Positions 1 to 64,000 of a stretch of 64,000 nt of DNA are shown here, piece after piece. A model generated the notes under the pieces. That model was not told the DNA's origin and did not search any database. It saw nothing but the letters and a program-made list of their open reading frames with translations. Numbering within the stretch: the stretch's first letter is position 1; each line of letters starts with the position of its first letter. The position numbers and the translations under genes are program-made. Origin of the DNA: Blastomussa wellsi (lineage: Eukaryota > Cnidaria > Anthozoa > Scleractinia > Plerogyridae); the NCBI GenBank assembly GCA_947652115.1, contig OX393564.1, positions 15,906,824 through 15,970,823 of the forward strand. Reading direction: 5' to 3'.

Positions 1-1924
1 GCACTTTTTAAGGCGAAAAATTAAAGGTGTTATTTTCTCTGTTTAGGAAAAGACAGAATTTAGGTATTAAGAACCGGATTATTTTGGTCAATATCTGTAA
101 TGTGTTGTTTTGGTGACATTATTGTCACTTAAGTATATAGTTTGGTTGTTTCTAGCGGCTTACATTGCGTCACTTGTTTTACTGGCAGCATTTGATATAC
201 TCGGAGAACTTTGGCAATTAACACTCTGCTATGTTGCCTTTTATATCGTTATCTTTGAATTATGTTTGTTTATTATCTGTGTTTTCTTGTTTGATTCCGA
301 GCTTTCTGGCGTTAGAAGAACAGAAGAACAAGAAGAAGAAATGTTAGGCCAGCGCAGCACACCAGCAGAGCAATTTTGTAACAACTGTTCGTTGTATAGA
401 AATGTTTCTGTTTGTTACAACATCTCACGCAAACAAGTACAAGCATATACTGCTCCTTTTTTGCGTTTAGTACAGCGTGTCAACATGCAGATAGTTGAGC
501 TATAGCAAAATGACCGAAAATCGGGAGTTGTCAGCTCTAATTATTCATTAATTTTAGAAAGGTGTCTGTAAGAGTGAACTTTTGTCCTAACGAGTAAATT
601 AACTGTTATATAGAGTCTAGTGTGAGATTGAAACTTAGATACTGGCATGGCCGTGGCTTAGGGTCATGTTGCAAAAAGCATCTAACGTGATTTAGTATTT
701 TATGCATTAATAAAAAGCCAATTCGACGTTTCGGGAAATTGTGTAACTCTGCATTTAATTAGCCCAGTTTTATGATAGAAATGACATCTGTCGAGCGTAT
801 ATATCATGACCTTTTTTGCCATATGCAATGTTACAACGGCAACGGCAACGGCTTATCTATTTGATATTGAAAGCAACGAAAGCTTGAAACTAAAAGAATT
901 GTTGTTATATCATGGTTTTGCTATTTGTTATTTTCCAGCAGTAAGCCAAATGCAAGATTCCAACTCTTAGAAAATTTTAGAGATTTTTCAAAGTATTAAG
1001 GCATTGATGCACGCTTGAGCTTATTTTTCTCACCGATATTGAAAAAGAAACGATGAGAGTGCTGATAACCTGTTGATGAATTTTTTAAATTGTTTCCATT
1101 CATGAGTTGCTCAAGTGCTAGGGGAATATTTCTCCAAAATTAAGATACGCCTGTAAAATAACAAAATAGATATAAGTTGAGCACCTTGGACATCAATCTT
1201 TATTTCTTTTTCTGTATGTGTTCGACGTGCTAATTACTTTGAGACCATCAGAGTTATCATGCTTTCAGTATTTGATGTTTAACGAAAGTAGAAATTAACT
1301 TTAAGCCGTAAACATCTGCAGTCTCGTGATCATAGCGTACAGGAAGATAATATCGAGGAACTAGACGTGCTGGTACGCTTGATTGTTATCGGATTTCCAT
1401 AGCAAAGGCGAAAAACATGTTGACGCTCGTTTCGGGTTCGCATTTGACTGAAGTGGCTCTTTTGGTGGGAAAGAGTCATTTCTGTAACAACTCTAACCAC
1501 ACCTCAAGTTTTACCCAAATTTTCCGAACTTTTTCTCTAGGTCTTTTAAAACGCACAGTTTCTTTTAAAACGTATAATCGGTAGCCGTGGAGTTCGGCAG
1601 TTTCAAGCTTCAGTGTTTGGAAAATATGAGATTTCGCAACCCTCATGCAAGACATGGTTATGTGAGACATGTATGACATTGTTTGGTTTTAATCTTTACA
1701 GATTCACCGTGAATTTAGTCATTTTTGTAATGTGAAATAAAAGTAAACTGCTAAGAAACAAAGAGGTCTTCATTTGAAACAAAAATAAATAAAGGAAAAG
1801 ATTATTAAAAAGGAAATTAGCATAAAGAAGAGCATTTTGAGATGGACGATAATTGAAACAAAAAAACACGAGATACTAGACGTATAATTCCGTATAATTC
1901 CGTCTACCTCAGAAATTTTGTACC
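1..1924. other. Intergenic, no supported gene
   Basis: AT-rich sequence without a convincing gene. The longest open stretch (110-505, + strand) opens with TTG, not ATG. It has a hydrophobic first half with two or three possible membrane segments and then an Arg/Glu-rich part. No family is recognisable and no splice-supported start is visible, so it could be a chance open frame or an internal exon. The rest shows only short simple-sequence stretches. Confidence 0.5.
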
Positions 1925-2115
1925 CAACTGGGATCAGATAAAAGGCCGCAGTAATTCTGCGCCCTGGGATCAGAGAACAGGCCGCAGAATTTATGCAGCC
2001 TGTGTTCTGATTACAGGGTGCAGAATTTCTGCGGCCTGCATTTGTGATTACAGGCCGCAGAAATTCTGCGGCCTGTGTTGTGATCCCAGGGTGCAGAATT
2101 TCTGCGGCTTGGAAA
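1925..2115. repeat. Tandem array of palindromic GCAGAATTCTGC-type units
   Basis: About five imperfect copies of a roughly 35-45 bp unit. Each has a palindromic core of the type GGCCGCAGAAATTCTGCGGCC, in full or broken form, joined by linkers such as TGTGATCCCAGGG or CTGATTACAGG. The units are GC-rich against AT-rich flanks, and neighbouring copies could fold into hairpins. It appears to be a noncoding satellite-like or MITE-derived array. Confidence 0.7.
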
Positions 2116-3464
2116 ATGCATGGCTGACCTTTAAAATTCAATGAATACAAATTTACTTTAAATCGAGAACACTTTTAGGGTTGAGTTTGTTAGAATAGCT
2201 GTTGTAAAAAGTGCTGATTTCTCTGCTGTAGCCATAATGTACGATGTTGCACTAAATTTTCATGGGATTTTGGTCACCACAAATATTAGTTTTGAACAAC
2301 TCTGCAAGAATTGAGCTTTTGCAGTGCTCAATTCAACAGTTGTAATAAAAACTATGTCATATGACATTACTTTTTAGTACAAAAACAGTGTCACTGTGCA
2401 CTGCAGTAGGAAATTAGAATATTCCACCTGTACCGCCAATTTTCACCAGAAACACGGGCTTCAAATACACAAATACACAATTTTAGAGGCTAAACCACAG
2501 AATACCTCTGCATGTTTCAAGCAGACAGTATGGGAAGGCCATTTTTTTGCTGAATAATGCAAAAAAGTAAACAAGAAAGGTCCCAATTTTGCTGAATTAG
2601 CCATTTTGGAAAACAACAAAAGCTTATGCCTCAAGCAGTGTCTCAACTATAGAGTTCGGTCCAGGAAGGGAACTGAGGGCTTTGAAGCTTAATGTGGCTT
2701 AATGATATGTGATGCCGTCGTCCAAAAGGAAATTTAAAGTTTTATACTATACTGTAAAAATTTCGGACGCTTAAAATTCAGGACGCTTAAAAATTTCGGA
2801 CGGTTTTATTTTCGGACACTATTTTTGTCCGAAATTAAAATCGTCTGATATCAGGGACTGACATCACGGAGCACTGAAGCTATGACTCAACGTTGTTTGG
2901 ACTTACAAACTGAAAAAGAGTGGTTTTTTTTACATTGAACTTGATTGGTATAACACAGAAAGAACTTTGCTATGCCTTTTAGTTGTTTTCTCTAACTCTC
3001 AAAGCTAACATAATTAGCTCTTTCATTATGAACCGCAGATGGTAAAGTATAATACATGTATCATCGAAACGTGTTGTTTATTTTTACATGCTAAATGTTA
3101 TTTTTTGCCTTTTCTTGTAATAACGTGGAAAACCCAAAGCGTACCACTTTGCGCTTATTTGCTTAAGCAATATATGAAGTGCCCTCATACGGGTAAGGTG
3201 CAAGGTTCGTCCTTGAAAGTTAGGTGTCAATTATGCATTTTTGGTCTAGACGTGTATCTAGAGTGGTGAAAGCTGCAACACCCCTTGAGAAAAGGAAAAA
3301 AGGAAATTAGAATCAAATGCTATCTTTGACGGAGAAGTCGTGTTTTAAAAATTCCTATCCATAACGGACTGCATGGCTGGCCGGGACTGCATTAAAACAC
3401 TGGCTTGAAACGCTTGATGATATACTTTGATTTCTGCGATCTTTTCCCATTCAGTTAAATCATA
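2116..3464. other. Intergenic, no supported gene
   Basis: No gene seen. A short run of related TTCGGACGCTTAAAA-type units occurs near 2760-2850 and ends in an inverted copy (TTTTTGTCCGAAATT), probably a small hairpin repeat. The short open frames here match nothing recognisable. Confidence 0.5.
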
Positions 3465-3740
3465 AATCTGACTTCAGGTGTCAATGTATTTAGCACTGTA
3501 GTGCTAATTGGGGACACCGTAAATAAGGAATCAAATATTGTAAATGACAGAGAGTTGTTAAAAATCCCAACTGGCAGGAGGCAGACAAGTTGGCTAGTAT
3601 TTACAAAGCACGCAGGAGATGAATTCGGGACCATGGAATACAAATCTGTTTTAGTGGCAGGGTGGAAGACTTATACCCAGGACCTCCAGGTTGCAAGCGC
3701 GCACAGCGCCCTAACCACTAGGCCACGCTTGCCTCCTTAG
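3465..3740 (-). repeat. tRNA-derived SINE (minus strand)
   Basis: Read on the minus strand from 3740, the sequence starts with a tRNA-like head. GTGGCCTAGTGGTTAGGGCG is a good RNA polymerase III A box, and about 35-45 nt later a degenerate B-box region follows (GGTCCTGGGTATAAGTC). A non-tRNA body follows, running to about 3465. The cloverleaf is not intact, so this is a retroposed SINE and not a tRNA gene. The 3' boundary is approximate. Confidence 0.6.
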
Positions 3741-5712
3741 GTAAGACTCTGGGTATTCGTCATGTATGCGGATGATAATAAATTAGAAACAAGAATATTG
3801 CTTCCATGAAAAGAGTGGCCCAATTAATTGTGATATGTTTTCTTCAAATTTTCTCGGTTCTCATCTTATTATTAATTTGAGTTTCGATGACTGAGGTATT
3901 TTGTACCTTTTCGCGACTAGTACGTTTCTCTACTCCTTCATTTCATTCGGATGCTTTTGTTCGTGATACTATGATTCTACAGATTTTATGTTGCGTTCTC
4001 CAGCTTTCCTACACCAAAGTCGTTCCTGCTGCAGAAATTTAGATCATACCTGACAACGGCTCGCTTTGGGAATGGTGTCCATAGAATATTTGATCATAAA
4101 GTTCATAATCATGCCCATTGTATTGTAGCTTGAATATACAGTCCTGTTCAAAAGAAGCCGTTTGCCTTCAGCTGTTGTTTCATGTGTCGCTGAATCAACC
4201 TTTCACACAGTTTAAATATATCCGCTTCTTTTTTAAGTTTTCTGTGAGTGGAATTGCCAAAGGGTAATTGCTGCATAGATTTTGAACTGTTCACAAACAC
4301 GACCCACCATCATTCGCCCTGTTTTGGACTCAAATTTATCCCATTTCGATCAAAGCGTCAACTATTTAAAATAGCATAAAGGCCTGCCAAAATGCTTACA
4401 ACTGGCAAGAATGAATTCACTTGGTAATTCGTTTGGACATAAAATCATCTCTAGTTAAGGAAACTTTATTTTGATGCACATGAATATGCCTTAAGTGATA
4501 TGGTAGAAATTCTAAAAAGGAAGCATTGATATGGGCATGTGCTTATGGGATTAATTGCTGCTATACCTCACAAGTACAGTCCATAAATAAAACACATTTC
4601 ATGAGTCATAGCATCCGTATTCTTCTCTGTAAGTTCCTACATATCTTTACAAATTTATCGGCTCATGTTACTGCGATCTAAAAAGGTATCTGGAAGCTTT
4701 AGTTTGAAGCCGATTTAAATAGAAAAAGGCAACATGCAAACTTGGGGCTAAACGTTATTTTAATTATTTACTTAAATACAGCGAGTTATTTTTTAAGTTA
4801 TGTATTTGCCTAGCAACAAAAGAGCAAATAATTTGCATTTAAAGGAAGAGTTAGGCATTAACATAGTAAGTTGTTTTCTTCCCTTTGAATACAAAGCGGT
4901 GGCGTGTTCTAATCCATCACCCACCAATAAGCACTGCTTTTCTAAAAGCGGATCTGGGTCAACTATAATGTTACTGACAATTGGAGTACCCTTGTCCGCG
5001 GCCCTCACTTAATATCATACATGAAAGCTTAAATTAAATGCTTTGCTTGTTATCATGGTGCCTATGAAAAATGCCGGAAAAGAATTCCTTTCACTTGTGT
5101 TCATCAACAAGTCTGGGGAGGGGGTCTCTTGTATAACTAAATACTTACTGGGAATGCACTTTCACCTTTTTTTGGTATGACCTTTTAAAAAGTGGTTAGA
5201 GATAAGAATTCGCTATTTTTTGAGCCATGGCCATGAGTGGTATTTGAGATCCAATTAAGTGTAAAAGATAACAACAAGCTTAGTAATTTGTCATATCCAT
5301 GGCAACGAACAGAAGGTTTTTAACAACGCGTGTTATACTGTATAAGCAAAACAGTTTTACGGAGTGTGTTTCTACGGAAACAAAATAGAAGTCTAATATT
5401 AAGAAAACCGTCCGTGCCGTGAACAAAAATGAGCTTGGTCGTATGCAAGTTCTTATAATCTGAAGATCACGGAGTTGTGTAACGTTCAATTTTATTCAAG
5501 CTTTCCCTCAATGCAAGAAAATGTTTTGGTTTCTTTTTGTCTTGGATGCTGCTTATTTAAGTGTTACTAAAATGAAAACGGTTCCCAAATCGTAATATCA
5601 AAGCTTCTCAACTGCTTTTAGAAATTTTCGAGATTCTTCCGCCTATTTTAACAAACATAACAATATCTCAAGTACAAGAGAAATATCAGTATTTTGCACC
5701 TAACTCGAGAAG
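3741..5712. other. Intergenic upstream of gene A
   Basis: No gene or clear repeat recognised. The open frames on both strands around 4793-5012 overlap each other and look like chance. The last few hundred bases should contain the gene A promoter. Confidence 0.5.
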
Positions 5713-5713
5713 C

Positions 5714-5722
5714 TGATAAAAG
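5714..5722 (+). promoter_or_regulatory. Possible TATA-like element of gene A
   Basis: TGATAAAAG lies about 72-80 bp before the gene A start codon. This is the same distance at which genes C, E and F carry TATAAATTG. The match is weak, so the call rests mainly on position. Confidence 0.3.
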
Positions 5723-5793
5723 CCAATTTGAACTGCGAAGAAATCATTAGCCTGTTAGACGTGCAGATAGAACATCGAAGAGCAGAAGAAAAA

Positions 5794-8401
5794 ATGGCCT
5801 CCAGAGCCTTGCTTATTCTTTGTCTCGTTGCGCTGTTAACACCACTCTGGGGGTTTCCTTTACCAATGCAAGATGGTATGATTTGATTATGTTTCATTAT
5901 TTTCACACCTATCTAGTTACCGTTTTTTGACTACTCTTCGGCACTGTTAACTTGATTTTAAAGTTCGTTTTATCTTATAATCTGAAGAAACAAATGCAGC
6001 TCAAAAGAGGGCAGTTCGTTGCCTCATGTCACAATCCGAATTACTACAGTTAAATTAGTTCTCATTATTTAGTTGGCAGTTGTCTTCTAGAATAAGACAT
6101 TCTGGTAACCTTTATCCGACGCAATATATATTGATTACACAATTGAATTTCTTTCCATATCATTTATAAATTTAATTACTTACACTGAAAGTGTAGATTT
6201 CTTAAACAATACTTTTGTGGAGGCTTAAAGCAAGTTAACAAATGTTTGCATTCGGTGAAAGGTTTGCTACGGGTGACAGTTGATGCCAAGATTTAGCTGC
6301 AATATTTGCTCTTTTCATCGAAAACGTATTATTTCATTTTAACGCTGCCGAAAGGCTTAAAGATTCAAACTAACGACTCAAAACGTTCCTATTTTTTCCA
6401 AAGATATAATGGACGACAGTGCAAGTGGCGAAAGTGGCAGTGGAGAGGAAGGAAGCTTAGAAAATGAAAGTGGAGACGACAACGATGGTGAGATAACTGA
6501 AACCAGCTTTCACTTTTTTATTCAAAAGAGTTCAGTTTTCATCACTTATATTCTGCGATCTGAGTTTCTCCTTTTGATGAAAACAAAAAAGTTTCGCCAT
6601 GATCGAGATGCAAAAAACTTTATACTTTTCCACTTTATACCTTTGGCAACAGGCATCTTTCAAATGCAACGCAGAGGATAAAATCACTTTCTCTCATCAG
6701 TGACGTCTGAACTCCGCGTTATAAAGTGTACCGAATGTGTTACGAAAATCATTGGTTTGAATAAAAATTCCAGCATTTAGTTATTTTTCAAATTCAATTT
6801 TATCAATATCACTTGCAATTCACACGTCACTTTTCTCTTGGACGGAAGTGTTCGAATTATGCTCCATTTTTCAGAAGCTTAGAAGATTCATAACTATACA
6901 CAAAAATAGTCTGTTTCTTAATTTGTAATCTAACTCGATATTCGAGTATAAATAGTGAAACTTATATGGAAATATTCAGGGATATTTTGAAAAAAGGAGA
7001 AATTTCAGACCTTTCATGTTTTCTAAGAAACTAACTGTTGAGGTTTATATTACACCACTGACAAATTTAAGATTAAATCCCGCCATTTATGTAGCTTTGA
7101 AATTTTCCACGTATTAATCACATGCCATTTGATCTCATGATGCAGATAACGAGCTGAGCGGAGACGAGATTGGTGAAGACTCAGGGGATGGCAGCGGTGA
7201 TGAGAATGACAGTGAGAGAGGTGAAGAGTCTGAGGGCGACAGTGGTGATGGAAATGACAATGAGAGTGGCGAGGAGTCTGGAGATGACAGTGGCGATTTA
7301 AATGGCAATGAGAGTGGCGAAGAGTCTGGAGATGACAGTGGTGATGGGAATGACAATGGCGAGGAGTCTGGAGCTGACAGTGGTGATGGTGATGGAAATG
7401 GCAATGGCAATGAGAGTGGTGAAGAGTCTGGAGATAACAGTAGTGATGCAAATGACAACGGCGAGGAGTCTGGAGCTGACAGTGGTGATGGTGATGGAAA
7501 TGGCAATGGCAATGAGAGTGGTGAAGAGTCTGGAGATAACAGTAGTGATGCAAATGACAACGGCGAGGAGTCTGGAGGTGATAGTGGTGATGGAAATAAC
7601 GATGTGTCTGGAAATGACAGCGGTAACGGAAATGCCAATGAGAGTGGGGAGTCTGGAAGTGACAGCGATGATGGAAATGACAGTGAAAATGGCGAAGAGT
7701 CTGGAAATGACAGTGGTGATGAGAATGACGACGACAGTGACGAGGAGTCGGCAAATGACAGCGGTGATGAGAATGACAACGACAGTGACGAGGAGTCGGC
7801 AAATGACAGCGGTGATGGAAATGGCAATGAAAGTGGCGAGGAGTCCGAAGATGATGACGGTAATGATGGAAACGAAGGCGATAGTGACGTGGACTCGGGA
7901 GATGATAGCACTGATGTAGATGAAGGTGAGAGTGGTGGTGATTCAGAAGATGAAAACGGTGTTGAAAATGACGATGACAATAACAGTGATGGTAGTTTGG
8001 ATTCGGGAAATGGCGACACTGAGGATGGCAATGACGAGGAATCAGGAAATGAGAGCAGTGATGAAAATGGCAGTGATAGTGCTGAGGACAATGATGATGG
8101 AGGCAATAATGAAGATAGTGGGGAAGAGCCAGGTGAAGACAGTGACGATGGAAATGAAGACAGCGGAGATGAAGGCCGTGATGGTGATGGAAACGACATT
8201 GCCGATAATGACTCCCAATATGTACAAGGCTTAAATGACAGAGTAATTGACGAATTCGGAAGTGGATTGGATGACTTAGGCATACCACAAGGTGCCGATT
8301 TCGAACAGTTTCTTTCGTCTAGCGGATTTACATTTAATGGAGGATTTGCTTCGATATGTATGACTACACTAATATGCTTACTTAGAAACATATTCTACTA
8401 G
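5794..8401 (+). CDS. Secreted Ser/Gly/Asp/Glu-rich acidic protein (gene A)
   Basis: Three exons fit GT-AG rules with phase-1 introns: 5794-5875, 6404-6487 and 7146-8401, giving 473 residues. Exon 1 encodes a signal peptide (MASRALLILCLVALLTPLWG, then FPLPMQD). The start is AAAATGG. Exon 2 adds 28 residues rich in Ser, Gly and Glu. Exon 3 encodes about 360 residues of Ser-Gly-Glu-Glu and Asp-Asp/Gly-Asn repeats with almost no Lys or Arg and no Cys. It then gives a less acidic segment (GLDDLGIPQGADFEQFLSSS) and a hydrophobic tail with ICMTTLICLL at the very C-terminus, a possible GPI or membrane anchor. The mature protein is a strong polyanion expected in the extracellular space, where Ca2+ or mineral binding is likely by analogy with coral secreted acidic proteins. 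Exon 3 contains perfect in-frame tandem duplications. No catalytic domain is visible. Long frames on the opposite strand of exon 3 are shadows. Confidence 0.85.
7361..7564 (+). repeat. Perfect 102-bp tandem duplication inside gene A exon 3
   Basis: Bases 7361-7462 recur at 7463-7564, by eye without a mismatch. Each copy encodes 34 residues beginning EESGADSGDGDG. A second, 48-bp duplication lies downstream (7736-7783 repeated at 7784 on). Both keep the reading frame, so length variation between alleles is expected. Confidence 0.85.
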
Positions 8402-8690
8402 TTTTCTCACTGTTTTTCTCGATGACGACCAAATACGTGGAAACGGATTCGAATTTCGCCGTGCGAAATTGTGATACATTTATGGTTAACTGAGTCAAAA
8501 GCAGACTAAAAAAATATGTAGCGAACGTGTAAAAATGTTAAACGAACTACGTCTGTGTTAAGATGAACAGAACGTTTTTGATACTTTCTAAGTCCATAAA
8601 GATTGCAAAATATCTATTTACGCCCGCAGTAGAAAGAATTATATTCAATTTCTTGACAGCATATTTTTCCAAAATATGAACGGTTTTGTA

Positions 8691-8696
8691 AATAAA
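8691..8696 (+). terminator. Poly(A) signal of gene A
   Basis: AATAAA about 290 nt after the gene A stop codon, in AT-rich sequence. A second AATAAA lies near 8782. Confidence 0.45.
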
Positions 8697-8699
8697 TAT

Positions 8700-11600
8700 T
8701 TTCCTGCATTTTATTTTATAATGATAATAATCTATTTTATTTATTTTACAGTGAGAACTGTTCGTCGCACTCTTAGATAGAAAATAAAAAGTGTATACCT
8801 CTTCACAGCTCAATTTTATTTGTCTTGGTGATTAATAGGGTTGAAAGTTACCTTTTCTCTTTAGAGAACACCTCCCAGTTGATTTCAATGGTGCTAGGTC
8901 ACGGAATTTTTGGTCCCTTTGTTTATTTTTGTAAACTAAGAGTTCCAAACTTTAAATTGGTCGAGCAACAGACTCTTGTTGCTAAACGTACAGCCACGCA
9001 ACATGCAAGGATAATTTCCAAGCATCGCAAATGACTTTTCACACAAAAAGAAATGAATATGAAAAAGGGCTGGTCGACTTGCTACCCGAAGCCATCTCTT
9101 GCTTCAATTTTGGACCCAATATTATAAAGTGGATCAAAATGTCACGTTTAAGACCGGGATTGTTTGGCACCAAGCCAGCTGGAAAGGTATTCCCACCTAG
9201 TAATATTTGCTACGGAACGAGTGCAGCAAGCGATCAGCAGTTATAATCAGAATGTATGAGAATTCTATGCAAAATCGAGATTTGACGGAACTCGCTACGT
9301 GGCGACCAGAATGCGCTGCGCGGCGACCAGGATGCAATGCACGGCGACCAGAATGGGCAAACTGTCATCGGCCCCATCGGCCTGCCCTCTTTTAGGTGAT
9401 CCTCGAAGTTCAGAACCTTTACGTGAGTGTTAAAGAGACAAACCGCGAAGGAAATAATAGACGGCAATACACAAGCTACGAAATTCAGAATCTTCAGTGG
9501 CCGCGTTTTCACGAGCGTTTTTCAAGTCGATTAGCGAGTGACAACCGGAAATCTCGTGAGTGGGAATCTTTGAACCGTGAATGCAAACAGATTGGTAAAC
9601 TTGAGTTCAACCAGTAGGCAAGTTACAATGTCAGCTCGAAAGTGCGTTTTCCGATAGTTTTGCGGTTTTATGGATACTTGTGTAGCAGTAGACTTGCTAC
9701 AAGTTGAGCTCACAGAGAGCGAAGCGCGAAAGCACTGGGATCAACTGCCAAACCGGAAACGAGAAACGAACGACTTTGAGAAAGTCCAGTGCAGCAGCTT
9801 CTCGCACCGCAAACAACTTAATAGTAAATATTTTGTGGGTGACGGCAGGAAATAGATTGATGCTTTTGTTGGTGCGGCTTTGACAAGTTTTCACGTATTC
9901 CCATTGAAATTTTACAAGCATTTTGAAAACTTAAAATAATCTTATCGGCGTTCATACATTTGCCCTTCAATCGCATGCAGTATAACATAAAGTTAACAGA
10001 CAGGCAAAATAGAAAAAAAAAAATAACCGCAGCAATTTCATATCCTTGGGCTACACTAGTTTTAACAAATATGGTGATCTTGGTTTCATATTTAAGTGTA
10101 ACTATGAGGTCAAAAACCTTCCATTGTTTTATCCAGAATTATTAGAATACTTCAGTAACTGAGCAGTGCTTATGGTGGAGAAAAACAAATGAAATTTATG
10201 CTATGAAACAACCAAGACATAACAATCGAGACCAAGATGCTGTTTTGGAAAACTCGGTTTGAACGAAGAACATTTTTTTGCGCAAGACTTGCTTACAATA
10301 ATGGCAATTTTTATCACTTCCAGAGATTAATGAAAAATTTGGAATCGATGTCAACTAACTGCAGCACCCTTAAATTAACTATGCTTTGGGTGTACAACAA
10401 AAGTACACGGAATATACTGCTCGGTGCATATGAAAAATATACTATGCATGTATTTGTGGTAGTATACAAAATGTATATATTCATAATGGAAGAGGCAATA
10501 CCAAACGTATACATCTTTTGAACCAACCGGGTATGACAAGAAGTTTACTTTTTGCAAATGATTTTGATAAGGGCTTCCTTCAAATTATTGCTGTTATACC
10601 AATTTTATAAGTAAAGAAAACTGCACTGCAAACCACACTCTCCTCCGAAAACCTTCTATCAGCTTCAGATAGGTTTCTTTTAACTGAAGACAACGGCCTA
10701 CTTCGATGAAATGTGTTGTAAACATTATTACATGCTAACGAATGCTCTGTGACAGGGCCTACGGGAATAAAAAAGTGGAAAGGAAGATTCTCTAATATTT
10801 TCAATGACTGATCAGAAGCAATTTTGCCAATATTTACCAGATTACTAAAAATCCAAACTAAGAGCCTGTTTACATGGAGATGGGGTTACCCGTCTAGGCG
10901 GGTAACCCGGGTAGACGGGTAACCCGCCTTTCCATATAAACTCTTATTTTTTAAGCCTCGCGTTTACCTGACAGGTGGGGTGACCGGCCAAGGCGGGTTT
11001 GCCGGTCTGCCATGCCGGATCAAACCTAGTTCGTAGGTTTTGTAGTCTCTCTCTTGCCGTAGAAATTATTACCACGGGTAATGCATTCGCCACGGGTTTC
11101 CATCGTGCATTTGTAAGCAGGCAGTTGCAGGGACCAATATGGCGGAACTGTTCATACCAATTGACCTCGTTAGCTGAAAAGTCACTTTTACAGATGTTGC
11201 ATCTCGAATGCAATCGCAAAATGTGACTCTACTAGCTAAGATTTTTCAGAATCCCTCGGAACAAATATCTGCCATGGGTTTGGGACGCAATTTTGCTGAA
11301 TCTCCACGGGTTTTGCTGTCTGGCAGCAGTAAAAACATTAAATGCAACCAAACGAAGCACAGTTCTCTCGTGTTTTTTCGCCTTTTTCGCCTCTTTGTAG
11401 CATGTCCTTCAAGAGTCAATTTCCCAGGACGTATGTTACCTGTTAAGTCCAGCAGTTAGGAATGAGCATTTTTCGCACAAACTTATGTATCCATGCAGGG
11501 TCGGAAGAAAAAATAGACGTCGGATGTGGCAGGACGTGGAAGACAAACTTAGGCCACGCAGAAAAAATGACGAACTAAAACCTCCAAGTGAGCTCAAGGA

Positions 11601-11989
11601 TATACAATACAAGACGAAGCATTTCCCCGGCACACTGGATTTTAAGCTGCAGAAGTATTCAATTGTTTTGGGAGCATTTCCGAAACTGCGCATCTACTTT
11701 CATGGCCGCGACTGCAACTGAAAATTCCAATTGATTCTACTTCGAAAAATTATAATTGAGCGAGAAATGAGAACAATTTAGCCGTCAGCACAAACTTGTC
11801 AAATGAGAAATGTTCCCGGGCAATGAAAATTTGACCATCAAGAGTCGACCCTTTTCAGAATTTGAAAAACCTCAGAGGTGTCAATGCGTTCTCTCCTTGA
11901 AAAATACAACATTACAACATACAATAACCGTTCTAGGAGTCAGATCAGCTTTTCTGTTTTAATAAAACTTTCCAAATATGTCAAAAATT
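8700..11989. other. Intergenic with retroelement scraps and short repeats
   Basis: No intact gene. Around 9058-9146 (+) a short peptide with CFNFGPNIIKWIK resembles the reverse-transcriptase motif of CR1-type non-LTR elements, but the match is lost on both sides. At about 9298-9360 a 21-bp unit (GCGACCAGAATGCGCTGCGCG type) repeats three times. At 10884-10930 GC-rich palindromes GGGTAACCCGGGTAGACGGGTAACCC stand out from AT-rich flanks. Nothing recognisable lies between. Confidence 0.45.
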
Positions 11990-12071
11990 GGTAGCGTGGC
12001 CGAGTGGTCTAAAACGCTGGTTTAAGATACCAGTCTCTTTGGAGGCGTGGGTTCTAATCCCACCGCTGCCA
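11990..12071 (+). tRNA. tRNA-Leu (AAG)
   Basis: The sequence folds into a complete cloverleaf of 82 nt. Acceptor arm GGTAGCG pairs with CGCTGCC (one G-U), followed by discriminator A. The D-arm A box is TGGCCGAGTGGTCT. The anticodon stem CTGGT/ACCAG holds the loop TTAAGAT, giving anticodon AAG (leucine). The variable arm is long, as expected for class II tRNA-Leu. The T arm is GTGGG-TTCTAAT-CCCAC (B box). T-rich sequence follows as a Pol III terminator. No intron. It appears to be an intact nuclear gene. Confidence 0.93.
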
Positions 12072-12404
12072 TATATTTTTAATTTTTAATTTTTTGCTGT
12101 CAAATAAAGTTTTTGCTTTATTTTCTTTTGTTCATTTTATTATTGCCACCGCAGGGCAATAGAGGCCTAGAGGCCAAAACCCGAGGAGGCACCCTAACGT
12201 TCCCTGGGTGTATGTTTACAAGGGCAAAGAATATTTGTTGGAAAAGTAAGAATTGTAGTGGGCTAAGAAGTTCAAGAAGTGCAGGAAAGTAAAAGTACCA
12301 AAAACTTGTACTTTGACATACAACTGCAAACTGGAAGAAATAGAACCCAATCTGTAAGAGTCATGGTACAAAAAGGAGAGTCACCCAAGCGTTAATTATT
12401 TCTA

Positions 12405-13253
12405 AATAAGTTGCAAACTCAGCAACCATTAACACTGTCCAACCTCCAAGTAGTACCAAGCAACATGGTATGTCTAAACAAGGGTACAGCTATTCAAGAT
12501 GCACCTCCACATTCCGTTCAGTTTCCATTCCAACCACTGGCAGCAATGACAGAAACATCATACGATCCTCAAAAACCACAACTCTGGAAGTTTCACTTTC
12601 TCTGGTTGCATTAAATGGCTTGGAGAACCAGTGAAACCGGAACACGCAACCAAAATGGTAAGAGAAGCTGAATTAACAGACCCTTCTGGAACTATAAATT
12701 TATCAGCCTGGGATAGCCACATCCAGCAGATTGAAAACAAACAATTCTACAGTGTGACCAACTGCAAGCTCAAGCAGTATTTTCGAAAACGCCTTGCCAC
12801 CACAGTTAACACAACACTTACTAAAGCAAAAGAGCAGGACATCTCAAATGTTGAGCAAACACAGAACAAACAAAACTGAGGTGTGCTGTCCAGAAGTCAC
12901 GAATTTTTATCCGACCGTGTATCCAGTGTGCAACAACAAAGACTGTCGCAAAAAATTAGTGAAAATACTGGGTCAAAGATTGTTCGTCGTCTACATTGCG
13001 ACAGAGCAGTGCTTCTGAAGAACTGTTTTATTGAGATGAACATCTGGAAAAGCAGGAGCGGCACTTTTCCATGACAGCATTTTTCAAAATCGTGGGGAAC
13101 TTCCTTCAAGAGGACATCTTACAATACAAAGACAATATTGATCATCTTACTAAGAAATTGTTGTTGCTGGAAAATGTAGATTTTCAGCTTTCCCCAAATA
13201 ACAAACTTGTTATAGGTATACCCATACCACTTCACAGGAGAAGTGAACACTAA
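12405..13253 (+). pseudogene. Remnant of OB-fold, RPA-like protein gene
   Basis: About 12600-12800 encodes a recognisable OB-fold strand pattern (AELTDPSGTINLSAWDSHI, then QFYSVTNCKLKQY), as in replication protein A-like single-strand DNA-binding proteins. After a frame change near 12870 the sequence continues with a zinc-ribbon-like piece (CCPEVTNFYPTVYPVCNNKD) and, in another frame, a C-terminal part with LLLLENVDFQLSPNNK. The order OB fold, Cys-rich segment and C-terminus fits one ancestral protein broken by at least two frameshifts, with no start or promoter evident. Such single-exon OB-fold genes are often multicopy or transposon-linked in animals. The family call is by motif only. Confidence 0.5.
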
Positions 13254-13599
13254 CTGTCTGGTAAAAACAGTTAGACAGACATTAATTTAATATGTAAGAG
13301 TGTTTTAACTTGACCCGTGAAATAGTTTCTACACTATAAGTTAGTATTACACAAGTCCATTGTTATCTTTTGTTTAGTTTTGACTATGATGCACTAACAG
13401 TTTATATTATTTCAAGTAAAATCACTCTTACCACAACCCTTTCTAGTGATATCTTCATGAAAGCTTGATAATTATTGTTGTTATATATTACTAACCTGGA
13501 AAAAAGAAAGGATTGTTGCTAAAAGAACCACTATGCTATTTTAACACAAAATCTTGTAAGAATGAAAATAGAAAACAATATTGCATGGTTGTGATAAAT

Positions 13600-14190
13600 T
13601 TATATTGCTTGTTTTATGGATAAATAGATTGTAGGTCATTATATTTCCTACCAATACATTGTTGCAAGTTTGGTTATTGTTGTTTTAATGGTTACTGGTG
13701 ATGTTTTTTTCCCATAAACTACATAAATTTATTAACATACGTGTACGAGACGTTCCTGTTACACAGAATGTTAATTACATTATTAATTGTAATAGTTTCA
13801 TATGGTTTGTTAATAAATAGATTACAGAGAATTATATTTTCTACCATTACATTGTGGCAAGTTTGGTTATTGTTGTTGTAATGGTTATTGGTGATGTTTT
13901 TTCCCCATAAATTTATTAACATACATGTACGAGACGTTCCTTTTACACAGAATATTAATTGCATAATTGTAATAGATTCATATGGTTTATGCATAAATCG
14001 ATTACAGATCATTATATTCTCTACAAATACATTGTTGCAAGTTTGGTTATTGTTGTAATAGTTTCTGGTAACCTGTTTTATTTTTTCAAAAATTACGTGA
14101 GTTTAATAACATACAATATGTTGCTGTTACACAGAATTTTAAAACAATGCTGTATGAATGTACATTGTCAAATTTACAGATAAATATCTT
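13600..14190. repeat. Tandem repeat, three copies of a 180-193 bp unit
   Basis: Starting near 13619, 13813 and 13993, the same block recurs: ATAAATAGATT, then CATTACATTGTTGCAAGTTTGGTTATTGTTG-type sequence, a TGGTGATGTTTT stretch, CATACGTGTACGAGACGTTCC and TTACACAGAAT. Copies differ by small substitutions and indels, and a fragment of a fourth begins near 14180. It is AT-rich and noncoding. Confidence 0.85.
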
Positions 14191-15974
14191 GACTACTTAC
14201 ATGAATGTGAACTTCAAAAAATGTTTGAAACGTTAATTTTTCAACAGTCTAATTATATGTATGATTAGAACCACAAGCGACTAGCCGGAAAGTAAGCGCA
14301 ATGTTTACGAAAGTCGAGGCTACGAATTGACGGCCTTACAATGTTTCAATGAAGTTTAAACTCCGAGATTATGTTGAATATTGGTTAATCTACCTGATGA
14401 TTTTTAGAAAACATTATCTACCGCTTTTTAAATAACGACCATTTTAATAAATGTAGGATCAATTTTGACGAAAACGCAAAATGGCACTCCACTCCAGTTC
14501 ATATTCAAGCCAGTGTTTTCAGAAATCGAATAAAACGATTTTTCTAAGATTTTCGCCAAATGTAATTGGATGCTACCAAAGTCATCTTACATCAGGCCTG
14601 GTGAACAAACTTTATAATAACATTCAGGAACTGATATGATTTTGTTGTATTTGAACACCTTAAAAATTCACCATAAATTTTCTCGAAATCGCTCTTATAA
14701 AAATTCTTCAAATTTGGCAGACCTCAAGAAAAGTATGTCAGGTTAAAGATTCAGTAAGGGTTTTCCAAAATTATCCCTTGATGACAGGTAATTCGGTCTC
14801 GAGTAAAGTGGGGCATGACGCTATGGTAACTCCGATCACGATAAAATGAACTTCATCTGAAACTTTGATCTTTCTCTAGTGCACCTGGAGCAATCGATTT
14901 TCTGTCGGATACTCTATGGTGGTACACTAGCTGCTCAAAGTTGAAAGGTATCGTCACTCCAAAATCCGATCGAGCCACCTTAACTCGTTGGCGATTATTT
15001 TCAGAGACTTTGTAGCTATTATCGGCAAAGTTCTGCACCTGTTCAGAACATATCGGTCCGGCTTTTACAATTATAACATTTTCAGCGCGAAGTAAGTTCT
15101 TACTTGTATTCTTGAAAACGTTATTAAATTTGCGAGTCATCAGGATGTTATTTGGCCTTGTATATGGAAAATAATGACATTAACATGACTTTTATCGGAA
15201 ATATTGTTTATTGGCACCCTTGTAGTGTGATTTGCGACCCTCGCGCGGTGGCGCCAATAGACAATAATCCCTCAAAAGGTCATGTTAATACCCTGTTGTA
15301 ACATTATTTCCCGTTGTTGCGTTGTACTGAAACGTGACATCCGATATACGACATACGATACCACGACGTGAATTATCAGCTCAAGTGGTTTGTTTACACG
15401 GTATGCCATGTAGATGTGGGGATTCTGTTTTCTATCTAATGTTTGTATGATAAATGGATCAAAGCCAAAAAATCATCCCTTCAAGAAGTTTTTCCAAGCA
15501 CAGTACAGCCAAGATATCTGTTTCCTGATTGTAACGAAATTTGAACCGAAAATCCTGCTAGTCGTCTTTGCACAGTGTAGCGTGACATTCGCGACATGAT
15601 ATAAAATTCTCGTTCAGGCATGCAAGGTATGTACGCTGCCAATATCATCATTGGAAATATCTATTAATGGACTTATAATAAGCGGCTGATTAACTTTCAA
15701 TAACTTGGCTCAGGAGGGGCGTTGGACAAGTTGATCGACAAAAATAATAAAAATAAAAAGTCCGTGTAGAGCAAGAGCTGCGTTCTCACGTGTGCGCGCA
15801 GCTAATAAAAAAGGATGGTAAGTTGTGAATCGCACGCTATGCGCCCGCGATTAACTAGTTCTCAGGGTACGTTCATAAAGGAGAGGACTAAAAGCTTGGA
15901 GCGCCATAAAAAGGCCATACTGTGAAATGGATAGATGGCTTTAAAATGTTTTTAAATTCTCTCTGATGCTTTAG
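14191..15974. other. Intergenic, no supported gene; one foldback repeat
   Basis: No gene recognised. It contains the inverted-repeat element at about 15163-15308 described separately. No signal-peptide exon for the acidic remnant downstream could be found here. Confidence 0.45.
15163..15308. mobile_element. MITE-like foldback element
   Basis: Two arms of roughly 50-55 bp are inverted copies. The left contains AAATAATGACATTAACATGAC and GTTTATTGGC. The right contains GCCAATAGACAATAAT and GGTCATGTTAAT, ending in AACATTATTT. The spacer is short and GC-rich. No coding capacity. The structure fits a non-autonomous DNA transposon. Confidence 0.65.
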
Positions 15975-17482
15975 ATGATGACAATGTCGAAGATGATTAT
16001 TTAGATGCCAGAAATTCCATTTTTGCTGCCGATACCGACCACAGAGCAGTTGCGATGGTTGCCGCAGATGTTAGTGGCGCTGCACATTTTCCTTTCGTAA
16101 AAAAGCGATGCCATTTTAGCGACACCTAGAATATTTTTGGCTATCATCGAATATTTTCCCACACAAAAGAGAGGGAATATGTACGTCAATGAACAGATTC
16201 GAACTCTGAACTTCTGATGTACCTACATTCTTATCTCACCACTACACTACCAGGCCAATCCGCCAAATTCTCGCAAAATTTAATTATAAAAACTGACTTT
16301 CTTAATCTATTTTACTTTACTATTGCCCCAGCCAACAAAAAAAGCTAACCGCAAGCAAACCAGTTAGAAAATGAGCAATTAAGCAATTTAAGAGTGTTTA
16401 TTAGTCTATCACCAAATGATAACCAGTTTCTAACTAGTCCATGCCTAAACTAGAGCAGATATAGCATCGTCCAATCCGAAAAGCTTGGTTACCAATTATG
16501 GCATCGACCGTTAAAAATGGCATCGTTTATTTACGAAAGGGAAATGAGCAGTGGAGTCGGCGCTGCTATCAGGAGAGATGCCAGTGGTGTTGGAGAAGTT
16601 AATGATTCCGAAGAAGTTAGTGGTTCAATTGGGTTGGATGTGAATGATGTCCCACGTATGCTTGAAGCAGTTGGGGGTGATGCTTACTGGTGTTGTTGGT
16701 AATAGACTTGCCGTTGGTACCGCACAAGCCCAATTAGGTACATTCCTCGTTTTATTACTGAGAACATGTTCTGCGCATCACGCTTGGAGACCAATAGCGA
16801 CCAATGGCGTAAAATGCAAGAAAACAAAATCCAGTTTATGAATGTAATTATTCCAGGAACAGCGGATAAGCGAAACATCAGTAACGCACTAATTGCTAAA
16901 CTGATAAAAAATGACTCAATTACCCCAATTTTTGGGGCCGTTGAGTATTCACATATTCAGTCTATTGTTCTAGCTCATTACGGAGCCACACCGCGTAGTT
17001 TTCTGAGAATGCGGCATATTTCCTAAGAGCCTTTTGTTTTGATAGTTAAAATCACAATTAAACTTTAAGTGATCACTGTGATAACGCAATAAAGCAGTTG
17101 TCATTTTTAGCGCAGAAGCCAGTGGTGCTGAAGAGGCTAGTGGTGCTGTCGCTGAAGGTGGAGATGCTGGTTGTGTTGGAGAAGTTGATGATGCAGGAGA
17201 TGGCGGTGGAGTCGTTGTTGATTTAGGTGCTGGTGTCGAACCAATTACACCTGCACATGCAACCATACCGGTAACAGTTGGAGATGATGCTAGCGTTATC
17301 CGAGATTATGGTGTCGCTAATGCTGGGGATGCTATAGTGGTGTGTTCGGTGCGACAGATAGAAGACCTGTTGAAAATCCAGGTGATGATGGAAATGCTGG
17401 TGAAGTCACAGATGAGGATTACACTGAAAATGTAGAAAAAGAGCTAGAAATAGGGGGTGGGGGGGCTTTAATCCGTATTTAG
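15975..17482 (+). pseudogene. Degraded acidic secreted-protein gene
   Basis: A good acceptor (CTCTGATGCTTTAG) opens a phase-1-compatible exon at 15975 that starts DDDNVEDDYLDARN, as in genes A-D, but it meets TAG at 16127 just inside an inserted inverted-repeat element. Beyond the insertion (16554 on) Ser/Gly/Val/Asp/Glu-rich coding-like sequence resumes (GVGEVNDSEEVSGSIGLDVN). After another foreign stretch it continues at 17112 with AEASGAEEASGAVAEGGDAG. A frameshift near 17330 is needed to reach NPGDDGNAGEVTDEDYTENV and the stop at 17480-17482. No signal-peptide exon was found. Best read as a seventh member of the acidic cluster, broken by insertions and frameshift. Alternatively it is a live gene with other splicing. 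Confidence 0.45.
16080..16553. mobile_element. Inverted-repeat element inserted in the acidic remnant
   Basis: About 40-bp imperfect terminal inverted repeats. The left at 16080-16120 contains CCTTTCGTAAAAAAGCGATG. The right at 16512-16553 is its inverse (CATCGTTTATTTACGAAAGG). The 390-bp interior has no recognisable coding. The element splits an otherwise acidic coding-like sequence. No clear target duplication was found. Confidence 0.55.
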
Positions 17483-18817
17483 GAAGACATTTCTTTCCTT
17501 CTTCTTGTGCATAATTCTACATTTCCTGTCCAACATGCATGTAATTTAGTACTGCTTTGCCTCAGTGCTGGTCATCAACACACGCACACAAAGAGACTAC
17601 CCTGTGTTATATTCTCTGAGGCTTATAATTATAACGATTTGATTATGACGTCAATGAGGGGTTCTAAATATTCATACTTGAAGTCATTTTATAATAAACT
17701 TATACGGGTGCGATTTTGCCAAAGTTACATCAACCGTTTTTCTTCAAAAAAACTGAACCGCAGCATACGTGAGATATCAATCCTGCTGCAGCTGATCGCA
17801 GGAGGGGTTGGATCAATCCGTCGGTGTTGCGTTTTTAAATACTTCTTTTACACAGCTCAGCCGATTTTATTGTTCTAACCAGATTTAAAGGCATCGGTTA
17901 AATGGTTCGCCGAATTTGTTTAAAATAGTTCTAAACAAAAGTTATGTTCTCGATAAGCAACATTGGTACAATATGTGTATTAAGCCAAGGGGTGGTCGGT
18001 GTTTTTCATGGCGAGTAATGCATGACTAGGGCAGGCGTTTAATAACTTCCTTTATCTACAGATGCAGATAGCTCTGTATTTTTCTTTTGAGTGCCGTTCG
18101 AATCGAGCTGAGTTTTGTGCTGGCAAACATTTAACATGATAGTCCTCTTGAGGTCAGAACAACATGTCCTCATTAGGGATGTTTATCATTCGTCGACCAG
18201 TGAACTAATTGAGTGATGAGTGGTACGGGGTCTTCAATATTGAGCTGAAAAGTTAACGCTTTCCATACATAATATAGTTGCCCGTTTTTGTTTTCCTTTG
18301 ATGGGAGACCAGAATAAAAGAACTGAACACATGGTAGAACATTTTTCCATAATTCGTATCACCCTAGACAAAAAGGACTTCTTTAAAACGCAATCCACAA
18401 TAAACGAAATTTCCCGAAAATTTCTGTATTGTTTACTGGTTTATTGATTGAAATCTGTACCAGAGTAACACGCACAAACATAATGCGTCAACAGTTATCA
18501 ATTCTGTAGAAACTAAATAAAATACAATATAACAAAAGGTATTATTACAACAATTTATTACTTCCCAAGGTATAGGTGTATAGGTTTCGCAGGGTCTTGT
18601 GTGGGCATCAAATTAACCTCAGTGTATTCATTCATTTCACTTTGTTTTCCACTATTGGCTACGCTTGAAGTGTTTCTAAAATTGATGCGTTTTCGGATAA
18701 TATCGTTTAACATCAATCATTGCCGCGATCGATATGAGTAACAAGTTTACGTCTTCTAGACGAAGTAGAATTTCATCGTATACCATAAAGCAGGGTGGAT
18801 AAAACAGCAAAAGAGAG
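17483..18817. other. Intergenic upstream of gene B
   Basis: No gene recognised. An open frame at 17507-17878 (+) has no family resemblance and no codon or splice support. ATACCATAAAG just before gene B is too close to the ATG to be a confident TATA box. Confidence 0.45.
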
Positions 18818-20586
18818 ATGGCCTCAAAAGCTTTTCTTTTACTTTGTCTTTTGGCTTTGTTGAAACCGATCTGGGGTATTCCAGGTGAGAGATAATTTTA
18901 TATTTTAAAAGACCTAATTAACAAGAATGCTGGCTGAGTTCTTGACGCTGCTGTTTAAAAGCTTTGTGGGAGCTTGACTCCTGTGACATCTGAATCCGTC
19001 ATTAAGACCAACCATAGGCAATGATAACTTTTATTTCCTGGGTTGTTGAACAACGAAAATGTGGTAGACAGTTTCTGGTCAATCTGTGCTCTGCTTTATG
19101 ATATGCAGAAATACTGCATTTTGAAGTCAAATACTGAATTTGTACTGAGTAAAAAACTGAACTAGATTTCAAATGAAAATGAAATTTCACCATGTAAGCT
19201 AAATTGTTTCTAATTGAGTCTTCGATGTCAGCTACGTGAGAATCAATAGGTACAAACAGTAGCTTAAAAGGTTTTTCACAGTTGGCGAAAATAAAGGTGT
19301 CCAATATTGTAATAAAAAATTCAAGAATCGTGATTTCTAGAATGAAGGTAAATAAATAAAAACGTCAGAGGTAACGTACGCATTGATGCAGTTTACAGCG
19401 AATTTTGCGTATAATTTAATTAGTTACAGTTCAAGCTTACAGTTAACCATTGGAAAGAAGCTATTTAAGCAATAGAGGACTTTTTCCGTGTCTACATAAC
19501 CTCATCTTAACACTCGGGGGTTTGGGAAATTTCGAGAAAGTTGTGCAAACCCTCGACTACGTGTTGGGTTTGCATAACTTTCGAGAATTCTCCAAATCCC
19601 CGAGTGTTTAGATGAGGCTATGTGAATAAGGAAAAAGACCTCTATTGCTTTTATGAAACGTCACAGCCGCGTTTACAGACTCTAATCTAAACACACCTAT
19701 CAACCAATGAGAGCACGCGTAGTATCTCAGTTATTTTATAAATATATATATCGAACAAACATTCTCAGAAGTGGAAAGGAAAATGTCATAAATGTGAAGA
19801 TAGAAATAAACGTATCTCTTATTTTGGTTACTAAAAATGAACTGGAGTTCTTTGCGATGCGGCAGAATATCCGAAATGGCTTAATGTCGTTATAGTCTCA
19901 CTTTTCGATTTGTCTATTGTGATTAAAAAAATACGTATGGACGCATTTCTGCTGAACAGATTCATTTACTTGACTGCTCTTTCTCATCAAGTATACAATA
20001 ACCATACTATTATTAACCTTTCATGGGAATCCGTCACGACTCAGTTGTTAAACAAGAACAACGCTATATTTCCGCCAGTTTTTCCTAAATTTAACTTTTC
20101 ATGTTCGTGTTTAAAGATGAAGATGGCGACGACGACGATGAAGATAGTGGAGATGACAATAATGATGATGGTGGCGACGACGACGATGAGAACGAAGAAG
20201 ACGAGGGCGAGGGCGATGATGATGATGATGATAACGATGACGACGACGACGACGATGATGATAATGATGATGATAACGACGACGATGACGAAGATGATGA
20301 TAATGATGATGATAACGACGACGACGACGAAGATGATGATGTTGATGATGATGATGATGATGATGATGATGACAGCGATGGCAACGACAGCGGTGACGAC
20401 AACGATGATGACGACAGCGGCAGTGCTGATGATGATTTTAGCAATGACGTAGATGGTTTAGATGACATTAGCTTGGAACGTTTAATTAACTTGCTTAGCT
20501 CCCGCGGATTTACGCTTATCGGAAGATATTATTGGATCTGTTTTAGTTTAACCGCTTACTTTATATTCAGCACAATGTGCATATAG
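18818..20586 (+). CDS. Secreted poly-aspartate-rich acidic protein (gene B)
   Basis: Two exons, 18818-18884 and 20117-20586, with a phase-1 GT-AG intron, give 178 residues. Exon 1 encodes only a signal peptide (MASKAFLLLCLLALLKPIWG, then IP), nearly the same as genes A and D. Exon 2 begins DEDGDDDDEDSGDDNNDD and continues as about 115 residues more than half Asp, with Glu, Asn, Gly and Ser, coded by GAT/GAC triplets. The C-terminus is not acidic. LDDISLERLINLLSSRGFTL leads to a hydrophobic tail with ICFSLTAYFIF, which aligns with the end of gene A. A secreted or surface-anchored Ca2+-binding polyanion is the likely role. The 1.2-kb intron carries a foldback element. A small missed exon in it cannot be excluded. 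Confidence 0.82.
19470..19657. mobile_element. Foldback/MITE element in gene B intron
   Basis: The two halves are inverted copies. It starts TAAGCAATAGAGGACTTTTTCC and ends GGAAAAAGACCTCTATTGCTT. Inner arms are CATCTTAACACTCGGGGGTTT and its inverse AATCCCCGAGTGTTTAGATG. Pairing covers about 80 bp per arm with few mismatches, so the intron RNA would form a long hairpin. Noncoding. Confidence 0.8.
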
Positions 20587-21275
20587 AAATTGTCTCCTTA
20601 AGGACGCTCGCGCTAATTGTTTGTCGTTACTGCGCACGTATTTCGTCACGCCACGTCATCCATCGATCGTGCGCGCTGAGGAAAAGCAAAGGGCCAGAAG
20701 CCGTTTCATAGCTTTGCTAGTAGTTTACTCTCTTAAATGGTCGGTGACCCTTACTTTTTTTCCATGAACTGATTTTATTTACAATTCTCGGCAGATTGTC
20801 AAAAAATGAACAAAAAATCAATATGGGAAGTTTAATCATTTTGAAGTTTTCTGCCCACAGGATATCGAATCCTGCCAACTTGTGGCTATTAGGCGAGTAG
20901 AAATGTGGTCGCTAAATGCGAATTTTTTCTTTAAGGAACCACACCAATTGAATAAATTTATTTTATGAGACCATTTAAACAACATTTGACAGAGATACGT
21001 TCATTTCAAAGATTTCTTTGCAATATTTTTGTGCTTACAGACACTGTAGCCATGTCCGCTAACGAAGCGCGAGTTTTCAGATTTAGGGTGTTTTTCTGGG
21101 CATAGTATCTCCAAAACAAAGTCGGTGACCCCCAATTTTTTTTTTTGCATTTCTGATATCAGTTACTCGTTATCTTACACTGGTGAGAGTTTCAGAAAAA
21201 AATCAATGGTAGAAAATTTTGCGCAAACGTCCCTAAGTGGAGTGTATTCATGATAGATGAAAACACAAAGAGATT
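20587..21275. other. Downstream of gene B, dispersed repeat similarity
   Basis: No gene. AATAAA at 20952 is a possible, distant poly(A) signal for gene B. The part around 21040-21240 (ACTCGTTATCTTACACTGG..., AAAAAAATCAATGGTAGAAAATTTTGCGC) resembles 28400-28520, suggesting a dispersed repeat family. Confidence 0.4.
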
Positions 21276-22080
21276 AAAGTGCTACTATGACGAACTTTGC
21301 ATGTCTCCAATGTAAGCTATTTTAAAGTAGTAAAAACTAGTCTGTCTAAGAAGACAAATGCTGCTTACATTTTTAAAATATCTTGTTTCGTTACAGAGAT
21401 ATTCAAGTTTTAAAAATATGCAAATTAGCTTAGTGATGACGTCATAGACTCAACCAAATTTTAATCAAACTGATATTAAGAAAAAATATCTCGCCCAGTT
21501 TGTATCAGAAATGTTTGATTGTTTTTATCATGATTCTACTAGGCGAGTTATGCAATATGTGATTAACAATTATGACACCATGGCAACATGCTGGGTCCCG
21601 GACCTCCGCAATGTTCTAGGCTATTCTGTCCACTTTTGGCAGTCCATTATGATATTTCTTAATGACTCGAGATCTACACGATCTCACAAGCATATTTATG
21701 TGTTAGGTAGGTTCTTTGGCTGGTTTAATTTTTCTGGACTAACAATCATTGAAAGAGTTTGTTGCCATGGAAACTGGATTTAATTATAATTTTAGGAACT
21801 TTAGGTTTGTCGCCAGTTGAACTATTTGTGTACCAAGTTTTAATTTTCTCTGTAGAAAACTGACCGAAATATCGTTATTTATTCACCCTATATAAAATTG
21901 GGTTGAGTAGATGACGGCATCACTTTCCTAATTTGCATATTTTTTCAAACTTAAATATCTCGGGAACTACTAAAGATATTTGTAAACGGTGAACGGAATT
22001 TTTAATCTTACATGAATCACTGTATGATTCCCGTATAAAAACATGGTGTAAAAGTTTGATCACAGTAGCACTTTAAAATA
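21276..22080. mobile_element. Foldback element with about 200-bp arms
   Basis: The left arm (about 21276-21480) starts TTAAAGTGCTACTATGACG and includes ATGCAAATTAGCTTAGTGATG and GACTCAACCAAATTTT. The right arm (about 21885-22080) carries the inverse, ending CACAGTAGCACTTTAAAA. The 400-bp spacer holds a 90-codon open frame of no recognisable family. A further single arm lies at 50063-50262, so this is a repeated family, probably a non-autonomous DNA transposon. Confidence 0.65.
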
Positions 22081-22489
22081 ATATTTATAAGATTCATGTT
22101 TACAGTAAAATACACGTAAGTATAAGCGCAACTTGATAATTTTGTTTTATTATTGTGTTATATGAAATTCACTCCATATCATGTTTAACTGTACAACATA
22201 ACATATGTTGACTAAAATATTGACTTCAATGTTTACAAAACGATGGAGGTTCATTTTCGCTTCTTGGTAATTTAAAATGGAATATGAAAATGATATTGAT
22301 GGGTGTTATTCTCGTAAGGTGCGTACTTATCTAAATGTTAGCGAGAATTATTGCAATTATAAGAATAAGCAATATTTCTAACTACTCGTTGCATAGAGGT
22401 GTAAACAATCTTTTGATATTTACCACTTTAATAGCGTGTCAATCAGAAAACTGGGCAGAACCGAGCAGGAGGTGATACAACTCAAATAA

Positions 22490-22600
22490 CCGATTTGCTC
22501 AACAAAAATTCTACCACTTTCTGGACGATAAAGTTCATTGGGAGAATGAATGTTTGTACATTTGAGAAAAATCCGACTAATTAGGTATTGCATAATATAT
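22490..22600. repeat. Dispersed repeat, copy 1
   Basis: TTCTACCACTTTCTGGACG...AAGTTCATTGGGAGAATGAATG...TTGTACATTTGA recurs in inverse orientation at about 27345-27460. Noncoding. Confidence 0.6.
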
Positions 22601-22710
22601 AGATTTAGCGAAGCCCAATGGCGGAGCTCCGAACTTTTGTTTGTTCTTACTAGTTTCTTAAAATTCGTAAACTCAAATGGCAGAATTCTCCTTAGGATGT
22701 ATGGAAAAAT

Positions 22711-22712
22711 AG

Positions 22713-22757
<45 letters not shown>

Positions 22758-23177
22758 GTATAACAATATAATTTGGTTTTATCAACTCGGTTGATAATGT
22801 CAATTGGCCACCGTAAAGAGATTCAATTGCTGACGTTTCGAGCGTTAGCCCTTCGTCTGAGCGAATCAAGGAATTGTGGGTCGTGTGTTTTTTATGTACA
22901 GAAAGATGGAGCTTCGTAGATGGAGATGGTGCCTGGTAACGTGAAAACAACAGAATGATTTAGTTGAATGAAAAGCGTTCGTTGATACCGTGAGGATTAA
23001 GGGTGCCGATTTGAAAAATAAATTTTTGTTCTAGAGTTTTACGGCTTTCCGTGTTTCCTTGGTGAAAGGAAAGGCCGCAGACTGCCATATGTTGCTTAGA
23101 ATAATTTGGGAGATTGAAGTGTCTCGCGACCGGTTTCGATGCATTTTTGTCGCCTTTCTCTAAAAATGCATCGAAAC
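22711..23177 (-). mobile_element. Penelope-like element, 5'-truncated copy (minus)
   Basis: On the minus strand this matches the 3' end of the element at 42620-43326. It has the segment encoding NASKPVARHFN and the downstream Arg/Lys-rich end of the GIY-YIG protein, then the 3' untranslated region with GACGAAGGGCTAACGCTCGA. The copy begins abruptly at 23177 inside the endonuclease region and is therefore a truncated insertion. It cannot be active. Confidence 0.75.
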
Positions 23178-23879
23178 CGGAGAAATATCATTTAATTCAA
23201 CACAGTTTGCTTTGTAAGCTATTTGTTACCCTCTCAATTCCACTGAATTAAATTTTTGCTAACAATTTCTTTAATTCCATGAGTCAGATGGTCAAATAAC
23301 GGCAATAACTCAAAGTTGTGAATATGAGATTTTGAGAGCATGTATTAACCCACTAAAACCCCTCCAACTATGAAAGCTGTAAAAATAACAAGGCATGTGC
23401 CATGGATAACCAAATTCTTACACTTAGTAGGGTTGTTAATGCTATGTATGTTGGACTACAAGTTATTTTTGCAAGTCACATTACTTTGAATTCAATTACA
23501 TAGACTCACCAAAACAAAAAATGTCCTGCAATACCGATTACTATACACACTAACTTTGAAATGCTAGAATGAACACCAACCACCCATGTTAAATTGTAAC
23601 AGAACACAGATAAAACCAGTGTATTTGTTTCTCTCCGCTACCATTTGACATGTTTTGACCAACTGCAGGACCTGCCAAATAAAGTATGATAAGTGTGTTG
23701 AAATTACGCTAAACAGAATAACAATTGTTTAACCGATTGACTCCTGGAGATGTTTGCAAAAAACGCGTTTTTAGACATTTTCTAATCAGTTGTAGGCTAA
23801 ATCTGCTCCAAATCTCTTCAAAATGCATTTGCAAAATAAAGACATGCCACGTTTTCAACTAGAATCGCATTTAGCGACA
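23178..23879. other. Intergenic, nothing recognised
   Basis: AT-rich, no gene or clear repeat seen. Confidence 0.4.
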
Positions 23880-24360
23880 TTCTAACTGGGGCATGTGAAT
23901 AAATCAAAATTTCAAGTGACCCACTTCTTTAAGCTTTCCATTTTCTTTCTATTTTTCTCGCTTTTCCTTTCTCCTTCTTTCGTATGTTTTTGATCTATTG
24001 GTTGGCCTCTTTCTGGCTTGCTTTCGGTTCAAGAATTGCCAAGATAGCATCAATGAGGCGGGAAATATTTAACAAGGAGTAGCCAATGGTAAGTGATGGA
24101 AATGTTCCTCCTAGTTTTTGACGGAAATTTCTGAGCGTTTTCGTGCATATTTCAAGGATATTAACCCAATCAATATCATCTGGGTATCACTGGGAAGCTG
24201 TTTTCCTCCTGCAGAACTGGGATAAAAGGGATTCCGAATCGCTTATTTCCTGGATTGAGGAAAGTCAGAAAATTGTTCAAGCGCCTTGTTCGTATCAATT
24301 TTTAGAATCTTTAGCGAGGACGTTTTATTTTCCCCAAATTAGTGGACTGGACTTGTGGTG
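23880..24360. repeat. Dispersed repeat, copy 1 (other copy at 59330-59655, inverse)
   Basis: It shares long blocks with the inverse of 59330-59655, for example AATCAATATCATCTGGGTATC, GAACTGGGATAAA.GGGATTCC and TTTTTCTCGCTTTTCCTTTC. Copies differ by substitutions. No protein is recognisable. This may be a dispersed transposon or a duplicated gene fragment. Confidence 0.6.
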
Positions 24361-24427
24361 AATGATATTTGTGTTCAGTGATGTGTGTGAGAAGCCATGT
24401 TAACAGAGCATCCATATTTTTTTGGAA

Positions 24428-24643
24428 ATGGCGGAAGTATATAATGCCAAAATACATGGTGACAGTGACTCTGAGGAAGAGGTAGAAAGCATTTTTGAAA
24501 CAACATTGAGCATGAGCAGTCCGACCAGGCTTGGGAGAATAAGCACACTTACAAGTAGAGAATACGCTCTAGTTCGTATAGATTCTCTTGGTCGGAAAAC
24601 AGACTTCCTACAGGCAGGAATGCGAAACGTTCTTGTAACTTAA
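24428..24643 (+). CDS. Small hypothetical ORF beside a repeat
   Basis: From ATG at 24428 it reads MAEVYNAKIHGDSDSEEEVE, then a Ser/Thr/Arg-rich stretch, to a stop at 24643 (71 residues). There is an acidic patch near the start, but no signal peptide and no known domain. It lies just after a dispersed repeat, so it may be an exon of a transposon-borne or fragmentary gene. Weak support. Confidence 0.2.
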   Translation: MAEVYNAKIHGDSDSEEEVESIFETTLSMSSPTRLGRISTLTSREYALVRIDSLGRKTDFLQAGMRNVLVT

Positions 24644-25124
24644 ATAATCCCTATTACTATACATTGCAGTAACTATCTATAGTTACTGCAATATAGTTGA
24701 TCGCAACCTACATATAGATTATTCATTAGGCACTCTGTAGGAACTGCTACAGAAGGAACTGCTTCACGAATACTTTGAGGAGAAAAACATTCAGGAGCCG
24801 GAGGACAAAAAGGAATTAGCATAACTGTTAAATTATTTTATGTGGAAGCGTGAAATCTTGTCATTTCTTGACAGTAATGTATAATAAAACAATTATTAGA
24901 ACATTTGTGTTATGTGGTATCCGGAATAATCAAGATCAAGGTAAGTGTTATCTTCCAAAGCCGGATATGGCAAGAACATTTCCAACGGTCACTTCTGAAG
25001 ATTTATGTAGAAAGATACAAAACGCCATGTTAAAATACAATTATTTTTCTCCAATAATTTCATGGCGCCGTAACTTTCCCACTTGCACGTTTCAGTACAG
25101 TCTAAAAGGATCCTGTAGGGAAGA

Positions 25125-25375
25125 TATTTGTCGGGAGGGATTAATTTGCATTGCAACGATATTGACCATTTTCGCATTGCCCATAATACACCTCGTTTAC
25201 CCCTTAAAATTTTGCATAAGCATTGTCCTCCGATTCTCTTTGGACGACTGTAATACCCAGGAGAATTGGGAAACAAGGGCTGTGCAAAAATTTGGGGGTA
25301 AAGAAGGTGTATTATGGGCAATGCGAAAATGGTCAATATCGTTGCAATGCAAATTAATCCCTTCCGACCCGCAAC
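25125..25375. mobile_element. Foldback/MITE-like element
   Basis: The left arm (about 25130-25240) contains AATTTGCATTGCAACGATAT and TTTTCGCATTGCCCATAATA. The right arm (about 25285-25372) carries the exact inverse of both. Pairing is near-perfect over about 70 bp. A 229-codon open frame crosses the whole element and is therefore unlikely to be a real protein. Confidence 0.75.
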
Positions 25376-25479
25376 AAATAATTACAAAATATGCAAATGT
25401 AAAAAAATGCTTTAGAAAGCCTTTAGCATTGTTACGCAAATTAGAACATTCACTAACATCAAAGACTTTTTACATTCCG

Positions 25480-25625
25480 GTTTATTACGGTCCATTTATT
25501 TCGGTTCATTCCGGTGTAATTCCGATACATTCTGGTTAATTCTTGTCCATTCCGGGGTTATTTTGGTCCATTCAGGTTCATTCCGGTTCATTGCGGTCCA
25601 TTCCTCCTCATTCCGACCGTTTCGC
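25480..25625. repeat. Degenerate GGTTCATTCC tandem repeat
   Basis: About 12 imperfect copies of a 10-11 bp unit (CCGGTTCATT, GCGGTCCATT, CAGGTTCATT and similar). A GC-richer short stretch follows near 25690-25745. Noncoding minisatellite. Confidence 0.7.
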
Positions 25626-26154
25626 TCTATTCCTGTGTTTACCAACGCCCGAAAGATTAAACAGGGTCAGGGTTAAAAATTCCAATGGCACCCTTACACC
25701 CAGACGTGGGTCAAGTACCCCCGCCGGTGGGTGTGGGACAGGGGGGAGTTAAGAGAGAGCAGAGACCAACGTTCATCCGCAGACAGCCATTGAGACCTGC
25801 ACTTCTACTGAGTGCAATTAAAAATTTCATTTGACATGTTTTCCTGATTTCTCCCTTTTCTAGCAGGGCCTAACATCTCCGTCCTACTGTATCAAATTCT
25901 ATTTCTCTCATGCAAAAAAAGCACGGAGCCGATTATAAAGTGATCCTCGGCGTGTACCCCCATGTACAGTGGTGTTGATTTCTGTTGAAACCGTAAATGG
26001 TAATGATATTGATCCCTTGGCCAGCAAACTATAATCATCTAATATCGGCAAGACCACAACGACAAACCAATGAATGGTGCCGGATCTTTGTAGACCTGGA
26101 TCAGTTAAAATCAAAAGATACTATGCAAAGAAACGATAGACTGATCCCCACGGT
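25626..26154. other. Intergenic, nothing recognised
   Basis: No gene seen. Short open frames on both strands are not convincing. Confidence 0.4.
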
Positions 26155-26272
26155 GAAGAGAAGAAATTAAAACAGAAATGAAATCACATTAGAACAAGTA
26201 CAATATACTTACAATGTATAATGTACAATGTTTTAATGTGATTTCATTTCTGTTTTAATTTCTTCTCTTCGC
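26155..26272. mobile_element. Hairpin element with 37-bp perfect inverted repeats
   Basis: GAAGAGAAGAAATTAAAACA...GAAATCACATTA at the left is the exact inverse of TAATGTGATTTC...TGTTTTAATTTCTTCTCTTC at the right. The spacer is about 45 bp and AT-rich. MITE-like, no coding. Confidence 0.8.
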
Positions 26273-26284
26273 CAGGGTTTTGCT

Positions 26285-26365
26285 AAAAGCAGGCCCGCGG
26301 CCCAGCGACCCACGGCCCGCGTCGGCCCGGCGGCCCGGCGGCCTGGAGTCCCGGCGGCCCAGTAC
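26285..26365. repeat. GC-rich CGGCCCGGCGGCC tract
   Basis: About 80 bp of nearly pure G+C made of short repeated GGCCC/GGCGG units, isolated in AT-rich DNA. Function unknown. It directly follows the 26155-26272 hairpin. Confidence 0.5.
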
Positions 26366-27344
26366 TGATTTTCCACAGCTTTTTTGTCTAGCGGTAAATC
26401 CACGCGCATGCACAGATCTGCATCGGGTTCGGGCGTGCAAAATGGACGACGGTGAGTTTGAATTCGTTTACCATTTCATGGCCAATTAGGACACAGAATT
26501 TTCGATCCGGCGTACGAGTATATAAACGGCAAAAAGAAATCTTAATATAAACGCAGTGAGACACTACCATAGAAGCAACTGATGAGGTCCACAGAAGGAC
26601 CGAAACTCGAGTCTTGCTTTAGAAACACTGCGCCGCGGGGATCAGTTTTCCGTTTTTTGCAAACTATAATCAGCATGTCCATCCACGGAAATAAGTGGGA
26701 ATTGGTTAAAAGTAAAAGGGAGTAAAGAAATTGCGTGAAAACCAGCAGATATTGTTTCCCCTGGCTTAATTGTTCACTTCGCTCGACAAACTTAGGTAGG
26801 TGATTTAATTAGGCTCTATTACCAGACGGTGTTTTGGAAATAAGCCAGCGCCCAGCTGACATTCCAGAAGTCGTTTGGTATCAGCTTCATTGCGGCCCAA
26901 ACATCAAACTGCAATTGATTCAGCCTATTCATTGCTAAATTCAACATAGAAATCGAAAATTTATCACGTTATAAATATGCAACAAAAGCCTTCGGGAGCA
27001 AACATGACGGACGAAAGAGTCACGCAAATCTATTTAACCGACCGTTAACCAAAACGGCCCTCTTGTTGCCAGTTCAACGTCATTTGTGGCTCTCTGAGGA
27101 TTTTGGAAAGCCCTTTCAATACCTTTTGCAGGGTGTCCCATATCTCGGAGGGACTACAAACATTCCAGCCTAATGTTTTGCCACAATTGTTAACTCATCA
27201 TACCCAACATTTGTCCCAAGTTTGAGCGAAATCGGTGATTTGAGCTGTATCACCTCCTCCCTAGAGCATTGCGTGACGAACCTAATAACGGCTGCGAAGG
27301 AGACTACCTCCTCCCCGGTTCTCTCGTGGACATGCACGTTCTTA
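26366..27344. other. Intergenic, nothing recognised
   Basis: No gene seen. A 17-codon-scale ATG frame at 26442 (MDDGEFEFVYHF) is too short to support. Confidence 0.35.
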
Positions 27345-27460
27345 AAATATGTATACCTTAATAGTCGGATTTTTTTCAAATGTACAATCATTCATTCTCC
27401 CAATGAACTTTAACGTCCAGAAAGTGGTAGAATTTTCTTGCTAAAAAAGTTCGTACTAAC
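27345..27460. repeat. Dispersed repeat, copy 2
   Basis: Inverse copy of 22490-22600 (TCATTCTCCCAATGAACTTT, CGTCCAGAAAGTGGTAGAAT). Confidence 0.6.
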
Positions 27461-29290
27461 TTCATCCCTTAGCAATTAACTATCACTTTTTCTAACTGGT
27501 TGCTCAGACTGGTGCTTAATTTCTTGCCGCTTAGGCGAGCTTAATTATTTTCCTGGCCGCGCTCCGTGGCATGCTTATCGAAAGTTATTTGTAGTATTTA
27601 TTTAGGCTGCACCAATAATTTGGCGGTGACCGTTCGACATAGACCTCAGTGTGAGGAGGCGCTGTGTTATGACAGAAGGGGAAAATGGGATAACCTCTTT
27701 CCGGGCCGTCAATGCTTACTATGAACTACCTTAATTACACGAACGGAAAATAGCAAGACAGAAAATGCAGTTATGCACATTCTTACAGCGTACAAATCTA
27801 TGTATTGTGCGTGCGCGTTAAACAAAAAAATTAAACAAAACAGTCAGAGCCAGAGCCAGCGGTCGGGAAATGCAACGGCTCTGGCCAATTCAAAAATCGG
27901 AACAAGGAAATCCTGCCAACAGACAATTGAATTAGCTGACTTTGGCGGGTTTTCAGTATTGTCCAGAGGTTTCGATTCTTGATGCTGGCCAAACAGATCG
28001 CGTCTTCTATTGACAAGCTGAAGTCAAACCTCTCCTTACGGACACTCTGTATGACAGACTGAGTGTTCACTTACTCCCAAAGAGACCAATCTATATTGTT
28101 GCTGTAGACAACTGTCTTTCTTATGACAGATTAAAAGAAAATGAAAAAAAAATGAGCATGGTAAGTTTAAAATTTAATTCTAATTGGCATTCACACATCC
28201 AATTTTGCCATCTCATTTGCGGCTGTTCGTTCAGTGCAGATACGATCGATAAATTTAGTCGGGTACGTTACCAGTATAACAAGCTTGTTCAAAAGACCCA
28301 CTTCAACGATATTTGTCAAGGAAATTAACTTGCATTTTAGGGTCAGTAAGGATGTCTGATTTCTCAAATTTAAGGTGGTATTTCGGGAATCATATCTCTG
28401 GAACAAACTAGGTGATTTGTTTTACATTTATGACATGCATAACTCGTTGTCCCACAGGAGTGCAAGTTTTAGGGAAAAAAATCAAAGTTGGAAGATTTTC
28501 GCGCAAATTTCCTAATACTAAAGAATCTCTTCAATCGCTCTCGGCGAGCTTAGCGATTTGCACTTTGAATAATTTCGTTGTGTAATTTTAATTTGTTCGT
28601 TAAGTTGTTGACCTCACATTTCTTATAAATAGCTTGAAGAACACGATTGAGTTAAGAATGCGTTGAACAAGAATAAAAACTACAGCAGGAATAAAAATAT
28701 AAGCTAACATTGAAACCTAATCATCCTTAGTAACAAAGAGATGAAAACAAGACCAATGCGGCGATAATCTCCTATCAACAAGGAACATGTAGTTATATTG
28801 CTACCTCTCCGGCTGAATAAACCTGTTCCTGCTTACAAAATGACACCTTGATCACTGTAAAAATGGCTTCTACAGAAACTATAACTGCGCTAGAACTTTC
28901 TCTTATTTGAATTCGTTTTAAACATTCTCATTGTCAAAGTAAAACTATAAGTAAGGCAACGATTAATTTATACTGCGTGGGCTTAATCGTCTTGGTACAA
29001 GCAGGAGGGTGCAGTCTGCGTACCATGACAACAAAGCTAAAATTTGCGAAAACACTGTTAATCCTGCTAAACATATTGCCGTCTTGAAAGAAAATAACTC
29101 TCTTTTCAAGAGGGATAAAGGTTATTTGCATTTAAAGTCACCTTCTTTATGTCATTCTGTCTAAAATTAAACCGGGTTTCTCTTCTCAATATAGCAATTT
29201 TCTGCGGAATTTAACAAGACCGATTAGATATTTCTAGCAAGTGCACAACAATATATCGACCTAAAATCTTGGTTACACTAATGGTATAAC
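27461..29290. other. Intergenic upstream of gene C
   Basis: No supported gene. The stretch 28380-28520 resembles 21040-21240 (repeat family). The remainder is AT-rich without recognised content. Confidence 0.4.
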
Positions 29291-29299
29291 TATAAATTG
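29291..29299 (+). promoter_or_regulatory. TATA box of gene C
   Basis: TATAAATTG starts 68 bp before the gene C ATG. The identical nonamer occurs at nearly the same distance before genes E and F. Confidence 0.55.
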
Positions 29300-29358
29300 G
29301 CACCATAGAAGCCTTCATAGTCATTAAATGAAGTACCGTCGAAGAACAGGACGTCAAT

Positions 29359-30462
29359 ATGGAATCAAAAGGCTACCTTCTCCTCTGCCTCTTAGCTCTG
29401 TTGGCAGCAAGTTGGGGCAGTCCTTTTCCAATGCCAGATGGTAAGACCGCTTCATTTCTTGCTCTTTCTTCACCATTCTAACCCCTTTAGCTTTGTCTTT
29501 TGGCTTCTCGTCACACTTGGCACAGCATGCCATCCCGAAACTTTGCGGCATTCCATTTTACAATTTGCAACTTTGGACTATAGTAAAATTTCCCTTTGTG
29601 TCTCAGTAACGTTTCTGCTGAAGGCAAATTATATAGTCATTTGTAATGTATTGACCGTGTCCTTATAATATGATAGTAGTCGATACCTCTATCTTAATGC
29701 GTGATACTGTGAATGCCAATTTCCCGAGATAAAATTGTAAAATTGTAATAGATTCGTTCAAAAATTCTGTGATAAGATACAATCTTCTTAACTTGTGTTG
29801 ATTTTAGACGGAGACTACAATGGTTAAATCGTGTTCTTTTTCTGTTTTACACATCAGATGATGACTGGGACGACCGTCAAGAGGGAGATGATTACCACGA
29901 TCAAGGGCGAGATAGAGAGGATGCTGACGATGATGAAGGTATGAACAGAGAGAACAGTGACCATAATGACGAACGTTACATCAAAGGAAACGACGGTAGA
30001 AATAAAGGAGACGACAACAGCGATGACTACAACAACAGACGAAATGATAACAATGATGATAATGATCAGTACAGCAGCAAAAGAAAGGATGACAATGACA
30101 ACTACAGCAACAAAAGTGAGTACAACAGCAAAATAAAGCACAACAGTGATGACTTCGTAGACGATACTGAAAATAAAGACTGGGGAGAAGAGAGGAGAGA
30201 GAAAGGAAATTTTGATGATGGCTTTGACAATAGAAGAGAAGAAAATGGCGACTATTTCGACAATGAAGACGGAGGGAAATGGAAGCAAAACAAGAAAGGA
30301 AAGAACGGCAAGGACGAAAGAAATGAAGACGAAGAAGATAATGGCAGGAATCTCAACAGTGTACAGGGAAGTCAATTCCGCATAACCTCTGCTGGCATGT
30401 CCCCATTTAATGCAAATTTTGCCTGTATAGTTTTAGCTGCAGTTATCTACTATATCCTGTGA
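29359..30462 (+). CDS. Secreted Asn/Asp-rich mixed-charge protein (gene C)
   Basis: Exon 1 (29359-29440) encodes the signal peptide MESKGYLLLCLLALLAASWG followed by SPFPMPD, ending in phase 1 at GTAAGA. The main exon (29858-30462) follows a CAG acceptor and begins DDDWDDRQEGDDYHDQG. A 15-bp in-frame micro-exon (29808-29822, encoding DGDYN) is possible between them, giving 228 or 233 residues. The mature part is rich in Asn, Asp, Gly, Tyr, Lys and Arg, so it is a hydrophilic polyampholyte, less negative than A or B, and probably disordered. The C-terminus again has a Ser/Gly segment and a hydrophobic tail (FACIVLAAVIYYIL) like A and B, suggesting a surface anchor. The role is unknown. Secretion and matrix function are inferred from family and context. 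Confidence 0.8.
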
Positions 30463-30701
30463 TGTAGTAGGTGTCTTAAACCATGTACCAGCGTAAAACG
30501 GACGAGTGGTGTTAAGGGTGTTATTAAATTTTACAGTTAAAGTTCCAAGGGTGCTATTTACAAGGTAAAAGATTGGTTTAAAAGTGGATTACGATTAGTA
30601 AGTAATGCTGTTGTTGATTATTGTTATGTTACCAAGTAGGACTGGGTAAGGGGTCTTGCTAATAGTACACGTACTGTAACACTTCAAGCTTCTTGTAAGT
30701 A

Positions 30702-30707
30702 AATAAA
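30702..30707 (+). terminator. Poly(A) signal of gene C
   Basis: AATAAA 240 nt after the gene C stop codon. Confidence 0.5.
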
Positions 30708-30982
30708 CGTATATTATATCAAGCAATACTGTGTTGTATCATAGAATGTTTGTTCGAGTATCCCCTTTGCGAATGCATTTCAAAAGTTATAGCTGTAAAA
30801 TTAAATTTTAGTGCCGCCCGGGACAAGGCGAGCACTCAGGATGATAAGTTTAATTTTTTAATTTTTTATTACCCGGCATTACCCGGTTTTTAAATAGAGT
30901 CCTTTGAAATGATGGTGGGGTGGGGAATGGAAATTATTGAGGGGGAGGTGAGAGCGATTATTGAAGAGAGGGGGCCATTTTT

Positions 30983-31190
30983 TCAACAGGCCACTAACCC
31001 GAATTCCCTTTTACCTCTGTTTCAAAATGAGTCTAAGGTGCGAAACCTTTCACATGAAAATGAGTTAGATTTGCATGAAAATGAAGACGTAGGTGAAACG
31101 CATTTTCATATGAATGGTTTCGCACTTAGACTCGTTTTGAAATATAGGCAAAAGAGAACTCGGAAATGGCCTATTGTTGCAGAAATTCAA
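30983..31190. mobile_element. Foldback/MITE-like element
   Basis: The left arm has GTTTCAAAATGAGTCTAAGG.GCGAAACC and the right arm its inverse (GGTTTCGCACTTAGACTCG.TTTGAAA). Outer parts pair as AACAGGCCACTAACCCGAATT with the inverse of CTCGGAAATGGCCTATTGTT. An open frame spanning it (30909-31250) is probably not a gene. Confidence 0.7.
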
Positions 31191-34100
31191 ACAGACGCAA
31201 TGTTAGAATACGTATTTAGGCATCTCGGAAAACGCGTGCATTGCCGCTGAGGTAGCTTGAATTAATAAGAAAATATAATTAAAATAATAAAACATCGAAA
31301 AGAAGTAATGTTGAGCACACTACAGGGTTATGCGATCAGTCGAAACGACAACGAGTTTCATAAAAATGAACCGTGTCATAGCGACTTGTCATGTTGTTTT
31401 TTTTGGAAGCAATGTACACACAAGGTACACTTGTCGCATAGACATGTTACTACTTATTTTCCATTTCCCTGTCGTCCTAGATGAGGCCCTAAAGGCCCCT
31501 CCATCCCCCGCCCTCCCAAATTTTGGGCAACTGAGATTTCTTGGGCAGAAAGAGAAATTTGGGCAAGGCAACTTGGGAGAGTTTTTATGATAAATGGTCC
31601 AACCCTCCCCCCCCTCCTCCCACCACACCGGTAAAAAATGCCCGTACGCCTATGGTTTCGCAAATCCTTGCCGACAACACTTGTGCATGCAGTGAAGTTT
31701 ACGGCCCTCGTGTTCGATAATCCCTTATCTGAACCAACCTCAGTTCATGTCACGATATGAAATTATTTTGAGGCACAGAGAAGCACTTCATTGTAATCGA
31801 ACATAATAGGAAATCGTTCTCATTTTGCCATAAGCTCATGCAGTGCTTCCTAGACTTCCTAACGCTTATTTTACCCGAGTACAAGGTACAGTTGATATCG
31901 GCTTTTTGCTAAATTGGATGACACGCGATGGTATATTTTATTTTGATTTAAGGTTTCCAACATTTGTTTTAATTTTAGACCAGTTAAGTTTTCCTTATTT
32001 TTACTTTTTCATGGTAAATATGCGAAGAAAGGTAGATTGCAGTGAATCTTTTACAACGCAAATAAACGTTGAATATTCCTGGTTTTAAGCAATGTCATGA
32101 TTTCAGATGAAAATTATAAACGACCACTATATTAATTAAGTGCCCTGTTTTTGTTGTTATATTGGATTCATTATGATAGCGATCGTTCTCTTTCTCAAAT
32201 GACAACCTTAAACATTCAAAGCAGGCGCCTCATGAATCGTAACTTGATTTCTTTTAAAAATTAAGCAATAGTAGCTCTCGTCATCGTAAAGTGTTTTTTT
32301 AAAAACTGACTTTAAAAAGTACATTTGTCGAAATTACCATGTCCGTGGTTTCATTGTTTGACGGTATGCCTCGTTTACTTCTGATGACGTCATATCAAAT
32401 GATGTAGTCAATATACAGACTAGGCCTACTTTGATGTCACGAGATGCCTGTGAGTTTTTATTTCTCTACCTAGCGAGCAAATTGAACATCCTGCGATGCA
32501 CTAAATCAAAGGTCACACAGTTTTGAGAAGTTGAAACGGCATAATTATAACTTCGGCACCAGTTTACTAATCTGTATCCATAATTACGATTCATCTAATA
32601 ATTTTTGGGATTGTAATATTTCAATTATTATTTGACGTTTCTACTTTTTCGCTTTTTTAGCTATTTGGAATTGTTTTATGGAACTGTTTCAGTTCATTAT
32701 ATCAGTGGAAAGAACTTTGTTGGTTTACTTTAAAGGGTCATTTTTTCTAAACTTATGATCTAGCACATACAGCTCATCAGAATTGAGCAAACTGCCTGCC
32801 ATTCGGGTAATCATCAATTTCGCAAGCAAACAAACAAACAAACTAGAAGAGAAAAAAATCTAATACACAATTACAAGCTAATAAGTAACCAAATAAGTGG
32901 ACAAGATAAGTTATAATATTGCTTCTCTATATGAGTCAATTTAACAATTAGGCTACAAGTTTTCTAAGAGCCCGAATTAGTCATCAAGGCGCAGCCGAGT
33001 TGACTATCGCTTATAGAAAACAAGGGCGAGCAGTCTAATTGTTTTAGTAGAAACTCTAAGGAATCGGAACCCAAAGCTTATAATTTCAGGTGCTTTTAAA
33101 AATCAAAAAATTTTCCCTTTAAAGAGCAAGTTGCACGCGATCGTGTCCTATCGAAAAATAGTTTGGGATTCGCCGATTTCCAATAGAACACTAAACAGTG
33201 GAAGTAATTTCCGTAACTAGGTAAATTGGCGACCTTAATTAAGCAAGTTCAAACAGCTAGCAGTTATAAACCTGTCAAGGTATAGCTGTCTGTTAGTTAG
33301 ATAGGTAACTCATTTATTAACTTCATACACTTGCAGTGAATGCGACTGAACTACGTATCGTATAGAAACGCTAAAGCGAGCACTGGCTAGCGTTAAATTA
33401 ATTGCAATCCGTGACGTTGTTTAAAATTTTCGTGAAATCATATATTTCAATGAAATTTAAAGTTAATAACACAATCAGAAAAAGAAGTTAAAATATACAT
33501 TATACATTTGCAGCATCCCTTCTCTCGATTCAGCATTTAGTTATTTGCCGATTGGTTTCATGCATTTGACGCATGTCTCTTTGTTGGCGGGTGGTATCAT
33601 TTGTCTTTCGTTAACGGATTTAGCTCCAATGACGTTAGACGATTATTAAATAACTGTGACCGTCCATAGCCAAGGACCGCCAAAGCATAATTATTTTACA
33701 TTATTAAGAAATTGTAGAATTAATATTTTTTAAGTTTACTATAGAAACTAAATATATAGCTCTCTCCTTCCAGAAATGATTTGGAAGAGAACATTGTTTG
33801 AGCCTCTGTATTCTTGGCCTTTCAATCTACAATGCGTTGTCATTTTAAGGTTAGAAGCCATTGAAATAATGACCAACAGTGCTATATGATTTTTTAATTG
33901 TTAAAGCAGCTAATTGCAATATCGCCATTTCTTTATTTGAACAAAAAGATTCGACGATTGATTGTAGCCAATATAAGGACGTCACATAAGGCTTGTGTGT
34001 GGTACTCTATTATTAGCAAATTATGTTGATTGCTTTGAAGATAGGAAAAGATACTTAGCTTCAGAGAAAGAAAAGAAGAAGGAGACAGTGAAACAAATAT

Positions 34101-34623
34101 GATTTCAAAAAACTTGTGCTCGGGATCGTGATGGTCAACATAAACTGAAAAAATAAATGGGGTTTCAACTGGCTGTAATCTATTTTAACAAAAGCTGAAC
34201 TACTTATGCTCCAAAGCGATAGCAATATCAATTTCCAATACCGATACGATAACAAAACAGCGTTCCGCTTAAGGCTTCATTTACAAATGATGCCGCCATT
34301 TTTCGTAACTTACGTTCTTTACTGAGAAATAATGATTGCATTATTTTGACAGTCATACTTCGAAAAATGTGCACGCAAAAGACGATTCTTAAAGGAGCAG
34401 TTATTTTTAGCTTTAAGTTTTCCACCAATTGAAATTTATTGCCGTTATATTGTATTCACATTGCTAGATCATTTATTCAAAGGCTTAATGAGAATTTTCC
34501 TGTCAATATCTAGACTTCCCTTTTCACAACCTGTCTCGTGTTCTGTGTTAAATTGCGGAGTGGAGGTTACGGAATCGTTTGGTCAAATAATCTCACAAGG
34601 TAAATAACCCAAACTCAATGAAA
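31191..34623. other. Long intergenic region, no gene recognised
   Basis: About 3.4 kb of AT-rich sequence between genes C and D. No open frame with recognisable domains, no RNA gene and no clear repeat array was seen. Gene D's promoter must lie at its end, but no TATA box like that of C, E and F is visible. Confidence 0.4.
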
Positions 34624-37600
34624 ATGGCGTCGAAGACTTTGCTTCTTGTTTGCCTTGTGGCTTTGTTGAGACCACTCTGGGGTGCTCCCTTGCCAATGTC
34701 AAATGGTAAGATTTTGTCGTTTCTATTGATTGTTAACTAAATAATTGCGCAGCTTAAGATACTAAACCCGTCAAAGACGATTATACAGTTCTTCCTTGAG
34801 ATTAGGTACCTTAAAATGATTGTAGCAACTTCTTCTTATGTTAATTTAGCTACCTGTAGAATTAATTGCTAACTAAACTGATCATATTTTCTCATTTATT
34901 CCAAACCATCGATGGAATTATGAATGCATTTCTAGACCTTTCTTGACGGTACATCACTGGATTTGATTTCTGTCTCCTTTGTTCGGCTTTAGAGGCTATG
35001 ATGGTCTGTGTTCTTGTCGAGATTAATATTTAAGCTCTTTACAATGCTATTATCACGTTGCCTGCGATTAAAGTCAAATCTCCAATAGCAGGATTTTGTT
35101 GTCTCGCAAGTACACTCAACTCCGGGTCAATATAGAGTACGTAATCAGAATTCGCTGCCACGTATCCAAACGGGTAAGAAGCAATTCCTTTATCATTCAG
35201 TGAGACTGGTGAACTATGAAATAAAATGTAAAAAAAATTGAGGAAAACTAAATAACGTAACAAAAGAAACTTTATCTATTAAGAAGTATGTGAAACTTTC
35301 GCATCATTTTTTTGCATTTAATTTCTTCATCACAGAAGAAACATTTTTGTCTTATCAGAATAAATAGCGCGAACCATTAACATTACTTTAATTTGTATCG
35401 CACGCCTTGGAAATCTTTATAAAATAACTAACAGAATCGCGCTTAGCTTTAATTTAAACCCTGACAATATTCATCAGAGTATAAACGACATGGATTGGAA
35501 TTGACAGCATGCTGGAAGCGCCAGTTTAAGTGCCATAAGATATTCGGCTAACGTGTTTACATTCTTCTTGGCGCAATTCAGGTCACGTGATGATTTATCG
35601 GGAATTTCAAATAACATTTCAAATAACATTTTTTTGGTTAGGCACACCAACATGCATATTATTTTTTATTTGAATACATCAGGACTCTGTGAATTGTTCT
35701 GTTCGTACCGCAATCTTGTCCTCTCAGTTGCGTGCTACAAATTCCACAATTGTAACCGCCCATCACGTGGTCTAAATTGGGAGGCAACATGGATATAAAC
35801 ACTGGGCGGAATCCGTCTAGCCTCATCTTGAATTCACTGCACAGGTCATGTGCAATTTTTCAAAAGGGTTAAAACCTTAGTTTAATTCTATGTAAGTTGT
35901 TCACTGTTACACGTCACATCACGCCATTCGGTGAACTCGACTGTTTGGTCTCGAGAACACGTCGCTTGCGACTTGTGCACTTTCTGTGCCATGTCAAAAG
36001 CGGAATCACAGGCTGAGGATACAAAAGCACAGAACTCAGTCCGTTTCATTCTTCTCCATCCTTAACCACCCTTGTTCCATATTGGTTTATTGTCCCCTCT
36101 TTGGTGTTTTTATTCCTTAGCAAACAGTTTTTTGAAGTTAACGTTTCCTACATGTTAAGGATAATTTTGTAAGTCACAAAAAATGACTCAAAATATCGTC
36201 ACGTAGCTCCTTTAGATACTTTTAGTAACGCGATGCTCTTTCCAGTGATACTCAATGTTTGACAGTAACACAAAAAATGAGATTTGCATTTATATGCGTG
36301 GAATCCCGATTTATCGAACCTTCTATAAATCAACGGGTGCGACAAATCTGGGGTAAAATTGCAATGTTAGACTATCAACAGGGATTTTCGAGAAACGGAA
36401 GCATCATGAAAAATTTAGGCAAAACCATTTTGATTTTATATTTTTTGTTTGCAACCATTCTCTGCCAAATTTTCTAATCCGAAAAAGTCCGTTTAAGAAA
36501 ACACCCTTCCATTTTTCACTGAGTTGAGTCATTCTTCGCGTTGTTCCTTGCAGCCTGGGGCGATTTATTAAATTTATTTTACAATGTGTCATTTAGAAGA
36601 GGAAAATAAGGCAGAAGAATATCCTGACGTTGATTATCCGGAGGCGGACGTGGAATTCGAAGACATGGACCAACCGTTGGATGACGAAGAGGATGATTAT
36701 GACGGTGAGTACATGACGAAGGTATTTTTTTAATTGTTCATGACAACGGCTTGCAGCCTAGTATAATGAATATGGAATATGGAATATGGAACAGTGTCAA
36801 ACATGTAACCAACACAACAGTTTAACCCACAGGCGCAATCTTTGGTTCCTAGCATGATGATGGAGTGAAAATTGCTGAACGGGAACTCCCTATTTTTCCG
36901 AGACAAATGCCTGCGTTCTTTACTTTGCATGCCGTTTGCAGTACGGAATCCTGTATTTATGTAAACGAAGTTTAATCGGTTGAAAATAAGCAGTTGTATT
37001 GGCAAATAATGTGAGGCAGGCTAGCAATTTGCTTGTGGCCAAAACAGTACAAAAATTTTTACAGAAGGAAATAGTAAGAAAAATCAAGAAATGGTTAAAA
37101 GTAATGGGTGGTAACGAGAAACGCGCGCACAAGATTTTCTTTTAATCTCAAATTGAGATGAAGTCGCTCAGAGAGGAAAAATTTTAATTTGCTTTCTCTC
37201 TCTTAAGCGATAGAACGGGTTTCAATTGAGCGTCGTAAAACCAATACTAAAGTATTACTTTGGTCAATCACAAAGGACAGAGACAATCCAGTGAACCAAT
37301 AAAAACTCGAAATAACTACACGTAGCACAGGAAAACATGCGTGCGTAAGCCATGAGTGTTTTGGTTTTACTCCTGATTGGTTGAAGAAGTGGCGCGAGAT
37401 TTGTAAACTAATCACTTAGCGAAGTAATAGAAAACCAAAGAAAACGCAGAATTGCTCTCAACATGGTCTTTCCAGGCGAATGCACTTATTCCGATACTGT
37501 TAGCACCTGTTTAACCAAGCTGTAGCAAATCGTTGTCAAAGTGTCTGCCACGTTTACTTTTACAAGTCGATGCAACAATTCGGGTCTTGTGAATTTTCTG

Positions 37601-38044
37601 TCGCTGCAACAGAAATTCTGCCGCTGCGATCAGTCGCAAGAAATCAAACCCAGGGACCCGTTTCTCGAACGTTCGGTACACGTAAAGCTACCTCTGTTTG
37701 AATTCAAGATCGATGATTTACTAGCTTTGAATGCAATACAATAAAAGTATCAGTTAATGGTCATGAAACAAAATGGACTGGTTTGTAAGCGTGCTACTAC
37801 CTTCAGTTTTTCATTTCAAAGTTTGGGGCTTTGGGCCCCAGGCTTGTTTGACTTGTTTCTGCCGTAAAACAAACGTGTCGCCTAGTGTGTGGTGAAATGC
37901 TGAATGTTTCCCTCGTCTAAAGATAGCGTGAATTTACATTTTTTGTCAATAGATTATGCTGCTGATGACGTTTCTGACCCATTCGACGACGAGGAAGACC
38001 CTGAGGAACCAGATATTCCAGACGATGTAGATTACAGTCCCTAA
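34624..38044 (+). CDS. Short secreted Asp/Glu/Pro acidic protein (gene D)
   Basis: Three exons, 34624-34705, 36597-36704 and 37953-38044, with phase-1 GT-AG introns, give 93 residues. Exon 1 encodes the signal peptide MASKTLLLVCLVALLRPLWG and APLPMSN, very close to gene A. Exon 2 starts EEENKAEEYPDVDYPEADVE and ends EEDDYD. Exon 3 encodes DYAADDVSDPFDDEEDPEEP and ends DDVDYSP. The mature chain of about 70 residues is mostly Asp/Glu with Pro, Tyr and Val. It has no repeats and lacks the hydrophobic tail of A-C, so it is predicted to be freely secreted. The introns are long (1.9 and 1.2 kb). A donor-like GTAAGC 14 nt past the stop may mark a 3'UTR intron or alternative end. Confidence 0.78.
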
Positions 38045-38828
38045 GAGCCCTAGATACGGTAAGCTGTCACACTGCATGGGTTGTCTTCGTTTATTATCTC
38101 GTTAGCAGTTCAAGCATCGGGAGCGGAATTCGAATGATACAAAATAAAGCAAATTTAACTGAAGTTAAAATGACAAAATATCGGGGGATTTAAAAGGCGA
38201 GTGACTTTCACTTTTTGAACACTTTCACTGACTGCAAACGGAATATCACGAAGTCCAAATGAATCTTCTTAAAAATCTATTTTGATGCGTCCTTATAGTT
38301 CCGCAGTGTTCAGTTTCAGGGGCGGATCCAGGTTTTTTCTCAGGAGGGTTGCACCACTAAGAAATGACGTAACTGATGAGTGACGTAAGCAGAATACTGG
38401 CTGTATTAGAAAGCCGCAGGACATCTCAAGAGGTTGTGCGAACCCCCTGCACTCTTCCCTAGATTCGCCCCTGAGTTTACGTTCTGAGCAATGTCGAACG
38501 TCAGTGCTAAACGTGATTTTGCCTCAGGTATTTATTGTATTATTATTGCCTCAGGTATTTATATAGTTTGCTGTCGTTACACTACCCTTTCCAAGTGCTG
38601 AATTAACGGTAACAGTTTGCCTGAGGGCGCCGTAAATTACGGATATGATGGCGTTGCAGGTTAAACAGTTTGATTTGCATGGCCAAGCGTCGTTTCTTAC
38701 GGAACGATTATCTATGGACAAATTGATGGGAGATTCTTATTTAATGAAAGAGTATTAAATAACGTGTTCAATGGTGGGACTGCTTAAGCACACTATAATG
38801 CACTAACCAATTCAGTTTATAGATCTTG
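38045..38828. other. Downstream of gene D, nothing recognised
   Basis: Probable gene D 3'UTR and intergenic sequence. AATAAA-like AAAATAAAG lies near 38143. Confidence 0.35.
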
Positions 38829-39765
38829 TACACCTTATTCATAAATGGCGGGCGCACGCGGAAAACCAGGTGCTAGACATGGAAACGAGACGATTTAGGA
38901 TAAACAACTTTCGTTTCACAATTTTTTGCGTGTTTCATAGTTTAGAAGCTTTTTTCAAGCCAACCTGGGCGTTTAGAGCGTTTTCGTGATCAATTTCGAA
39001 ATAAGTGAGCTCAATATGAGTTTTAAATCAAATATCTATTGTTGTGTGCCCGGTTGTACACAGATGGGAACTGTTGATCCGGAAGGGAATAGAGTTGGAG
39101 ATTTTGGTTTCCCGAAGGACTCACTTCTTTGACAGGAATGGCTTAGGAAAATACGGCGAAATGTTGACCCGCGTTTCAAGCTTACAGAGGCTACAAAGGT
39201 ATGCTCTATGCATTTTTACCTTAATGATGCGAGGAAAGGATCGGAGGCAAAAATGGCTTTATGCAAAGGAGCTTGGTTCTCGACGTTTCCTCGAAAGCGC
39301 CATCCACCAACACTAGGAACAACGGAAGCACCTTGTAGCAAAAAGCGACGTTTGCAAAATGCAAAGAGCATACCTTTGAAGCCTCTGTAAGCTTGAAATG
39401 AGGGTCAACATCTCACCATAGTTTCACTAGCCATTCCTATCGAAGATGTGAGTCCTTCAGGAAACCAAAAGCATTCACTGAACTATCTTCCCTTCGTATC
39501 AACAGTTCCCTTGCATGTATAACCGGTCACAAAACTATAGAATGATATTTCACTTAAAACTCTCATTGAGTTTACTTATTTCAAAATTGATCACGAAAAA
39601 CACTCTAAATGCCCCATTCGGCTAAAAAATAGGTTCTAAACTATGACACAAGCAAACTTCCTTTTGAAACTCTTGTGAAACGAAAGTTGTTTATCCTAAA
39701 ACGCCTCGTTTTCATGTCTAGCTACCAGTGTTTCGCGCGCGTCCGCCATTTATGAATAAGGTGTA
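38829..39765 (+). mobile_element. THAP-bearing terminal-inverted-repeat element
   Basis: Ends are long imperfect inverted repeats of about 115-130 bp. The left starts TACACCTTATTCATAAATGG and includes GATAAACAACTTTCGTTTCAC. The right holds the inverses GTGAAACGAAAGTTGTTTATC and CCATTTATGAATAAGGTGTA. The interior encodes a THAP-type zinc-finger domain (separate entry) and no transposase catalytic region. This fits a non-autonomous P-type (THAP) DNA transposon. The expected 8-bp target duplication was not found. Confidence 0.7.
39016..39390 (+). pseudogene. THAP-domain protein remnant with an in-frame stop
   Basis: From ATG at 39016 the frame runs 125 codons to TAA at 39388 with one internal TGA at 39130. 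It reads CCVPGCTQ near the start, then GDFGFPKDSLL, the stop, QEWLRKIRRNVDPRFKL and TKVCSMHF. This is the C2CH THAP signature (Cys-x3-Cys, then Cys-x2-His) with the conserved Trp. The domain binds DNA and is the DNA-binding module of P-element transposases. A Lys/Arg-rich tail (SKKRRLQNAK) follows. The TGA probably replaced an Arg codon. No catalytic part is present. Confidence 0.7.
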
Positions 39766-41087
39766 TTCCAATTGTAACTCGCTTAACACTGACATTAAGC
39801 ATGGCGTTTACACACTTAGGAATTTCATATGCATGAAATTATTTTTTCTTGTTTTGACAACGCTTAGATATTGTGGCTTTGGACAAGATCTTTTAATTTG
39901 ACGTAAATGTGCGTGAGGGCTATTCACTTCTTATCTGCTGTAATCAAACTTCGTCGGGCCACTACATTGGGTTTTCAGTAGCTAGATATTTCATGTAGCA
40001 AACTTCTCCCCTTATTATAGCAATGGAATTCTTTTACTTAAACGAACAAACTAATAAAGGCGAAAATGTGATCCGTTAATTGTTATTCGTCATGTAGCTA
40101 CTCCACTCACACTCCAGGTGCGGCTTTCGCTTTTTTACATTCAGTTTTCTATCCAAAAAGACAGCGATACGCGGCGAGAACGTGGAAATTGTTACTTATA
40201 ACGAACATCAGATGTCGTGCATGCAAGCGAAGAATGGCGAAATTTATCGTTTGCAAGGAGATAATAAAGAACTTTAATAATAGCCAGCCCTCTACATTCA
40301 CCGACGTCTTATTTTATCGATTATTTGGTTATTCTCAAAGTTCAAGACTGGATGTAGTTATGCAATGAAACTAATTCGTTTGTTTAATTTTCAGATATCT
40401 GCCTTGATAGTTATGCAACAAACCAAGTGGAAGAATATGCCATTTTTTGCAAAAATTATTTAACAATGTACCTGATTATCTAATAACTGTTGTTTGTTCT
40501 TTTTCACTTTGGAGCCCATCTGCCTCCTTGTAATGCAGTCCTGCAAACTAACAAATAAAATAACACTGAAAGAAAAGGTTAATCACTGCTTTGGTGTGCT
40601 TTGCTCAAAAATACCAGTAATCTACCTTTCATTGACTTGTTATGTCTTGCGCCAGTTTGTTTGTTGAGGCAGGTTTGTATTGCTGATGTTGACCTGCTAA
40701 TAAACAACACACCCGCAAATATACTTACATATGCCCAAAAAGTCATGCATGTAGATATATGGGCCAAATCATGACCCGGGAACTTCGTGCCAAGCGAGGA
40801 TGAGATTTAACGAGAGTGAGAACTTTTGGCCTGAAAGCTCTCATTCATTCTCATCGAATCTCGAGTGCTCTCATCAAATTGAACGTGTTCAAATGTTTCA
40901 TGATAGTTGGTTTCCCTACGCTCTTTTACTAGCCGCTGTTCGGAACCGGAGCCCGCGCTCCTCCTCGAACACACGGCTGGACGCGTGAGATTGCCATTGT
41001 TGATTTCCGCCAATCAGGAGGTCGCCTGCTCAAATCGAGCAGGCAGCGAAGGCCGCATAAATTATTTCTTCAAAGCAGATTTTCAGA
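39766..41087. other. Intergenic, nothing recognised
   Basis: No gene supported. The open frames at 40800-41095 on both strands overlap and look like chance. Confidence 0.4.
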
Positions 41088-41590
41088 ATGACTGATGCGA
41101 AGGAGTGATTTGGTTTGGCGTGCGATCGTTTTTTGAAGGGCTTTAAAGTCGAGAAAATGAAAGATCCAAAGAGCGAAGCGTTGGAGAAGTTGTTAAGCGG
41201 CGAAAATGTCTTCGTTATTCAACCAACTGGAGCAGGGCAGTCTTTAATTTTCTTGCCTGCGTGCAGCCGTCTATTATTCCCAGCCTATAATTTTCCAGTC
41301 TGCACCGATAATGTTTGATATCGCTGAAATACCTAAAATCGATAGGTCTTACTGAAAAAGCTGTGGACAGGGGTGTCTGCCAGATCGTTTTTGGTTCAGC
41401 CGAGTCCTGTTTGTCCTCGGATCGATGGAGGAAGATGCTGTCAACAGTTCGAGCAGAATCTATGAAGAGCGATGGATGGATTTGTAGTCCTTTTACTCAA
41501 CACTTAACCACTAGCTTATACTGTCGATGTGAAAATATTTGGACAAGAACCTTACGCGTATGTTGGAACATTTCAAGCTATGTTTAAAAA
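41088..41590 (+). pseudogene. RecQ-like helicase gene remnant
   Basis: ATG at 41088 is followed by TGA six codons later. The same frame then reads LACDRFLKGFKVEKMKDPKS and LLSGENVFVIQPTGAGQSLIF, the Walker A region of a RecQ-type superfamily-2 helicase with the key Lys changed to Gln (TGAGQS for TG-x-GKS). At about 41256 a 26-nt block foreign to the motif starts (see the Mutator-like hairpin finding). After a frame change, KYLKSIGLTEKAVDRGVCQI and VFGSAESCLSSDRWRKML match the region after helicase motif Ia/Ib. The rest of the helicase is missing. It is clearly non-functional. Single-exon RecQ-like copies are common repeats in some animal genomes. Confidence 0.65.
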
Positions 41591-42619
41591 TATAACAAGA
41601 TGAGAGTTCTTCTCGGGGAGGAACGAAGACCGGACTCGAGAGAGCGGCGGAAATCGAGCCTACGGTTTCCCTCGTTTGGCCCGAGTTGATGATAGTCGGT
41701 GAGAGTTGACGAAAACTCTTATAGGAGTCCACTCTCTTCAACCCTCATTCTCGTTTGAACCGGGCTTGAGAATGATTTCTTGGGTTCTTCAACGTCCCAT
41801 TCGAATAGACATAGAATGAAGCAAATTAAGCCAACGGCTTAACCGTGGTCGCCGCCCTCAATGGCACGATTTAATGATCTTGTCAGTTATTATTAGACCA
41901 TGGCTTGTGTCCCAGCCGGGAATCATTCTACCAATTGGGCTGACAAGGTGGCTCCGGAATTTATGTACCCCTTGTTGTCGTACTTCAGAAAGCTGGAAAG
42001 TGTTCATCATGACCTTGTGCATCCTAAATTAAAATTTCCATGCTTTGGCAATACGCAGTAGCTTTTCTGGGAAATACGAGCCACAAAGATGTGAGGAGGC
42101 TGATACATTAAACGATACTTACATTTTGATGAGCACACGAACTAGAAAGAACAAAAACAACAACAGCAACGACCTCTTTAGATAATTGTTTTTTTATTCC
42201 ATCATTATTGAAATCATACTTCCGTGATTTTCTAGGCACTTGTCCTAATTTATTAGTAAAATTACTGCCTTTATAAATAATGTATATATGTATATCTGAA
42301 ACACCGGTAAAACAATCACAGCATTTTGATCCAATCATATCGATCTTGCCACAGCGTTTGTTAACGAGCGTTTGGAATCAGTGGATAATCCAATAAACCT
42401 TATTCACGATAGCCGCAATGTTTGTTTTCACATTGTAATGCAAATTAGGCACGTGATTTGTGAGGGGGCAAACAAGCCTAAATCGACAAATTGTCTGTTA
42501 ATTTTTTTATGGCCATGCTTTGGTTTCTGTTTTGTGTATTAAATATTCTAAATTTAACGAAATTTTGACACTTTATAAAAAAGAAAACGTCTTGCATAGT
42601 TAGCAAGTCAAGGTATCGA
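41591..42619. other. Intergenic, nothing recognised
   Basis: No gene or clear repeat seen. Confidence 0.4.
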
Positions 42620-43288
42620 GGAACTATTTCAAACTCACCTAACAATGAAATCATTATTTCATACCTTGGCTCTCAAATGTGGCTTTACCGTAGATATTCA
42701 CTATTTAGACCGTCCGATTTTTCGAGAAACGGCATCATTTCAATGTTTGACCCATGAAACCATCATGGGTCACCTGTACCTCAGCCAATGCCATCTACTG
42801 TATAACTTGCACTCTTTGCAAAAAGTTATACATCGGCGAAACAGGGAGACGACTTGGCGACCGATTCCGAGAACACCTTCGTGACGTAGAGAAAGACGAC
42901 AAAAATGCATCGAAACCGGTCGCGAGACACTTCAATCTCCCAAATCATTCTAAGCAACATATGGCAGTCTGCGGCCTTTCCCTTCACCAAGGAAACACGG
43001 AAAGCCGTAAAACTCTAGAACAAAAATTTATTTTTCAAATCGGCACTCTTAATCCTCACGGTATCAACGAACGCTTTTCATTCAACTAATTTATTCCCAA
43101 GTTTTCACGTTACCAGGCACCAGCCAATAGCGAAGCTCCATCTTTCTGTATATAAAGACACACGACGCACAATTCCTTGATTCGCTCCGACGAAGGGCTA
43201 ACGCTCGAAACGTCAGCACTTGAATCTCTTTACGGTGGCCAATTGACATTATCAACCCAGTTGATAAAACCAAATTATATTGTTATAC

Positions 43289-43326
<38 letters not shown>
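42620..43326 (+). mobile_element. Penelope-like element 3' end with GIY-YIG endonuclease
   Basis: An open frame ending at 43089 contains TCTSANAIYCITCTLCKKLY, IGETGRRLGDRFREHL and KPVARHFNLPNH. This is the GIY-YIG endonuclease domain at the C-terminus of Penelope-like reverse transcriptases, including the Cys pair before it. The endonuclease nicks target DNA during retrotransposition. Upstream the frame is broken (a +1 shift near 42750) and the reverse-transcriptase domain is absent, so this is a 5'-truncated dead copy. The 3' untranslated part (43090-43326) is shared with 22711-23177 and holds a hammerhead-like motif. A poly-C tract follows directly. Confidence 0.8.
43187..43214 (+). ncRNA. 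Degenerate hammerhead-ribozyme-like motif in Penelope 3' end
   Basis: CCGACGA - GGGC/GCUC stem with UAAC loop - GAAA - CGUC matches the hammerhead order CUGANGA, stem II, GAAA, then cleavage after UH. Hammerheads are known in Penelope-like elements. The U4 position is changed here, so activity is doubtful. The other copy, at 22832-22859 (minus), has CAGACGA. Confidence 0.4.
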
Positions 43327-43332
<6 letters not shown>

Positions 43333-43347
43333 CCCCCCCCCCCCCCC
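43327..43347. repeat. Poly-C tract at the 3' junction of the Penelope copy
   Basis: About 20 consecutive C, immediately after the element. The matching position beside the truncated copy at 22711 is a short G run (GAGGGGG), so the tract belongs to the element end. Confidence 0.7.
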
Positions 43348-44188
43348 TATCGTGAATATGGTCTATTGAAACATGTTTCTTAAATAACATTTTAGACAAA
43401 GGATTTATGCAAGCTAATTTCTTTTTAAATACACGCTAGAACTTCCTAAAGTCGCGGTCGTGTTTCTTAAAAGAAGGCCCAAAGAAGGCCCAACAATAAC
43501 TGATGATATTAAATTAAACCATGGGGAAAAGGGCTTGATAAAACAGCACTACGTGAATTAAATGTAAATCTATGATAATTTTGCTTTTCGGTTTTAAAAT
43601 TTCAATGCCAGCTAGCAATATAGTAAGCTATTGACCAGCATTGGACGTAACATGGTACACTTATTATATGGACATGCAAGTATATTATTAATTAATAGTC
43701 AAGTCCGTAACAGTTCATACGCCATTTTTTGTAAGAAATCATAGGTGGAATACCATCCTCGAAGACCCAGCAGCAGGTAACGTGGGTGCGGGGTAAGCTA
43801 ATCGGGCGAAAAAAGATTCAGTAAAAAAAAATCAAGAATTGAATGGAAAGAAGAGCTTTCGCGATGCATGCACGAAACTACACGAGGAAGGGATACTACT
43901 CGGCCAGAAAAATTTACAATGGCGATTTAATCATGTAGATTTATTCCAGACTGACCACAACATCCTTCGCAAGACACTGATCTGAGTGAGATTGGCAACT
44001 ATAGAAGTTTTATTTAATGTCATATTATGATTATTTGCTACCTTAAGGCAAGCCACATGAGGCTTGCAGGATGTATGAAATTGTTTCTCATACCAGACTG
44101 TCTCAAACAACTAATTCCTAGTTCTCGGTACTTCCAAAAATAGTTTTGTTATTGGAAGCGAATGGAAAAAAAAATCTCAATTTTTGGC
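43348..44188. other. Region downstream of gene E
   Basis: No gene. On the minus strand AATAAA (44009-44014) lies about 175 nt past the gene E stop and is the likely poly(A) signal. Confidence 0.45.
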
Positions 44189-46805
44189 TCAGTCATCCTC
44201 TTCTTCCTCTTCTTCTTCCCCTTCTGGTTCTTCTGGAGCTTCTGTTTCCTCTGGCGCTTCTGTTTCCTCAGGTGCTTCTGTTTCCTCTGGAGTTTCAGTC
44301 GCTCCCGGGGCTTCCGTTTCCTCTGGCGCTTCTGTTTCCTCTGGAGCTTCAGTTGCTCCCGGAGCTTCTGTTTCCTCTGGTGCTTTCGTTTCCTCAGGCG
44401 CTTCTGTTTCCTCTGGAGCTTCAGTTGCTCCCGGAGCTTCTGTTTCCTCTGGTGCTTCCGTTTCCTCTGGCGCTTCTGTTTTCTCTGGTGCTTCCGTTTC
44501 CTCTGGTGCTTCCGTTTCCTCTGGCGCTTCTGTTTCCTCTGGTGCTTCCGTTTCCTCTGGCGCTTCTGTTTCCTCTGGAGCTTCAGTTGCTCCCGGAGCT
44601 TCTGTTTCCTCAGGTGCTTCAGTTGCTCCCGGGGCTTCCGTTTCCTCCGGGGGCTCTGTTGTCCCCGGGGCTTCAGTTTCCTCTGCAGGGTCTGTAACTT
44701 CTGGCCCTGCAGTTGGAGCTGGGGCTGGAAACCTGTTTGAAAATATAAATGGAATAAAATTCACGAGAAACACTTTATTTTTACTGCGCCTTGTTGTACG
44801 GAATACTCGAGTTAAGATAAAATCAACAGCCAAGGGTTGGGAAGACTAATGTAGTGTTTAAAATAGTTTGATTTTTTTAATTGTTTGTGGATTTCTTCTT
44901 CTATTCCATGCAGCAACTCTCATTTGTCTTGTTGATATCTTGCTTGTTAGTCTCCGTTGACTGATTTTTCAAAGGTTTCGGTTAATACATATACGTCATT
45001 CATTTTGAAAAATTTATCCTATGCGTTTCAATCTTTCCCATCCTTAACCACCCTTGTTCTCGTTTGCTATCACCTTTGAGGGATTTTTCTTCCTTTGTAA
45101 ACTATTATTTAGAGGTTTGCAACAAAAATGACTCAAATTTATTCATAATATCGTGACGGAGCTCCGTTAGGTGATCATTTCGTCATGTTTTTGTGCTATC
45201 GACCTTTGTAACCAAATTGAAAATGGGAAAGGAAAAGGAGAAAATTTCTTCGTTTCAATATTTGTTTCAAAAGGGCGAAGTAGTAATACATGTTTTGTGG
45301 TGAACACTAACTTAAAGGGACACTGTCACGAATATTTTTCGGCTTTTTTAGTAAAGTGGGCACAATATTATGACTTCTGAGTTCTTTCACTCGTACACAA
45401 AACGCTTCTAGAACATAAAGAGATGGAAATCAAGCAGTTGTTGAAGGAAGAGGGTGACCGTAAATAGTTTTCACCAGTTTTTCGAAATCACACGGACAAA
45501 GCCTGACTTTTTTAAGTTGAAATTTTAAGTTCCTGATGGTATCATAATGATATCACTCTATATTTAGCTTCAGTGCACTGGTATAGTATTTTAACAAAAC
45601 TTGACCACTGTTTTTAGGTTTCCATTGGTGTAAACACCTTTTCTGGCTGTTGAATTTTTAAAGTTATTAAAACCCGTCGCAGTGACCCTTTAAACAGCGT
45701 AGAACAATATTACTTTACGTCATACCACGCGATTTAAAAAATGACGGATTTTTCCAAAAAAAGTGTTTGCGTGGAAAACAAAATATTGGTAAAACATATA
45801 TCAATGGGATAACAACAAGAATAAAACCAATAAAAGTTGTTTAGGGAAAAGTACGGATTCTTGCAGGCAAGGGTGGCCTCACCTTCAACGAATTGAATAT
45901 TTGTATAATTAATTAAAAGATTGTAACGTCAAGAAATCCGAGAAGATAATAGAATATTACTTAAAACACACTAGAAATGAATACATATTGCAGGCGGTTT
46001 TCTTTTGCTTTTTATTGTTGTTATATACTTTCTGCGTTAACCAAGAAATGCGTCACAATACTATAATATACTTTACTTAGGTATGTCAACTGAAAGCAAT
46101 ATTAAAAAAGTGTAAAGCGCGATGCTTTGAAATTCAAGTGCTTTATCGAATTAACGAGGCCGTAGGCGAGGTGCAATTCTTCGGTGAGAGGAAGTTTTTC
46201 GGGTTAGTATTATATTGTGCCCGACTTATTTGCTGTACCTTACCCCAGTTTAATTTGGTGGATAAAAGATTTTACACTAACGGAAACAATGATCACAGCG
46301 TGAATCGACAAATTAGCCACTTACGGAACTGGAGATAGTAAGGATATTACTCAAACAGTGTCCACAAGCAAAATCTGCTAGTTTTCATTCATTTAACAAA
46401 AAATTTTGCTGAAAGGCTCAATTGTCAACGTAATAGTACAGACCAGCTGGCTGAGCAATTCTTTAAGCAATCAATATTTTACAACTGCCGCCCTTGTTTT
46501 AGGCGAAAAACTGAGTAGAAAATTTCTCAATTTTTTTTATTGATTGACTACGAGGACAGTATACAGTAAGCTTGGCTAATTATATAACAAAAAATAATAA
46601 TCTCGATTTTTATTGCGTAATAATACCTGTACATGTTTCATGCTTCAAAGTCCTTTTCATAGAATACGAGAGGAAATAATATAGCTTATTATATGAATAT
46701 TTTTTCGACTTACCTAGGCCTGCCTGTTGAGGAAAAGGAACAACCGAAAGCTGTCCAATGAACAAATGTAGCGAGACAAAGCAACATAAAGATTTTCGAA
46801 ATCAT
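44189..46805 (-). CDS. Secreted Glu/Pro/Thr/Ala repeat acidic protein (gene E)
   Basis: Two exons on the minus strand, 46805-46714 and 44732-44189, with a GT-AG intron (phase 2), give 211 residues. Exon 1 encodes the signal peptide MISKIFMLLCLATFVHWTAF, then GCSFSSTGRP. Exon 2 begins FPAPAPTAGPEVTDPAEET and becomes about 25 copies of a six-residue unit EAPEET, alternating with EAPGAT, coded by 18-bp DNA repeats. It ends [14 protein letters not shown]. The mature protein has roughly 40 percent Glu and no basic residue after the first few. It has no hydrophobic tail, so it should be freely secreted. The many Thr are possible O-glycosylation sites. TATAAATTG and CCAAT boxes lie upstream. Open frames on the + strand here are shadows of the repeat. 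Confidence 0.8.
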
Positions 46806-46870
46806 CTTCCGGAGCTAACTCTTTCTTCTTAACGATATTTATCACAATGGTGTCCTGAGACTCTACGAAG

Positions 46871-46911
46871 CAATTTATAGATGAGAGAATCATGCTCTTG
46901 GCTACTATTGG
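46871..46911 (-). promoter_or_regulatory. TATA and CCAAT boxes of gene E
   Basis: On the minus strand CCAAT (46907-46911) precedes TATAAATTG (46871-46879) by 27 bp. The TATA box ends about 65 bp before the ATG. The block resembles the one before gene F (ATCAACCAATA against ATCAGCCAATA, then AAGAG, then TATAAATTG). Confidence 0.65.
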
Positions 46912-48065
46912 TTGATGAGAAGAATGCAGTCAAACGTTATATTACCGTTGTAAAGCAATTTAATTTTAGAGCTAACCAAGATATGTATACTCAGAGATGT
47001 TGAAAACTGCAAGATCATTATGAGATGTGGCAATATATTTTATTAAATACGCAATCTTTCTGTAACTTTCGCAAAATTAAGGCACTTAGAAATTTGGCAT
47101 AGTGAACTCTGTTAAATTAATGTTTGACCACAGCCATAACAGACTGAATTATAGGGGGTCTTATTTACTTACTGTGAAATATAATCAATTGTTTTTCCAA
47201 AATTGGATGCACGAAAATGTGTCAAAAAGATACTTCCTAAGTTAAAATATACAAAGCCCGTTGTTATAAATGTCTTAATGGCAGTGATCTTACAAAATCA
47301 GTCTTTGGCTAAATGGTGTAACCCTACTAATGTAAAAATTTGACTACATCTAGAGCTGATTGATTTGTAGAGGATGTGAAATATGTAATTATCAATCGAT
47401 TAATAAAAATAAATCAAACTCTATTTATAGAGGACAACACATAATAGTTAACTAATAAACTTATGGCCCTCCTAGCAATTGGATCGAATGCCAAAAAAAT
47501 CCAATTATACTCAGAAAAAATGCGCAAGAAAATTTTTCGTAAAGATACTTCCCTTACAAAACATGCAAATTGCTGTCAGAACTAATATTCTCTGAATAGT
47601 TTTAAACGCTGTGAGAAGAAGTACCACTCAGCTTTTCTTTATGTGCAATATGATCAATATACCCATATACCCATCGAGTTCAATTCTTTTTCAGCGACCA
47701 TTGACTACAACCTAACGTTACCTTCCTCCTTTTTTGACCATTGGTTTGGTCGGCCATTGGTGGTTTGGCCGGATCTTGCTGTTTGTTTAATTATTGGATA
47801 AGTGCTACAACATTTTATAGCGATTTGATAGATGATGACGTGACGTTCACACTGCAGAAAAGGGATAACATGTAATTAGTTGTTCTTTCGTCACTTCAAC
47901 TTACACATCCTTATATTGTACGCATTGTGGGCATTTTTCGATGAACAGAAATAATATAAACTACTAGAAAAAGGCGATTTAATACGTGAAGAAAGTGTAT
48001 GTACGTTACTTCTTATTTGTGTACACTACACGTAACATGTTTCATGATATTTCATTAATAGGAGT
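46912..48065. other. Intergenic, nothing recognised
   Basis: AT-rich sequence upstream of gene E. No gene or array seen. Confidence 0.4.
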
Positions 48066-48185
48066 ATTGCTTCTCCCCATAGCAAGGGGAGTTTTTATTC
48101 CCCATAGAAAGGGGATTTTTTATTCCCCATAGCAAGGGGATTTTTTATTCCCCACAACGAGGGGATTTTTTTTATTCCCCAGACA
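48066..48185. repeat. 25-bp tandem repeat of CCCC-N7-GGGG hairpins
   Basis: Four full units and part of a fifth, spaced 25, 25, 25 and 27 bp (C runs at 48075, 48100, 48125, 48150 and 48177). Each reads ATTCCCCATAGCAAGGGGAT with a T-rich spacer. Every unit can form a 4-6 bp stem. Noncoding. Confidence 0.85.
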
Positions 48186-49611
48186 GTATGCTAATCCACT
48201 GCAGCTAATCCTTAGATCATTCTGTCAGTTTCCCAAACAGTTCGCCGCAACCCATGGGTCAAAGCACTTTGACTCATTTATATTCCATAGTGGGGCGAAG
48301 CATTTTGATACTTTGATAAAGACGTCAGTCATAAACTCACACGATGAAAGCGCTGACTTTCAGATGTGTGGAAAAAGAAACTGAAAGTAGTCAAAATGAT
48401 GTTAGCGTACACTGTACTGTGTGTCTGTTACTAGTTAACGGTGTATAGAACACAAAACTTGTTTTTTTTTAACCTGTCCGAATGCAATATATGTTATTTC
48501 AGTAAAAGTTAACAAAGGGGGGATTCCAGCTTCCAAATTTCAGAATAGCCTTAAGGTCCCAATCTTCTTCGATGATGATTGATTATTGAAAAGCTGAAAA
48601 GGTCAGGAATTGACATATGTGCCAGATACTAAAAACGTTAATTGCCAAGTTATGTACACCTAAAGTACATATTTTAGAGTATCTAGGTTAATTAATTATA
48701 TCTTTGGCAACTTTGAACATTGAACTAGCATAGGCTGAGGCAAGGAACAACTCGGATTTAAATCGCGACCGCCGTCTCCATACAAACAGTATTTTAACCT
48801 TGTTAAGCGATGACGTCACGCTTAATGCCATCATGCTTGGGGTTTGTCAAATTTCCCTTAAGTTAACCGAACGGAAGAGAACTGGGAACGATCGATCCGC
48901 CATCTTGCTTTATGTGATTTGCAGTTTCCAGCTTCAAGCTTTGATTTGCACGTGTTCGTAGCCATTATGTTTTGAACTCGTAGCCATTATGTTTTGAACT
49001 CACTCAAAAGGACTACATTAATTGAGCCCAAAATTATTATAAGCGCCGCCACAGCTATAAATTCTTTGATCTTATTTTTTGGTGACAGTCAGGTCGTGTG
49101 AAAGGGAAATTCTCAACCATTTGTTTATGTTAATCCTCATTTCTTTCAACACTAACTCGATTCGTAGCAAGTTATTTATTATATAAAGCCTTGGCTCACT
49201 CAAGTTTGTGCATGATAATGAATATCTCCCTGTTTACCAATGATTAATGATGTGGATGTGCATGTAAATGATGTGAATCCAAATGGCTTCATTTTAAACT
49301 TACAGTATCAAACGTGTCGCAGTTGTAAAACTAATACATTTTGGTCCGGCGTTAGACTAAATTAAATATTGCTTCAAGAAAATGTACCTTGTACTGGTAC
49401 TTGTAATTTAGCAGAATACATTGTGCTGCTATCGATCTGAGATTGCTTTTGCATGTCAATATTTTAATGATGGAAAGCTTTCCCATGTTGAAGTGCTCCT
49501 GTTAACCTAAACATGTCCTATGGTAGAGACTGCTCTCTGTCATTTCAATACTTGCTAAATACAGGCACTGTTCTTCAGACTATCGTTTACTTATTACCTC
49601 GTAATAATTAC
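48186..49611. other. Intergenic, nothing recognised
   Basis: No gene. A short direct duplication GTAGCCATTATGTTTTGAACT occurs twice at about 48958-49000. Confidence 0.4.
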
Positions 49612-49915
49612 ATGTGGGAGGCGCGGTGACCTAATTATTACCGCGCTGTGCTCCGGATCAGTCTGTCCGGGTTTGAGCCCTAGCCGAGGCATTGTGCTGT
49701 GTTCTTGGGAAAGACACTTAACTCTACAGTGCCTCTCTCCACCCAGGTGTATGAATGGGTATCTGCGAAATAATGCCTGCGATGGACTAGCATCTCATCA
49801 AGAGTAAAAGTCTGTAAAGTCTACATACGAGCCTAGTGGCCATGTAGCCGAAGCTTATCCTGGTTTCCGTAGCATATAATGACTAGGAGTATTTATAATC
49901 CCCTTGGATGGGATA
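49612..49915 (+). repeat. tRNA-derived SINE, copy 1
   Basis: The head GGCGCGGTGACCTAATTATT (degenerate A box) and GTCCGGGTTTGAGCCC (B box) are followed by the family body GGAAAGACACTTAACTCTAC and TGCCTCTCTCCACCCAGGTG. The same body recurs at 50812-51105 and, inverted, at 49890-50056. Confidence 0.75.
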
Positions 49916-50056
49916 CTAGTCCATCGTAGGGTTACCCCCAGCATTATTTTGTTGGTACCCATTTATGCACCTGGGTAGAGAGAGGCACTGTGCCTAAGAA
50001 CACAACGCAGTCACCCGGCCATGGCTCGAACCCAGACCGGAGTCCAGTACGCTAAC
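49890..50056 (-). repeat. tRNA-derived SINE, copy 2 (inverse, partial)
   Basis: Read on the minus strand it has GGGTTCGAGCCATGGCCGGG, then the family body through CACCTGGGTGCATAAATGGG-like sequence. It lies tail to tail with copy 1, so the two could pair as an inverted repeat. Confidence 0.7.
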
Positions 50057-50062
50057 CAAACT

Positions 50063-50262
50063 ATAGTTGATGAAAATTTGGTTGAGCCTATGACGTCAAC
50101 TCTTAGCTAATTGCATACTTTAAAAACCTGAATATTTCTGTGACGAAAACTGATATTTAAAAAAAAAAATAACGGCATTTTTCTTCTGATGAAGACACCT
50201 TTTAGTGCCTTAAAGTGGCTTAGATTGGAGGCCTGCGAATTTCGTCATAGTAGCATTTTGAA
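50063..50262 (-). repeat. Single arm of the 21276-22080 foldback family
   Basis: AAAATTTGGTTGAG.CTATGACGTCA, TTAGCTAATT and GAATATTTCTGTGACGAAAA match the inverse of 21280-21480. Only one arm is present. Confidence 0.6.
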
Positions 50263-50374
50263 CTGATAATTCAATTGACAGTTGCTAGCTGTAGGCGTTA
50301 TTGCATGACTCATACGCCATGAAATCTGTACTCCAGCTTAACCAAGTACGAATGTTTCTGTTTCAGAAAACCCA

Positions 50375-50402
50375 CTAATGAAAGGATTATCCCCGAAACG
50401 TC
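50375..50402 (+). ncRNA. Hammerhead-ribozyme-like motif
   Basis: CUAAUGA - AGGAUUAUCCC stem - C - GAAA - CGUC follows the hammerhead core order, with G5 changed to A. It probably marks the remains of a Penelope-like or similar retroelement. Stem I was not verified, so activity is unlikely. Confidence 0.35.
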
Positions 50403-50811
50403 TGACTTTTTTAACAATAGTTTAAGTACTCCTATATCTAATGTAAGATCAGAGGGGCACTGATTTGTCTTTGCACAAATTTAGAGTCACCCTTGTCAAA
50501 ATAAAAAAAGGCATTACTATTTTTACTCCGAACATATTTCTTATTCCGAACACAATGTCTTTTCACATTTTGTTGAGTGCTACACAGGAAAATGGACTTT
50601 GTAAGGTAATAGGATTGGTAACTCAAAATAATGTTTTGGTCGCTTTTCCACGATCAACGCAACTCGATTGGCAAATAGTTACAAAGCTAATCGATGCATG
50701 AGCAAGAATTTAGATGAAAGGACTAGGCATAAAAAGCGAATCCAGCGAAACGGAATGAGACAAATGATAAGTGCTTTCATGAATTGCCAAGCGTATGTGC
50801 ATTTATCAGCG

Positions 50812-51105
50812 AGAGGCGCAGTGGCCTGATGGTTAGTGCGTTGGGCTCAGGATGGGGCGGTCCGTGTTCGAGCCCCTGGCCGGGGCGCTGCGTTGTGTTC
50901 CTAGGCAAGATACATTACTCTCACAGTGCCTCTCTTCACCCAGGTGTATAAATGGGTACCGGCGAATTTACTGCTGGGGGGTAACCCTGCGATGAACTAG
51001 CATCCCATCCAGGGGGAAGTAGAAATACTCTCTACCGCTTCATGCTGCAGAAACCGGGACAAGCTCCGGCCTGATGGGCCAGTAGGCTCGTATGCAGACC
51101 TATAT
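50812..51105 (+). repeat. tRNA-derived SINE, copy 3 (best preserved)
   Basis: GAGGCGCAGTGGCCTGATGG holds the A box, and GTCCGTGTTCGAGCCCCTGG the B box. The body GGCAAGATACATTACTCTCA, GTGCCTCTCTTCACCCAGGT and GGGTACCGGCGAATTTACTG follows. Both Pol III boxes are intact. Confidence 0.8.
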
Positions 51106-51829
51106 GCATTTATCCATATTGTGTTTTAAATACTAGTATGATTTTATGCGAGTAAGTGCGGATTCTAACGCAGCAGGTATAAATGTAATGAACAGTACGT
51201 AATTATGATTCATTGTGGATCATTTTGTTTGTTTGTACACTTACGATCTTTTACGATCTTAACCTTCGCGACATTTTGGCCTGCCAGGCGTTTATCCGTT
51301 TCCGTTTCACACTATATTTATTTTATTTATTTATTTATTTATTTATTTATTGACAATTTATTGTTTCTCCCCCTTTTCATTAGTATTCATAGACGTGTTT
51401 TTTTAATAGACAAACGGTTTCAAGTTGTTCTCTGGGCTTAAAGGAGCAGTGTCACGATATTTATAGTCATTTTCTCATTTACTTTCAAATTGAAGGAAAT
51501 CCAAAAGTAAGAGTTTTCTAACGCCGAAAAGGAACAACGGAGTAATAAAATCCCGAAATTATATAAGGAGTGCTTCGAATGACAAAAATATAGACTGGTT
51601 ACAAACGACAAACTTGAAAAAACTTGCCAGTTTTTTCAAGATGAGTTGTCCGTGACGAAGCTCCTTTAATCATGTGTTACTGCGTACCTAGTTCTTTGCA
51701 ATAAGGTATAAATGGCATAAGAACTGTGTCCGAACTACATGTTGCTTGTCAATTTTTTTAGTGCGGGGAATTCAAGAATAGATTTGGGCAATTTGGGCTC
51801 GGCAGCAACTGCAGCATGTTGGCTCAGGA
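51106..51829. other. Region downstream of gene F; (TTTA)n microsatellite
   Basis: About nine TTTA units at 51315-51352. On the minus strand they also supply AATAAA motifs, but they lie about 480 nt past the gene F stop. No gene. Confidence 0.5.
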
Positions 51830-54743
51830 TTAGTCTTCTTCTTCTTCTTCTTCTTCTTCTTCTTCTTCTTCTTCTTCTTCTTCTTCTTCTTCTTCCTCTT
51901 CCTCTTCCTCTTCCTCTTCCTCTTCCTCTTCCTCTTCCTCTTCCTCCTCCTCCTCCTCCTCCTCCTCATTTTCTGGTTCTTCAGTTTCCGGTTCTTCAGT
52001 TTCCGGTTCTTCAGTTTCTGGTTCTTCAGTTTCCGGTTCTTCATTTTCTGGCTCTTCAGTTTCCGGTTCTTCATTTTCTGGCTCTTCAGTTTCTGGTTCT
52101 TCAGTTTCCGGTTCTTCAGTTTCCGGTTCTTCAGTTTCTGGTTCTTCAGTTTCCGGTTCTTCATTTTCTGGCTCTTCAGTTTCCGGTTCTTCATTTTCTG
52201 GCTCTTCAGTTTCCGGTTCTTCATTTTCTGGCTCTTCATTTTCTGGTTCTTCAGTTTCCGGTTCTTCAGTTTCCGGTTCTTCAGTTTCTGGTTCTTCAGT
52301 TTCCGGTTCTTCATTTTCTGGCTCTTCAGTTTCTGGTTCTTCAGTTTCCGGTTCTTCATTTTCTGGCTCTTCAGTTTCCGGTTCTTCATTTTCTGGCTCT
52401 TCAGTTTCCGGTTCTTCAGTTTCTGGTTCTTCAGTTTCCGGTTCTTCAGTTCCCTCTGGTGCATCTGTTCCTTCTGGGGCGTCTGTTTCCTCTGGTTTTT
52501 CAGTTGAAACTGAAACAAATGAATAAATTAATCGAAAATTAATGAAGTAAACTGAAGCGTGCTCTTCAGATTGCTTCAGCTCGTCGTTCGCAACTTATTT
52601 ACTTCCCAGTAAAAATAGTTTAATTCCTACCCTTGCTTTTACTTCTAAAACCAGCTCATCCTTCTCAATTTTCGTGCTTATTTAGACGCACTCAGGGGCT
52701 TTCTTTTTCGCAAGAACGCTTGTTTCTGTGTTCACATGGTTATTGTTATTTGCAGGCCCCTGATACGCACGCTTTTAGGGAATGGGTTTCTTGGACGCTC
52801 TAAACGATACAGGGACTTCTTTTAGTCCATTTGATATGCTCTTTTCTGTTTCAATGTTATGTGTATTCCCATCGTCCGTATCCCCTGAACAGTCGCGAAG
52901 TTACGAGACTAGTTTATTTTTTGCTCTATGTACCCGTGATTCTGCGAGTTTTTTGTTCTATAAGTTTGTATAAATGCCCACACAAAAACATGTTACAGGA
53001 AAGTTGCCTGAGTAACCGGCGGACGGACGACGAAAAAGGAACTTTGTCGCGAAACCCACCAGCTGCGCCGCGGCGTTTTTGTTATTTATAATGTTAATAG
53101 CTAATCTACGTCATCGTCTATGAATGAATACAACTGATATAAAAAAAAGTAATCCTCTTATCCTGTATTTGAGACATGATCACGATTAAACGGTACAAGA
53201 AGTATTTCAGCAACCCAGTAATAAACCCAAGGAAGTTTGTAATTGATCATTTGGGCTGCAACATTACAGTTTATTTTCAAGAAGTGTCTCTTCACAATTC
53301 ACGTTTTAAAAGACTCCCAATATAATACTTAAATACCTTGCATTCAATTTTCCTTCAAGCTGATTGAATTTTATAATTTGAAAAGAACATCAACGATTGA
53401 TTCGAGAGTGGATCAATACAGATAAAAAAAATAAACAGTAAGAAAGTTTGTTTTTTCAAGTGAGGTGAACTTTCCTTGTCCACTGTTGACTTAAAGTTTG
53501 TAAAAAAAATTGACACGTTGTATTTGTGAAGTGCCCTTGATAAGAACGATATCTTTTATGCATAATTCAGCAATCCAAGTAATTTGAAACATATTGCGTC
53601 GGTAACTTTGTTCAATGGGATGATATATTAGAACAATGTACGATAGTGGACAAAAATTAATATTGCTATATCAGATCTGTTGAAGACGGTCTATTACCTG
53701 CCGGATCAGAATAAAGCCAGGTTAAAGTGTCGTAATGATTTGAGACAGCGTTTTGTATTTTCAGGTTAAAGTGATGTGTAGTAATTAATAATACTTAGCG
53801 GCACTGCGTGCCGACCAGCCCACGTGTGTGGTCACAAAAATCGTCAAATATCACCACCGGCACGGTCGTCGACTTCGTTGACAACCATTTCTCTTAATCT
53901 GCAAAGAGCTTCAAAGTGGAAAGTCGATCGATACTTTGGTATTTTAACATCATTTGGATCTTTTTTAATATTTGTACGCTTTTCTTTTCGTTTGGTTGTT
54001 AACTTAAAATCAGGTCATCAAAAGATTTTTTTGTAAACGCTTTGTAGAAAAGATACTAAGAACACAGGAAAAAACGGAGAATTCGCAAGCAAAGAATTGT
54101 TTGGAAAACAGCGGTGAGATTCTGACAGATTGTAGGAGCCTGAGAAAAAAAAACCAAAACACAAAGACATGGACCAGTGTACATGTTTTAGTAAAGAAAC
54201 TAAACAGGCTAAATATTGAGCTAAATATTTGTGGTCTTACTCATGATACTCACAAAAACACTCATAACTCACGGTTCTTGTAAGATTAGAAACAAAGCGT
54301 TGGGAAGCGTTGGTTTTTGTGGAGGTAGGAAAAACCGGAGAACCCGGAGAAAAACCCTCGGAGCAAGGACGAGAACCAACAACAAACTCAACCCACATAT
54401 GACACGTGATCGAAGTTAAACCGGACTTTTTTAAACTATTACTTACAAGGCGAGCTTTCAACGAAATAAGTTGTCCTTGAAGTCTTTTTTTTTTTAAATA
54501 TACAAATAGGTTCCAAAAGCTTCATATCAGGTTTAAGGGACGTTTTTAAACAAACATATTAATCAGTTTTCTGATAAGGGCCAAGAAGACAAAATGTGTA
54601 ACACTGTGTAGTTTTCTTGTGTTAAGTAATATGTAACATACTTTTTGTTTTACAGCTAGCTCACCTTGTTGAGGCAAAGGAGCAGCTAGAAGCTGTCCTA
54701 CCAGAACACAAAGACAAAGAAGAAATATTTGTTTAGAAATCAT
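51830..54743 (-). CDS. Secreted Glu/Pro/Thr repeat protein with poly-Glu end (gene F)
   Basis: Two exons on the minus strand, 54743-54665 and 52509-51830, with a phase-1 GT-AG intron, give 252 residues. Exon 1 encodes the signal peptide [20 protein letters not shown], then APLPQQ. Exon 2 starts [20 protein letters not shown] and continues as about 32 copies of the pentapeptide EEPET or EEPEN (15-bp DNA repeat). A run of about 44 consecutive Glu and a final Asp close the protein. There are almost no basic residues and no hydrophobic tail. It is closest to gene E in signal peptide, repeat style, strand and promoter, so E and F are probably sister duplicates. The Lys/Arg-rich frame on the same strand is a frame-shifted reading of the repeat and is rejected. 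Confidence 0.8.
54230..54440. repeat. Probable dispersed repeat in gene F intron
   Basis: GGAGAACCCGGAGAAAAACC, then AACTCAACCCACATATGAC, resembles from memory a repeat common in marine invertebrate genomes. It also carries in-frame open stretches. Boundaries and family are uncertain. Confidence 0.3.
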
Positions 54744-54802
54744 CTTGTTGTAGTTTTCTTCGAAACGATATATTTGAAAATGATGTTTGACCTCTAAATA
54801 AA

Positions 54803-54838
54803 CAATTTATAGACAGCGGCCTCTTGGATCTATATTGG
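54803..54838 (-). promoter_or_regulatory. TATA and CCAAT boxes of gene F
   Basis: On the minus strand CCAAT (54834-54838) precedes TATAAATTG (54803-54811), which lies about 60-68 bp before the ATG. It is similar in sequence and spacing to the gene E promoter. Confidence 0.65.
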
Positions 54839-54843
54839 CTGAT

Positions 54844-55819
54844 TGTAAGTTATTTCCATGGCAATATTATTACAAATAGTTTTAATTTTTAAAACTGCAT
54901 GGTCACGTTCCTTAATGGTCATTTAATGCAGGAGGTTACCCTAATTTTAATGACTTATTTTCCATTCAGTCACGCAAAGTTTTAGCTCAGAGCGCGTACG
55001 TACTTTGGAATTCGACTGAAAAGTGCTACTCTGAGTTTAAGCACAATAGTTCCCCTCTGTGAGAATTTGAATGGCTGAAATGATGAGCATCTTTCTTGCA
55101 GGAAGGAGAGGTCGATTGAAAGTCCATGAAAGTTATTTAAAATAAAGTTAAACAAACAGGCGATTTTTTTTTCATAAAGGGCTTACATGCAAAAATTAGA
55201 CGCGGCACCACACACCAAACATTTTCTGGCCGAGCAGTTTGACCGGATATAAAATGTATAAAATGTATTTCCATTGCAACGATAAACAGAAAACCATGTC
55301 ATCAGCAAAACTTGCATTTTACGGGTAACAGATTTGAGGTAGAAAAATTAATACCAATATCTAAAATGTTAGTCTACTGGATGAAATTAGTTAGCGCCAA
55401 AATGTGAAATCAACTTATCTTCCGGTACTGTGAAAGTTTTGCTGATTTTCTTTACCGCGATTCCGAGAACTGAATTTGTCTTCACGATTACCCCATTATA
55501 AATTTTCCTTTTAACCTCTTTTTCAAAAATATGAAAAACGCTATGACACATTTTTGAGACGTTCAAACGCTGTATAGAACCTTGAACCTTAGCCAGCTTT
55601 GAATTCGTGAAGATCATTTCAGCGACAAATGAAAATTGAATGCCGAGAACTTTGTTTGTTTTTGAGCGTTTAAATATAAGATATCCCACCTCCTTTGTCG
55701 GCAACCGTCCAACCAATATCAAAAACATGACATAACATAAACTTTATTAAACATTCGTATTTTTAGAGCACTAGCATACAGAGCTAATATCTCCGAATGG
55801 AAAACATAATAAAACCTTC
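54844..55819. other. Intergenic, nothing recognised
   Basis: No recognised gene. A 113-codon open frame at 55387-55728 (-) consists of near-repeating phrases (NKVLGIQFSF, NSVLGIAVKK), suggesting a noncoding tandem repeat. It has no known domain. Confidence 0.4.
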
Positions 55820-56850
55820 ACATATAATAATAATAATGGCTGTCCTTCGTTGCCGAAGATGACTGTCTTGCAATGAGTTGAGGCCTATCTTAAACAGGCT
55901 GTCATGTGGGCAATCAGACCCGCTCGGGATCTGCAGGAACGCTGGCAGTTGTTGCATTGGAAACTGCTTGAAGTAGCTGCCGAGTGTCGTCGGGCATGTG
56001 CATGCTGATATTCTTGCTGACGCTGCTCTTCAACGGCTGATATGGCCTTCCTCTGCAGACCCTGTAATTTTACTCTGTGAGCTGCCTCTTCTTCCCAGGT
56101 ATTATGCGAGATACCTGTTTTCTTCAAGTGCCGCTTTAAAACATCTTTGAAACGACCACCATGGCTCCTTTTACCGTGGTGTAGTTCCGAATATAACACA
56201 ACTTTTGGCAGCCTGCTATTGGCCATCCGACATACGTGTCCCGCCCAGCGAAGCTGTGACACGGTAATTAGGGCTTCAACACTGACTGTGTCAGCACTGT
56301 GTCAACATCGGGGATACGGTCTTGCCACTTGATGTTAAGAAAGGAGCGTAGGTGGCGAAGCTGGAGACTTGTCAGAGCCTTGATGTGCCTGCGATAGAGA
56401 GTGGTGCACTCGATGGAATAGAGCAGGCAAGGGATGACTGCGACAGAGTAAACTTTCACTTTGGTTTTTGTGCTGATGTCATGACAGCTCCAGAGTCTCT
56501 TCTGAAGTGCACCATAGGCCTTCGTGGCGGAATGGATCCTCCTTTCCACTTCCAGGTCTACAGAGTTGGTGTTTGTAACAGTACGTTACCGTAACAGTAC
56601 GTTACAGTTTGCCCAGGTAATTGAAAGACTCGGTTGTCTTCAGTGGTTCTTCATGAACCGTGATTGTCCCTGGTAGTTCAATGGACAATGGAGGAGGCTG
56701 ATAAAGCAGCTCGGTCTTAGATATGTTGATCTTTAGACCAAACAAATCAGCTGCTGAGGAGAAACGATCCACAATCTGCTGCATATCAACTGCATTGTTG
56801 GCCACAAGGGCCGAATCATTCGATGAAATGTTAGTCGTCGAGGAAAATAG
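55820..56850 (-). pseudogene. Non-LTR retrotransposon 3' end (broken)
   Basis: The minus strand encodes, in three frames in order, the tail of a reverse transcriptase (NDSALVANNAVDMQQIVDRF and LFGLKINISKTE), the connection region (HSATKAYGALQKRLW and LTSLQLRHLRSFLNIKWQDR), then LRWAGHVCRM, HGKRSHGG and a C-terminal Cys/His finger (CNNCQRSCRSRAGLIAHMTA). The usual YADD motif has become NDSA. An (ATT)n tail lies at 55820-55838, as expected at the 3' end. The copy is 5'-truncated near 56850 and broken by frameshifts, so it is inactive. Confidence 0.8.
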
Positions 56851-59329
56851 ATTAGGCCAGCATTTTCGGTCAATCCATAAAAAGGAAGCAAATGCGAAGG
56901 TAGCGCTTAAAACGCAGGAACTATATGGCCGGGAAACTTTGCTATACCTTGGCTCTATCTCTGAATGGAGATCTAAGGTTAGCCTATACATTATTCATTA
57001 TTTTGGTTTATAAGTATAAACTGTTGTTATGCTAATAGGGCTAATATGGCAAGTTGTTGTGCAAGACTGATTTCCACCTCGTTTCTGATGCAGTTAACTC
57101 GTAGCGTTTTTCTAAATGCATTTTCTGTTTTAACAAAAGGTATCAGACGGCAAATATTTCGATCTTTAATCTTTAATCTTTAATTGGGATAATTGCCTAT
57201 AGTTTACACTCTAATCCGGCAATGGGCAGCGGTAGCTATTTACAACAACATACTACCACATGAATAATTAACTATTAACAATAACACAGAAGTCGCTAAG
57301 GCAAAACGAGAGTCTTGAAGTGAGCAATAGAAGTTGCATGGACGACCGGTAGGGGAAGCCTATTCCGTTCTGGGATTGTGCTGGGGTAGAACGAATACTT
57401 ATAAGCATTAACTGATGTCGGTAGCGAGGGAGTGTTTCAAAAAATTTTTGGCAAAGATGCAGGGGAAGTTGCCAAGGTGTATAGCATGTATCTGAGATGT
57501 GCAGATCGCACAAAACATTTCAAAACAGTTCTTTGCCAGATGCTGAGCATAGAAAACTAAAGTTGACCGAGCTCAATTATGCCGTCAAGCTGTCCATTCA
57601 ACCTGAATGCAGAAAACTGCAACTGAGGAAATATTTTGGAGACACTGATATGGGTGCATGCCAAACAAGTGGTTTCTGTGTGGATGGAGCAAATGTTGGC
57701 AAACTGAGGCAAATGTGGAAGAAGTTGAGGTGCTGCATTGTTTGGAAAATATGAACCATTTGCACCACTTGTTTTAGTGTACAGAGGATCAAAACTAAAG
57801 GAAGTTTTGGCAAAATCCTTTCACAACATTCCTCAGTATGGCAAAGGAAAATTACAGCATCTAGTGTACAGCATTTCATTCAAATGTTAATATCTGAAGA
57901 CATTATTGTTGAAAACTAAGGAATTCCAATGAAACTGGATCAACACCATATTTGATTCCTGGAAGCAAGACAGCAGATCTGTCTAATGGGAACCTTGTAC
58001 TCTATAAGTACAAAGTGTAAACATGGATTATATTACAAATGCTTCTACAGACTCTCTACAGTGTATGAGTTTTTAGGGTCTGAGTTTTCGAGACACCCGG
58101 AGGGTCTGAGTTTTCAGGGTCTGAGGTCTGAGTTTTCGAGGTCTTAGTTTTCGAGACACCCATCAATATGACTAACAGGTTTGACATTGGTCTAGTATAT
58201 TTCTAAGTCTTCTCCAACTAAAGTGTGTGTAGTGTCAAGGTATCTTCAGTTGCCTGGAAACAAACATGGCAATCAATTTTGTACATTTTGTATATGTTGT
58301 CGCACAAAACTTTCCTTTGTTTAACATTTTTCAAACCAGTGTTATTTTGATTTGTTTTTGTTCTACCTATTATCATAATCTGGAACAAAGGAAAATAAAA
58401 ATTTAATTGGTTTGAAAAATGTTAAACCAGGGGACAATTTGAGCCACAACATACATGTATATATGCAATAGTAGACAATATGTCTCAAAGTTCCAACAAG
58501 AAATCCCCCCTTGTAAATTAGTACTGAAGAAGTCCATCCCCACTAATCTGAATCTCTGTCTTCATCCTCTTCAATATTTAAAATGCCATGAAAATATAGT
58601 CATCTTTGCTAAAGGTGTAAGGTCACGTTTTCCTCGCCTTTGAAATTCGCCTTGTCCGAACTCCACTTCGTTAAACGTTTCCACGAGAGAACGGGAAGAA
58701 CGTGTATGTTTAGGGGTACTTGTTCGGGTTTCGATTGCTTGAAGTAAACGGCAGAAATCAGGAATCTGCACATGCAGTTGAAAACATTACATCACACTTA
58801 CCGTCGATCGACAATTCCTTTCTGGAAACTTCCAAATCATCCACTCTTTCAACTAAACATCCTTCCAGTGATTGAAGGGGAGCTTCATGATCTGAAAACC
58901 CTGCCATTCTGAACAGTTTAACCCATGGGTCAAAAAGAGCCTGACCCACCCACTTTGCATCACGCGCCTCTATTATTGTTATTGTTATCATAAAGCGATT
59001 GTACAAAAAATAACGAACCCCAAAGAAAGAAAAATTAGTGAGGAGTATATTTCCGTGAAGATCTCGCCTGCTTGACGCGTTCAACGTCGCTGGAAACAGA
59101 TAAAATATGTCGTTTGCTAAAACTCGCTTTTTCGGGGGCCCCAATAAGTCCCGAGGGAATGAAAACTTTTGTCTTGCCACGCGGAAACTCGTTCCCAAAC
59201 ATTTCAACTGAGGCTCGGAGTGCGAAATCTATCAGTTGTCTATGGCCAATATGGCCGCCACGCGAATAAGGCCCATTGACTCCTAAACCGGCCGTAACCG
59301 GCCGTGACAGACCTTGACCTTTGTTCCGC
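56851..59329. other. Intergenic, mostly unrecognised
   Basis: No intact gene. At 57590-57690 (+) ECRKLQLRKYFGD with nearby Cys residues faintly resembles the RecQ zinc-binding region, but support is poor. At 58075-58160 a GGGTCTGAGTTTTC unit repeats four or five times. The 149-codon open frame at 58758-59207 (-) has no recognised family. Confidence 0.35.
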
Positions 59330-59655
59330 TTCGGACGTCATCATCTTTGACCAAAATAGGAATCCCGTTTATCCCAGTTCTACAGAAGGGAAAGAGCTTT
59401 CCAATGATACCCAGATGATATTGATTTGGCCAATGGAACTTGGAATATGCAGGAAAACTTACCCTTGGCTACTCCATGTTGAGTGTTTCCCGTCTCAATG
59501 ATGCTTTCGTGGCAATTCTTTAACCGGAAGCAAGCCCAGTAAAAGGCCAACAAAATCATTAAAAAGATACGAGGAAAGGAGAAAGGAAAAGCGAAAAATA
59601 AAAATAAAGACATCGAAAAGCCTAAAGACGTGGGTCACTTCTCGAAATTTTGATT
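59330..59655. repeat. Dispersed repeat, copy 2 (inverse of 23880-24360)
   Basis: Inverse orientation of the copy at 23880-24360, and ends exactly where the large foldback arm begins. Confidence 0.6.
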
Positions 59656-59657
59656 TG

Positions 59658-60212
59658 TATGGCGTTATATCCCCGCCAAAATTCGACTTTCACTTACGAT
59701 GTTCAGTTCACATTTTTTTTTTTTTTAATTTGTTGCCCTCGATTCGACATTAAAGTTTCACAATGCGACATTGAAGTTTCACGATCCAACCTTAGTCTTT
59801 GACAGTGCAACATTCGAGTTTCACAATGCGACATTGAAGTTTGAAAATGCGACTATGTTTGTTCAAGCGACATTCCCGTCACGCATTTTCTATTTCACGC
59901 ATACCATCCGACATGCTCACTTGTCATTTTATGCTTGTTTCAACATGCTTGGTTGTCATTTTATGTTTATTTCAACATGCTTGGTTGTCATTTTATGCTT
60001 GTTTCAACATGCTTGGTTGTCATTTTATGCTTGTTTCAACATGCTTGGTTGTCATTTTATGTTTGTTTCAACATGCTTGGTTGTCATTTTATGCTTGTTT
60101 CAACATGCTTGGTTTTCATTTTATGCTTGTTTCACGTTTTAACTTCCGACACGCTTCAATAATCAACCTTTAAAAGAGAACCCGCTGTACTAATGCGGGC
60201 GCAAACCAATAT
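59658..60212 (+). mobile_element. Large foldback structure, left arm
   Basis: This 555-bp arm is the inverse of 62176-62609. Shared landmarks are ATGGCGTTATATCCCCGCCA, the GCGACATTGAAGTTTCAC-type repeats, CACGCATACCATCCGACATG and CCCGCTGTACTAATGCGGGC. The arm contains a 32-bp minisatellite. Long arms with internal tandem repeats resemble Foldback/Galileo-type DNA transposons. Confidence 0.75.
59941..60132. repeat. 32-bp minisatellite inside the foldback arm
   Basis: Six copies at exact 32-bp spacing (59941, 59973, 60005, 60037, 60069, 60101) of CAACATGCTTGGTTGTCATT plus TTATGCTTGTTT. Since 32 is not a multiple of 3, all three frames stay open, giving spurious repetitive peptides. The right arm has only about two or three units. 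Confidence 0.9.
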
Positions 60213-62175
60213 GGCGGAAAACGATCGTGAGTTCCTTGCCAGCGTCAAGCTCACATCCATATCCTTAGAAAACATAACAGATCCATTTGAGAGCGACGGA
60301 GTTGTCTTAAGAATGGACCATCTTACGCGCACGCTTGTGAACCAAATCACAAATCATCCGACAGCTTGGAGAAGCTTGCAACGAGCTAATTCCTCCCAAC
60401 TAGTTCTTCCACAAGCTCGCACTGATTACCTAAAGAGAAGTTTTTCATACCGTGGAAATACCGTGTATATATCAATGTAAATCCCGCTTTGGGGGGGGGG
60501 GGGGAGGGTGGGGGGAGTGCGGGAATAGGTGAGGGATTTGACAGTTGTTGTTGACCGTTTTAATGGCCTTTCTAGCAACATCTTATTGACTTTTAGTGAC
60601 TCTTTTCACCATCTGCAATTGCCCTGGGGCCAGGCATTTGAACAAAAAATGTCAGCTCAGTTCAAATCCTCCACCTATGCCCGCATTGCCCCCCCTCCCC
60701 CCCACGGGGTTTACATTAATAGGTGCATAACACCTGCAATAAGCGAGGCTCATTTAAGATCTGTCGATGGAGAGGCTGCCGCATTTAATTCCCAAGTATA
60801 CAATCACCTGACCTGAAAATTACAGAATATTAACTAGAATAACCATGTGGCTCGAAAGGTCACCTTCAAAAACTGAGAAGCAAAATTTAACTAAACCTAC
60901 TCTAGCAAGTGTACATGTACCTGACATATTACATATTGGGAACACTGAGAACTGAAAAATAAGGAATTCAAACCCCAAAATTCTTCAAACCTCCCTGTAG
61001 CTTTAAATCAGCAGTACACGTTACCTTTGTAACCTTACATCACAACAGATATGCTCGTTTGAGCAAAAATGTGAAGGTTCTCAAACGTTTCTTGTTTCGA
61101 TGGACGTAACGAGCCTGCATACAAACATATCACAAGAAGAAGGCATCAAAACAGCATGCGACTTGAAATTTTAGCCACTGCAAAAAAGGTGCAGTCTTGG
61201 AGTATGATTTACAGTAATAATTAATTTGGTACTGCCACTTGTACACAAGATCAGTTTAAAAAAAGTGTTAACCAGTGCCAGGCATATTACTGCAACTATA
61301 TATTAATACATGTATAACTTTTAACTCTAGTGCTTCCAGATGTGAATGCCATAATAACAAACACTAAGTATCAGGCTTTTGGCACTGGACTCGCACTTTT
61401 CGACTAGATCTCACACAATCACACCCTTTGGACAAAATATCACTCTTTAAAAATACTACCACTTGCGGTAAAAAAAATTGTTTCATGCATACTTTCTTGA
61501 AGACGAGTACCAATCATCAAATATGGAATTATAACAAGCTCCATACTTGATGTTTTGCTTCTCCAAAGGTTTTGGTGAGTAAACTTGATGGTTTAAAACC
61601 AACAAATGCTTGCCCCGAATGAAGGAAATCGCTTCTCTGCAACATCATTTTTTAAAAAATTTGTCTGGGGGAGCATGCCCCCAGAACCCCCTAGAAATTC
61701 GGACCTTTCGGCCTCACTGTTGACATCAATTGAATGTTTAATTCTATAGCAACCAGAAACATTGTCATATATGCAATAACTATGTAACAAATATCATATT
61801 AGAAAGTGTGGTATTCATAATTCGTACTTATTAAAAGCTCTTGGGATTTTTATCATTACAGGGATTTGAGAAAATCAACTATTTTGATTTTCTGTTCATT
61901 GGTTTGTTCCCTCTCTACCATTTTATATTTCAGTTGGAGGGGTGGGGAGGGGGGGGGGGGTATTGAAATGCTTCTCTTATGAAATAGGGAGACCTGAAAT
62001 AATTTAGTTTTTCAAAGGGGGTATTGAAAAATAAAGGAAAATTTGTTAATTTCAAACCCATCGCCCCCCTCCCATAAATAATGAACGGTCCCTTAACTTA
62101 GTGAACAATTTATAAGAAATTGGTTCTCAAGACCATTAAACTAGTTTTACAGTAAATTGTTTTGAGCTATGCAGA
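60213..62175. other. Interior of the foldback structure with an RT fragment
   Basis: On the + strand at about 60205-60480 a short frame begins MAENDREFLASVKL and ends LPQARTDYLKRSFSYRGNT. That last part resembles the C-terminus of CR1/jockey-type reverse transcriptase proteins. Poly-G/poly-C runs occur at 60489-60503, 60691-60703 and 61940-61960. No transposase is recognisable. Confidence 0.4.
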
Positions 62176-62609
62176 ATATTGGTTTGCGCCCGCATTAGTA
62201 CAGCGGGTTCTCTTTTAAAGGGTTGATTATTGAAGCGTGTCGGAAGTTAAAAGGTGAAACAAGCATAAAATGAAAACCAAGCATGTTGAAACAAGCATAA
62301 AATGACAATCAAGCATATTGAAACAAGCATGAAATGACAAGTGAGCATGTCGGATGGTATGCGTGAAATAGAAAATGCGTGACGGAAATGTCGCTTGAAC
62401 AAACATAGTCGCATTTCAAACTTCAATGTCGCATTGCGAAACTCGAATGTTGCACTACCAAAGACTAAAGTTGGATCGTGAAACTCCAATGTCGCATTGT
62501 GAAACTTTAATGTCGAATCGAGGGCAACAAATTAAAAAAAAAAACATAAAATGTGAACTGAACATCGAAAGTGAAAGTCGAATTTTGGCGGGGATATAAC
62601 GCCATACAT
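62176..62609 (-). mobile_element. Large foldback structure, right arm
   Basis: Inverse copy of 59658-60212, shorter because it has fewer 32-bp units. The inner end is ATATTGGTTTGCGCCCGCAT and the outer end GGGGATATAACGCCATACAT. Confidence 0.75.
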
Positions 62610-63850
62610 TTGTGCGCATGCCAACCTGGCATGCCTTCATTCCGTAAATGCATTTTGGAGAAATTTGAAGCATATTTAGACTATAGGTGGTTTTCACTAG
62701 TCACGCAATCAAAAACTAAATTCGAAATAAATCAGCTACAGAAGCTAAGAACTTTAGATAGTGTAGATGATAAATAAATAAACAATTTCTCCAAGTTTCA
62801 GGTCTGTGAGGTGCACCGCTCGCGAGTTATTTGCCGAAACGTTCCACGCAAATTTACAAAGCTCAGTATTGAGACGCCATATTTGTGTCCTTCCGAGGGG
62901 CACAGATATGGCCGCCGAGATGCACGCGAAACCATCTGGAATTCAGTTTTACCATGACAGCGACTACTGTTGGTTCTTGAGGTATTGTACTTCCACATAC
63001 ACACCACTTATTATTATCTGAAATGTTATAACTGCTCAAAATAGAAAGGATAGGCTTTTTCCAAACAAAATAGCTTTGTCGCGGCACCCTGCTTGATGTC
63101 ACATACGGCGAAGAACTCAAATATTCAAGATGCTCTGTTTTTAAAACGAAGGACACTGTCGAGCTGAAAATTGGCGAAAAGATATATTTTTAGTTCACCT
63201 TACACCTAGTAGCAACGAAAACTTAGTAGGCCTAGCGAATTTTGATTTCAGAATTTTATGACGTCACATGAAAACCAAGAATATCAAAATGTCTAAAAAA
63301 CACGTTTTTTTTTCAAAAATCTCCTGAAGTCAATGGGTTAAGCGATTTTCACATTATCGAACAAATTCGCAGATCTTCGACACAGAATTTAGCAGACTTT
63401 TCTTTTCCTATTTTTCTCCTTCCCATCATCCCCTGCTCGCGCTCCCCGGCTCGGTCGCCATCCGCCTCCTAAGTCAGCTGTCAAAACCACTGCAGTTAAT
63501 TGGCTTTAATTTCGTGATTCGGATTTCCACTAGGCGCGAAAAATGTCTGCAGAATAATTCGTTGGACACGCAACGACTATATTTAGAAAACTTCCTCGCG
63601 TATTAAAATGAAAATTTATTTGGAAGAAGGTTGAACTGGTGTTCGCGGGGTTATTTCAGTAACTAAAACGAATTATTTCTATAGCAACATTCGAGTGGGT
63701 TTATAACGCGGGCGATTAACGTATTTTTAATTTACCGGTAAAAACCTTTGAAATTATTTGAAAAACCCGTTGGGCTAAACACCAAAACATCTCCACGAAA
63801 ACAAATTACGCATCTTGTAAGCGTTTAAAAACGCTCTCAGTGCTCGGCAG
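62610..63850. other. Intergenic, nothing recognised
   Basis: No supported gene. The open frames on both strands at 62798-63156 overlap and match nothing known. Confidence 0.4.
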
Positions 63851-63918
63851 GGTTTCAGCTAGCCTGCGTGCAGCCGTCTATTATTCCTTAGACGGCTGCA
63901 CGCAGGCTAGGTTTCAGC
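63851..63918. mobile_element. 50-bp Mutator-like mini-element with 9-bp target duplication
   Basis: GGTTTCAGC flanks the element on both sides (63851-63859 and 63910-63918). The insert (63860-63909) consists only of perfect 21-bp inverted repeats, starting TAGCCTGCGTGCAGCCGTC, around an 8-nt loop. A 9-bp target duplication is typical of Mutator-like elements. The same 26-nt end sequence is found within the RecQ remnant at about 41256-41281. Confidence 0.75.
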
Positions 63919-64000
63919 TAAATCGTTACAATCGTTCCCAACTTGTAAACATACTTTGTCTCGACCGGAAGCCTCATTTAAACAAGACAGCCGATGAGAA

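What the first reader, a model, noticed from the sequence alone, without database searches (positions are those of the whole stretch)
5794..54743. A six-gene cluster of secreted acidic proteins with one shared architecture
Genes A-F each have a separate signal-peptide exon (M-x-S-[KR]-...-LC-L), an intron, and exon(s) encoding a low-complexity acidic mature chain. The signal peptides are near-identical in A, B and D, while the mature parts are unrelated in sequence. This suggests tandem duplication with a conserved secretion module and free evolution of the payload. The products fit the known class of secreted acidic skeletal matrix proteins of corals, but a full locus with this range (Asp-, Ser/Asp-, Asn/Asp-, Glu/Pro/Thr-rich) would be notable.
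Basis: partly seen in the sequence, partly recalled or inferred. Interest (0 to 1): 0.9.

Follow-up and report, generated by a model that had tools for sequence, protein, structure and literature searches.

The report
Coral cluster of acidic secreted proteins
A stony-coral chromosome carries one family of at least thirteen neighbouring genes that share a conserved export tag but encode very different, extremely acidic proteins, probably for building the skeleton, much as vertebrates do with their tooth-and-bone protein cluster.

Summary
The six genes are real as gene models, but they are the middle of something larger. One chromosome (C5) holds 13 similar signal-peptide exons over 238 kb: six on +, then seven on -. 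Twelve read as complete genes of 93-1668 aa; all 15 introns are GT-AG, 14 are phase 1. Genome-wide, all 19 hits of three signal-exon queries (three being the queries themselves) fall in this cluster. The signal peptide is the conserved part: among seven paralogs synonymous sites differ at 0.67, non-synonymous at 0.26, so the duplications are old. Six of 13 genes have a TATA box about 70 bp upstream. The C-terminal tail of A matches those of B, C and outside gene Y, so the mature chains are not wholly unrelated. The stony coral Desmophyllum has a relative of gene D with an identical 20-residue signal peptide. The likely role is mineral-binding skeletal matrix. It works like vertebrate SCPP clusters but is not one (introns phase 1, not 0). 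Expression and presence in skeleton are untested.

The parts
5794..5875 (+). Gene A exon 1: signal peptide MASRALLILCLVALLTPLWG + FPLPMQD, phase-1 donor
6404..6487 (+). Gene A exon 2 (acidic), phase 1 on both sides
7146..8401 (+). Gene A exon 3: Asp/Ser/Gly/Asn-rich repeats, then hydrophobic C-terminal tail and stop; protein 473 aa
18818..18884 (+). Gene B exon 1: signal peptide
20117..20586 (+). Gene B exon 2: poly-Asp chain (48% Asp) and hydrophobic tail; protein 178 aa
29291..29299 (+). Gene C TATA-type box (TATAAATTG), 68 bp before ATG
29359..29440 (+). Gene C exon 1: signal peptide
29858..30462 (+). Gene C exon 2: Asp/Asn/Arg/Lys mixed-charge chain with hydrophobic tail; protein 228 aa
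34624..34705 (+). Gene D exon 1: signal peptide, 20/20 identical to that of a Desmophyllum pertusum protein
36597..36704 (+). Gene D exon 2 (acidic); an acceptor 3 bp further on is equally possible
37953..38044 (+). Gene D exon 3 (acidic) and stop; protein 93 aa
46871..46879 (-). Gene E TATA-type box (TATAAATTG), 74 bp before ATG
46714..46805 (-). Gene E exon 1: signal peptide, phase-2 donor (the exception)
44189..44732 (-). Gene E exon 2: (EAPEET)n repeats; protein 211 aa
54803..54811 (-). Gene F TATA-type box (TATAAATTG), 68 bp before ATG
54665..54743 (-). Gene F exon 1: signal peptide
51830..52509 (-). Gene F exon 2: ([10 protein letters not shown])n then poly-Glu; protein 252 aa, 62% Glu

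Best explanation
This is one old, tandemly duplicated gene family of a stony coral: at least 13 genes in a convergent 238-kb array (six on +, seven on -). Each gene is a small promoter (a TATA-type box in about half) + a first exon with a conserved signal peptide + a phase-1 intron (phase 2 in E) + one or two exons encoding a low-complexity, strongly acidic chain, and in five of twelve readable genes a hydrophobic C-terminal tail. SHOWN from sequence: the gene models, the shared signal exon under purifying selection, the tail match of A with Y, B and C, the shared box, the restriction of the members found to this locus, and a relative in Desmophyllum. INFERRED: the signal peptide sends the proteins into the secretory pathway; tailed members are held on the cell surface by a GPI anchor or a C-terminal membrane span and can be shed, while tail-less members are released; the chains bind Ca2+ and carbonate surfaces (Asp, Glu, possibly phospho-Ser), and so control nucleation, amorphous precursor and crystal growth in the calcifying space. 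Repeat slippage lets length and composition drift freely between constrained ends, which would explain why coral acidic proteins seem to lack relatives. Likelihood: family and architecture about 0.9; skeletal-matrix function about 0.6.
For: Twelve full models, GT-AG, 14 of 15 junctions phase 1, net charge -28 to -725. All 19 signal-exon hits (3 are self) in one cluster. pS 0.67 vs pN 0.26 over 7 paralogs, A vs D 0.69 vs 0.11; mean local score of signal exons 35.4 (shuffles 13.7) but of introns 20.0 and upstream DNA 21.6 (upstream shuffles 19.1). TATAA[AG] box in 6 of 13, background 0.036 per gene, binomial 3e-6, motif and distance chosen after looking. Tails A-Y, A-B, A-C match. Desmophyllum P0002: 20/20 signal residues, mature alignment score 132 against a shuffle maximum of 105.5. 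P0001 runs from signal peptide into acidic chain without a break in a 910-base contig, while the residues of P0003 and P0004 read on past the position of the predicted donor. No Pfam family in the acidic exons of A (exon 3), B, C, E or in P0001/P0002; F only far below cut-off to Extensin_1. Known coral SAPs share the plan: signal peptide 1-20, G[D]7S repeats, predicted GPI site or C-terminal membrane span (PMC4043741, passages), and SAP2 is among the most abundant skeletal proteins of Acropora digitifera (PMC4890752, passages).
Against: No transcript, proteome or localisation data for this species. A database search with a D-type signal peptide returned no named SAP, SAARP or CARP (4 candidates), and one with the C-terminus of A returned nothing (10 candidates); both searches need exact 5-residue words. 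Y and I scored no better than background in the first signal scan (26 against 27) and rest on their phase-1 donor, neighbouring acidic exon and, for Y, a weak genome hit (E 0.03). The tail of K does not match the others, and C matches only A. E breaks the phase rule and its signal peptide is the furthest from A of the six in the window. The blind acceptor test put 3 of 12 top acceptors out of frame. Seven of 13 genes lack the strict TATA box. Acidic secreted proteins can also serve mucus, granules or adhesion.
Confidence: 0.65

Rival explanations
1. The family is real and secreted, but its job is not the skeleton: for example Ca2+ buffering in secretory granules or mucus, cyst or egg coats, or adhesion.
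For: No skeletal evidence was obtained here; the architecture only says secreted and polyanionic. Acidic chains with E/P/T repeats (E, F) resemble spacer- or mucin-like chains more than Asp-rich mineral binders.
Against: Poly-Asp and Asp-Ser-Gly repeats with a C-terminal membrane tail match the plan of Acropora SAP1, found in skeleton (PMC4043741 passages). The named relative found is in a stony coral.
Confidence: 0.25
2. These genes are the counterpart (orthologs) of the Acropora SAP genes, so the kind is already known and only the locus is new.
For: Same order of parts: signal peptide, Asp-rich repeats, terminal hydrophobic span.
Against: A D-type signal-peptide query covering lengths of about 126-400 aa returned no SAP record, although the N-terminal SAP1 fragment (168 aa) falls in that range; whether that record is in the database was not checked. 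SAPs were reported only from complex corals (PMC6824150 passages), whereas the mitochondrial base composition here looks more like the robust clade (tentative).
Confidence: 0.35
3. Much of it is non-coding: trinucleotide repeats next to decayed signal exons, with splice joins that look good by chance.
For: Repeats leave several frames open; 3 of 12 top acceptors are out of frame.
Against: Signal exons are under purifying selection; tails of A, Y, B, C match in the acidic frame; Desmophyllum P0002 and P0001 carry joined products; all 12 models are in frame with one stop.
Confidence: 0.05
4. Two families are mixed: A-D, Y, Z, J, K (PLWG-type signal) and E-I (mostly VGQL-type signal) arose separately and only sit together.
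For: E/F differ from A (24% and 40% identity); E has phase 2.
Against: F and H keep the MxSK...LCL...PLP plan and phase 1; F-, D- and J-type queries all recover H, though weakly (E 0.22, 0.29, 0.26); the TATAA[AG] box at the same distance occurs in both groups (Z, C, K and E, F, I).
Confidence: 0.15

Closest known systems
Secreted/skeletal acidic proteins SAP1 and SAP2 of Acropora (B3EWZ0/1, B3EWZ4)
   Same: Secreted, Asp-rich with Ser/Gly-Asp repeats; for SAP1 a predicted GPI site and a C-terminal membrane span (PMC4043741 passages).
   Different: No sequence match obtained; SAPs reported only from complex corals (PMC6824150 passages). Here 13 genes at one locus, including Glu/Pro/Thr types and a chain above 1600 aa.
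Vertebrate SCPP / SIBLING cluster (DSPP, DMP1, IBSP, SPP1)
   Same: Tandem cluster of secreted, acidic matrix proteins; genes J and K resemble the DSPP phosphophoryn repeats (resemblance recalled, not aligned).
   Different: All SCPP introns are phase 0 (PMC7807025 passage); here 14 of 15 are phase 1 and one phase 2. Independent origin.
SAARP / CARP4-CARP5 of corals
   Same: Coral acidic skeletal proteins.
   Different: They keep a conserved non-acidic region shared with non-calcifying cnidarians and bivalves (PMC4890752 passages); no such region is apparent here and no Pfam family passes its cut-off in the five acidic exons scanned.
Calcarin tandem arrays of the sponge Sycon ciliatum
   Same: Tandem duplication of biomineralisation genes (PMC12419799 passages).
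   Different: Calcarins are galaxin-like, di-cysteine proteins; these are acidic and poor in Cys (as read from the models).

Membership tests
Single tandem family (this locus) | Shared signal exon (MxSK...LCL...PLP plan, with departures in Y, I, K and E) ending in a phase-1 donor | tested here: met
   13 signal exons; exon-1 donor phase 1 in 12 of 13 (E phase 2); Y and I at background score
Single tandem family (this locus) | Members detectable only at this locus in the genome | tested here: met
   19 of 19 hits (3 self) of three queries at C5:15.88-16.12 Mb, recovering 11 of 13 exons; E and I were found only by local scan, so diverged members elsewhere are not excluded
Acropora SAP family | Signal peptide + Asp/Ser/Gly-Asp repeats | tested here: met
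   For A, B, Z, J, K: 5 of 12 readable genes; the others differ
Acropora SAP family | C-terminal hydrophobic span / GPI signal | tested here: met
   For Y, A, B, C, K: 5 of 12 readable genes; judged by hydropathy, no GPI predictor run
Acropora SAP family | Sequence homology to SAP1/SAP2 | tested here: inconclusive
   Not returned; sensitivity limited to exact 5-residue words, and presence of the SAP records in the database not verified
Acropora SAP family | Occluded in skeleton | not testable with these tools
   Needs a proteome of this species
SCPP | All introns phase 0 | tested here: not met
   14 of 15 phase 1, one phase 2; criterion from PMC7807025
SCPP | Tandem cluster of secreted acidic proteins | tested here: met
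SCPP | Descent from SPARCL1 | not tested
   No SPARC-like search was run
SAARP/CARP4-5 | Conserved non-acidic region between acidic regions | tested here: inconclusive
   None seen by eye in the models; no Pfam family above cut-off in the five acidic exons scanned; no SAARP sequence was at hand to align

The most novel reading that the evidence does not exclude
Stony corals evolved their own SCPP-like locus: one chromosomal array is the source of a large part of their skeletal acidic proteins. The ends of each gene (export signal, and in many the membrane tail) are held by selection while the mineral-facing repeats drift freely, so the apparent orphan status of coral acidic proteins is an artefact of searching with the middle part. 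In the boldest form, the unusually conserved signal peptide is itself an address or processing signal for calcifying-cell secretion.
Probability: 0.4. Interest if true: 0.85.

Novelty: new variant of a known kind. Interest (0 to 1): 0.68.

Why it matters
Coral SAPs have been called coral-specific with unclear evolutionary origin (PMC4890752 passages). A single locus whose members are recognised by the signal exon and tail, not by the payload, gives a direct way to find orthologs in any coral, anemone or corallimorph and to test when the acidic toolkit arose. It also offers a strong parallel to the vertebrate SCPP cluster, reached independently (intron phase differs), in carbonate instead of phosphate mineral.

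Tried and rejected
Searching with the C-terminus of A found nothing. Viral contigs held no relative of P0002. None of four signal-peptide strings occurs in the paper library. SCPP membership was rejected on intron phase. Recent duplication was rejected: synonymous sites are near saturation and introns score near shuffled level. A match to B's tail on C20 (E 0.17, one stop) was judged chance. Fluorescent-protein placement of the species could not be run because the machine was busy. Signal-exon searches with the I and E types and a search with the K C-terminus did not complete (I; E: 105; K: 106). Structure prediction was not used: the chains are low-complexity. PMC6214176 could not be read (paper cap); PMC12314368 held nothing on acidic or skeletal proteins in its main text.

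Full report
WHAT IS THERE. The window is G000:C5:15906824-15970823 of a 368-Mb, 124-contig assembly. The six genes of the finding are present. I name them A-F: A, B, C, D on +, E, F on -. Exons are in the parts list. Window coordinates are used below also outside the window (negative to the left). Signal peptides were judged by eye and by similarity; no predictor was run.

THE CLUSTER IS LARGER. I fetched 100 kb on each side. A scan for similar signal exons gave four more: Z at -26570+ (score 62), Y at -4727+ (26), H at 145570- (50), I at 161878- (26). Background reached 27, so Y and I were accepted for their phase-1 donor, a neighbouring acidic exon and their -VGQL- or -PLW- plan, not for the score. 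Genome-wide search with the signal exon of D gave 8 hits, with that of F 3, with that of J 8 (all candidates scored: 8, 3, 8). All 19 lie on C5 between 15880253 and 16118629; three are the queries themselves, the other 16 have E from 6.6e-7 to 1.0. They added G at 109670-, J at 194331- and K at 211809-, and recovered Y at E 0.03. The three searches recovered 11 of the 13 exons; E and I were seen only by local scan, so diverged members elsewhere are not excluded. A rescan of the 264 kb with all 13 as references listed no other candidate with a phase-1 donor above score 25, apart from a second Met inside H. So 13 genes span 238 kb, six on + then seven on -. Of the 8192 possible strand orders only 26 have at most one switch (arithmetic, 0.3%). 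This fits tandem duplication plus one inversion.

WHAT IS CONSERVED. Over the first 20 residues A/B match at 14, A/D at 15, B/D at 14. At DNA level the seven ungapped paralogs Z, A, B, C, D, J, K differ at 0.67 of synonymous and 0.26 of non-synonymous sites; A vs D 0.69 and 0.11. Over 28 pairs of eight genes, mean local scores are 35.4 for signal exons (shuffles 13.7), 20.0 for introns and 21.6 for 300 bp upstream (upstream shuffles 19.1). Upstream DNA is not quite random: 10 of 28 pairs reach the 95% level of the shuffles and three exceed all shuffles. So the copies are old and the peptide is held by selection. A box TATAA[AG] stands 68-78 bp before the ATG in 6 of 13 genes (Z, C, E, F, I, K), where 0.036 per gene is expected; binomial tail 3e-6. 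It reads CTATAAATTG in C, E and F and differs by one base in Z, I and K. The motif and distance were chosen after looking at the sequences, which weakens that number. Five of 12 genes (Y, A, B, C, K) end in a hydrophobic tail. A's tail matches those of Y, B and C (p 0.0015, 0.0025, 0.0010 by 2000 shuffles); Y-B gives 0.02; the other six of ten pairs, including all with K, are not significant.

RELATIVES. A search with D (E<=0.1) returned 3 proteins among 43 candidates: P0002, 'hypothetical protein OS493_014057' of Desmophyllum pertusum; P0001 from a 910-base contig; P0003. A second search with a D-type signal peptide (E<=10) returned P0004 among 4 candidates. Signal identity to D over 20 residues: P0002 20, P0001 19, P0003 19, P0004 18. 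Mature parts: 37 of 71 and 36 of 69 aligned residues identical for P0002 and P0001, scores 132 and 113 against maxima of 105.5 and 96 in 1000 shuffles, so they are related beyond composition. The residues of P0003 and P0004 read on past the donor position with no acidic chain, as unspliced DNA would, whereas P0001 and P0002 join signal to acid directly. I read this as evidence, from relatives, that the join exists; P0001 looks like an assembled transcript, but its DNA was not seen and P0002 may be a gene prediction. No named skeletal protein was returned.

WHICH ORGANISM. The contig C124 (17380 bp) is the mitochondrial genome. Around cox1 the order is nad5 (3' part), tRNA with anticodon TCA (Trp; ARAGORN with the bacterial code calls it SeC), a short ORF that I take for atp8, cox1 split by an about 1-kb intron with a homing-endonuclease-like frame, tRNA-Met, large rRNA; nad5, atp8 and the intron frame were named by eye. 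That this is the standard stony-coral order is recalled; passages of PMC3989238 say that the order is nearly uniform in Scleractinia and distinct in 10 of 12 corallimorphs, and that robust corals are rich in T and poor in C. Here T is 0.40-0.45, C 0.12-0.16 and A+T 0.62-0.69 in three coding pieces; no complex coral was measured beside it. The size is near those of Colpophyllia natans and Dendrogyra cylindrus (17104 and 17299 bp, PMC12005156 passages; that both are robust corals is recalled). I conclude Scleractinia, probably the robust clade; the species is not identified.

HOW IT PROBABLY WORKS. Shown: a secretion signal, an acidic chain, in some a hydrophobic tail, one family, one locus. Inferred: secretion by calcifying cells; tailed members sit on the cell surface as GPI-anchored or membrane-spanning forms and may be shed, as proposed for Acropora SAP1 and others (PMC4043741 passages); free chains bind Ca2+ and mineral surfaces. 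Different payloads at one locus would allow a graded matrix: Asp-rich nucleators, Glu/Pro/Thr-rich spacers, very long Asp-Ser chains. The unusual point is that selection sits on the signal peptide, usually a fast-changing part (general knowledge). Explanations: a specific export or processing need, or gene conversion; the latter is disfavoured by synonymous saturation.

COMPARISON WITH THE KNOWN. SAPs of Acropora share the plan, but homology was not shown. SAARP/CARP proteins have a conserved non-acidic region, which is not apparent here. Vertebrate SCPP clusters work alike, but their introns are all phase 0 (PMC7807025 passage), so this is convergence, not membership. Passages of PMC4890752 on tandem SOMP genes in A. 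digitifera name laminin G/EGF and USOMP-1 genes, not acidic ones. PMC10236652 notes tandem clustering of calcification genes in general. In the listings of the ten paper searches and the passages read I saw no description of such a locus; most subscription papers and all supplements are outside what I could see, and several listings were cut short of all matching papers. All 15 papers opened were seen as found passages only.

VERDICT.

Noticed in passing
window-relative -22727 to -11466 (L016-L017), between genes Z and Y: The same short frame (MQEKRILWHCPCHFF... or near it) recurs seven times on the - strand about every 1.9 kb (first gap 1.75 kb), pointing to a 1.9-kb tandem array inside the cluster.
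   Followed up: no
window-relative 64001-69000, 71501-76500, 101501-109000, -65309 to -57810: Long runs of N of round lengths (5000 or 7500), withheld stretches or gaps; one probably hides the mature part of gene G. Left alone.
   Followed up: no
window-relative 79-93 kb (L020-L021): A stretch dense in frames of 150-440 aa on both strands; two frames scanned gave no Pfam match. Possibly a large mobile element; only observed.
   Followed up: partly
L010:6767-7477 (about -83 kb): Galactose-3-O-sulfotransferase exon (Pfam 5.9e-32) left of the cluster; a possible synteny anchor.
   Followed up: no
L044:2360-3097 (mitochondrial contig C124): A 245-codon open frame between cox1 and tRNA-Met, of unknown identity.
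   Followed up: no
59921-60134: 32-bp tandem repeat, 6.7 copies at 96% matches, open in all three forward frames; similar peptide frames on the - strand near 62.3 kb.
   Followed up: no
13613-14056 and 1943-2108: 180-bp and 36-bp tandem repeats in the spaces between genes.
   Followed up: no
56602-56994 (-) and 42751-43089 (+): Reverse-transcriptase fragment (below Pfam cut-off) and GIY-YIG frame (above it), typical mobile-element debris.
   Followed up: partly
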